A DNA stretch of 43,321 nucleotides from contig JAJZZB010000011.1 of the NCBI GenBank assembly GCA_021797795.1, positions 1 to 43,321 on the forward strand, in the 5' to 3' direction. Positions 1 through 43,321 of the stretch are shown here, in pieces (positions within the stretch are counted from its first letter, which is position 1; each line of letters starts with the position of its first letter). The notes below the pieces were generated by a model. That model made no database searches. It had not been told where the DNA came from and worked only from the letters and a program-made list of their open reading frames with translations. A program made the translations under genes and the position numbers. This DNA comes from Actinomycetes bacterium. Its GTDB lineage: Bacteria > Actinomycetota > Acidimicrobiia > Acidimicrobiales > Bog-793.

Positions 1-121
1 ACGTCCATCCCGGCGCCCGGAGCACGTCGAGCGCCACCGAGATCAGCCGGTCTTCGAGGATGTAGCGACGGCGCCTGTACTCGTCGTCCCTGAAGTCCCG
101 CCCGAGGGAGGGATCATCCAC
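1..121 (-). CDS. Truncated CDS (N-terminal about 40 aa only), unknown function; GTG start
   Basis: Reverse-strand frame from GTG at 121..119 reads (V/M)DDPSLGRDFRDDEYRRRYILEDRLISVALDVLRAPGWT to the window edge without a stop; too short to appear in the ORF track. Confidence 0.35.
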   Translation of the reverse strand, partial: MDDPSLGRDFRDDEYRRRRYILEDRLISVALDVLRAPGWT

Positions 122-430
122 TCGTCAGGAGTGAGGCGCACCGCCCGATGCTCGGCAGAGATCCGCCGCGCCCGGGTCGTCCTGCCGGTCCCGACCATAC
201 CCACCATGGCGCTCAGCCTCCCGGCCGTCGCTGTGTGTCCCTCATGCGGTACATCTGCCCGGAAGCCATCGCCAGCCGCTCGCCCACCACTGCGGGTGCC
301 GCGCCGGCTTCGCCGGACGAGGGTCCATGTGCACGGCCTGTGAGCAGCGGCCCGCAGCCGGTACCGCCACACCGAGTCAGCCCGTAGCTCACCATCGGCC
401 TGTCGCTCCATGGCGGCACCCTTGCCGCGC

Positions 431-1735
431 TCAGGCCTCGCTGTGGGTCACCGGCTCCTCGCCCATCCACTCGCGCAGGGTGTTCTTCAGCTTGATCTGC
501 TGTATGAAGATGTCGTGCTCGGCGCCGAGCGACGGGTCCGAGGTCATGGGCGCCTTGAAGTAGAAGCTCAGCCACTCCTGCACGCCCTTCTCCCCGGCGC
601 GGGCGGCCAGGTCGAAGAACAAGGCGAGGTCCAGCACGAGCGGCGCCGCCAGGATCGAGTCGCGGCACAGGAAGTTCACCTTGATCTGCATCGGATAGCC
701 CATCCACCCGAAGATGTCGATGTTGTCCCAGCCTTCCTTGTTGTCGCCGCGGGGCGGGTAGTAGTTGATCCGCACGACGTGGTCGACGTTCCCGTACAGC
801 TCGGGATAGAGCCCGGGCTCGAGGATGGTGTCGATCACACCGAGCTTCGACACCTCCTTGGATCTGAAGTTCTCGGGATCGTCGAGGACCTCGCCGTCGC
901 GGTTCCCGAGGATGTTGGTCGAGTACCAGCCCCGTAGACCGAGCATCCGCGACTTGAGCCCGGGGGCGAGGATCGTCTTCATGAGGGTCTGGCCGGTCTT
1001 GAAGTCCCGTCCCCCGATGGGCACGCCCTCGCGCTCAGCCAGTGCGACCATGCAGGGAGCATCGCAGCTCAAATTGGGCGCGCCGTTGGCGTATGGGACG
1101 CCCGACATGATCGCCGCGTAGGCGTAGATCTGGCTGGGCGAGATCCTCTCGTCGCTGTCGCGCAGTCCCTGCTCGAAGGAGTCGATCGTGGCGTGCACGT
1201 CGCTCAGCTCGCGGTAAGCCTCGGTCGAGGCGCACCACACCATGACGAGGCGGTCACAGTCGTTCTCGAGGCGGAAGCGCTCGATGTCGGCCATCAGCTG
1301 CTGGGCGAGGTCCATCTTGGAGTTGCCCGTCTTGACCCGCGCTCCCTCGAGCCGGCTCACCCAGCTCTGGTCGAAGACCGCGTCCATGGCAATGATCCCC
1401 TCGAGCTCCCCCGAGACGGCTGCCAGGTCGCGGTCCTCGAGGACGCCGGCGGTACGGGCGGCCTCGAGGGCGTTGGCCGAGATCGGGTCCCATGCGCCGA
1501 ACACGATGTCGTCGAGCGAGGCGAGCGGCACGAAGTCCTTGATGAGCGGGTTGCGCCCCTCCTCCCGACTGCCGAGCCGAATGTGGGCCATCTGGGTGAG
1601 CGAGCCGATGGGAGCGGCGTTGTTCGAGCGGACTGCCAGGACGCCGGCCATGAAGGTGGAGGCGACTGCCCCGAGTCCGGGGGTGAGCACACCGAGGCGT
1701 CCGGTAGCGGGAGCGATGCTGCGCGAGCCAGGCAT
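431..1735 (-). CDS. ino1: Inositol-3-phosphate (myo-inositol-1-phosphate) synthase
   Basis: LGVLTPGLGAVASTFMAGVLAV nucleotide-binding motif, GSLTQMAHIRLGSREEGRNPLIKDFVPLASLDDIVFGAWD, and NPEN..SKEVSKLGVIDTIL-type C-terminal region. Start placed at ATG 1735 rather than GTG 1753 because a TTGACG-N16-TACACT promoter ends 7 nt upstream of it. Confidence 0.9.
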   Translation of the reverse strand: MPGSRSIAPATGRLGVLTPGLGAVASTFMAGVLAVRSNNAAPIGSLTQMAHIRLGSREEGRNPLIKDFVPLASLDDIVFGAWDPISANALEAARTAGVLEDRDLAAVSGELEGIIAMDAVFDQSWVSRLEGARVKTGNSKMDLAQQLMADIERFRLENDCDRLVMVWCASTEAYRELSDVHATIDSFEQGLRDSDERISPSQIYAYAAIMSGVPYANGAPNLSCDAPCMVALAEREGVPIGGRDFKTGQTLMKTILAPGLKSRMLGLRGWYSTNILGNRDGEVLDDPENFRSKEVSKLGVIDTILEPGLYPELYGNVDHVVRINYYPPRGDNKEGWDNIDIFGWMGYPMQIKVNFLCRDSILAAPLVLDLALFFDLAARAGEKGVQEWLSFYFKAPMTSDPSLGAEHDIFIQQIKLKNTLREWMGEEPVTHSEA

Positions 1736-1742
1736 GGCCAGA

Positions 1743-1770
1743 AGTGTAAACACATCTAACTACACGTCAA
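1743..1770 (-). promoter_or_regulatory. Predicted ino1 promoter, TTGACG-N16-TACACT, leaderless start
   Basis: -35 TTGACG (1770..1765), 16-nt spacer, -10 TACACT (1748..1743), then tctggcc and ATG. Confidence 0.6.
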
Positions 1771-1775
1771 CATCT

Positions 1776-1792
1776 GTTCAGCAACGCTGAAC
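1776..1792. promoter_or_regulatory. Candidate LysR operator, perfect 7-bp inverted repeat GTTCAGC-aac-GCTGAAC
   Basis: Perfect dyad containing a T-N11-A LysR box, in the ino1/lysR divergent region; immediately upstream of the ino1 -35 and adjoining the lysR -10 TATTCT (1793-1798). Confidence 0.65.
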
Positions 1793-1805
1793 TATTCTCG
1801 CGATC

Positions 1806-2717
1806 ATGCCAACAGGGCGACAGGCTGGCGAGAGCGCTGTGCCGAACCTCACCGTGCAGCAGCTCGAGTACCTGGTGGCGGTCGCGGACGCGCCCACCTG
1901 GGCGATGGCGGCGGCCGCCGTGGGCGTCACCCCCAGCGCGATGAGCCAGGGCCTGGCCGAGCTCGAGCGGCGCATCGGGATCCGGCTGTTCGAGCGCGAC
2001 GGTCGCCGCCGGGTGCTCGCTGTCGCCGCCGAGCCCGTGCTGGCGCACGCCCGCGAGGTCCTCGCCCGGACCGTCGACCTCGCCCGGTACTCCGACCAGC
2101 TGCGAGAGGGACGGGGCGGGTCGCTGCGCGTCGGGATGATCGACGCCGCCGTCGTCGTCCACTTCTCCCACACCCTGCGCCGCTTCCGCGCCGAGCGCCC
2201 CGAGCTGGACCTGCGTCTCACGGTCGCCAGCTCCGCCACCCTGCTGGACCTGCTCCGCCGTGCCACCCTTGACCTCGCCGTCTGCGTCGAGCCGCCCGGG
2301 CTCGTCGAGTCGATCGCCATCGCCCCCCTCACGAGCGAGACGCTCTTCGTCCACGCTCCTCACCCCGGCCACCTCGACCGGCCGCCCCGCGAGTGGGGCC
2401 CCTGGGTGACCTTCCCCGCCGGGGCGCACACCCGCTCGGTCATCCAGCAGGCGCTGCGCCGCGCAGGCGCGCCCTTCGACGTCGTGGCCGAGTCGCACCA
2501 GCCCGAGGTCCTCCGTGAGATGGTCCGCCTCGGCCTCGGCTGGGCGGTGCTCCCGAGCACCGCCCAGCCGAGCGACACCGCCAACCCGGCGGTCGGCCCC
2601 GCCATCGGACAGCGGCGACTTGTCGTCGCCCGGCGAGCCGACGCAGTCCCGAACCACGCAGGTGAAGCCCTCGAGCACGAGCTCCACGAGGCGGCGGGCG
2701 CCCGCGAAGGGGCGTGA
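1806..2717 (+). CDS. LysR-family transcriptional regulator
   Basis: N-terminal wHTH: LTVQQLEYLVAVADAPTWAMAAAAVGVTPSAMSQGLAELERRIGIRLFERDGRR, followed by a substrate-binding-like domain. Confidence 0.88.
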   Translation: MPTGRQAGESAVPNLTVQQLEYLVAVADAPTWAMAAAAVGVTPSAMSQGLAELERRIGIRLFERDGRRRVLAVAAEPVLAHAREVLARTVDLARYSDQLREGRGGSLRVGMIDAAVVVHFSHTLRRFRAERPELDLRLTVASSATLLDLLRRATLDLAVCVEPPGLVESIAIAPLTSETLFVHAPHPGHLDRPPREWGPWVTFPAGAHTRSVIQQALRRAGAPFDVVAESHQPEVLREMVRLGLGWAVLPSTAQPSDTANPAVGPAIGQRRLVVARRADAVPNHAGEALEHELHEAAGAREGA

Positions 2718-2942
2718 GCACCCTGCACGGGGAGCGGGCCCGCCAGGCGTGCCGGGTCACCTGGCTCGCACACACGAGGCGGAACGGCCGTCGATGCCCC
2801 GAGGCCGGGAGGCGGTGCCCGAGCCTGCCCGGCCCCCGCACGCTCCACGCCGGGCGGAGCCACCCCCCGCCGGCTCCCGAGCGCCCGCTCCCGGACGGCG
2901 CACCAAGCAGTCAGAAGAGCCCAGGTGTGCAACGCTCGTGGC

Positions 2943-3833
2943 ATGGACGTGCACCTCGTCGACGGCACCTATGAGCTGTTCCGGCAGTTCTTCGGTCAGA
3001 AGGCCCGTCGGGTGTCGGCCGCCGGGGACGACGTGGCCGCCGTGGTCGGCGTCCTCGGATCGCTGCTCACCATGATCGGCGAGGGTGCCGACCACCTCGC
3101 CGTGGCGACCGACCACCGCATCGAGTCCTTCCGCAACGAGCTCTGGCCGGGCTACAAGACCTCAGCCGGAGTGGCGCCCGAGCTGCTCGCCCAGTTCCCG
3201 GTCCTCGAGGAGAGCCTCGAGTCCCTCGGCGTGCTCGTCCTCGCGATGGACGAGCTCGAGGCCGACGATGGGCTCGCCTCGGCCGCTGCCGCCGCGGCCG
3301 ACGACCCGGCGGTGGAGCGAGTCCTCATCTGGACGCCCGACAAGGACCTCGCCCAGTGCGTCCGCGGCCACCGGGTGGTGCAGGTCGACCGGCGCAACAA
3401 CGCCGTCCTCGACGAGGACGGTGTGCGGGAGAAGTTCGGCGTCCTTCCTGCCTCCATCCCCGACTACCTCGCCCTCGTCGGGGACAGCGCCGACGGCTTC
3501 CCGGGCCTCGCCGGATGGGGGAAGCACAGCGCCGCCGCCGTGCTCTCGCACTACCACCACCTCGAGAAGATCCCCGAGCGGGCCGACGAGTGGGATCCGG
3601 CCGTTCGGGCACGGCTGCGCAACGCGCCGGCTCTGGCGGCGCGCCTTCGGGCCGAGCGGGAGCTGGCGCTGCTGTTCAGGGGCCTCGCCACCCTTCGCGT
3701 CGACCGCTCTCTTGTGACGGGGACGGCCGCCTTCAGCTGGCGCGGCCCGCGTCCGGACTTCGACGAGACGGCCGGGTTCCTCTCCTCACCCCGCCTCGCC
3801 GAGCGCGCCCTCGAGCTCGCCTCCTCTCGTTGA
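2943..3833 (+). CDS. 5'-3' exonuclease (PIN/FLAP-like, Pol I N-terminal domain-type)
   Basis: MDVHLVDGTYELFRQFF, ELEADDGLAS, WTPDKDLAQCV, PDYLALVGDSADGFPGLAGWGKHSAA (H3TH region). Confidence 0.85.
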   Translation: MDVHLVDGTYELFRQFFGQKARRVSAAGDDVAAVVGVLGSLLTMIGEGADHLAVATDHRIESFRNELWPGYKTSAGVAPELLAQFPVLEESLESLGVLVLAMDELEADDGLASAAAAAADDPAVERVLIWTPDKDLAQCVRGHRVVQVDRRNNAVLDEDGVREKFGVLPASIPDYLALVGDSADGFPGLAGWGKHSAAAVLSHYHHLEKIPERADEWDPAVRARLRNAPALAARLRAERELALLFRGLATLRVDRSLVTGTAAFSWRGPRPDFDETAGFLSSPRLAERALELASSR

Positions 3834-4628
3834 GGCGCCGCGGGTCGCCCGGGCGCTCCAGCGACCGTCCCGCCGCTCGACGGTGAGACGACGTCCGAAG
3901 CAGGAGGACAAGATGGGCGCGGCGAGCACGTCCTCGGCGGCCCCGGCGGCCACCACTCGCCCGCCGGCGAGCAGGAGCGCCCGGTCGATCGTCGGGGGGA
4001 GCTCCTCGAGCCCGTGGGCTACCGTCACGCTCGCGAGCTGGGGGCGCTCGGCCGCCAGCCGGGCGAGCGCCTCGAGCAGGTCCTCCCGGCCGGGGAGGTC
4101 GAGGCCGCTCACCGGCTCGTCGAGAAGGAGCAGCTCCGGCTCGCTCATGAGCGCCCGTGCGACGCGGATCCGGGCCTGCTCTCCCGCGGAGAGCGAGCCG
4201 AAGAGGCGACCGGTGAGCTGGCTGCAGGAGACGAGCTCGAGCAGCTCGCCGGCTCTCGAGCGCCACCGGTCGGCCGACTGCTCGGGCTGGGGCTGGACCG
4301 TGTTCGTGGCACCCGTTCGCACGACCTCTCCGACCTCGAGGTGCCCCGGGAGCGCCATCCGCCCGTCGACGAGACCGACCCTTCTCCGCAGCACCCTCAG
4401 GTCCACCCGCCCGAGCTCGGAACCGAGCAGCCGCACCCGCCCGGTGCTCGGGTGCCGAAGGCCGGCCGCCAGGGAGACCAGGGTGCTCTTGCCGGCCCCG
4501 TTCGGCCCGAGCAAGGCCCAGTGCTCGCCGGGGGCGACCAAAAACGAGACGTGCTCGAGGAGGTACTTCCAGGGCGCGCCCCGCCCCGCCGGCACGAAGA
4601 CGCTGACGTCGTCGATCTCGAGCAGCAA
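3786..4628 (-). CDS. ABC transporter ATP-binding protein, stand-alone; probable TTG start
   Basis: Walker A LLGPNGAGKSTL, signature SLSAGEQARIRVARAL, Walker B PELLLLDEP. No adjacent permease. TAGGGT hexamer 8 nt before TTG 4628. Overlaps the exonuclease 3' end convergently. Confidence 0.85.
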   Translation of the reverse strand: MLLEIDDVSVFVPAGRGAPWKYLLEHVSFLVAPGEHWALLGPNGAGKSTLVSLAAGLRHPSTGRVRLLGSELGRVDLRVLRRRVGLVDGRMALPGHLEVGEVVRTGATNTVQPQPEQSADRWRSRAGELLELVSCSQLTGRLFGSLSAGEQARIRVARALMSEPELLLLDEPVSGLDLPGREDLLEALARLAAERPQLASVTVAHGLEELPPTIDRALLLAGGRVVAAGAAEDVLAAPILSSCFGRRLTVERRDGRWSARATRGASTRGGELEGALGEAG

Positions 4629-4697
4629 GGTCCCGAACCCTACCTGAGCGACCGAGTGGCCTCGGGCGGCCGGCGGCCCCGTCGCTACACTCCCGCC

Positions 4698-5519
4698 ATG
4701 CCTCGGGTCTACCTGAACGGCGAGCTCGTCGACCCGGCCGATGCGGTCATCAGCGTCTTCGACCACGGCCTCGTCACGGGCGACGGCGCCTTCGAGAGTG
4801 TCGTCATCCGCAACGGCCGGCCCTTCGCGCTCTCGCGCCACCTCGAGCGCCTCGAGCGCTCCGCCCGGGCGATCGGGTTGAGGCTGCCACCGCCGGGAGA
4901 GCTCGCGCAGGCGGCGGCCCGGGTCGCCGACACGATGGCCGGTCCGAGCGGGAAGCTCCGCATCACGGTCACGAGCGGCCTCGGTCCCCTCGGCTCCGGC
5001 CGGACGGACTCCTCCCCCACGGTCATCGTCGCCTGCGAGGAGAGCCCCGGCGGGCCCGAGATCGGCTCGGTCTCGGTCGTCCCCTGGCCGAAGAGTGAGC
5101 GCGGCGCCCTGGCCGGAGCCAAGACGATCTCGTATGCCGAGAACGTCGTCGCCCTCGCCCGCGCCCGGGAGTCGGGGGCGAGCGAGGGGCTGTTCTTCAA
5201 CCTCGCCGGCAACCTCTGCGAGGGCACGGGTTCCAACGTCTTCGTCGGCCTCGACGGGCGTCTCGTGACCCCTCCGCTCAGCTCGGGCTGCCTTGCCGGG
5301 GTGACGAGAGCGCTCGTCCTCGAGATCACCGACGCCGTCGAGGCCGACGTCACCCGGGACGAGCTGGCGCGGGCCGACGAGCTCTTCCTCACCTCGACCA
5401 CGAGAGGCGTCCAGCCGGTGGAGCTCGTGGACGGGGTACCGCTCGCCCACTGTCCCGGGCCGCTCACCGAGGCCGCCTCCGAGGCCTTCGCGGTCCTCGT
5501 CGAGCGCGGGGTGGACTGA
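4698..5519 (+). CDS. Class IV aminotransferase (BCAT / aminodeoxychorismate lyase-like)
   Basis: MPRVYLNGELVDPADAVISVFDHGLVTGDGAFESVVIRNGRPFALSRHLERLERSA and NLCEGTGSNVFV motifs. Confidence 0.88.
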   Translation: MPRVYLNGELVDPADAVISVFDHGLVTGDGAFESVVIRNGRPFALSRHLERLERSARAIGLRLPPPGELAQAAARVADTMAGPSGKLRITVTSGLGPLGSGRTDSSPTVIVACEESPGGPEIGSVSVVPWPKSERGALAGAKTISYAENVVALARARESGASEGLFFNLAGNLCEGTGSNVFVGLDGRLVTPPLSSGCLAGVTRALVLEITDAVEADVTRDELARADELFLTSTTRGVQPVELVDGVPLAHCPGPLTEAASEAFAVLVERGVD

Positions 5520-5535
5520 GGATCCCTCCGGGCGG

Positions 5536-5715
5536 TCAGAGGACCGGAGCGTCGTCCTCGAACACGAGGAGGTAGATGTCCTCGGAGTGGACGGCCAGCT
5601 GGACGAGGCGCCGGCCCTTCGTCGCCTCCCCGTTGAGCATCGCCTCGAGCCCTTCGAGGCCCGTCTTGTCGTCGCAGGTCGACCAGTTGTCCCATCGCTT
5701 CACGGTGTAGGCCAT
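5536..5715 (-). CDS. Small conserved-looking protein, unknown function
   Basis: MAYTVKRWDNWSTCDDKTGLEGLEAMLNGEATKGRRLVQLAVHSEDIYLLVFEDDAPVL; compact non-repetitive composition. Confidence 0.6.
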   Translation of the reverse strand: MAYTVKRWDNWSTCDDKTGLEGLEAMLNGEATKGRRLVQLAVHSEDIYLLVFEDDAPVL

Positions 5716-5773
5716 GGCGGCAGTCTGGCCCGGCTGACGCCGTCGGTGGGAGCCTCGCAGCCGCCGCCGGCGG

Positions 5774-6979
<1,206 letters not shown>

Positions 6980-7074
6980 CTCCTCCTCCTTCGGCGGTGA
7001 CGCCCGCAGCGTTGCAGAGCCGGGCCCGTCCTGCCAGAGCGGGCTCGGCTCGCCCGAGCGGGTAGAACGGCCTC

Positions 7075-7308
7075 ATGAGCGAGTCAGAGCTGTTCGACGG
7101 GACCGAGCCTGTCGAGGAAACCGAGGACGGGTTCCGCGACGCCGCCGAGGACGAGGACGAGGCCTCGGTCGATAGCGAGATCGACTTCGACGACGAGGAG
7201 TACCAGGACACCGAGCTGATCGACGACAAGGAGGCGGGCAACGCCGAGGGCGGCGCCGACGCCCACCTCGACGACCCCGAACAGGCAGGCGACGACTCGA
7301 CCTGGTAG
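7075..7308 (+). CDS. Small highly acidic protein, unknown
   Basis: 77 aa, Asp/Glu-rich; TAGAAC hexamer 6 nt before ATG. Confidence 0.5.
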   Translation: MSESELFDGTEPVEETEDGFRDAAEDEDEASVDSEIDFDDEEYQDTELIDDKEAGNAEGGADAHLDDPEQAGDDSTW

Positions 7309-7504
7309 CGGCGCCGGAGGCCGGGAGACGACGCCCGCCCGACCCGAGAGCGGACCGGCCGCCCCGGGTCGATCGACCGCTACGGTTGAGCTGGGTCTCG
7401 GGTACCCGCGGCGCCCACCGTGGCAGGCACCGCGCCACCGGCCTGCCCGACCCGCGCCCCGTCCGGCGAAGCATGTTCTCTCCAGGCTGTAGTTTGGCCG
7501 GGTC

Positions 7505-9190
7505 ATGGCGAACCGCATGGACATCGAGCTGACGAGCTCCCGGGACGACGACACCTACACCTGGCGGGCGGCAGGCGCCCGCCAGCCGCGCGGCCTGGTG
7601 CCTGTCTCGCTCCTCCCGCCACACTCGAAGATCGGCGACGTCCTGCGCGCGGAGGTCGAGGTGGAGATCGACGGGATCACCGTCGTGTCGGTGATCCCGC
7701 CGAAGGAGAAGAACGCCGAAGCCAACCGCATCGAGTTCCTCGGGCCTTCGCGCCCGGCCGCCGGCGTCACCACGGTGCTGGCCGGCCGTGGGCGACGAGG
7801 GCGCGAGGGCGAGCGCCCGGATCGTGACGGTCGACGCGACGGCGAGCGGCGCGGGCGCGAGCGTGGCGGGCGACGCGAGACCGAGCGGCCCGGACGCGGC
7901 GAAGCCGGGCGGCGGCGTACGGAGGGCGCTCGCGGGCGCGGCGCCGAGGACGGTGACAGGCGCGAGCAGCCGGCGGGACGGGGCACCACCGGCAGGCCGA
8001 CGAGACGGACGCCCCCGCGCTTCGAGCCGGGCACGGCGCACCGTGACGAGCTGTTCGCCTCCCTCACCCCCGAGCAGCGTCCTATCGCCGAGCGGCTCGC
8101 CATCGGCGGCCTGCCCTCGGTGCGAAAGGCGATCGCCGACGAGCAGCAGCGCGCGAGAGCAGAGGGACGCCCGGTCGTGTCGGGTGACCCAATCGTGGCG
8201 ATCGCCGAGCAGCTGCTCGCCGGCGTGAGGGCAGCGGTGTGGCTCGACCGGGCAGAAGCGGCCGCGAAGCGGCCGGATGAGATCAGCCTGCGCGACCTTC
8301 GGGCGACCGTCGTCGGGGCGTCCCCGCGCGACGAGGCCGGCCGCGAGCTCGAACGCCAGCTACGCGAGGCGCTCGAGCGCCGGGTGACCAAGTTGCGTCA
8401 GGACTGGGAGCAGCACCTCGTCCAGGCGCTCGACGACGGGCGCGTGCTCCAGGCGCTTCGCTTGTCCTTCAAGCCGCCCGAACCCTCGGCACACTTCCCA
8501 GGAGCGCTCGTGCCCCGGATGGCAGAGATGGCCGGGCAGGCGATGACCGAGGAGACCGCTCCTGATCGCTGGCTGGCCCTCCTCGATGCCGCCGTCCAGT
8601 CGCCCGTCCGCCGACAGGTGAAGCCGGTCGGGCTGCCAAAGGACCCGAGCGGCGAAGTGGAGCGCCAGGCGCGTGCGGCGACGAGCCGGATCCCCGCCCT
8701 GGCGCGCCTCGTCGGTATGGCCATCCCGCCACCACCCCAGCCGATCCCCGGCGAGCGGCCCAGCCGTCCGTCTCGCCCGCCGCGTCGGCGGCCGGCCGCT
8801 GCGAAGCCGGCGGTGGAGACCTCCGGCGCACCCGGCGCTCCGCCCGCTCACGAGCAGCCTGAGCCGGCAGCCGAGACAGTGCCAGGCGACGCCTCCGTCC
8901 CGAGCACCGAGCGAGCCGTCGAGGAGTCACCGGCTGTCCCGGGGGAAGCAGGTGCCCTCGCCCCGGAGCAGTCAGCCTCCGACAAGCCGGTAACCCCCGA
9001 GCAGGCAGCCGTCGAGGTGGCCCACGCCACCTCGGAAGAGCCCGACACCTCGGAAGAGCCCGCCACCTCGGAAGAGCCCGCCACCTCGGAAGAGCTGTCG
9101 GCGCCGGCGGAGGCTCCGACGACAGGCGGGCCCGAGTCAGAGGATGCCGTGGTCGCGGAGGAACTCGGCAAGCCCCTCGACGAGGGGTAG
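7505..9190 (+). CDS. Uncharacterised protein: N-terminal compact domain, Arg/Gly-rich linker, helical core, Pro/Ala/Glu-rich tail with tandem repeats
   Basis: Single long ORF; RGRRGREGERPDRDGRRDGERRGRERGGRRETERPGRGE linker; repeated TSEEPA/TSEEPD tail. Confidence 0.75.
   Translation: MANRMDIELTSSRDDDTYTWRAAGARQPRGLVPVSLLPPHSKIGDVLRAEVEVEIDGITVVSVIPPKEKNAEANRIEFLGPSRPAAGVTTVLAGRGRRGREGERPDRDGRRDGERRGRERGGRRETERPGRGEAGRRRTEGARGRGAEDGDRREQPAGRGTTGRPTRRTPPRFEPGTAHRDELFASLTPEQRPIAERLAIGGLPSVRKAIADEQQRARAEGRPVVSGDPIVAIAEQLLAGVRAAVWLDRAEAAAKRPDEISLRDLRATVVGASPRDEAGRELERQLREALERRVTKLRQDWEQHLVQALDDGRVLQALRLSFKPPEPSAHFPGALVPRMAEMAGQAMTEETAPDRWLALLDAAVQSPVRRQVKPVGLPKDPSGEVERQARAATSRIPALARLVGMAIPPPPQPIPGERPSRPSRPPRRRPAAAKPAVETSGAPGAPPAHEQPEPAAETVPGDASVPSTERAVEESPAVPGEAGALAPEQSASDKPVTPEQAAVEVAHATSEEPDTSEEPATSEEPATSEELSAPAEAPTTGGPESEDAVVAEELGKPLDEG
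9028..9096 (+). repeat. In-frame 18-bp tandem repeat (cacctcggaagagcccgc), about 3.8 copies
   Basis: Copies start at 9028, 9046, 9064 and 9082, encoding TSEEPD/TSEEPA/TSEEPA/TSEEL. Confidence 0.9.
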
Positions 9191-9535
9191 CGAGCCGACC
9201 TCGTCGAGGAGAACCCACCTCGCCTCGGCAGCGTCGTCTCCCGATCGGGGCTCGAGCCGGCTGCGGTCCAGCGGGTCGGCGAGATAGTCGAGGATGAGAA
9301 AGTGGTACCCCTCCCCCCGCCGCTCGACGAAGCCGACGAGCTCTGTGGTGCCGACGTCGATCCCGGTCTCCTCCCGCACCTCCCGGGCGACGGCCTCCTC
9401 GAGCGTCTCACCTTCCTCGACCCGGCCGCCCGGCAGCGAGTAGAGACCTGCACCGGGCGGTCGGCCCCGTCGGACGACGAGCAGGGCTCTCCCGTGGCGC
9501 ACGATCCCACCGACCGCCAGGACGGGTGCCGTCAC
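9137..9535 (-). CDS. NUDIX hydrolase
   Basis: GTG start 9535: VTAPVLAVGGIVRHGRALLVVRRGRPPGAGLYSLPGGRVEEGETLEEAVAREVREETGIDVG (Nudix box GX5EX7REVREEXGX). 4-bp overlap with the GNAT stop. Confidence 0.9.
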   Translation of the reverse strand: MTAPVLAVGGIVRHGRALLVVRRGRPPGAGLYSLPGGRVEEGETLEEAVAREVREETGIDVGTTELVGFVERRGEGYHFLILDYLADPLDRSRLEPRSGDDAAEARWVLLDEVGSLPLVEGLAEFLRDHGIL

Positions 9536-9984
9536 GGGCCGGGTGCGAGACGGCGGTGCATCACGAGCAGCCGGGCGGCGAAGCCTTCGGACTCGAGGAA
9601 GTTCTTGGCCTCCCGGGAGCCCGGCAGGACGGCCACGTCGATGCCCTCGGCTCCGCGGCCGGACGCCCACGAGCTCGTGAGCTCCATGAGCGCCTCACCG
9701 GCGCCGACCTCGCGCGCCGCAGGCTCGACGTAGAGAGAGGTGACCCGGCACAGCGCGGCGCCGTCTCCGAGCTCGACGAGAGCGGCCTCGACGAAGCCGA
9801 TGACGGCCGCGTCGATCTCCACCACACCGACCAGCACATCAGGCGCCGATGGGGAGAGGAAGCGACCCTCTCGGACCAGCAGCCGGCCGGGCCGGGCGCC
9901 CGACACCTCGTCAGCGGCGGCGGCACGCAAGCAGGCGATGACGTCTGCGTCATCGGGAGCCGCCCGCCGCGCGGCGACGTCCAC
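9532..9984 (-). CDS. GNAT-family N-acetyltransferase
   Basis: RRAAPDDADVIACLRA ... VTSLYVEPAAREVGAGEALMELTSSWASGRGAEGIDVAVLPGSREAKNFLESEGF. Confidence 0.85.
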   Translation of the reverse strand: MDVAARRAAPDDADVIACLRAAAADEVSGARPGRLLVREGRFLSPSAPDVLVGVVEIDAAVIGFVEAALVELGDGAALCRVTSLYVEPAAREVGAGEALMELTSSWASGRGAEGIDVAVLPGSREAKNFLESEGFAARLLVMHRRLAPGP

Positions 9985-9994
9985 CGAGTGGCTC

Positions 9995-10537
9995 TCAGGC
10001 CGAGGCGCGACCGTCCGGCGCGCTCAGCTGTCCGATCCGGTGGAGGATCGTCCGGCGGCCGCGGGTGGCCACCTCGTAGCGCCGCACGGCGTCGAGCTCG
10101 TCGGGACGAAGCGAGCGGAGCCGCTGAACGACCTGGGAAGCAGCCAGGGTGTCGTAACCCGGAATGGCGAGCGTGGTGACGTCGGGGGTGGACGCCTGGG
10201 GCTCCGGGGCGGCTGCCTCCTTGGCCGCCTCGCTGACCGCGATGGGGACCTCGGTCGCCGGCGGCTGCTCGGCCCGACCTGCCGCCCCGGTCGCCGGGCG
10301 CGCAGGAGCCGGCGACGGCCGGCTGGGCGGCTCGGCGGTGAGGTTGCCGACGCGGCGCTGTGCCTCGCCGACCGCGAGCTTGCCGATCATCTTGGCGAGG
10401 TTGAACTGACCCTCGAGGCGGGCCCGTCCCTTCTCGGCGAGCAGCGGCAGCTCCTCTGCGACGGAGACAGCGAGGCCTACCGGCACGTAGAAGGCGAGGT
10501 CGAGCAGGCGTTCGGGAAGGGTGCGTTCGTCAACCAC
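9995..10537 (-). CDS. Actinobacterial conserved protein (resembles proteins annotated as lipid droplet-associated); function uncertain
   Basis: N-term LPERLLDLAFYVPVGLAVSVAEELP and C-term IPGYDTLAASQVVQRLRSLRPDELDAVRRYEVATRGRRTILHRI. TAGGGT 8 nt before GTG. Confidence 0.65.
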   Translation of the reverse strand: MVDERTLPERLLDLAFYVPVGLAVSVAEELPLLAEKGRARLEGQFNLAKMIGKLAVGEAQRRVGNLTAEPPSRPSPAPARPATGAAGRAEQPPATEVPIAVSEAAKEAAAPEPQASTPDVTTLAIPGYDTLAASQVVQRLRSLRPDELDAVRRYEVATRGRRTILHRIGQLSAPDGRASA

Positions 10538-10558
10538 GCCGCGCGACCCTAACCCTCG

Positions 10559-11098
10559 TCACACGCAGTCTCGGCAGAACATCCGCTTGCGGTCGGCGAG
10601 TTGGGTCTCGTTCTTCACGAGGAAGCAGGACTGGCAGACGAACTCGCCCGGCTGCTTCGGCAGGACCCGGGTGCTGCCGTCGCCGCGGTCCTCGGCGTCC
10701 GCCGGCTCCTCCTCGTCCTCCTGCTCTTCGTCCTCGACGACGAGCCGCTCTTTCAAGATCACGTCGAGGCTCGCCTCGACGTCGTCGTCGTCCAGCTCCT
10801 CGTCATCCTCCTCGTCGGCCGCCGAGTCCTCGGCGTCGCCGCTCGGGCGCTCGCGGGTCTTGGTCGGAGCGGCGGAGCCCCCGGCCGCGAGGTCGTCGTC
10901 GCCCAGGTCGTCATCGGCGTCATCATCATCGTCGTCGTCGTCGAGATCGTCCTCGTCGTCGAGGTCGCCGTCCCCTTCGTCCTCGAGCTCCCCATCGTCG
11001 AGGTCGTCCTCAGAGAGGTCTTCGAGGTCGGCCTCGCCGTCGAGGTCACCGTCGCCGAGGTCGTCTTCCACGACGCCCTGGTCGATGTCCTTTGGCAA
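10559..11098 (-). CDS. DUF4193-like acidic protein with C-terminal CxxC...CxxC zinc-ribbon-like motif; TTG start
   Basis: Long Asp/Glu tract and FVCQSCFLVKNETQLADRKRMFCRDCV; SD aaagggag upstream of TTG. Confidence 0.75.
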   Translation of the reverse strand: MPKDIDQGVVEDDLGDGDLDGEADLEDLSEDDLDDGELEDEGDGDLDDEDDLDDDDDDDDADDDLGDDDLAAGGSAAPTKTRERPSGDAEDSAADEEDDEELDDDDVEASLDVILKERLVVEDEEQEDEEEPADAEDRGDGSTRVLPKQPGEFVCQSCFLVKNETQLADRKRMFCRDCV

Positions 11099-11153
11099 TT
11101 GCGCTCCCTTTTCTTGCTCCGGTTGCTCCGTCCGCGCGGGCCAGAGCGCGATG

Positions 11154-11159
11154 ACTATA
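11154..11159 (-). promoter_or_regulatory. Candidate -10 TATAGT for the DUF4193-like gene
   Basis: TATAGT about 55 nt upstream of the TTG start; no convincing -35. Confidence 0.3.
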
Positions 11160-11202
11160 CGGCAACACCGGGCGAGCCACGCGTGTTCCCGCGGGCGCGG
11201 CG

Positions 11203-11226
11203 AAAAGGGAGCGGCGCCATGGCGCC
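11203..11226 (-). terminator. Candidate intrinsic terminator: palindrome GGCGCCATGGCGCC + gctcccTTTT
   Basis: Perfect 14-bp palindrome (11213-11226) with a T4 tract 6 nt downstream on the minus strand. Confidence 0.35.
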
Positions 11227-11421
11227 CCGTCGTGAGGTGGCGGGAAACCCAGAGACGCCTTTGGGGCCGCCCTCTCGCCTGCCCGGACGAAGTCCCCGCT
11301 GCCGAAGACCGGACGTTCTCTACTCGACCCCTCTGGGTCCCACCACTCTCAGCCTCCCCCCCTCGGACGGCCGCCGAGCACCTCTACGGGCAACCCGTCG
11401 GGCACCCTTTCGGGGGGACCC
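11203..11421 (-). ncRNA. Candidate structured non-coding RNA (or long riboregulatory leader), unidentified family
   Basis: Promoter-like TTGACG-N17-CATAAC just upstream; multiple perfect helices (GGGTCCC/GGGACCC, CCC-GAAA-GGG, ACGGG-TTG-CCCGT, CTCGG/CCGAG, GACCC-AGAG-GGGTC, CCCAGAG/CTCTGGG); ends at palindrome GGCGCCATGGCGCC followed by gctcccTTTT. Confidence 0.4.
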
Positions 11422-11425
11422 TCTA

Positions 11426-11454
11426 GTTATGCCGAGCGCGGGGCGCGGCGTCAA
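11426..11454 (-). promoter_or_regulatory. Predicted promoter TTGACG-N17-CATAAC driving the structured RNA candidate
   Basis: -35 11454..11449, -10 11431..11426; predicted TSS at G11421-G11419, first bases of the GGGTCCC helix. Confidence 0.45.
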
Positions 11455-11492
11455 GGGGAATTCCGGCGCTCCGGCGGCGGCGTCCCGCCCGA

Positions 11493-13178
11493 TCAGGCGG
11501 TCGGCCGCCGGGGCCGGACGGGACGCAGCCGCGGCGGGGCGCCCGGCTCCGCCGCGCCGGCGGACCGTCTGGACCTTCTCCGCGCCGAGCGCGCCTCAGC
11601 CCGCTGCTCGGCCTCGAGGCGGCCGAGCTCGGCCTCGCCGCTGTCGACGAAGCTCATCGCCTCGGCGACGCCGCGGTGTCCGGCCTCCTCGGCGATGAGC
11701 CGGTGCATCTCGGTCGCCACCCGGCGGTAGGCCGGATGTCCCTGCGGGCTCGAGCGGAGCTCGATCAAGTGCATCGCCTCCCGGGCGTTCATCTCCATCG
11801 CGAATCGGATGTGGAAGGCGAGCGCCACCGCGTAGCCGGCCTGCTCGGGGAAGTACTTGGCGAGGGCGTCGTGCAACGACCGGGAGCGCTCCAGCTGCTC
11901 GACGTATCGCTCCTGCAGCCCGGCCTCCTCGAGGAGCTCCGGCACCTCGTAGCCGAGGTCCGTCCCGAGCTCCTGCCACTCGATGGAGAGCAGCCGGTGC
12001 CGCTGGAGATCGCGAAAGGCCCCGTAGTCGCAGACGACGTCGAAGCGGTAGGAGGTCGCCTCGAAGGCACGGCCCGGGCGGTGGCGCCGGTTGGCGCGAT
12101 CGCCGACGTAGGCGGCGAGCAGGCGCTGGCGCTCCTCGGCCGGGAGCCGGCCCACCCTCGTGCGCAGCTCCTCCTCGGAAAGGTTCGAGTGCTCATAGGA
12201 GATGGCGGTGAGGATGCGGTCCTCGCCGTCCGCGTCGTAGGCGGTGAGCCGGACCGAGGCGCCGGGCTTCGGCACCTCTTTCTGCCAGAGGGACTCGACC
12301 ACCGCCTCGGTCGCCTCCTCGTTGCGCCGCAGGTAGTCGACCCACACCCCGCCGCGCTCGGCCCGCTCGAGACGGGTGAGGAAGCTCGGGATCACCTTGC
12401 GCAGCTCCTCGAGCATCAGCTCGGCGTAGCGGCGGGCCTCGGGAAGGGGATGGGCCCTCATGCGCAGCAGAAGCTGCTCGTAGCTCTGTCCCGACCCGTA
12501 CATGCCGACGTTGGAGAGGCTGCCGGCAGGCAGCAGCCCCCGCAGGGCGTCGAGGCAGGTGGCGCGGACCGCCGAGCGGTGGGCCAGGGCCGAGACACCC
12601 TCGCCCCGGGGCGAGCGGCGGTTGACGTGCGCCTGCAGGAGGGGCATGAGCTCGCCGTAGGTGTCGAACATGCGGTCCATCTCCCCGACGTAGCGGGCGC
12701 CGAGCGACGAGTCGAGGATGGCGGGGTCGCGGATGTAGCGGTAGTGCCCGCTGTCGAGGCGGGTGTCGTAGGGGATGTAGCGCGTCGACTGCTCGAGGTA
12801 GGACATGAGCCGCCCCCGCTCGAGCACCTTCGTGAGCAGGTTGGACGACTGCTCGCAGGCGAGGTGGACGCCGCCGAGCTGGGCGACCGAGTCGTCGCCG
12901 TACTCGCTGAAGACCCGCTCGTAGAGCGCCTCGGCCCGCTTCAGGCCGACGGTGGCGTCGAGGCTCGTGTCGCCGGTGACGTCGAGATCCTCGACGAACT
13001 CGTCGAGGAAGAGCCGGCGCAGGCTCTTCGGCGAGCGCGAGTAGCGGGCGAACAGCGCCCCCTTCACGACCTCGGGGAGGTTGACGAGAGCGAAGACGGG
13101 TCCGTCGAGATTCGTGAAGTAGCGCGACAGAAGCTCGCGCTCCTCCTCGCTGAAGGTCTCTCCGCGCACGGCACTCAT
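11493..13178 (-). CDS. Double-length ThyX-like (FAD-dependent thymidylate synthase family) protein
   Basis: 561 aa; N-terminal half has ...CEQSSNLLTKVLERGRLMSYLEQSTRYIPYD, C-terminal half has DLQRHRLLSIEWQELG and FAMEMNAREAMHLIELRSSPQGHPAYRRVATEMHRLIAEEAG, both ThyX-like. Canonical RHRxxSxNExSxR motif is degenerate. Confidence 0.75.
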   Translation of the reverse strand: MSAVRGETFSEEERELLSRYFTNLDGPVFALVNLPEVVKGALFARYSRSPKSLRRLFLDEFVEDLDVTGDTSLDATVGLKRAEALYERVFSEYGDDSVAQLGGVHLACEQSSNLLTKVLERGRLMSYLEQSTRYIPYDTRLDSGHYRYIRDPAILDSSLGARYVGEMDRMFDTYGELMPLLQAHVNRRSPRGEGVSALAHRSAVRATCLDALRGLLPAGSLSNVGMYGSGQSYEQLLLRMRAHPLPEARRYAELMLEELRKVIPSFLTRLERAERGGVWVDYLRRNEEATEAVVESLWQKEVPKPGASVRLTAYDADGEDRILTAISYEHSNLSEEELRTRVGRLPAEERQRLLAAYVGDRANRRHRPGRAFEATSYRFDVVCDYGAFRDLQRHRLLSIEWQELGTDLGYEVPELLEEAGLQERYVEQLERSRSLHDALAKYFPEQAGYAVALAFHIRFAMEMNAREAMHLIELRSSPQGHPAYRRVATEMHRLIAEEAGHRGVAEAMSFVDSGEAELGRLEAEQRAEARSARRRSRRSAGAAEPGAPPRLRPVRPRRPTA

Positions 13179-13191
13179 GGCCCAGGTGAGA

Positions 13192-15354
13192 TTACGGGGC
13201 GCTCTCGCCGCGGGCGTGGATGGTCACTGACGTGGGCTCCACCGCCTCCTCGGGCGCCTCGAGGGTCTCGGCGAGGCTCACCTGCGACGAGGCGGCCACG
13301 ACTCCGCGCAGCAGGCGGTGGCCCGCCCGGTCGGCCGCCCGCCGGGTGTCGTCGGTCGCCGCCACCGAGGCGACCTGGCGGAGGAGGTCGATGACCTGCT
13401 TCATGTTGCGGACGAAGTCCCCGCCTGTCATGAGGCGGCGGGCCGGCCGCCCCTGGCGGCCGCGGCCGCCCCGGGGCCGCTCGGGCGTGAGCACCCGGGC
13501 GAGCTCGCGCCCCCGCGCCCAGTCGCGAGCGAGGACGGCGAAGCCGGCGTCGACACCCCGGGTGACCGGGAGCTGGCGGGCGCGCTCCTCCTCGGACAGC
13601 TTCCCGGAGAGGTCGGCGATCGCCTCGAGGCGCTCGCCGACGATGCCGGGAGGCGGTTCGAGGGCACCCTCCCGCTCGCGTCGCGCCTCGAATGAGAACG
13701 ACGAGACGACCGCCGCCAGGGCGTCGGGCTCGAGGCCGTCGAGCAGGCCGGCCCGCAGGCTCTCGGCGATGAGGAGGTCCGCCTCGTGGTAGAGCCCGGC
13801 CAGAAGCTCACCGTCGGGGGTCACCGACCATCCCCGGACGAAGCCGTGGGCCTCGAGCATCTGAAGGACGTTCGTCAGCTGCCCACCGAGGTCCTCCTTC
13901 GACAGCCACTGGGCGAACGAGGAGGTGACGATGCGGTAGGCCTCGGCGCGCTCGAAGCGGCGGACGAGGCTCACCGCCAGGTTGTAGGTGGGACGGAACG
14001 AGGAGGTGAGGGCCCGGCCAGGCGCGCCGGCGAGGCGGGCGACGTCGTCGAAGGTGTGAAAGGGCGAGGCGAGGACGACGGCGTAGCCGACCTCGTCGAT
14101 GCCACGACGGCCCGCCCGGCCCGTCAGCTGGGTGTACTCCCCCGGCGTCAGCTCCTCGTGACCGGCGCCGCTGAACTTGGTGAGGTCCTCGATCACGACC
14201 GAGCGGGCCGGCATGTTGATCCCGAGCGCCAGGGTCTCGGTAGCGAAGACCGCCTTCACGAGCGCCTTGGAGAAGCACTCCTCGACGGCCTCCCTGAAGG
14301 GTGGCACCATCCCGGCGTGGTGCGGCGCCACGCCGGCCTCGAGGGCCGAGAGGAAGCGGCCGTAACCGAGCACGCCGAGGTCGTCGTCCGAGAGCGCCTC
14401 GACGTGGTCTTCGAGGATCGCCCGGACCTGCCGGCGCTCCTCGGGCGAGGTCAGCCGCAGCCCCTCGTCGAGGCAGGCTCGCACAGCGTCGTCGCAGCCC
14501 GCCCGGGAGAAGATGAAGTAGATGGCGGGGAGCAGCTCCGCCGCCCGCAGCCGTTCGACGACCTCGGCGCGGCGGGGACGGTAGGTGAGGGGTCGACTGC
14601 GCCCCTGCTGGTGGGTCCTCGTCCTCGGCCGGGAGACCCTCGGGCCGCGCCGGACCATGAGCTCGTCGAGCTGGAATGCCCGGGCGTTGGGCCGGGCGTC
14701 CTCGAAGACCGGCAGCAGGTGGATGCGCTCGGAGGAGCGGTCGCCGATGGCGAACAGGTCGTGGAGCACGACCGGCCGGCGGTCCTCCCGGACGACGCCG
14801 GTGTCGCCCCGCACGTTGCCGATCCAGGCGGCGAGGTCGTCGGCGTTGGCGACGGTGGCGGAGAGGCAGACGAGGCGCACCTCCGGCGGCGCCCCGAGGA
14901 TGACCTCCTCCCAGACGCCGCCCCGGTAGGGGTCCTCGAGGAAGTGCACCTCGTCGAGGACGACGTAGCCGAGCGAGGCGAGCGAGCGTCGCTCGGCGTG
15001 GATCATGTTGCGGAGCACCTCGGTCGTCATGACGACGACGGGTGCGCCCCCGTTGATGGAGTTGTCCCCGGTGAGCAGGCCCACCCGCTCGATCCCGTAG
15101 GCGCGGACGAGATCGCCGAACTTCTGGTTCGAGAGCGCCTTCAGCGGTGTCGTGTAGAAGGCCCTCACGCCCTCGGCGAGCGCCCGGTGGACGGCGTACT
15201 CGGCGACCACCGTCTTGCCCGCTCCCGTCGGGGCGGTGACGAGCACCGAGCGCTTGGAGTCGATGAGGTCCATCGCCTCCAGCTGGAAGCGGTCGAGCGC
15301 GTACGGCCGGGCGGCCTCGAAGGAGGCCCGCACCGGGTCGCCACCCGCCCTCAC
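13192..15354 (-). CDS. helY: Ski2/Mtr4-like DEAD/DEAH-box helicase (HelY type)
   Basis: VTAPTGAGKTVVAEYAV, VLDEVHFLEDPYRG, CLSATVANADDLAAWIG, FATETLALGINMPARSVVIEDLTKF, TQLTGRAGRRGIDEVGYAVV. GTG 15354 overlaps the tatC stop (GTGA). Confidence 0.92.
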   Translation of the reverse strand: MRAGGDPVRASFEAARPYALDRFQLEAMDLIDSKRSVLVTAPTGAGKTVVAEYAVHRALAEGVRAFYTTPLKALSNQKFGDLVRAYGIERVGLLTGDNSINGGAPVVVMTTEVLRNMIHAERRSLASLGYVVLDEVHFLEDPYRGGVWEEVILGAPPEVRLVCLSATVANADDLAAWIGNVRGDTGVVREDRRPVVLHDLFAIGDRSSERIHLLPVFEDARPNARAFQLDELMVRRGPRVSRPRTRTHQQGRSRPLTYRPRRAEVVERLRAAELLPAIYFIFSRAGCDDAVRACLDEGLRLTSPEERRQVRAILEDHVEALSDDDLGVLGYGRFLSALEAGVAPHHAGMVPPFREAVEECFSKALVKAVFATETLALGINMPARSVVIEDLTKFSGAGHEELTPGEYTQLTGRAGRRGIDEVGYAVVLASPFHTFDDVARLAGAPGRALTSSFRPTYNLAVSLVRRFERAEAYRIVTSSFAQWLSKEDLGGQLTNVLQMLEAHGFVRGWSVTPDGELLAGLYHEADLLIAESLRAGLLDGLEPDALAAVVSSFSFEARREREGALEPPPGIVGERLEAIADLSGKLSEEERARQLPVTRGVDAGFAVLARDWARGRELARVLTPERPRGGRGRQGRPARRLMTGGDFVRNMKQVIDLLRQVASVAATDDTRRAADRAGHRLLRGVVAASSQVSLAETLEAPEEAVEPTSVTIHARGESAP

Positions 15355-16118
15355 TTGTTGAGCATGCGGCCGACCACGATCGCTGCCTCGTAGAAGATCA
15401 GCATGGGAACAGCGAGCGCCAGCATGGAGAAGGGGTCGGAGCTCGGCGTGATGACCGCCGCGAAGATCACGACGAGCATGATCGCCCAGCGCCGGAAGCG
15501 CCGCAGGCCCGTGCTCGTGATGACGCCGGCCAGCTCGAAGGCGACGAGCACGACCGGGAACTCGAAGGCGATCCCGAAGATGAGCATGAGGGCGCCGAGC
15601 AGCGAGAGGTAGGTCGAGGGCGAGAAGATCGTCTTCACGTCGGGTCCCGACGACCCGATCAGGAACTGGAGGGCGTGGGGGTAGATGAGGTAGGCGACGA
15701 CGGCACCGGCGGCGAAGAGGATCACGGTCGACAGCACGAAGGGCAGGGCGTAGCGGCGCTCGTTCGCCCTGAGACCGGGGGTGACGAACTGCCAGACCTC
15801 GTAGAGGATCACCGGCAGGGCGATGATGAGGCCGCCGTAGGCGGCCACGTTGAGGCGGGTGGTGAAGCCCTCGAGGGGGGCCGTGATGTAGAAGGGACAG
15901 CCGGCGGCGGCGTGGTGGAGCGAGTCGCGGGCCGAGCAGTACGGCTGGCGGAGCGCCTGCAGCAACGGGGTGTAGACGAGGTAGGCGGCGATCCCGCCCC
16001 CGAGGAACCACACGATGGCGACGACGAGCCGCCGGCGCAGCTCCGCCAGGTGCTCGAACAGGGTCATCGCGTCCGGCGAGGGACGCGCCTCGCTCTGGCG
16101 CCTCATCGTGCGGGCCAT
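15351..16118 (-). CDS. tatC: Sec-independent protein translocase TatC
   Basis: MTLFEHLAELRRRLVVAI, LPVILYEVWQFVTPGLRANERRYALPFV, FGIAFEFPVVLV, multiple TM segments. Confidence 0.95.
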   Translation of the reverse strand: MARTMRRQSEARPSPDAMTLFEHLAELRRRLVVAIVWFLGGGIAAYLVYTPLLQALRQPYCSARDSLHHAAAGCPFYITAPLEGFTTRLNVAAYGGLIIALPVILYEVWQFVTPGLRANERRYALPFVLSTVILFAAGAVVAYLIYPHALQFLIGSSGPDVKTIFSPSTYLSLLGALMLIFGIAFEFPVVLVAFELAGVITSTGLRRFRRWAIMLVVIFAAVITPSSDPFSMLALAVPMLIFYEAAIVVGRMLNK

Positions 16119-16134
16119 GTGAGCTCCGTCCCCG

Positions 16135-16635
16135 TCAGTTCCAGCTCGGGTCGTCGAGCTCGAGGCGGGCGGTCGCCTCGAGGAGCGCCTCGGGGGCCGC
16201 CGCCGGGGCCGGGACGAGCAGGGCGCCGCTCGCGTACCCGGGCGCCTCGGCTCCGTTGGAGTGCCAGGAGGCCGGCACGCCGTTCGGGGCGTCCACGCCG
16301 GTCGGTGCGCCGGCGAGCGCCGCCCGCTGCGGCCCTGCGGAGGCGGCGGGCGCCGCCGTGGCCTCGCCCCCGGCGTCGGGCCGGCGCCGTTCGGAGTCGC
16401 GCATCATGCCGGCCAGGTAGCCCGTGAGCCCCGCCCGCGGGATGAGCGGGATGTCGGGCAGGTCGACGTCGGGTATGGCGCTCCTCACCTCCTCCTCGAG
16501 CCGCTGGCGGAAGGCCGTCAGGTCGCGCCAGAAGGCCCCGACCTGGCGAGCAGCCTTCGGGAGCCGCTCCGGGCCGAGGATCACAAGCGCCAAGACGAGG
16601 ATGACCAGCAACTTGGCGGGATCGAGGCCGCCCAC
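16135..16635 (-). CDS. Twin-arginine translocase subunit TatA/TatB-like
   Basis: GTG start; AKLLVILVLALVILGPERLPKAARQVGAFWRDLTAFRQRLEEEV (FGPxxLP-type motif and amphipathic helix). TACACT 6 nt before GTG. Confidence 0.88.
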   Translation of the reverse strand: MGGLDPAKLLVILVLALVILGPERLPKAARQVGAFWRDLTAFRQRLEEEVRSAIPDVDLPDIPLIPRAGLTGYLAGMMRDSERRRPDAGGEATAAPAASAGPQRAALAGAPTGVDAPNGVPASWHSNGAEAPGYASGALLVPAPAAAPEALLEATARLELDDPSWN

Positions 16636-16675
16636 CTGGCCAGTGTACCGGGGCGCAACAGCCCGCTCGGAACGC

Positions 16676-18034
16676 TCAGATCGCCTCGATCAGGCGCTCC
16701 ACCCGCTCGTCGTGCGAGCGGAAGGGGTCCTTCAGCAGCACCGTTCGCTGGGTCTGGTCGTTCAGCTTCAGGTGCACCCAGTCGACCGTGAAGTCCCTCC
16801 GCCGCTCCTTCGCCCTCCGGATGAACTCCCCGCGCAGGCGGGCCCTCGTCGTCTCGGGCGGGTGCTCCATCGCCTTGTCGATGGTGTCGTCGTCGGTGAT
16901 CCGCTCGACCCTCCCCTTGGCCTGCATGAGGTAGAAGACGCCTCGGCGGCGGTCGACGTCGTGGTACTGCAGGTCGAGCAGCGCCACCCTCGGGTGACCG
17001 AGCGGCAGCTGGTGGCGCTCGCGGAAGGCCTCGACGATGCGGTGCTTGATGACCCAGTCGACCTCCCGGTCGAGGCTGAAGGGGTCCTTCTCGATCCCCT
17101 CGACGCAGTGCTGCCACATCTCGAGGGCCTGGTGCTCGAGCGGAGGCAGCCCCCGCTGCTCGTCGTAGCGGATGGCTCGGCCGAGGTACTCCTTCTGGAT
17201 GTCGAGGGCGCTCGCCTCCCGGCCGTTCGCCAGCCGGACCGGGCGGCGGCAGGTGAGGTCGTGGCTGATCTCCCTGATCGCCCGGATCGGGTCCTCCAAG
17301 GTGAGGTCGCGCAGCACCACGCCGGGCTCCTCCAGCATCCGGAGCAGGATGCTCGTCGTCCCGACCTTCAAGAAGGTGGCGTACTCGCTCATGTTCGAGT
17401 CGCCGACGATGACGTGGAGGCGCCGGAAGCGCTCGGCGTCGGCGTGCGGCTCGTCACGGGTGTTGATGATCGGGCGGCTCCGCGTCGTCGCCGACGAGAC
17501 GCCCTCCCAGATGTGCTCGGCCCGCTGGGACAGGCAGAACATCGCCCCCCTGGCAGTCTGGAGGATCTTGCCCGCTCCCGAGTAGATCTGGCGGGAGACG
17601 AAGAACGGGATGAGCACCTGGGCGTAGTGGGAGAAGTCGTCCCGCCGGCTCGTCAGGTAGTTCTCGTGGCAGCCGTAGGAGTTGCCGGCCGAGTCGGTGT
17701 TGTTCTTGAACAGGTAGACCACCCCGCGGATGCCCTCGTCGCGAAGGCGGGCCTCGGCGGAGCGGACCAGGCTCTCGAGGATGCGCTCCCCGGCCTTGTC
17801 GTGGCAGACGAGGTCGGCGATGGAGTCGCACTCGGGCGTGGCGTACTCGGGGTGGCTCCCGACGTCGAGGTAGAGCCGTGCGCCGTTCTCGAGGAAGACG
17901 TTGCTCGAGCGCCCCCAGCTCACGACGCGGCGGAACAGGTAGCGGGCCACCTCGTCCGGGCTGAGGCGTCGCTGCCCGCGGAGCGTGCAGGTGACGCCGT
18001 ACTCGTTCTCGAGGCCGAAGATCCTGCGATCCAC
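16676..18034 (-). CDS. pafA: Pup--protein ligase PafA
   Basis: [97 protein letters not shown] 18034 favoured over ORF-track ATG 18070 by homolog-like N-terminus and promoter position. Confidence 0.93.
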
Positions 18035-18042
18035 TCCAATGA

Positions 18043-18052
18043 ACGGTAGCCT
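18043..18052. promoter_or_regulatory. Bidirectional promoter core: overlapping -10 elements for pafA (TACCGT, minus) and the DUF2007-like gene (TAGCCT, plus)
   Basis: Sequence ACGGTAGCCT: minus TACCGT 18048..18043, plus TAGCCT 18047..18052 share TA; each ends exactly 8 nt before its start codon. pafA -35 TTGATG 18070..18065, 16-nt spacer. Confidence 0.6.
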
Positions 18053-18060
18053 CGCCACAG

Positions 18061-18480
18061 ATGCCATCAACCGGACGCATGCGGCACCTCACGACCGTGC
18101 AGGGCTCCTTCCACGGCCGGGTGATCGCCGCACGTCTCGGCGCCGAGGGGATCCTGGTCGACCTGAGGGGGCTCTCCGAGGGCCCCTACCCCCTGCAGGG
18201 CGCCGTCGAGATCTTCGTCGGCGAGGAGCAGCTCGCCCTGGCGCGGGAGATCCTCCTCGCCGACGAGGTCGACGCCGCCGTCGACGCCGACCTCGTCGAG
18301 CTGGCGTTCCGCTCGACCGATCCGGCCGGCGAGGGTGCCGTCGGCTCACCCCCGCCCTTCGACGGGGAGAGCGAGGTCCCCCGGGCCCCGCGGCGCCGGC
18401 GCGAGCTGCTCGGCACCGCCGTCGTCGTGGCGGTCGTCGTCATCCTCATCGTGGTCGGCGTCGTCGCCGTGCGGGGCTGA
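18061..18480 (+). CDS. DUF2007-like domain protein with C-terminal TM segment, unknown function
   Basis: [56 protein letters not shown] followed by [22 protein letters not shown]. Confidence 0.7.
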
Positions 18481-18487
18481 GGCCCGC

Positions 18488-19207
18488 TCAGCCCTCTCCG
18501 GTCGCGCCGGCGGGCTCGGTCTCGCCACCCTCGCCGAGCAGCTCGGCGAGCTCCCCGTTTCCGAGGCGGCGGAATGCCCGGCGGTCCGGTCCCTCCTCGA
18601 GCACAGCGGCCTCGAGCTCGCCCGACCCGAGAGTCCGGTCCGGCCCGGCCAGCGCCTCCACGCAGTGCTGCACCGCCTCGGCGAGCGAGCAGTCCTCCCG
18701 GTAGGAGGCCGAGAGCCGGGCCGTGATGGTGTCGGCGTCGCCCCCGAGGCAGGCGAAGCCCACCTCGTCGACGACGGTCCCGTCGTAGGCGATGTGGTAC
18801 AGCTGGTGCGAGGTGGCGTCCCGCCCGAGCTCGGCCACGAGGATCTCCACCTCGAGCGGCTTCATCTCGTGGGTGAAGACCTGCCCGAGGTACTGGGCGT
18901 AGAGGTTGGCGAGCGACCGGGCGTCGACGTCCTCGCGGGAGTAGGAGAAGCCCTTGGTGTCGGCGTGGCGGACGCCGGCGACGCGGAGCTGGTCGAACTC
19001 GTTGTACTTGCCGACACCGGCGAAGGCGACCCGGTCGTAGATCTCGCTGATCTTGTGCAGGGTCCTCGAGGGGTTCTCGGCCACGATGAGGATGCCCCGG
19101 TCGTAGACGGCGGCCACGAGGGCACGACCACGGGCGATACCCTTCTGGGCATACTCGGCCCGGTCCTTCATGACCTGCTCGGGGGCCACGTAGAAGGGCA
19201 TGCTCAT
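18488..19207 (-). CDS. prcA: 20S proteasome subunit alpha
   Basis: [69 protein letters not shown]. 4-bp ATGA overlap with prcB. Confidence 0.97.
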
Positions 19208-20073
19208 GAGGGCTGGCTCCCGTGCTCGGACGCCGAGGTGGCGTCAGCGGAACGATCGGGCCGGTAGCGGCCCTCCTCGAGGAGGGCGGAGAACCGCTCG
19301 GCCACCGCCTCGTCGCTCAGCCGCCGGTAGCCGTCCTCGTCGACGACGGCGACGACCGGGTAGATGCCGCGGATGGGGTCGGGCCCGCCGGTCGCCGAGT
19401 CCTCGTCGGCAGCCTCGTACAGGGCCCTCACGGCGAGCTGGACGGCCTCCTCCTCGCTCAGGTCGGGACGGAAGCCGAGCTTGATCGTGTTCTTGGCGTC
19501 CCGGCCGCCCGAGCCGGTGGCATGGAAGTCGAGCTCCTCGTAGCGGCCGCCGGTGACGTCGAAGGAGAAGATCCGCCCGTCGCGGCGCCGCTCGTCGTAG
19601 CCGGCGAACAGCGGGACGACCACCAGCCCCTCCATCGCGAGGGGCAGGTTGGCCCGCACCATCTGGGCGAGCTGGTTCGCCTTCCCCTCGAGGCTCAGCG
19701 TGGTCCCCTCCACCTTCTCGTAGTGCTCGAGCTGGGTCTGGAAGAGGCGCACCATCTCGACCGCCGGGCCGGCGGCCCCGGCGATGGCGACGGCCGAGTA
19801 GCGGTCGGCCGGGAAGACCTTCTCGATCCCCCGATGGGCGATCGAGTGCCCCTCGGTGGCCCGGCGGTCACCGGCCATCACGATCCCGGCCGACGAGCGC
19901 AGCGCCACGATCGTGGTCCCGTGGGCGACTCCCGGCAGCCGGTTCGGCGCCCCGGCGCCCGCGGCTCCGCCCGGGTGGGGCTCGGCGTAGTGGGGCTCAC
20001 CGGACATGCGCCGGAGAAGCTGGGCGAAGTTCGACCCGGGGTCCTCCGCCATCGGAAAGAGCGGCAGCGTCAT
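19204..20073 (-). CDS. prcB: 20S proteasome subunit beta (propeptide, cleavage predicted before TTIVAL)
   Basis: ...[42 protein letters not shown]..., catalytic Thr at the predicted mature N-terminus. Confidence 0.97.
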
Positions 20074-20099
20074 CGGGCCGCAGGCTACTGCCTTGCCGC

Positions 20100-20300
20100 C
20101 TACTGGCCGCCCTTTTGGACATAGTTGCGGACGAACTCCTCCGCGTTGTCCTCGAGCACCTCGTCGATCTCGTCGAGGAGGTCGTCGATCTCGGCCTTCA
20201 GCTTCTCGCCACGCTCGGTCGAGGTGGAGGTCTCCTCCTCCTCGACCGTGGTCGTGTCACGGCTGGCGGCCGGCCGGCGCTTCTGTTCCCGTTCTGCCAT
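20100..20300 (-). CDS. pup: Prokaryotic ubiquitin-like protein Pup, GGQ C-terminus
   Basis: 66 aa: [68 protein letters not shown] taggagacgag before ATG. Hidden inside spurious track ORF 20100..21968. Confidence 0.96.
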
Positions 20301-20308
20301 CTCGTCTC

Positions 20309-21799
20309 CTAGGAGCCCAGCCGCTCGAGCAGATCGGCCGGGCTCTCGCATCCGGTGAACAACGTAGCGACGTGGGTGGCTGTTCCCCTGAGCGGCTCCA
20401 TCATCGGGACCCTCCGGAGAGGGTCGGCACCGACGTCGAACACGACAGAGTCCCAGTTCGCCGCCACGATCGCCGAGGCGAACATCTGCAGGCAGCGGCC
20501 GCGGAAGAAGGCCCGGGTGGTCTCCGGCGGCTCGGTCACCGCCCGCTCGACCGCCTCGGTCGACACGAGCCGCTCCATGTCGAGGCGGCTGAAGAGCGAC
20601 TTGGACGCCCGGACGTCGTGGTACTGCAGGTCGAGCGCAGCCAGGCGGCGATCGGTCCAGGCGAGCCCGTGGCGCTGGCGGTACCCCTCGATCAGCCGGC
20701 GCTTGGCGACCCAGTCGAGCTCGGAGGAGAGCGAGGCGGGGTCCGACTCGAGCGCGCCGAGGACGTGCTCCCAGCGCTCGAGGACCTGTCGGCCGACCTC
20801 CTCGTCGCCGAGGGCCGACATGCCGCGCTCCTCGGCGTACTTGCGGGAGCGGGTGAACAGCTCCCACTGGAGCTCGACCCCAGTGATCCGCCCCCCGTCC
20901 ACGAGCTCGATCGTCGCGTGCAGATCCGGGTCGTGGGAGACCGCCCGCATGGCGGCGACAGGGGTGGCGAGGGTCAGGTCGCGGCCGGCGTCGAAGTCGT
21001 CCTCGATCATGGCGAGGACGAAGGCCGTCGTCCCGACCTTCAAGAAGGTGGCCACCTCGGCGAGGTTGGCGTCCCCGACGATCACGTGCAGGCGGCGGTA
21101 CCTCTGGGGGTCGGCGTGGGGTTCGTCGCGGGTGTTGATGATGGGGCGCTTCAGGGTCGTCTCGAGGCCGACCTCCTCCTCGAAGAAGTCGGCCCGCTGG
21201 CTCAGCTGGAAGGGGACCCGCTCGTCGCTGTCGGTGTTCTCCTGGCCGACCTTGCCCGCCCCGGTGAAGACCTGCCGGCTCACGAAGTGCGGCGTCAGGC
21301 GCCGGACGATCCGGGCGAAGGGCACCGCACGGTCCACGAGGTAGTTCTCGTGGGTCCCGTACGAGTTCCCCTTTCCGTCGGAGTTGTTCTTGTAGACGAT
21401 GATCTCCTCGCCCGGGGGGAGCAGGTGGCGGGCCGCCTCCATCGAGCGGGCGAGGATCACCTCGCCGGCCCGGTCGAAGGTCACGACCTCGAGGGGGTTC
21501 GAGCACTCCGGCGTCGAGTACTCCGGATGGGCATGGTCGACGTAGTAGCGGGCGCCGTTGGTGAGGACGGCGTTCACGAGATGGGTCTCGACCTCGGGCG
21601 GGAGCGCCCCGTCGCGGGCGAAGCCCCTGGCGTCGCGCCCGGGCGACTCGTCCTCGAAGTCCCAGCCGATACGGCGCTCGAGGCGGGCCACGTAGCCGTT
21701 GATGAGCAGCGAGGAGGCCGTGGTGGGGCTCATGTCGCCGCTCGAGACGGCGTGGACCCCGTACTCGGTCTCGATGCCGCAGACCTTTGTGATGGCCAC
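20309..21799 (-). CDS. dop: Pup deamidase/depupylase Dop
   Basis: AITKVCGIETEYGVHAVSSGDMSPTTASSLLINGYV, HPEYSTPECSNPLEVVTFDRAGE, VYKNNSDGKGNSYGTHENYLVDR; GTG start with TAGCGT 6 nt upstream. Confidence 0.96.
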   Translation of the reverse strand: MAITKVCGIETEYGVHAVSSGDMSPTTASSLLINGYVARLERRIGWDFEDESPGRDARGFARDGALPPEVETHLVNAVLTNGARYYVDHAHPEYSTPECSNPLEVVTFDRAGEVILARSMEAARHLLPPGEEIIVYKNNSDGKGNSYGTHENYLVDRAVPFARIVRRLTPHFVSRQVFTGAGKVGQENTDSDERVPFQLSQRADFFEEEVGLETTLKRPIINTRDEPHADPQRYRRLHVIVGDANLAEVATFLKVGTTAFVLAMIEDDFDAGRDLTLATPVAAMRAVSHDPDLHATIELVDGGRITGVELQWELFTRSRKYAEERGMSALGDEEVGRQVLERWEHVLGALESDPASLSSELDWVAKRRLIEGYRQRHGLAWTDRRLAALDLQYHDVRASKSLFSRLDMERLVSTEAVERAVTEPPETTRAFFRGRCLQMFASAIVAANWDSVVFDVGADPLRRVPMMEPLRGTATHVATLFTGCESPADLLERLGS

Positions 21800-21867
21800 G
21801 TTCGGACGCTACCCCACCCCGGCGGCGACGATGCCGCACGCGGCCGGCGGCCGCCCGGCAAGGGCAG

Positions 21868-23634
21868 TCACAGGTACTGGCCGGTCCCGACCCGCTCGAT
21901 CGCCCGGCCGCCGGTCGGCTCCTCCTCGCCGTGACCGATGAGGGTGCGGACGTAGACGATCCGCTCACCCTTCTTCCCGGAGATCTTCGCCCAGTCGTCC
22001 GGGTTCGTCGTGTTCGGCAGGTCCTCGTTCTCCTTGTACTCCTGCTTGATGGAGGCGAGCATGTCGTCGAGGCGGATGCCGGTCCCCTCGGCGGCGATGG
22101 CCCGCTTGATGGCGAGCTTCTTGGCGCGCCGGACGATGTTCTCGATCATGGCGCCCGAGGAGAAGTCCTTGAAGTAGAGGACCTCCTTGTCGCCGTTCTG
22201 GTAGGTCACCTCGAGGAAGCGGTTGTCCTCATCGGCCCGGTACATCTCGGTGACGGTCCGCTCGATCATCGCCTTCACGGCCTTGTCGGGGTGCCCGCCG
22301 CCGAGGCTCTGGACCGTCCCGGCATCGAGCGGCAGGTCGGGGGTGAGGTACCTGGCGAAGATCTGCTCGGCCGCCTGCTCGTCGGGCCGCTCGATCTTGA
22401 TCTTCACGTCCAGGCGGCCCGGCCGCAGGATGGCGGGGTCGATGAGGTCCTCCCGGTTCGAGGCGCCGATCACGATGACGTTGCGCAGCGTCTCGACGCC
22501 GTCGATCTCGGCGAGGAGCTGGGGGACGATGGTCGACTCCATGTCGGAGCTGATCCCGGTCCCCCGCGTGCGGAACAGCGAGTCCATCTCGTCGAAGAAG
22601 ACGATGACAGGGACGCCCTCCTCGGCCTTCTCCCGCGCCCGCTGGAAGACGAGGCGGATCTGGCGCTCGGTCTCGCCGACGTACTTGTTGAGCAGCTCGG
22701 GGCCCTTGATGTTGAGGAAGTAGCTGCGGGTGTTGACGTTGCCGGTCCGCTCGGAGACCTTCTTCGCGAGCGAGTTGGCGACGGCCTTCGCGATGAGGGT
22801 CTTGCCGCATCCGGGCGGCCCGTAGAGAAGGATCCCCTTCGGGGCCGGCAGGCGGTACTCCGAGAACAGCTCGCGGTACATGTAGGGCAGCTCGACGGCG
22901 TCGGTGATCGCCTCGATCTGGTTGTCGAGCCCTCCGATGTCGGAGTAGGTGACGTCGGGCACCTCCTCGAGCACGACCTCTTCCATCTCGGGGCGGGGCA
23001 GCTTCTCGAGCAGCAGGCCGGTGCGGGGGTCCATCAGGACCGAGTCCCCCGCCCTCAGGCGCACGCCGGAGAGGTACTCGGAGATCTCCGCCACGCGCTC
23101 CTCGTCGGCCCGCCCGACGCAGAGGGCACGCCGCCCGTCCTCGAGGATCTCGGCGATCGTGACCACCTCGCCGCCCTGGTCCGGGTCGCGGGCGAGCACG
23201 ACGTTGAGCGACTCGTTGAGGACGACCTCCTGGCCCTTTCTCAGGTCCTCGATCTCGATGTCAGGGTGCAGGGCGACCCGCATCTTCCGGCCGCTCGCGA
23301 AGACGTCGATGGTCCCATCGTCGTTGCGCTGGAGGTAGGTCCCGTAGGCCGCGGGGGGCTGGGTGAGCTTGTCGACCTCCTCGCGCAGGGCGGCGATGTG
23401 CTCCTTGGCCTGCTGGAGGGTGTAGGTGAGCTTCTCGTTCTGGGAGGCGGCGTGGCTGAGCTGGCCCTTGGCCTCGAGCAGCCGCTCCTCGAGGGAGCGG
23501 ACGCGCTGGGGCGCCTCCTGGAGCCGGCGGCGCAGCTCGACGATCTCCTCCTCGGCCTGGCGGACCCGCTGGCGCAACTCGCTCTCGTCGCCCTCGCCCG
23601 ACCGGTTGTCGGCTGGATCTCGGGGGATTCCCAT
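21868..23634 (-). CDS. arc/mpa: Proteasome-associated AAA+ ATPase (ARC/Mpa)
   Basis: N-terminal coiled coil, OB domains, [60 protein letters not shown]-terminal GQYL. ATG 23634 preceded by AGGAGGTGA. Confidence 0.97.
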
Positions 23635-23773
23635 CGTCGCGGTCACCTCCTGAGGGTGCCCATCGGCATCAGTGCATCTAGTTCGGACCCTACACCGGGC
23701 CATCGCGAAGCGGTGCCACCCCAGGGGACTGTCGACACCTGATCCGGCCGCCCGTCAGCGTGCGTTTCCCCAT

Positions 23774-23803
23774 TTGCGCTCGCACCGGGGCGTCTCCCAT
23801 AGA
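23774..23803 (+). promoter_or_regulatory. Possible ferredoxin promoter TTGCGC-N18-CATAGA(CT)
   Basis: Hexamer matches only; followed by a leader with SD aaggag. Confidence 0.3.
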
Positions 23804-23876
23804 CTGGCGCCACTTGGCACGGCAACGGGCGGGCTCGCAGCCGTGCACCCGACGTCGCGAAGGAGAGTTGCCGCCG

Positions 23877-24116
23877 ATGAAGGTGTGGATTGACCAGGAC
23901 CTCTGCACGGGTGACGGGCTCTGCGAAGAGATCTGCCCGTCGGTCTTCACCTTGCTCGACGACGGCCTCGCCTACGTGAAGCAGGCCGACGCCGTGCTGA
24001 ACGAGCCGGGCGGCTCCGCCCAGATGGCCGACGTCGCCCCCGACCTCGAGGACGCCGTCACCGAGGCGGCCGAGGAGTGCCCCGGGGAGTGCATCTTCAT
24101 CGTCGCCGGCGACTGA
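23877..24116 (+). CDS. Ferredoxin (3Fe-4S/4Fe-4S type)
   Basis: MKVWIDQDLCTGDGLCEEICPSVFTLLDDGLAYV...EECPGECIFIV; SD gaaggag. Confidence 0.92.
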   Translation: MKVWIDQDLCTGDGLCEEICPSVFTLLDDGLAYVKQADAVLNEPGGSAQMADVAPDLEDAVTEAAEECPGECIFIVAGD

Positions 24117-24136
24117 TCCCCCGGCGGGCGGCCCAC

Positions 24137-25036
24137 TCAGGGCTCGTCGAGCTCCTCGGCCGGCGCCTCCGGGCGCAAGCTCGCCCTCGGCCCGAGCAGC
24201 CGGGCCGTCGTGATGAACCCGGTATGGCCGACCATCCTCAGGTCCGGGCGGACCGAGCGTCCCTCGATGTGCCAGGTCCTGCGTAGGGTCTCGAAGGTCT
24301 CGGCCAGCCCGAAGCCCGAGCCGGCGAGGGCGGCCCGCAGCTCGGCCGTCTGGTTGATCGACGGCAGGTAGGCGCAGATGATGCCGCCCGGCGAGAGGGC
24401 GGCCTCGGCATGGGGGACGACCCTCCACGGCTCGGGCAGGTCCAGCACGATGCGGTCGAAGCACCCCTCGACGCCCTCGTAGGCGTCCCGGATCTCCACC
24501 TCGTAGCTGGCCGGACCCTCAGGGGGTGAGAAGGCCGCCACGTTGGCCTTCGCCCGCTCGGCGAAGTCCTCCCGCAACTCATAGCCGGTCACCTTCGCAC
24601 CGGCCCGGAGCAGCGTCATCGACAGCGCGCCCGACCCGACGCCGGACTCGAGAACCCTGGCGCCGGCACGGACGTCCGCCGCCACGAGGATGGCGCCGAG
24701 ATCCTTCGGGTAGATGACCTGGGCGCCCCGGGGCATGTTGAGGACGACGTCCTCGAGGCTCGGGCGGAGCGCCAGGTAGCGGGCCGGGTTGCGCCGCCCG
24801 GCGTCCCGGGTGAGCGCCACCACCTCGCTCCCCTCCTCGAGGCCGATGAGGGCTTCGTGGGCGATGACGCCCGAGTGCGACTGGTAGCTCCGCCCGGCCC
24901 TCAAGGTGACGAGGTTGCGCCGACCCTTCCGGTCGACGAGCAGGACCCGCTCGCCCTCCTCGAAGCGACGACCGGGCCGGCGGGCAGGCGGGGGCTCCCC
25001 CGGGGACCGCTCGGGACCGCCGGGCGGCTCGCTCAC
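24137..25036 (-). CDS. trmI: tRNA (adenine-58-N1)-methyltransferase TrmI
   Basis: FEEGERVLLVDRKGRRNLVTL, SYQSHSGVIAHEALIG, RGAQVIYPKDLGAILVAADVRAGARVLESGVGSGALSMTLLRA. GTG 25036 overlaps upstream stop. Confidence 0.93.
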   Translation of the reverse strand: MSEPPGGPERSPGEPPPARRPGRRFEEGERVLLVDRKGRRNLVTLRAGRSYQSHSGVIAHEALIGLEEGSEVVALTRDAGRRNPARYLALRPSLEDVVLNMPRGAQVIYPKDLGAILVAADVRAGARVLESGVGSGALSMTLLRAGAKVTGYELREDFAERAKANVAAFSPPEGPASYEVEIRDAYEGVEGCFDRIVLDLPEPWRVVPHAEAALSPGGIICAYLPSINQTAELRAALAGSGFGLAETFETLRRTWHIEGRSVRPDLRMVGHTGFITTARLLGPRASLRPEAPAEELDEP

Positions 25037-25344
25037 TCGGTCGCCGGGACGGCGACCGGCTCGGCCTGGCGGGCGCGCTCCCACTCGCGCCGCGACTTTC
25101 GGCGGCGGGGCGGCCGGCCGAGGTTCGTGACGAGCAGGCTCTCGCCCGGGCGGAGGCGCTCGGTGACCACCTCCGGCTCGTGGCGCTTCATGAGGAAGCG
25201 GACGAGCCATGCGAACGCGCCGGCCGCCAGCCACCTGCCGTCGCCGGCCATCAGGCCGTCGCGCAGGCCCCTGCGGACGGCGGCGCGCGTCAGGCGGTCG
25301 ACGAGGCCCCTCGCCCCCCCGTCGTCGGCCCGGCCGGAGGCCAC
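25033..25344 (-). CDS. Hypothetical protein, basic C-terminus
   Basis: RWLAAGAFAWLVRFLMKRHEPEVVTERLRPGESLLVTNLGRPPRRRKSRREWERARQ; 4-bp overlap with trmI. Confidence 0.6.
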   Translation of the reverse strand: MASGRADDGGARGLVDRLTRAAVRRGLRDGLMAGDGRWLAAGAFAWLVRFLMKRHEPEVVTERLRPGESLLVTNLGRPPRRRKSRREWERARQAEPVAVPATE

Positions 25345-25348
25345 CGGC

Positions 25349-25558
25349 TCAGATCCGGCGGATCTCGAGCACGGGCGCCGCCTTGCGCCCGCGCCGGCGG
25401 CCGAGGAGGTAGACCGCCGCCACCGCCAGGACGGCCACGACCGCTCCGATCGCGACCGTCGGCGGCGCCGTGGCGGCCGACTGGGCGGCGGTCTGCGCGC
25501 TCCCGCCGATCTCGCGCAGCTTGGACTCGATGTCCTCCAGGTTCACTCGCTGGCTCAC
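25349..25558 (-). CDS. Small single-TM protein
   Basis: GTG 25558: VSQRVNLEDIESKLREIGGSAQTAAQSAATAPPTVAIGAVVAVLAVAAVYLLGRRRGRKAAPVLEIRRI; GTGA overlap with upstream stop. Confidence 0.65.
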   Translation of the reverse strand: MSQRVNLEDIESKLREIGGSAQTAAQSAATAPPTVAIGAVVAVLAVAAVYLLGRRRGRKAAPVLEIRRI

Positions 25559-25884
25559 CGCGACTCCGATCCGCTCCGTAGCGTGAGGGCCGCCCCGATC
25601 CCGAGGCCGACCACGGCCCCGACGACCGTGAGGAGGTAGGGAACCCAGCTCCACTCGCCGGCGAAGACAGTGCCGGTCTCGCCCTGCAGGGCCCTCAGCA
25701 GGGCGACGAGGGCCAGCACCGAGGCGACCCCGAAGCAGACGGCGGCGGCCGATCCGAACGCGAGCGTCCGGCCGATCGTCTTCAGCGGTCGGACGGTCTC
25801 CTGCAGGGCATAGGCCTTGACCATGCCGACGAGCTCGATGAGGTCGCTCTTGGCCTCGGAGGCGTGCTGGGTGGCCTTTGGCAT
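25555..25884 (-). CDS. Two-TM small membrane protein (phage holin superfamily III / Holin-X-like fold)
   Basis: TLAFGSAAAVCFGVASVLALVALLRALQGETG...WSWVPYLLTVVGAVVGLGIGAALTLR; TAGGGT 7 nt before ATG. Confidence 0.65.
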   Translation of the reverse strand: MPKATQHASEAKSDLIELVGMVKAYALQETVRPLKTIGRTLAFGSAAAVCFGVASVLALVALLRALQGETGTVFAGEWSWVPYLLTVVGAVVGLGIGAALTLRSGSESR

Positions 25885-25901
25885 CGACGAGACCCTAGCA
25901 A

Positions 25902-26309
25902 CTACTCCCCCGGAGTTATCACGTAGGTCGAGGAGGCACGGCCGACGAGGCGGCCGGAGGGGTCGGTGACGCTCGCCTCGACGAAGACGACCCTCGAGCC
26001 CCCCGACACGACCGTCGCCTCGCAGGTGAGGACGGTGCCGATCCCGACGGGCGCGAGGAAGCTCGTCTTCATCTCGGCGTTGGCCACGCTCAGTCTGCCG
26101 GCCGAGCGAGCGCGGGCGTAGGTGACCGCCGAGGCCCCCATGGCCGAGTCGCAGAAGGCGGCGAGGAAGCCGCCCTGGAGGATGCCGGCCGGGTTGGCGA
26201 AGCGATCGTCGGCCGTCATCTCCCAGCGCGTCCGCCCGGGCTCGGACTTGTCCTTCACGACCATGCCGAGGGTGAGGTCGCAGTTGGGAGGGACCTGGAC
26301 GCCGCTCAC
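25902..26309 (-). CDS. Hotdog-fold thioesterase (PaaI type)
   Basis: [27 protein letters not shown]...[57 protein letters not shown]. Confidence 0.88.
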
Positions 26310-26956
26310 GGCTCGAGGGCCGAGCGGAAGAAGGCCCGCAGGTGCTCGAGGCGATGCTCGAGCTCCTCGCGCGACAGCGGGTCCCGCCCGAGCACCGCCT
26401 CGAGGAAGGGGAGGTCGCTGAACCAGGTGGCGAGGGCGGCGTAGCCGGTGAGGATGAGCTGCTCGGGGTCGTAGCGGCGGAAGCGGCCGAGCTCCATCTG
26501 GCGCTCGAAGAAGGCGACGGCGCGGGCCATCATCGGGCGGACCGCCTCGCCGAGCTCGTGGGCGAGGCGGCCGCCGCCGGCGAGGGACTCCTGGCGGACC
26601 AGGCGGACGAAGTCGGGGTTCTCGGTGAAGAACTGGAAGCCGATGGTGAGGACCCGGTCGACCTGCTCCCAGCCGTCGCGGGGCTGGTCGATCGCCTCGG
26701 CGACCCGGGCGACCCAGTCTGCGAAGGAGACCTCGAGGACCTGGCGGTAGAGCGTCTCTTTCGAGGGGAAGTGGTGGAGCAGGCTCTGGCGCCGGATGCC
26801 GACCAGGCCGGCGATGTCGTTGAGGGAGGTGCCGTCGTAGCCGCGATCGGCGAAGCAGCGCAGGGCCGCCCGCAAGATGAGCTCCCGGGTGGGGGCGGGC
26901 GCCCGGTCGGACGATCCGGACCCCCCGGACTCGTCCCTCAGCGCGGCGGAGCTCAC
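26306..26956 (-). CDS. TetR-family transcriptional regulator
   Basis: [56 protein letters not shown] 26956 preferred (TAGCGT 7 nt upstream) over GTG 26986. Confidence 0.92.
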
Positions 26957-26970
26957 CGCCGGCACGCTAG

Positions 26971-27002
26971 CCGACCGGCAGGTCACCTACCGACCGGCAG
27001 GT
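26971..27002. promoter_or_regulatory. Tandem TetR operator candidates: two CCGACCGGCAGGT copies, 19 bp apart
   Basis: Identical 13-mers at 26971-26983 and 26990-27002 between divergent -10s (minus TAGCGT 26969..26964; plus TAGGCT 27012-27017). Second copy sits in imperfect palindrome CTACCgaCCGGcaGGTAG. Confidence 0.65.
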
Positions 27003-27024
27003 AGGCGCTGCTAGGCTCCCCGCC

Positions 27025-27837
27025 GTGCCATCTGTGTTGCTCGCCGTCATCATCGGCTTCTCCGTCTCGCAGATCGCCGTCGTCTGCACGACCGTCTTCC
27101 TCCACCGGGCGCTCTCCCACAAGGCGCTCAGCTTGAGCCCGGGCGTCCGGCTCGCCTTCCGGATCGTCACCTGGCTGACGACCGGCATCCGGCCCCGCCA
27201 GTGGGTCGCCGTCCACCGCAAGCACCACGCCTTCACCGACGTCGAGGGGGACCCCCACTCGCCGCTGCTGCTCGGCTTCTGGAAGGTGCAGCTCGGCAAC
27301 GTGCTCCTCTACCGCAAGGCGGCCCGCGACCGGGAGATCGTCCGCAGGTACGCCCGGGACCTGCCGCCCGACCGCCTCGACCGCACCCTCTTCGACCACG
27401 CCTTCCTCGGTCTCGGCATCGGGGTCGGGATCTTGTGCCTGGCCTTCGGCTGGCAGGTCGGCCTCATGGCGGCCGGCTTCCACGTCGTGATCTACCTGTC
27501 GGTCAACTCCTCGGTGAACGCCGTCGGCCACTACTACGGCAAGAAGGTCTACGAGAACTCGGCCCGCAACAACCAGTGGCTCGCCTGGCTGACCGCCGGC
27601 GAGGGACTGCACAACAACCACCACGCCGCCCCGACCTCGGCCCGCCTCGCCCTCGGCCCAGGCGAGATCGACCCCGGCTGGTGGATCATCTCGCTGCTCG
27701 TCAGGACCGGCCAGGCCAAGGTGCGCCTGAGCGAGGTGCGCCTCGCCCGCCCGCGGGAGGCCGGCGAGGACGCCGAGCCGGCGATGGCCGCCGTCGGCGC
27801 CGGGGTCGAGGAAGAACCCTCCTCGCCGACCCGCTGA
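27025..27837 (+). CDS. Acyl-CoA/fatty acid (delta-9 type) desaturase
   Basis: Histidine boxes HRALSH, HRKHH, HNNHH; GTG start. Confidence 0.93.
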   Translation: MPSVLLAVIIGFSVSQIAVVCTTVFLHRALSHKALSLSPGVRLAFRIVTWLTTGIRPRQWVAVHRKHHAFTDVEGDPHSPLLLGFWKVQLGNVLLYRKAARDREIVRRYARDLPPDRLDRTLFDHAFLGLGIGVGILCLAFGWQVGLMAAGFHVVIYLSVNSSVNAVGHYYGKKVYENSARNNQWLAWLTAGEGLHNNHHAAPTSARLALGPGEIDPGWWIISLLVRTGQAKVRLSEVRLARPREAGEDAEPAMAAVGAGVEEEPSSPTR

Positions 27838-27899
27838 GAGCAGGCGCCGGGCGCCGCGATGACGTCGCGGTCGGGCGAGCGAGCCTTTAGGCTGCCGCG

Positions 27900-29906
27900 G
27901 TGACCCACTTCGGCGACGACAACGACCTCGAGGCTCGCGGCATCAACGTCGTGCGCGGGCTCGCGATGGACGCTCCACAGCGGGCGAACTCCGGCCATCC
28001 CGGCACCGCCATGGCACTCGCCCCGCTCGCCCACGTGCTGTTCACCCGGATCATGTCCTACGACGCCGGCGACCCTCGCTGGTTCGACCGTGACCGCTTC
28101 GTCCTCTCGAACGGGCACGCCTCGATCCTGCAGTACTCGATGCTCTACCTCACCGGCTTCGGCCTCGAGCTCGAGGACCTGCGCCAGTTCCGCCAGTTCG
28201 GCTCCCGCACGCCCGGGCACCCCGAGGTGCACCACCTCCCGGGCGTGGAGGTGACGACCGGCCCCCTCGGCCAGGGCTTCGCCCAGTCCGTCGGCCTCGC
28301 CATGGCAGAGCAGGTCGTGCGGCACCGCTTCGGACCCGGCCTGTGCGACCACCACGTCTTCGGGATCTGCGGCGACGGCGACCTCATGGAGGGTGTCAGC
28401 CACGAGGCAGCCTCGCTCGCCGGCCACCTCGGCCTCGGCCGGCTCGTGTTCACCTACGACGACAACCACGTCACCATCGACGGCCCGACCGAGCTCGCCT
28501 ACGACGACGACGTCCCGGGGCGCTTTGAGTCCTACGGCTGGCAGGTGATCCGCCTCGGTGATGTCGCCAACGACCTCGATGTGATCGAGGGCGGGCTCCG
28601 AGAGGCGATGGCGGAGTCGGAGCGGCCCTCGCTGCTCGTGCTCCGCAGCCACATCGGGTGGCCCTCGCCGCACCGCACCGACACCAAGGAGGCCCACGGC
28701 GAGCCGCTCGGGGCCGAGGAGATCCGCCTCACCAAGGAGCTGCTCGGGCTGCCGCCCGAGGAGGAGTTCTTCGTCCCGCCCGAGGTGCTCTCCTACTACC
28801 GGGAGGCCGGTCGCCGCGGCGGAAAGGCGCGCAGCCGCTGGCTGTCGCGGCGCCAGGCGATGGACGAGCAGGAGCGGGCCGACTTCGAGGCCTGCCTCGC
28901 CGGCGGGGGCGTGAAGGGGTGGGAGGAGCTGCTGCCCTCCTTCGAGCCGGGCGGCAGGCTCGCCACCCGCAAGGCGATCAACCAGGTGCTCGTGAAGACC
29001 GCCCCGCGGATCCCCGGCCTCGTCTCCGGGTCGGCCGACCTCACGGGCAACACCGGGACCGCCCTCGAGCTCTCCGACGCCATGTCGAAGGGCAACCCGG
29101 GCGGCCGCCAGGTCCACTACGGCATCCGGGAGTTCGCCATGATGAGCGCCCTCAACGGCATGGCGCTGCACAACGGCGTGCTCCCCGTCGGCGGCACCTT
29201 CTTCGCCTTCAGCGACTACTGCCGGCCGGCCGTCCGCCTCGGTGCCATGTCGGGCGCGCACTCGATCGTGTTCTTCACCCACGACTCGATCGGCCTCGGC
29301 GAGGACGGCCCGACCCACCAGCCCATCGAGCAGCTCGCCTCCCTGCGGGCCATGCCGGGGCTCCGTCTCATCCGCCCGGCCGACGCCAACGAGTGCGCGG
29401 CCGCCTGGCAGGTCGCCGTCGACGGGGAGGGCCCCACGGCCCTCGTCCTCACCCGCCAGGACGTCCCGGTCCTCGCGGGCACCCGCGAGCTCGCCCCCGA
29501 GGGCGTCGCCCGGGGCGGCTACGTCCTTCAGCAGGCCGGCGGCGGGCAGCCCGCCATCGTCCTCGTCGGCACAGGGAGCGAGCTGCAGCACTGCGTGGCA
29601 GCACGCGAGCTGCTCGAGTCCGAGGGCGTGGCGACGAGAGTCGTCTCGCTCCCCTCCTTCGACCTGTTCGAGGCCCAGGAGGAGGGGTATCGGGACGAGG
29701 TGCTGCCCCCTCAGGTCCCGACCGTCGCCGTCGAGGCCGGCTCGCGCTTTGGCTGGGACCGCTATGCAGAGGCCACCGTCACGATCGACCACTTCGGCGC
29801 CTCGGCGCCCGGTGCCCGCAACATGGCCGAGTTCGGCTTCACCGGCGAGCACGTCGCCGACGTCGCCCGCCGGCTGCTCGCCCACCACAAGGAGAGGACC
29901 CCATGA
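27900..29906 (+). CDS. tkt: Transketolase
   Basis: AMDAPQRANSGHPGTAMALAPLAHVLF, TTGPLGQGFAQSVGLAMAE, GDGDLMEGVSHEAASLAGHLGLGRLVFTYDDNHVTIDGPTELAY, HDSIGLGEDGPTHQPIEQLASLRAMP. Confidence 0.97.
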   Translation: MTHFGDDNDLEARGINVVRGLAMDAPQRANSGHPGTAMALAPLAHVLFTRIMSYDAGDPRWFDRDRFVLSNGHASILQYSMLYLTGFGLELEDLRQFRQFGSRTPGHPEVHHLPGVEVTTGPLGQGFAQSVGLAMAEQVVRHRFGPGLCDHHVFGICGDGDLMEGVSHEAASLAGHLGLGRLVFTYDDNHVTIDGPTELAYDDDVPGRFESYGWQVIRLGDVANDLDVIEGGLREAMAESERPSLLVLRSHIGWPSPHRTDTKEAHGEPLGAEEIRLTKELLGLPPEEEFFVPPEVLSYYREAGRRGGKARSRWLSRRQAMDEQERADFEACLAGGGVKGWEELLPSFEPGGRLATRKAINQVLVKTAPRIPGLVSGSADLTGNTGTALELSDAMSKGNPGGRQVHYGIREFAMMSALNGMALHNGVLPVGGTFFAFSDYCRPAVRLGAMSGAHSIVFFTHDSIGLGEDGPTHQPIEQLASLRAMPGLRLIRPADANECAAAWQVAVDGEGPTALVLTRQDVPVLAGTRELAPEGVARGGYVLQQAGGGQPAIVLVGTGSELQHCVAARELLESEGVATRVVSLPSFDLFEAQEEGYRDEVLPPQVPTVAVEAGSRFGWDRYAEATVTIDHFGASAPGARNMAEFGFTGEHVADVARRLLAHHKERTP

Positions 29907-31030
29907 CCTCGCTGCGCGACCTGTACGAGACCGGCGGCCAGAGCCCCTGGATCGACAACCTGAAGCGCTCCTGGCTGACGGGGGGCCACCTCGAGCAGCT
30001 CATCGAGTCAGGGGTGCGGGGGCTCACCTCCAACCCGACCATCATGGCCAAGGCGATCGAGGAGGGCTCCGACTACGACGACCAGTTCGCCGAGTCCCTC
30101 GGGCGGCACCACGACACGCTCGAGGCCTACTGGGACCTCGTCGTCACCGACGTCGAGGGCGCCCTCACCCACTTCGGCCCCCTGCACCGAGACAGCGGCG
30201 GCCGGGACGGCTTCGTCTCGATCGAGGTGGCCCCCTCGCTCGCCCGTGACACCGCCGGCACGATCGAGGCGGCCCGGCAGCTCCACGCCCGCATCGCGAG
30301 GGACAACCTGCTCGTGAAGATCCCGGCCTCGAGAGAGGGCATCCCGGCCATCCGCCAGATGATCGCCGAGGGCCGCAGCATCAACATCACGCTCATCTTC
30401 TCGATCGAGCGCTACGAGGAGGTGGTGGAGGCCTACCTCTCGGGGCTGGAGGAGCTCGTCGGCAACGGCGGCGACCCGAGCACGGTCGCCTCGGTGGCGT
30501 CGTTCTTCGTGAGCCGGGTCGACACCGAGACCGACCGGCGGCTCAACGCCGTGGCGGCCGGCGAGCCCGACTCGCCCCGGGCCGTCGCCGCCCGCTCGCT
30601 CTGCGGCAAGACCGCAGTCGCCCAGGCGCGCCTCGCCTACGAGCGCTTCGAGCGCGCCTTCACGAGCGAGCGCTGGTCGCGCCTCGAGGCGGCCGGGGCA
30701 CGGCGCCAGCGCCCCCTGTGGGCCTCGACCTCGACGAAGAACCCCGACTACCCCGACCTCCTCTACGTCGAGACGCTCATCGGGCCGGCCACCGTCAACA
30801 CCATGCCCGAGGGCACGATCGACGCCTTCCTCGACCACGGCCACGTGGCGAGGACGATCGACGACTTCGACCACGCCCGGGACGTCCTCGACCAGCTGGC
30901 CGAGGTCGGCGTCGACCTCGACGACGTCGCCACGACGCTCGAGCAGGAGGGCATCACGGCCTTCGAGAAGTCCTTCGACGAGGTGAACGAGCGCCTCGGC
31001 CACAAAGCAGCCCAGCTCGACCAGCACTGA
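29903..31030 (+). CDS. tal: Transaldolase
   Basis: SPWIDNLKRSWLTGGHLEQLIESGVRGLTSNPTIMAKAI, NLLVKIPASREGIPAI, NITLIFSIERYEEVVEAYLSGLEE, RPLWASTSTKNPDYPDLLYVETLIG. ATGA overlap with tkt stop. Confidence 0.97.
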   Translation: MTSLRDLYETGGQSPWIDNLKRSWLTGGHLEQLIESGVRGLTSNPTIMAKAIEEGSDYDDQFAESLGRHHDTLEAYWDLVVTDVEGALTHFGPLHRDSGGRDGFVSIEVAPSLARDTAGTIEAARQLHARIARDNLLVKIPASREGIPAIRQMIAEGRSINITLIFSIERYEEVVEAYLSGLEELVGNGGDPSTVASVASFFVSRVDTETDRRLNAVAAGEPDSPRAVAARSLCGKTAVAQARLAYERFERAFTSERWSRLEAAGARRQRPLWASTSTKNPDYPDLLYVETLIGPATVNTMPEGTIDAFLDHGHVARTIDDFDHARDVLDQLAEVGVDLDDVATTLEQEGITAFEKSFDEVNERLGHKAAQLDQH

Positions 31031-31039
31031 GGAGGACAC

Positions 31040-32413
31040 GTGCCCGACACTGACGAGCTCTCGAGGCGCCTGGCTGCCCGCGACGCCTCCCTGTGGCCGG
31101 GTCCCAACGTCTCGGCCAACCGCCTCGGATGGCTCGAGGTGCCCCGCGAGATCGAGCGCCAGGCCCGCCGGCTCGCCTCGTTCGCCGCCTCGATCGACCA
31201 GGACACCGTCGTGCTGCTCGGCATGGGCGGCTCCTCGCTCGGCCCGGCCGTCCTGGCTGCGGTCCGCGACCGGCTCGGCGAGTTCGCCGGGCGCCGCCTC
31301 GTCGTCTGCGACACCACCGACCCGAAGACCGTCTCCGGGCTGCCTCTCGAGGACGCCTTCATCCTCGTCTCGTCCAAGTCGGGCACGACGCTCGAGCCGA
31401 ACGTCCTGTTCGACCACGCCCGCACGCGGGTGGCGGACCCCGCCCGCTACGCCGTCGTGACCGACCCCGGCACCCCGCTCGAGCGGCTCGCCGGGGAGCT
31501 CGGGATCCGCCACGTCTTCGCCAACCGGCCGGACATCGGCGGCCGCTACTCGGTCCTCTCCTACTTCGGGGCCGTGCCGGCCGCCCTCGCCGGCTACGAC
31601 CTCGCCGAGCTCTGCGGCCGGGCGCTCGATGCCGACTGGCACGAGGCGATCGAGCTCGGCCTCGCCATGGGGGCGGCGGCCCGCCAGGGCAGGGACAAGG
31701 CGACGATCGTCGTCGACGAGCCCTTCGGCTCCTTCGGGCTGTGGATCGAGCAGCTCATCGCCGAGTCGACCGGCAAGCGGGGACGGGGCTGCGTCCCGGT
31801 GCCGACGACCGAGATGGAGCGCGGCGACGACCGCCACGTCGTCGAGGTGCACCCGAAGGCCGCCCACGAGCTCGGCGAGCAGTTCTTCCGCTTCGAGCTC
31901 GCCATCGCCATGGCGGGCCACGTCCTCGAGATCGACCCGTTCGACGAGCCGAACGTCGCCGAGTCCAAGGCGAACACCGCCCGTGTGCTGGACTCCCTCC
32001 CCCTGGCGGAGGTCCCGAGCCGGTCGCCCGGGGAGGTCCTCTCCTGGATCGCCGAACAGCGCCGCCCCGGGGACTACGTCTCGCTGCAGGCCTACCTCCC
32101 CTTCGGCCAGGACGAGGCGCTCGAGGCGCTCCGCCGCCGGATCCGGGACGCCAACGGCGACATGGCCGTGACGGCCGGCTACGGCCCGCGCTTCCTGCAC
32201 TCGACCGGCCAGCTCCACAAGGGCGGCCCGAACTCCGTGCTGGCGGTGCAGATCGTGCCCTCCGGGCCGACCGCCGAGGTCCCCGTCCCCGACCGGGCCT
32301 ACGACTTCGCCACCCTCATCGCCGCCCAGGCCATCGGCGACCACGAGAGCCTCCTCGCCCACGAGCGCCGCCTGATCCGCGTCGTCGCCGACGACCTCTC
32401 CCTCATCTCCTGA
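31040..32413 (+). CDS. pgi: Glucose-6-phosphate isomerase (short form as in Tal-Pgi fusions)
   Basis: VVLLGMGGSSLGPAVL, LVSSKSGTTLEPNVLFDHA, VTDPGTPLERLAGELGI, SIS-domain features; SD gaggagga before GTG. Confidence 0.88.
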   Translation: MPDTDELSRRLAARDASLWPGPNVSANRLGWLEVPREIERQARRLASFAASIDQDTVVLLGMGGSSLGPAVLAAVRDRLGEFAGRRLVVCDTTDPKTVSGLPLEDAFILVSSKSGTTLEPNVLFDHARTRVADPARYAVVTDPGTPLERLAGELGIRHVFANRPDIGGRYSVLSYFGAVPAALAGYDLAELCGRALDADWHEAIELGLAMGAAARQGRDKATIVVDEPFGSFGLWIEQLIAESTGKRGRGCVPVPTTEMERGDDRHVVEVHPKAAHELGEQFFRFELAIAMAGHVLEIDPFDEPNVAESKANTARVLDSLPLAEVPSRSPGEVLSWIAEQRRPGDYVSLQAYLPFGQDEALEALRRRIRDANGDMAVTAGYGPRFLHSTGQLHKGGPNSVLAVQIVPSGPTAEVPVPDRAYDFATLIAAQAIGDHESLLAHERRLIRVVADDLSLIS

Positions 32414-32433
32414 CCCCCCCACAAGGAGCAGAC

Positions 32434-33366
32434 ATGCGCATCGGAATGGTCGGCCTCGGCAAGATGGGCGCGAACATGACGCGCCGGCTCATCGAGAAGG
32501 GCCACGAGGTCGTCGGCTTCGACCTCGGGGCCGAGGCGCGCCGTGCGGTCGCCGGCTACGGCGCCGAGACCGTCGACACCCTCGAGGCCCTCGCCGACAA
32601 GCTGGCCGCCCCCCGGGTGGTCTGGGTCATGGTGCCCGCCGGCGGGCCGACCGACGAGACGGTCGAGCGGCTGTCCACCCTGCTCGACACGGGCGACGTC
32701 GTGATCGACGGCGGCAACTCCAACTACAAGGAGGCGGCGCCGATGGAGGCGCGCCTCGCCGAGCGCGGGCTCAAGTTCATCGACGCCGGCACCTCGGGAG
32801 GCGTCTGGGGGCTCGAGAACGGGTACTGCCTGATGGTGGGCGGGACGAAGGAGGCCGTGGAGATCGCCGAGCCGGTCCTGCGGGCGCTCGCCCCCGAGGG
32901 CGGCTACGCCCACGTCGGACCGGCGGGGGCGGGGCACTTCGTGAAGATGGTCCACAACGGCATCGAGTACGGCCTGATGGAGGCCTATGCCGAGGGCTTC
33001 GAGATCATGGCGGCGGCCGAGGAGTTCGACCTCGACCTCCACGAGATCGCCTCGATCTGGCGCTACGGCTCGGTCGTGAGGTCGTGGCTGCTCGAGCTGA
33101 CCGAGAGGGCGCTCTCGCCCGGCTCGGGCTTCGAGCAGATCGAGCCGTACGTCGTCGACTCGGGCGAGGGCCGCTGGACGGTGGAGGAGGCCATCGACCG
33201 CGGCGTGCCCGCCTACGTCATCGCCGCCTCGCTCTTCCGCCGCTTCGAGAGCCAGCAGGACGCCTCCTTCGCCGACCGGCTGCTCGCCGCCCTCCGCAAC
33301 CAGTTCGGCGGCCATGCCGTGAGGACCGAGGCGACGGGCTCCACCGCCGCCACGGGCGCGCCGTGA
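32434..33366 (+). CDS. gnd: 6-phosphogluconate dehydrogenase, decarboxylating, short form
   Basis: MRIGMVGLGKMGANMTRRLIEKGHEVVGFD, VIDGGNSNYKEAAPMEARLAERGLKFIDAGTSGGVWGLENGYCLMVGG, GAGHFVKMVHNGIEYGLMEAYAEGFE; SD aaggag. Confidence 0.95.
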   Translation: MRIGMVGLGKMGANMTRRLIEKGHEVVGFDLGAEARRAVAGYGAETVDTLEALADKLAAPRVVWVMVPAGGPTDETVERLSTLLDTGDVVIDGGNSNYKEAAPMEARLAERGLKFIDAGTSGGVWGLENGYCLMVGGTKEAVEIAEPVLRALAPEGGYAHVGPAGAGHFVKMVHNGIEYGLMEAYAEGFEIMAAAEEFDLDLHEIASIWRYGSVVRSWLLELTERALSPGSGFEQIEPYVVDSGEGRWTVEEAIDRGVPAYVIAASLFRRFESQQDASFADRLLAALRNQFGGHAVRTEATGSTAATGAP

Positions 33367-33382
33367 GGGCCCGCCGCCCACG

Positions 33383-34075
33383 GTGAGCGCTCCGGAGCTG
33401 CTCGGCCCGCCGGCGGGCCAGCTCGAGGTCGTCGACGACGTCGCCACGGCCTTCGCCGGCGTGGTGGCGAGGGTCGTGGGCTCGGCCGGGCACCGGGTGC
33501 GTCTCGCCCTCTCGGGCGGGGAGACGGCGCGGGCCTGCTACGAGCGCCTCGCCCGGCAGGACGGGATCGACTGGTCCAAGGTGGAGTGCCTCGTCGGCGA
33601 CGAGCGATGCGTCCCGCCGGCCGACCCCGACGCGAACCAGCGGCTCATCCGCCAGTCGCTCGTCGAGCGGGTCCCCGTGGCCGCCTTCCACCCGATGGAC
33701 TGCGAGCGGGCCGGGGACTACGAGGCGATGCTGGCGGAGGGGCCGCTCGACCTCGTCCACCTCGGCCTCGGCCCCGACGGCCACACCGCCTCGCTCTTCT
33801 CGCACTCCCCCGCCCTCGACAGCCCGCCCGGACGCCTCGTCGTCCGCACGGTCGACCCGTCCGGGCGCAACCCCTACGAGCGGCTCAGCCTCACCTTCGA
33901 GGCGATCGCCCGCTCGCGGCTGGTGGTCTTCACCGTCTCGGGCGCCAGCAAGCACGAGGCGCTCCACCGCCTCCTTACCGGCGAGGACCTGCCGGCCGCC
34001 CGGGTGCGGGCCGGCGAGGTCCTCTGGCTGTGCGACCGCGAGGCGCTCGGAGAGGACCTGGGCCGGCTCGGGTGA
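33383..34075 (+). CDS. pgl: 6-phosphogluconolactonase
   Basis: VRLALSGGETARACYERLA, DWSKVECLVGDERCVPPADPDANQRLIRQSLV, LDLVHLGLGPDGHTASLFSHSPAL. Confidence 0.94.
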   Translation: MSAPELLGPPAGQLEVVDDVATAFAGVVARVVGSAGHRVRLALSGGETARACYERLARQDGIDWSKVECLVGDERCVPPADPDANQRLIRQSLVERVPVAAFHPMDCERAGDYEAMLAEGPLDLVHLGLGPDGHTASLFSHSPALDSPPGRLVVRTVDPSGRNPYERLSLTFEAIARSRLVVFTVSGASKHEALHRLLTGEDLPAARVRAGEVLWLCDREALGEDLGRLG

Positions 34076-34076
34076 G

Positions 34077-36062
34077 ATGGCAAGGAGACCGGACGTGACC
34101 GAGCGGCGCCACCTGCCGCCCTCGGGGCCCGACGTGGTCATCGAGCACCCTCAGCCGGTCGTCGACGGTGGCCGCTTCCCGGCCAAGGCGGTCGTCGGCG
34201 ACCCCTTCAGCGTCACGGCCGACGTCTTCACCCACGGCCACGACCTCGTCCGAGCCCTCGTGCGGACGAGACGGGTCGGCGCCCGCCGCTGGAGGGAGGT
34301 GCCGATGCGCCACGACGGCAACGACTCCTTCTCCGCCGTCGTCGTGCAGGAGGCCGACGGTCCCTTCGAGATCGAGATCGCCGGCGCGCCCGACACCCTC
34401 GCCACCTGGGCGCGCGACGCCGGGCGCCGTCTCGAGGCGGGGCGCCCCGACGCCTTCGAGCCGGTCTTCGGGGCCGAGCTGCTGCACGAGGCCGCCGACG
34501 GGCTCGAGTCCGCCGGCCATGGCAGGGCGGCCGGGCGCCTGCGGGCGCTCGCCGGCCGGGCCCGAGAGGGCGTGAGCGCCGAGTTGCTCGCCGAGATCAC
34601 CGGCGAGGCCGACCTCGCTCTCCGGCCCATCCCCGAGGCGATCGGCGCCACGCTCCGGCTCAAGGCCTTCGCCTCCCGGCCGAAGGCGGCCTTCTCCAGC
34701 TGGTACGAGCTCTTCCCCCGCTCCGCCAGCCCCGAGGGGGGGCGACCGGGCACCCTCCGGGACGTCGTCGGCCGGCTCGACTACGTCGCCCGGCTCGGCT
34801 TCGACGTCCTCTACCTCCCGCCGATCCACCCGATCGGGGTGACGGCCCGAAAGGGCAGGGGGAACCGTGCGGACGCTTCGGACGGCGACGTCGGCAGCCC
34901 CTGGGCCATCGGGAGCCCGGCGGGCGGCCACACCGCCATCGCTCCCGAGCTCGGCACCCTCGAGGACTTCGACCTCCTCGTGGCCGCCGCCTCCGAGCGC
35001 GGCATCGAGGTCGCCCTCGACCTCGCCTTCCAGTGCTCGCCCGACCACCCCTGGGTGAGCGAGCACCCCGAGTGGTTCCGCCACCGCCCCGACGGCTCGA
35101 TCGCCCACGCCGAGAACCCGCCGAAGCGCTACGAGGACATCGTCCCCCTCGACTTCTCGACCGAGGACCGGGCCGGGCTCTGGCAGGCGCTGGCGGGCGT
35201 GGTGGCCTTCTGGGTGCGCCGAGGGGTACGGATCTTCCGCGTCGACAACCCCCACACCAAGCCCTTCGCCTTCTGGGAGTGGCTGCTCGCCGAGATCAAG
35301 CGCGAGTCGCCCGGCGTGCTCTTCCTCTCCGAGGCCTTCACCCGCCCGAAGGTGATGCACCGCCTCGCCAAGCTCGGCTTCGACCAGTCCTACACCTACT
35401 TCACCTGGCGGGACGAGAAGTGGGAGCTCGAGCAGTACTTCGGGGAGCTGAACAGCCCACCCGGCAACCGGTACTTCCGGCCGAACGTCTGGCCGAACAC
35501 CCCCGACATCCTCGCCCGCAGCCTCCAGCACGGCGGGCGGGCGAGCTTCATCGCCCGCCTCGTTCTCGCCGGCGGCCTCTCGGCCAACTACGGGATCTAC
35601 GGCCCGGTCTTCGAGCTGCAGTGGGACGAGCCGGCATCCGCCGGCTCGGAGGAGTACAGGGACTCCGAGAAGTACGAGGTCCACCACCACGACCTCGACG
35701 ACCCGAGCTCCATCGCGGACGTCGTCGCCAGGGTCAACGCCGCCCGCCGCCGCCACCCGGCGCTGCAGCGCGACCGCGGCCTCGTCTTCCACCGCTGCGA
35801 CAACGACCAGCTCGTCTGCTGGTCGAAGCGGTCGCCGGGGGGCGACGCCGTCATCGGCATCGTCAGCCTCGACTGGCACTGGACCCAGTCCGGCTACGTC
35901 GAGCTGGACGCGGCGGCGATCGGAAGGGTCCCCGGCGAGCGCTTCGTGGTGGTCGACGCCCTCACCGACCACCGCTACACCTGGACCGCAGGGGTCAACT
36001 TCGTGAAGCTCGACCCCGGGACGATGCCGGCCCACCTGTTCCTCCTCGAGGGCGCGCGTTGA
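34077..36062 (+). CDS. glgE: Alpha-1,4-glucan:maltose-1-phosphate maltosyltransferase GlgE
   Basis: FSSWYELFPRSASPEGGRPGTLRDVVGRLDYVARLGFDVLYLPPIHPIG, KGRGN, GSPWAIGSPAGGHTAIAPELGTLEDF, ALDLAFQCSPDHPWV, IFRVDNPHTKPFAFWEWL, FLSEAFTRPKVMHRLAKLGFDQSYTYFTWR. Confidence 0.97.
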   Translation: MARRPDVTERRHLPPSGPDVVIEHPQPVVDGGRFPAKAVVGDPFSVTADVFTHGHDLVRALVRTRRVGARRWREVPMRHDGNDSFSAVVVQEADGPFEIEIAGAPDTLATWARDAGRRLEAGRPDAFEPVFGAELLHEAADGLESAGHGRAAGRLRALAGRAREGVSAELLAEITGEADLALRPIPEAIGATLRLKAFASRPKAAFSSWYELFPRSASPEGGRPGTLRDVVGRLDYVARLGFDVLYLPPIHPIGVTARKGRGNRADASDGDVGSPWAIGSPAGGHTAIAPELGTLEDFDLLVAAASERGIEVALDLAFQCSPDHPWVSEHPEWFRHRPDGSIAHAENPPKRYEDIVPLDFSTEDRAGLWQALAGVVAFWVRRGVRIFRVDNPHTKPFAFWEWLLAEIKRESPGVLFLSEAFTRPKVMHRLAKLGFDQSYTYFTWRDEKWELEQYFGELNSPPGNRYFRPNVWPNTPDILARSLQHGGRASFIARLVLAGGLSANYGIYGPVFELQWDEPASAGSEEYRDSEKYEVHHHDLDDPSSIADVVARVNAARRRHPALQRDRGLVFHRCDNDQLVCWSKRSPGGDAVIGIVSLDWHWTQSGYVELDAAAIGRVPGERFVVVDALTDHRYTWTAGVNFVKLDPGTMPAHLFLLEGAR

Positions 36063-39000
36063 CCTGGGCCGTCTCCGGACGCGAGCGGGCGGACACCTCG
36101 GCGGCCTTCGGCGAGGCTCCCGACTGGTACAAGGACGCCGTCATCTACGAGCTGCACGTCCGGGCCTTCGCCGACTCCGACGGGGACGGCCGCGGCGACT
36201 TCAAGGGGCTCGCCGGCCACCTCGACTACCTCCACCAGCTCGGCGTGACGGCGCTCTGGCTGCTCCCCTTCTACCCCTCGCCGCTTCGAGACGACGGCTA
36301 CGACATCTCCGACTACACCGGCATCCATCCCGACTACGGGACGCTCGCCGACTTCCGCCGCTTCGTCCACGAGGCCCACCGCCGCGACATGCGGGTGATC
36401 ACCGAGCTCGTCTTGAACCACACGAGCGACCAGCATCCCTGGTTCCAGCGGGCGCGCCACGCCGCCCCGGGCTCGCGCCAGCGCGACTTCTACGTCTGGA
36501 GCGACACCCCCGAGGCCTACGGGCAGGCCCGGATCATCTTCCAGGACTTCGAGCAGTCGAACTGGTCCTGGGACCCCGTGGCGAAGGCCTACTACTGGCA
36601 CCGCTTCTACTCCCACCAGCCGGACCTCAACTTCCACAACATGGCGGTGCGCACGGCCATGCTGCGGACCGTCGACTTCTGGCTCCGCCTCGGCGTCGAC
36701 GGCCTCAGGCTCGACGCCGTGCCCTACCTCTACGAGCGGGAGGGCACCGACTGCGAGAACCTGCCCGAGACCCACGAGTTCCTCCGGCAGCTGCGGCGCC
36801 ATGTCGACGACCGCTTCCCCAACACCATGCTGCTGGCGGAGGCCAACCAGTGGCCCGAGGACGCGAGCGCCTACTTCGGCGAGGCCGACGAGTGCCACAT
36901 GGCCTTCCACTTCCCGCTCATGCCGCGGCTGTTCATGTCGCTGCGGATGGAGGACCGCTTCCCGATCATCGACATCCTTCAGCAGACGCCGGACATCCCC
37001 GACAGCTGCCAGTGGGCCCTGTTCCTACGCAACCACGACGAGCTGACCCTCGAGATGGTGACCGACGAGGAGCGCGACTACATGTACCGCTCCTATGCCC
37101 GCGACCCCGTGATGCGGGTCAACCTCGGGATCCGGCGCCGGCTCGCGCCCCTCCTGCAGTTCCACCGCCAGAAGATCGAGCTCATGCACGGCCTGCTCAT
37201 GTCGATGCCGGGCACGCCGGTCCTCTACTACGGCGACGAGATCGCCATGGGCGACAACGTCTACCTCGGCGACCGGAACTCGGTCCGCACGCCGATGCAG
37301 TGGAACGCCGACCGCAACGCCGGCTTCTCGGCCGCCAACCCCCAGCGCCTCTTCCTCCCGGTCAACATCGACCCGCAGTGCCACTACGAGTCGGTCAACG
37401 TGGCCGCCCAGCTCGACAACCCCGACTCCCTCTTGCGCTGGGTGCGGCGGCTCATCGCGCTGCGCAAGCGGCACCCCGTCTTCGGGCGGGGGAAGATGGA
37501 CTTCGTCGCCTCGGACAACCCCCGGGTCCTCGCCTTCCTGCGTCACGACCATCACGAGACGGTCCTCGTCGTCGCCAACCTCTCCCGCTTCGCCGAGTAC
37601 GTCGAGCTGGACCTGTCCGCCCACCGCGGCGTCGTCCCCCGCGAGCTGTTCGGCCAGACCGCCTTCCCGATGATCGGCGAGCTTCCCTACCTCGTCACCC
37701 TCGGCCCCCACTCCTTCTACTGGCTCTCGCTCGGCGGCCCCGACCGGGACTCCCAGACCGCCACCATCGGCCTTCCCTCGCTCCGCCTGCCGAGCCCGTG
37801 GTGGCGGGTCACCGAGGGCGACGACGCCCGCCGCCTCGAGGGCGTCCTCCCCGCCATCCTGCGCAGCCGGAGGTGGTTCGGGGGCAAGGACCGGCGGATC
37901 CACTCGGCGTCCATCGCCTCGCGCATCACCCTCCCGCTGCAGTCGAGCGCCGAGCGCGCCGAGCTGCTCGTCGTTGCGGTCGAGTACCTCGACGGCGAGC
38001 CCGACCGCTACCTCGTCTCGATGATCCACGTCACCGGCGAGGAGGCGAACGGCTTCGCCCAGGACCACCCCGAGGCGATCCTCGCCCTGACGAGCGGGCC
38101 TTCGCGCGAGCCCGGACTGCTCGTCGACGCCCACTACGACGGCGCCTTCGGCAAGGCGCTCGTCGACCTCGTCGTCAACCGGCGCCGGCGCACGATCGAC
38201 TCGGGCGCCCGCCTGGCAGGGGTGCCGGTGTCCGCCAAGATGGCGACGCTCGCCTCCATCCCGACTGGCCCGCGGGCCCCGGCCCGGGTGACGGGGGCGG
38301 AACAGTCGAACACCTCCATCGTCGTCGGCGAGGCCGAGGCCAGCCGGGCGATCGTGAAGACCATCCGCCGGCTCGAGTCCGGGCCCCATCCCGAGGTCGA
38401 GCTCGGCCGCCTCCTCACCTCCGTCGGCGCCAACGTGGCGCCCCTGCTCGGCTCGGTCGAGCTCGTCCCCGGGCAGGGGCCGGGGACGGCGCTGGCGGTC
38501 GTGCACGAGTTCGTCGCCAACGAGTCGGACGCCTGGCGGGCCACCGTCCGGTCGGCTGCCAACTTCCTCGAGCAGCACGTGGAGGAGGGCGGCGCCGGGC
38601 AGATCCCCCTCGAGCCGGCGCGCCCGGGCGGCTTCCACGCCGGCGTGGCGACCGCCGAGATCCCCGAGGCGGTCGAGACCCAGATGTCCGAGAGCCTCGG
38701 GGCCGCCGAGCTGCTCGGGCGCCGGACGGGCGAGCTCCACCTCGCCCTGTCCTCCCCCGCCGGCGGCGCAGCCTTCCGCCCCGACCCGGTGTCACCGATG
38801 ACCCAGCGCTCGACCTACCAGTCCATGCGCAGCGCCGCCCGCCGCACGCTGTCGGCCGCCCGCCAGCGCGCCCGCCAGCTCGAGGGCCGTGACCTCGAGC
38901 TCGTGGAGGAGCTGCTCGCCAGCGAGGAGCAGCTGCTCGAGGCCTTCCAGGCGGTGCTCGGCATCCACTCGGGCTGCCGGATCAGGATCCACGGCGACCT

Positions 39001-39463
39001 CCACCTCGGCCAGGTCCTGTTCACCGGGCGCGACTTCGTCTTCGTCGACTTCGAGGGCGAGCCCACCCGCAGCTTCGCCGAGCGGCGCCTCAAGCGCTCG
39101 CCGATGCGCGACGTGGCCGGCATGCTCCGCTCCTACCAGTACGCCGCCGTGAGCGCCGTCGACGACCTCGTCTCCCGCGGGGTGCTGGCGAGCGAGGAGC
39201 CGGCCCTCGAGGCCTACGAGCGGGCCGCCAACCGCTGGGCCTACTGGGCCTCGGTCGCCTTCCTGCAGGGCTACCTGCCGGTGGCGGCCGGCGCCGGCCT
39301 GCTCGCCGAGGAGGGCGACCTCGCCCTCGACCTGCGGGCCCAGCTGCTCGAGAAGGCCCTCTACGAGCTGCGCTACGAGCTCGGCAACCGGCCGGAGTGG
39401 ATCCACCTCCCCCTGCTCGGGCTGCGCTCGCTGCTCCGGTTCGACCGGCAGGCCGACGGGTGA
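36059..39463 (+). CDS. treS-mak: Fused trehalose synthase (TreS) - maltokinase (Mak/Pep2); TTG start overlapping glgE stop
   Basis: N-part: [62 protein letters not shown]...; C-part: [14 protein letters not shown]...[55 protein letters not shown]. 1134 aa, one frame. Confidence 0.94.
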   Translation: [1134 protein letters not shown]

Positions 39464-41559
39464 GCGACGACGGGCCCTCCCCGCTGCGCCGGCTGGCGGC
39501 CCGCCACGGCGTCGAGGCCTCCTACGAGGACGCCTGGGGCAGCGTGCGCGAGGTGAGCGACGAGACCCTCGTGGCGGTGCTGGGGGCGCTCGGCGTACCG
39601 GTCCTCTCGTCCGCCGAGGCGGCCGGCGTCCTCGGCGGCGAGGCGACGGCGTCAGCCGGGTCCCTCTCGCCGCCACCCGTCGTCGTCGCCTGGGACGGCC
39701 AGCTCTCCCCGGTCCCGATCGGGCCGGCGGACGCCAGCCGGGCCGTCGCCCTGGCGCTCGCCCTCGAGGACGGCAGCGAGGCCAACGACCTGCTCGGCAT
39801 CGAGGTGCGCGACGGCTCGGCGACGGCGGTGGCGGCCGGGGCGCTGCCCTTCGGCGTCCACCAGCTCGCCGTGGCGTCGCCGCCGGGCGGCCTCGGCAGG
39901 GCGGGCGCCACCGAGAGCGAGGCGCCGGAGGAGATCACGGTCATCTCCGCCCCCTCCCGCCCGCCGGCGGTCGGGCCGCGGGACTGGGGGCTCTTCGCCC
40001 CCGCCTACGGCCTGTTCGGCGAGGGTCTGGAGCCGGCCAGCTTCACCACCCTCGAGCGCCTCGGGGTCCTCGCCGGGCGGCGGGGGGCCGCCTACGTGGC
40101 CACCCTGCCGCTGCTGGCCGAGCCGTCCCGGACCGACGACCCGGCGGGCCGCCCCGCTCCCTACGGGCCGCTGTCGCGCATGTGGTGGAACGAGGGCTAC
40201 CTCGATCCGGCCCGCGACCCCGAGCTCGCCGGGCTGGCCGGCCGGCCGGGCGTCCTCTCTGACCGGGGCGGTGTCGACGTCGGGGCGCGGGCGGCCGGCC
40301 TCCGGGCGGCCCTCGCCGCCGCCCTCGGCCGGCTCGAGGAGCGCGGCGGAGAGCGCCTCGGGCGCTACGAGCGGTTCCTCGCCGACCGGCCCGACGTCCT
40401 CGCCTACGCCCGCTTCCGGGCCGCCCGCGAGCTCGAGGGAGGGGACTGGAGCCGCTGGCCGGTCTCCTGGCGCCACGGCCTGTTCGACGAGCGGGCGCTG
40501 CCGGCCGAGGCCGTCGCCGCCCACCTCTACGCCCAGTTCGCCTGCGACGAGCAGGTCGCCGCCGTGGCGGGCTCCCTCGGGGAGAGCGGCTCGGGGCTGC
40601 TGTTCGACCTCCCGGTCGGCTGCCGCCCCGACGGCTTCGACACCTGGGCCTTCCCCGGCTCGTTCGCGACCGGCGCCTCCATCGGGGCGCCGCCGGACGG
40701 CTTCTTCCGCACCGGCCAGGACTGGGGCTTCCGGCCGCTGCACCCAGAGGGCGAGCGCCGGTCGGGCTACGAGGTCACCCGCGGGGCCCTCGCCCACCTC
40801 CTGCGGCACGCGGCGGCCTGCCGGCTCGACCACGCCATGGGGCTCGCCCGACTCTGGTGGATCCCCGCCGGCGCCGAGCCCGGCGAGGGCGCATACGTCC
40901 GCTACCGCTTGGAGGAGACCCTGGCGGTCTCGTGCCTCGAGGCCTGGCGCAACGGCGCCGCCCTCGTCGGCGAGGACCTCGGCACCGTCGAGGCCTCCCT
41001 CACCGATGCGCTGGCCGCCCACGGCGTCGCCGGCACGCACGTCGCCGTGTTCGACCTCGAGTCCGAGGCCGCCCATCCGATGGAGCCGCTCTCGCCCCGG
41101 CCGGGGTCGGCCGCCTACGTCGACACCCACGACACGGCCACCTTCGCCGGCTGGTTCACGGGGGCCGACCTCGCCCTCCGCCGGCGCCTCGGCCTCCTCG
41201 GCGACGACCTCGGGCCGCTCACGGGGCGCCGCCGGGACGCCCGGATGACCCTCGTCGACCGCCTCGTCACGAGCGACCTCCTCCAAGAGGCGGAGGCCGA
41301 CGAGCCGGCCGCCGTCCACGAGGCCCTCGTGGGCGAGCTCGCCGGATCGCCGGCCGGCCTCGTCATCGTCAACCTCGAGGACTGCTGGGGGGAGCTCGAC
41401 CCCCAGAACGTGCCGGGCAGGACCGACCACGCCAACTTCTGCCGGCCGCTCGCCCGCTCTCTGGAGGAGATCGAGGCCGACGCCCGGGTCGAGAGCACCC
41501 TCCGGCGCGTGGATCGCACCCGGCGGCACCTGGACGCCCTCGACGAGGCGGGGCGATAG
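39460..41559 (+). CDS. malQ: 4-alpha-glucanotransferase (MalQ, GH77)
   Basis: LARLWWIPAGAEPGEGAYVRYRLEETLAVSCLEAWRNGAALVGEDLGTVE, YVDTHDTATFAGWF, VIVNLEDCWGELDPQNVPGR; GTG overlaps treS-mak stop. Confidence 0.92.
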   Translation: MSDDGPSPLRRLAARHGVEASYEDAWGSVREVSDETLVAVLGALGVPVLSSAEAAGVLGGEATASAGSLSPPPVVVAWDGQLSPVPIGPADASRAVALALALEDGSEANDLLGIEVRDGSATAVAAGALPFGVHQLAVASPPGGLGRAGATESEAPEEITVISAPSRPPAVGPRDWGLFAPAYGLFGEGLEPASFTTLERLGVLAGRRGAAYVATLPLLAEPSRTDDPAGRPAPYGPLSRMWWNEGYLDPARDPELAGLAGRPGVLSDRGGVDVGARAAGLRAALAAALGRLEERGGERLGRYERFLADRPDVLAYARFRAARELEGGDWSRWPVSWRHGLFDERALPAEAVAAHLYAQFACDEQVAAVAGSLGESGSGLLFDLPVGCRPDGFDTWAFPGSFATGASIGAPPDGFFRTGQDWGFRPLHPEGERRSGYEVTRGALAHLLRHAAACRLDHAMGLARLWWIPAGAEPGEGAYVRYRLEETLAVSCLEAWRNGAALVGEDLGTVEASLTDALAAHGVAGTHVAVFDLESEAAHPMEPLSPRPGSAAYVDTHDTATFAGWFTGADLALRRRLGLLGDDLGPLTGRRRDARMTLVDRLVTSDLLQEAEADEPAAVHEALVGELAGSPAGLVIVNLEDCWGELDPQNVPGRTDHANFCRPLARSLEEIEADARVESTLRRVDRTRRHLDALDEAGR

Positions 41560-41562
41560 GCC

Positions 41563-43321
41563 GTGGACGAGCCGGGTACACCATCGAGGATGCCCCGCCA
41601 GCGCCACCGCGCCGCTCCGGTGATCGGGCCGAGCGACCTCTTCCTGTTCAACGAGGGGCGCCTCTTCCAGGCCTACGAGCGCCTCGGCGCCCACCTCGCC
41701 GGCGACCGGACGAGCTTCGCCCTCTGGGCGCCGAACGCGAGGGAGGTCTCGGTCGTCCACGACCACAACGGCTGGGAGCCCGGCCTCGACCTGCTGGAGC
41801 CGGTCGGGAGCTCGGGCGTCTTCGCGGGCGAGCTGCCCGGCCTTCCCGCCGGCACCCGCTACAAGTACCGCGTCGTGCCCGCCTCGGGCCGGCCCCGCGA
41901 CAAGGCGGACCCCTTCGCCTTCGCCGGCGAGCAGCCGCCGCTCACCGCATCGGTCGTGGCGGACCTCTCCTATGAGTGGCAGGACGCCGCCTGGATGGCC
42001 GCCCGCCAGCACCGACAAGGCCCCGCAGCCCCGATCGCCGTCTACGAGGTGCACCTCGGATCGTGGCGGCGCAGGCCGGACGGCACCTCCTACGGCTACC
42101 GCGAGCTCGCCCCGCTGCTGGCCGACCACGTCGAGGCGCACGGCTTCACCCACGTCGAGCTGCTGCCGGTGATGGAGCACCCCTACTACGGCTCGTGGGG
42201 GTACCAGACGACGGGCTTCTTCTCCCCGAGCGCCCGCTACGGCTCGCCGGTCGACTTCATGGCCTTCGTCGACCACCTCCACTCGAGGGGCATCGGCGTC
42301 ATCCTCGACTGGGTGCCGTCGCACTTCGCGACCGACGAGTTCTCCCTCGGCGACTTCGACGGCACCCGGCTGTACGAGCACGAGGACCCCCGCCAGCGCA
42401 CCCACCCGGACTGGGGCAGCTACGAGTTCAACTACTCCCGCCACGAGGTGCGCTCCTTCCTCGTCTCGAGCGCCTGGTTCTGGTGCGACCGCTACCACGC
42501 CGACGGCCTGCGGGTCGACGCCGTCGCCTCCATGCTCTACCTCGACTACTCCCGCAAGCCCGGCGGGTTTGTCCCCAACCGCTACGGCGGGAGGGAGAAC
42601 CTCGACGCCGTCGACTTCCTCCGGGTGCTGAACGACTCGCTCCACGAGCGCTTCCCCGGCGTGCTCACCGTCGCCGAGGAGTCGACCGCCTGGCCCGGTG
42701 TCACCCGCCCGAGCGCCGAGGGCGGCCTCGGCTTCTCGATGAAGTGGGACATGGGCTGGATGCACGACACCCTCCAGCACCTCGCCCGCGACCCGCTCCA
42801 CCGCCACTTCCACTACGGCGAGCTGACCTTCCGCGGCCTGTACGCCTTCACCGAGCGCTTCCAGCTGCCCTTGAGCCACGACGAGGTCGTCCACGGCAAG
42901 GGGTCGCTGGCGGCCAAGATGCCGGGCGACGACTGGCAGCGGCGGGCGAACCTGCGGCTGCTGCTCGCCATGCAGACCCTCCAGCCCGGCAAGTCCCTCC
43001 TGTTCATGGGCGCCGAGCTCGCCACCTGGCACGAGTGGTCGCACGAGGGCGAGCTCGAGTGGTCGCTCCTCGAGCACCCCGACCACGCCGGGGTCGCCCG
43101 GTTCGTCGCCGACCTGAACGGCGCCTACCGCCGGCTCGAGCCGCTGCATGCCACCGACTTCGCGCCGGAGGCCTTCTCCTGGGTCGTCGCCGACGACACC
43201 GCCAACGACGTCCTCGCCTGGCTGCGCTACGGCCAGGGTGGCGCCGTCCTCGTCGTCGTGAACCTCACCCCGGTGCCCCGTGAGGGCTACCGCATCGGCG
43301 TGCCGACGCCCGGGCAGTGGC
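41563..43321 (+). CDS. glgB: 1,4-alpha-glucan branching enzyme GlgB (3' end beyond window)
   Basis: GAHLAGDRTSFALWAPNAREVSVVHDHNGW (CBM48), YEVHLGSWRRRPDG, HVELLPVMEHPYYGSWGYQTTGFFSPSARYGSP, YHADGLRVDAVASMLYLDYSRKPG, TVAEESTAWPGVTRP, QLPLSHDEVVHGKGSL. Absent from the ORF track. Alternative in-frame ATG 41590. Confidence 0.95.
   Translation, partial: MDEPGTPSRMPRQRHRAAPVIGPSDLFLFNEGRLFQAYERLGAHLAGDRTSFALWAPNAREVSVVHDHNGWEPGLDLLEPVGSSGVFAGELPGLPAGTRYKYRVVPASGRPRDKADPFAFAGEQPPLTASVVADLSYEWQDAAWMAARQHRQGPAAPIAVYEVHLGSWRRRPDGTSYGYRELAPLLADHVEAHGFTHVELLPVMEHPYYGSWGYQTTGFFSPSARYGSPVDFMAFVDHLHSRGIGVILDWVPSHFATDEFSLGDFDGTRLYEHEDPRQRTHPDWGSYEFNYSRHEVRSFLVSSAWFWCDRYHADGLRVDAVASMLYLDYSRKPGGFVPNRYGGRENLDAVDFLRVLNDSLHERFPGVLTVAEESTAWPGVTRPSAEGGLGFSMKWDMGWMHDTLQHLARDPLHRHFHYGELTFRGLYAFTERFQLPLSHDEVVHGKGSLAAKMPGDDWQRRANLRLLLAMQTLQPGKSLLFMGAELATWHEWSHEGELEWSLLEHPDHAGVARFVADLNGAYRRLEPLHATDFAPEAFSWVVADDTANDVLAWLRYGQGGAVLVVVNLTPVPREGYRIGVPTPGQW

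What the first reader, a model, noticed from the sequence alone, without database searches (positions are those of the whole stretch)
1735..27902. Pervasive leaderless-transcript signature: TANNNT hexamer ending 6-8 nt before the start codon in about 15 genes
Gaps between the -10-like hexamer and the start codon: ino1 TACACT-N7-ATG; lysR TATTCT-N7-ATG; ABC ATPase TAGGGT-N8-TTG; class IV aminotransferase TACACT-N6-ATG; acidic protein TAGAAC-N6-ATG (imperfect); gene at 10537 TAGGGT-N8-GTG; tatA TACACT-N6-GTG; pafA TACCGT-N8-GTG; DUF2007-like TAGCCT-N8-ATG; prcB TAGCCT-N8-ATG; dop TAGCGT-N6-GTG; holin-like 25884 TAGGGT-N7-ATG; tetR TAGCGT-N7-GTG; desaturase TAGGCT-N7-GTG; tkt TAGGCT-N6-GTG. These starts lack a clear SD, while genes with a strong SD (acyl-CoA dehydrogenase, arc, ferredoxin, pup, tal, pgi, gnd) do not show the hexamer at this position. 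Leaderless mRNAs are established in actinobacteria. Here the signal is strong enough to correct start codons (ino1, pafA, tetR) and to suggest a lineage -10 consensus near TAGNNT with weak -35 dependence.
Basis: partly seen in the sequence, partly recalled or inferred. Interest (0 to 1): 0.7.

Follow-up and report, generated by a model that had tools for sequence, protein, structure and literature searches.

The report
Leaderless gene starts in Acidimicrobiales
In this actinobacterium about one in three genes at the head of a divergent transcription unit carries its promoter's -10 box 6 to 9 bases before the start codon, so its mRNA almost certainly begins at the start codon; this is a known actinobacterial habit, here confirmed and shown to be conserved for the genes of the Pup-proteasome system.

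Summary
Of the 15 listed starts, 14 carry an exact TANNNT with the stated gap; the 15th (TAGAAC, gene at 7075) is not TANNNT, and that class is not enriched. In 1.49 Mb of the same genome (1,200 starts called without looking at the hexamer), TANNNT lies 6/7/8/9 nt before the start 56/41/35/14 times, against 3.1 at other gaps, and only in frame. Shine-Dalgarno tetramers are near absent from these genes (5% against 37-48%), and no -35 signal was seen. The -10 box is footprinted across 80 Acidimicrobiia loci: pafA 59/78, dop 54/72, prcB 29/69, against prcA 0/70 and tatC 0/60. Leaderless transcription is the best explanation, though no TSS data were available for this lineage. It is already described for Actinobacteria (PMC3160421, PMC3898074), so the result is a new member of a known kind. 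One local extra: pafA and a DUF2007-like gene are head to head, 26 bp apart, with two -10 boxes sharing one central TA, conserved in 21 distinct loci. I tested whether that arrangement is a genome-wide class; it is not.

The parts
1743..1748 (-). -10-like TACACT, N7 before ino1 ATG (1735)
   Evidence: 15 of 20 ino1 loci including the window's own keep it
1793..1798 (+). -10-like TATTCT, N7 before lysR ATG (1806)
4637..4642 (-). -10-like TAGGGT, N8 before ABC ATPase TTG (4628)
   Evidence: TTG is rare among leaderless starts (2 of 209), so the exact start is less sure
4686..4691 (+). -10-like TACACT, N6 before class IV aminotransferase ATG (4698)
10546..10551 (-). -10-like TAGGGT, N8 before GTG 10537
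   Evidence: only 2 of 13 orthologues keep it
13189..13194 (-). TAATCT, N10 before ATG of a thyX-like gene (13178); orthologues keep TANNNT at 8-9 nt
   Evidence: 22 of 34 orthologues; Pfam Thy1
16642..16647 (-). -10-like TACACT, N6 before tatA GTG (16635)
   Evidence: 9 of 9 orthologues keep it
18043..18048 (-). -10-like TACCGT, N8 before pafA GTG (18034)
   Evidence: 59 of 78 orthologues keep TANNNT 6-9 nt before the start
18047..18052 (+). -10-like TAGCCT, N8 before ATG of a DUF2007-like gene (18061)
   Evidence: Pfam DUF2007 matches 15 of 18 aligned relatives, not this protein itself
18043..18052 (.). Shared element ACGGTAGCCT: two opposed -10 boxes overlapping in one central TA; start codons 26 bp apart
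   Evidence: 21 distinct orthologous loci (window included) keep the geometry, usually ACGGTACCGT or ACGCTACCGT
20082..20087 (-). -10-like TAGCCT, N8 before prcB ATG (20073)
   Evidence: 29 of 69 orthologues
21806..21811 (-). -10-like TAGCGT, N6 before dop GTG (21799)
   Evidence: 54 of 72 orthologues
25892..25897 (-). -10-like TAGGGT, N7 before holin-like ATG (25884)
   Evidence: weakly conserved, 2 of 17
26964..26969 (-). -10-like TAGCGT, N7 before tetR GTG (26956)
27012..27017 (+). -10-like TAGGCT, N7 before fatty acid desaturase GTG (27025)
27888..27893 (+). -10-like TAGGCT, N6 before tkt GTG (27900)
   Evidence: 4 of 5 orthologues have TANNNT 6-9 nt before a nearby start

Best explanation
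These hexamers are -10 boxes of housekeeping-sigma promoters placed so that RNA polymerase starts at, or 1-3 nt before, the first base of the start codon. The genes are therefore transcribed as leaderless mRNAs and translated without a Shine-Dalgarno sequence. Shown here: the hexamer, its offset and frame specificity, its exclusion of SD, its link to operon-leading genes and its conservation across the order. Inferred: which sigma factor, the exact TSS, and translation by direct ribosome binding to the 5'-terminal ATG/GTG. Roughly 11-15% of all genes in this genome, and about a third of divergently oriented genes, carry the strict signal.
For: (1) Offset: gaps 6/7/8/9 = 56/41/35/14 against 3.1 per gap; near zero at 0-5; the edge at 6 is what is expected if the start codon must lie wholly inside the transcript. 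(2) Frame: in-frame candidates peak (73/68/51/19), out-of-frame candidates are flat. (3) Operon position: 33% of divergent genes against 5% of genes at most 25 bp behind a same-strand gene. (4) SD exclusion: SD tetramers 5% (shuffled 10%) in these genes; 37-48% (shuffled 23-26%) elsewhere; SD pentamers 0% against 25%. (5) Footprint: pafA 59/78, dop 54/72, prcB 29/69, tatA 9/9, thyX-like 22/34, ino1 15/20, while prcA, tatC, arc and pup have 0-2; shifted-gap controls in the same loci are mostly 0-3 (up to 10 for dop and 9 for prcB). (6) A second, complete genome of the order (G002): gaps 6-9 = 33/20/11/6 against 0.7, and 39 of 116 divergent genes. (7) Start codons are ATG/GTG in 207 of 209.
Against: No transcription start site has been mapped in this organism or, as far as the papers searched here show, in its order. 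The genome is a draft in 324 contigs; 1.49 of 3.8 Mb was analysed. Gene calls come from my own codon-usage caller, so the fraction is approximate. 'Any in-frame start' counts carry about 3% chance hits per gene. Several window genes (10537, 25884) show no footprint.
Confidence: 0.95

Rival explanations
1. Chance: TANNNT plus a start codon occurs by luck among many candidate starts, and the reader picked the starts to fit.
Against: With starts chosen by coding score alone the peak stands 11-18 fold above background at gaps 6-8; out-of-frame controls are flat; orthologues keep it. P about 2e-13 for the window.
Confidence: 0.01
2. The hexamers are -10 boxes, but the start codons used lie further downstream, so that short 5' UTRs exist.
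For: About half of genes elsewhere lack an SD, so SD-less leaders are possible; some chosen starts differ from the coding-score start.
Against: The hexamer is phased to in-frame start codons at 6-9 nt and to no other offset; pafA and ino1 orthologues align at this start.
Confidence: 0.04
3. The hexamer is a translation signal (an unusual ribosome-binding element), not a promoter element.
For: Fixed distance to the start codon and mutual exclusion with SD.
Against: It has the TANNNT form of the actinobacterial -10 box (PMC3898074, PMC6448022), it marks operon-leading rather than operon-internal genes, and its distance equals the -10 to +1 distance.
Confidence: 0.02

Closest known systems
TA-led (leaderless) genes of Actinobacteria, Zheng et al. 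2011 (PMC3160421)
   Same: TANNNT with its first T about 12 bp before the start; no SD; high GC; average 19.2% of genes in 86 actinobacterial genomes, matching the 11-19% seen here.
   Different: Acidimicrobium is not mentioned in that paper's main text; here the signal is shown by footprinting and tied to the Pup-proteasome genes.
Mycobacterial leaderless transcriptome (PMC3898074, PMC6448022)
   Same: TANNNT -10 boxes; about a quarter of genes with a TSS are leaderless (26% and 24%); leaderless status tends to be conserved between species.
   Different: There it rests on mapped TSSs; here on sequence only.
Bidirectional promoters with overlapping -10 elements (PMC10268837, PMC12825309)
   Same: At pafA/DUF2007-like the opposed -10 boxes overlap in a TA and would give TSSs about 23 bp apart, one of the common spacings (18, 10, 23 bp).
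   Different: Here both products would be leaderless mRNAs of two conserved protein genes; divergent transcription is not shown.

Membership tests
Bacterial leaderless (TA-led) genes | TANNNT at a fixed distance of about 12 bp (first T) before the start codon, above chance | tested here: met
   own genome; second genome
Bacterial leaderless (TA-led) genes | No Shine-Dalgarno sequence before these starts | tested here: met
   5% against 37-48%
Bacterial leaderless (TA-led) genes | Start codon is ATG or GTG | tested here: met
   207 of 209
Bacterial leaderless (TA-led) genes | Mapped TSS within 5 nt of the start codon | not testable with these tools
   no RNA data held for this lineage
Bidirectional promoter (pafA/DUF2007-like pair) | Opposed -10 elements overlapping, predicted TSSs 7-25 bp apart, conserved | tested here: met
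   21 distinct loci with ANNNTANNNT 5-8 nt from both start codons; TSS positions themselves are inferred
Bidirectional promoter (pafA/DUF2007-like pair) | RNA made in both directions | not testable with these tools
   needs TSS mapping
Bidirectional double-leaderless promoters as a genome-wide class | Shared-TA geometry more frequent than expected from one-sided leaderless promoters | tested here: not met
   788 sites against 782 in the one-base-shifted control over 67 low-background genomes

The most novel reading that the evidence does not exclude
In Acidimicrobiales the Pup ligase gene pafA and a probably membrane-anchored DUF2007-like protein are expressed as two leaderless mRNAs from a single near-palindromic -10 element, start codons only about 22-27 bp apart. 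RNA polymerase could bind it in only one orientation at a time, which would couple the two genes and hint that the DUF2007-like protein works with pupylation.
Probability: 0.5. Interest if true: 0.5.

Novelty: new member of a known kind. Interest (0 to 1): 0.35.

Why it matters
Leaderless starts change gene-start annotation in a little-studied, mostly uncultured order: a gene finder that expects an SD will misplace starts such as ino1 and pafA. They also show that the operon-leading genes of the Pup-proteasome system (dop, prcB, pafA), though not the internal ones, keep leaderless promoters across the class. The conserved pafA/DUF2007-like promoter gives a concrete and testable candidate partner for pupylation.

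Tried and rejected
(a) A genome-wide class of double-leaderless bidirectional promoters. With spacing-shifted or reversed-pattern controls it looked very strong (own genome 12 against 1; 788 against 81 over 67 genomes). Those controls are wrong for the question, because a real promoter on one side plus a chance A and CAT/CAC on the other side already produces such sites. Moving the A by one base gave the same count (own 12 against 13; order 788 against 782), so the general claim is rejected and only the pafA locus stands. (b) Palindromic co-variation of the two arms at pafA: none beyond composition (9 perfect palindromes, shuffles 9.6). (c) A -35 element in leaderless promoters: no spacing stands out. 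(d) TAGAAC as a -10 variant: not enriched. (e) In very GC-rich sets my gene caller, when trained on that set, converged badly; rerun with the window genome's codon model it behaved, so the GC>0.72 and G002 rows should be ignored. (f) Start correction of tetR: homologues match from residues 2-22 onward, which is compatible but not decisive.

Full report
WHAT THE WINDOW IS. The window is G000:C307:1-43321 of a 3.8 Mb draft genome in 324 contigs; it is 72% GC. PafA searches return Acidimicrobiales and Acidimicrobiia genomes at 72-92% identity, so the organism belongs to or near Acidimicrobiales (Actinomycetota). The window carries ino1, tat genes, the Pup-proteasome genes (arc, dop, pup, prcB, prcA, pafA) and pentose-phosphate genes.

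THE OBSERVATION. Fourteen of the fifteen listed starts have an exact TANNNT with the stated gap. The fifteenth (TAGAAC, 7075) is not TANNNT. Two further genes (7505, gap 9; 13178, gap 10) were missed.

GENOME-WIDE TEST. I fetched stretches of the same genome, 1.49 Mb with the window, called genes by codon usage with no use of upstream sequence, and counted TANNNT at every gap. Gaps 6, 7, 8, 9 gave 56, 41, 35, 14; other gaps average 3.1; gaps 0-5 gave 0-3. Allowing any in-frame start near the coding onset gave 73, 68, 51, 19 against 8.7; out-of-frame start codons gave no peak. The edge between gap 5 and gap 6 is informative: with +1 seven bases after the -10 box, gap 6 puts +1 on the first base of the codon, and anything shorter would cut the codon. 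Gaps 7-9 allow a leader of 0-3 nt (inference).

WHICH GENES. 33% of genes with a divergent upstream neighbour carry the signal, 25% of those 26-80 bp behind a same-strand gene, 11% of those further behind, and 5% of those at most 25 bp behind one, as expected of promoters. SD tetramers occur in 5% of these starts (shuffled 10%) against 37-48% elsewhere (shuffled 23-26%); SD pentamers 0% against 25%. ATG and GTG are used in about the same proportions as elsewhere (96 and 111 of 209). A second, complete genome of the order (G002) gives 33, 20, 11, 6 at gaps 6-9 against 0.7, with 34% of divergent genes.

MOTIF. Position 3 prefers G (42-66% by gap against 34% in control hexamers). The base right after the hexamer is almost never A (3 of 178 against 11% in controls, P about 1e-7). 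No -35 signal appears at any spacing. VANNNT also has an excess at gaps 6-8 (104 against 64), so the strict count is a lower bound.

FOOTPRINT. In 80 Acidimicrobiia loci around pafA, TANNNT lies 6-9 nt before the orthologous start in 59/78 pafA, 54/72 dop, 29/69 prcB, 22/34 thyX-like and 9/9 tatA, and in 0/70 prcA, 0/60 tatC, 2/63 pup and 0/10 arc. Upstream sequences are otherwise dissimilar. For ino1 it is 15/20, the window's own included. This supports the corrected starts of pafA and ino1; tetR remains compatible only.

THE pafA / DUF2007-LIKE PAIR. pafA (18034, -) and an ORF of 139 codons (18061, +) are head to head with 26 bp between start codons. Their -10 boxes share the central TA of ACGGTAGCCT, 18043-18052. 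The ORF is a real gene: relatives occur in 35 of 99 genomes of the order, share 31-49% identity with the window protein with 11 invariant residues, mostly with a C-terminal hydrophobic segment, and 15 of 18 match Pfam DUF2007 (best E 3.6e-7; the window protein alone does not). In 21 distinct loci the same shared-TA element sits 5-8 nt from both start codons, most often ACGGTACCGT. Opposed -10 boxes in this register would start RNAs about 23 bp apart, one of the common spacings of bidirectional promoters (PMC12825309). Transcription in both directions is inferred.

A CLAIM I TESTED AND DROPPED. Shared-TA double starts looked strongly enriched against spacing-shifted controls (788 against 81 over 67 genomes of the order), but a control that moves only the A by one base gives 782, and the same holds in my own sequence set. 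One-sided leaderless promoters with a chance partner explain the numbers. Only the pafA pair, conserved as an orthologous unit, stands.

KNOWN OR NEW. TANNNT about 12 bp before the start as a mark of leaderless genes is established (PMC3160421: average 19.2% of genes in 86 actinobacterial genomes), and experimentally for M. tuberculosis (26% of genes with a TSS, PMC3898074) and M. smegmatis (24%, PMC6448022). Gene finders already model it (PMC9581028). Searching the open papers for 'leaderless genes' with 'Acidimicrobi' found none, so this order seems undescribed in that respect, but the kind is known. The pafA/DUF2007-like promoter is a small new variant combining two known things.

Noticed in passing
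window 18043-18052 and 18034/18061: pafA and a DUF2007-like gene with a probable C-terminal membrane segment are divergent, 26 bp apart, with two -10 boxes sharing a TA; kept in 21 distinct Acidimicrobiales loci.
   Followed up: yes
whole genome G000 (178 leaderless starts): The base right after the -10 hexamer is almost never A (3 of 178 against 11% in control hexamers), a discriminator preference I cannot explain.
   Followed up: partly
window 1735/1806, 4628/4698, 26956/27025: Three divergent gene pairs, each with both starts leaderless, have start codons 69-71 bp apart; genome-wide the spacing of such pairs is broad, so this is probably coincidence.
   Followed up: partly
window 16676-21799: Within the Pup-proteasome region the operon-leading genes dop, prcB and pafA are leaderless and the followers pup and prcA are not, and this split is conserved across the class.
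   Followed up: yes
window 11493-13178: A thyX-like protein of 561 aa has two matched stretches of Pfam Thy1 (best 311-498), suggesting a duplicated domain; its -10 box is at N10 here and at 8-9 nt in relatives.
   Followed up: no
G025 (order): This genome has 27 shared-TA double-start sites against 5 in the one-base-shifted control, unlike the order as a whole; not examined further.
   Followed up: no
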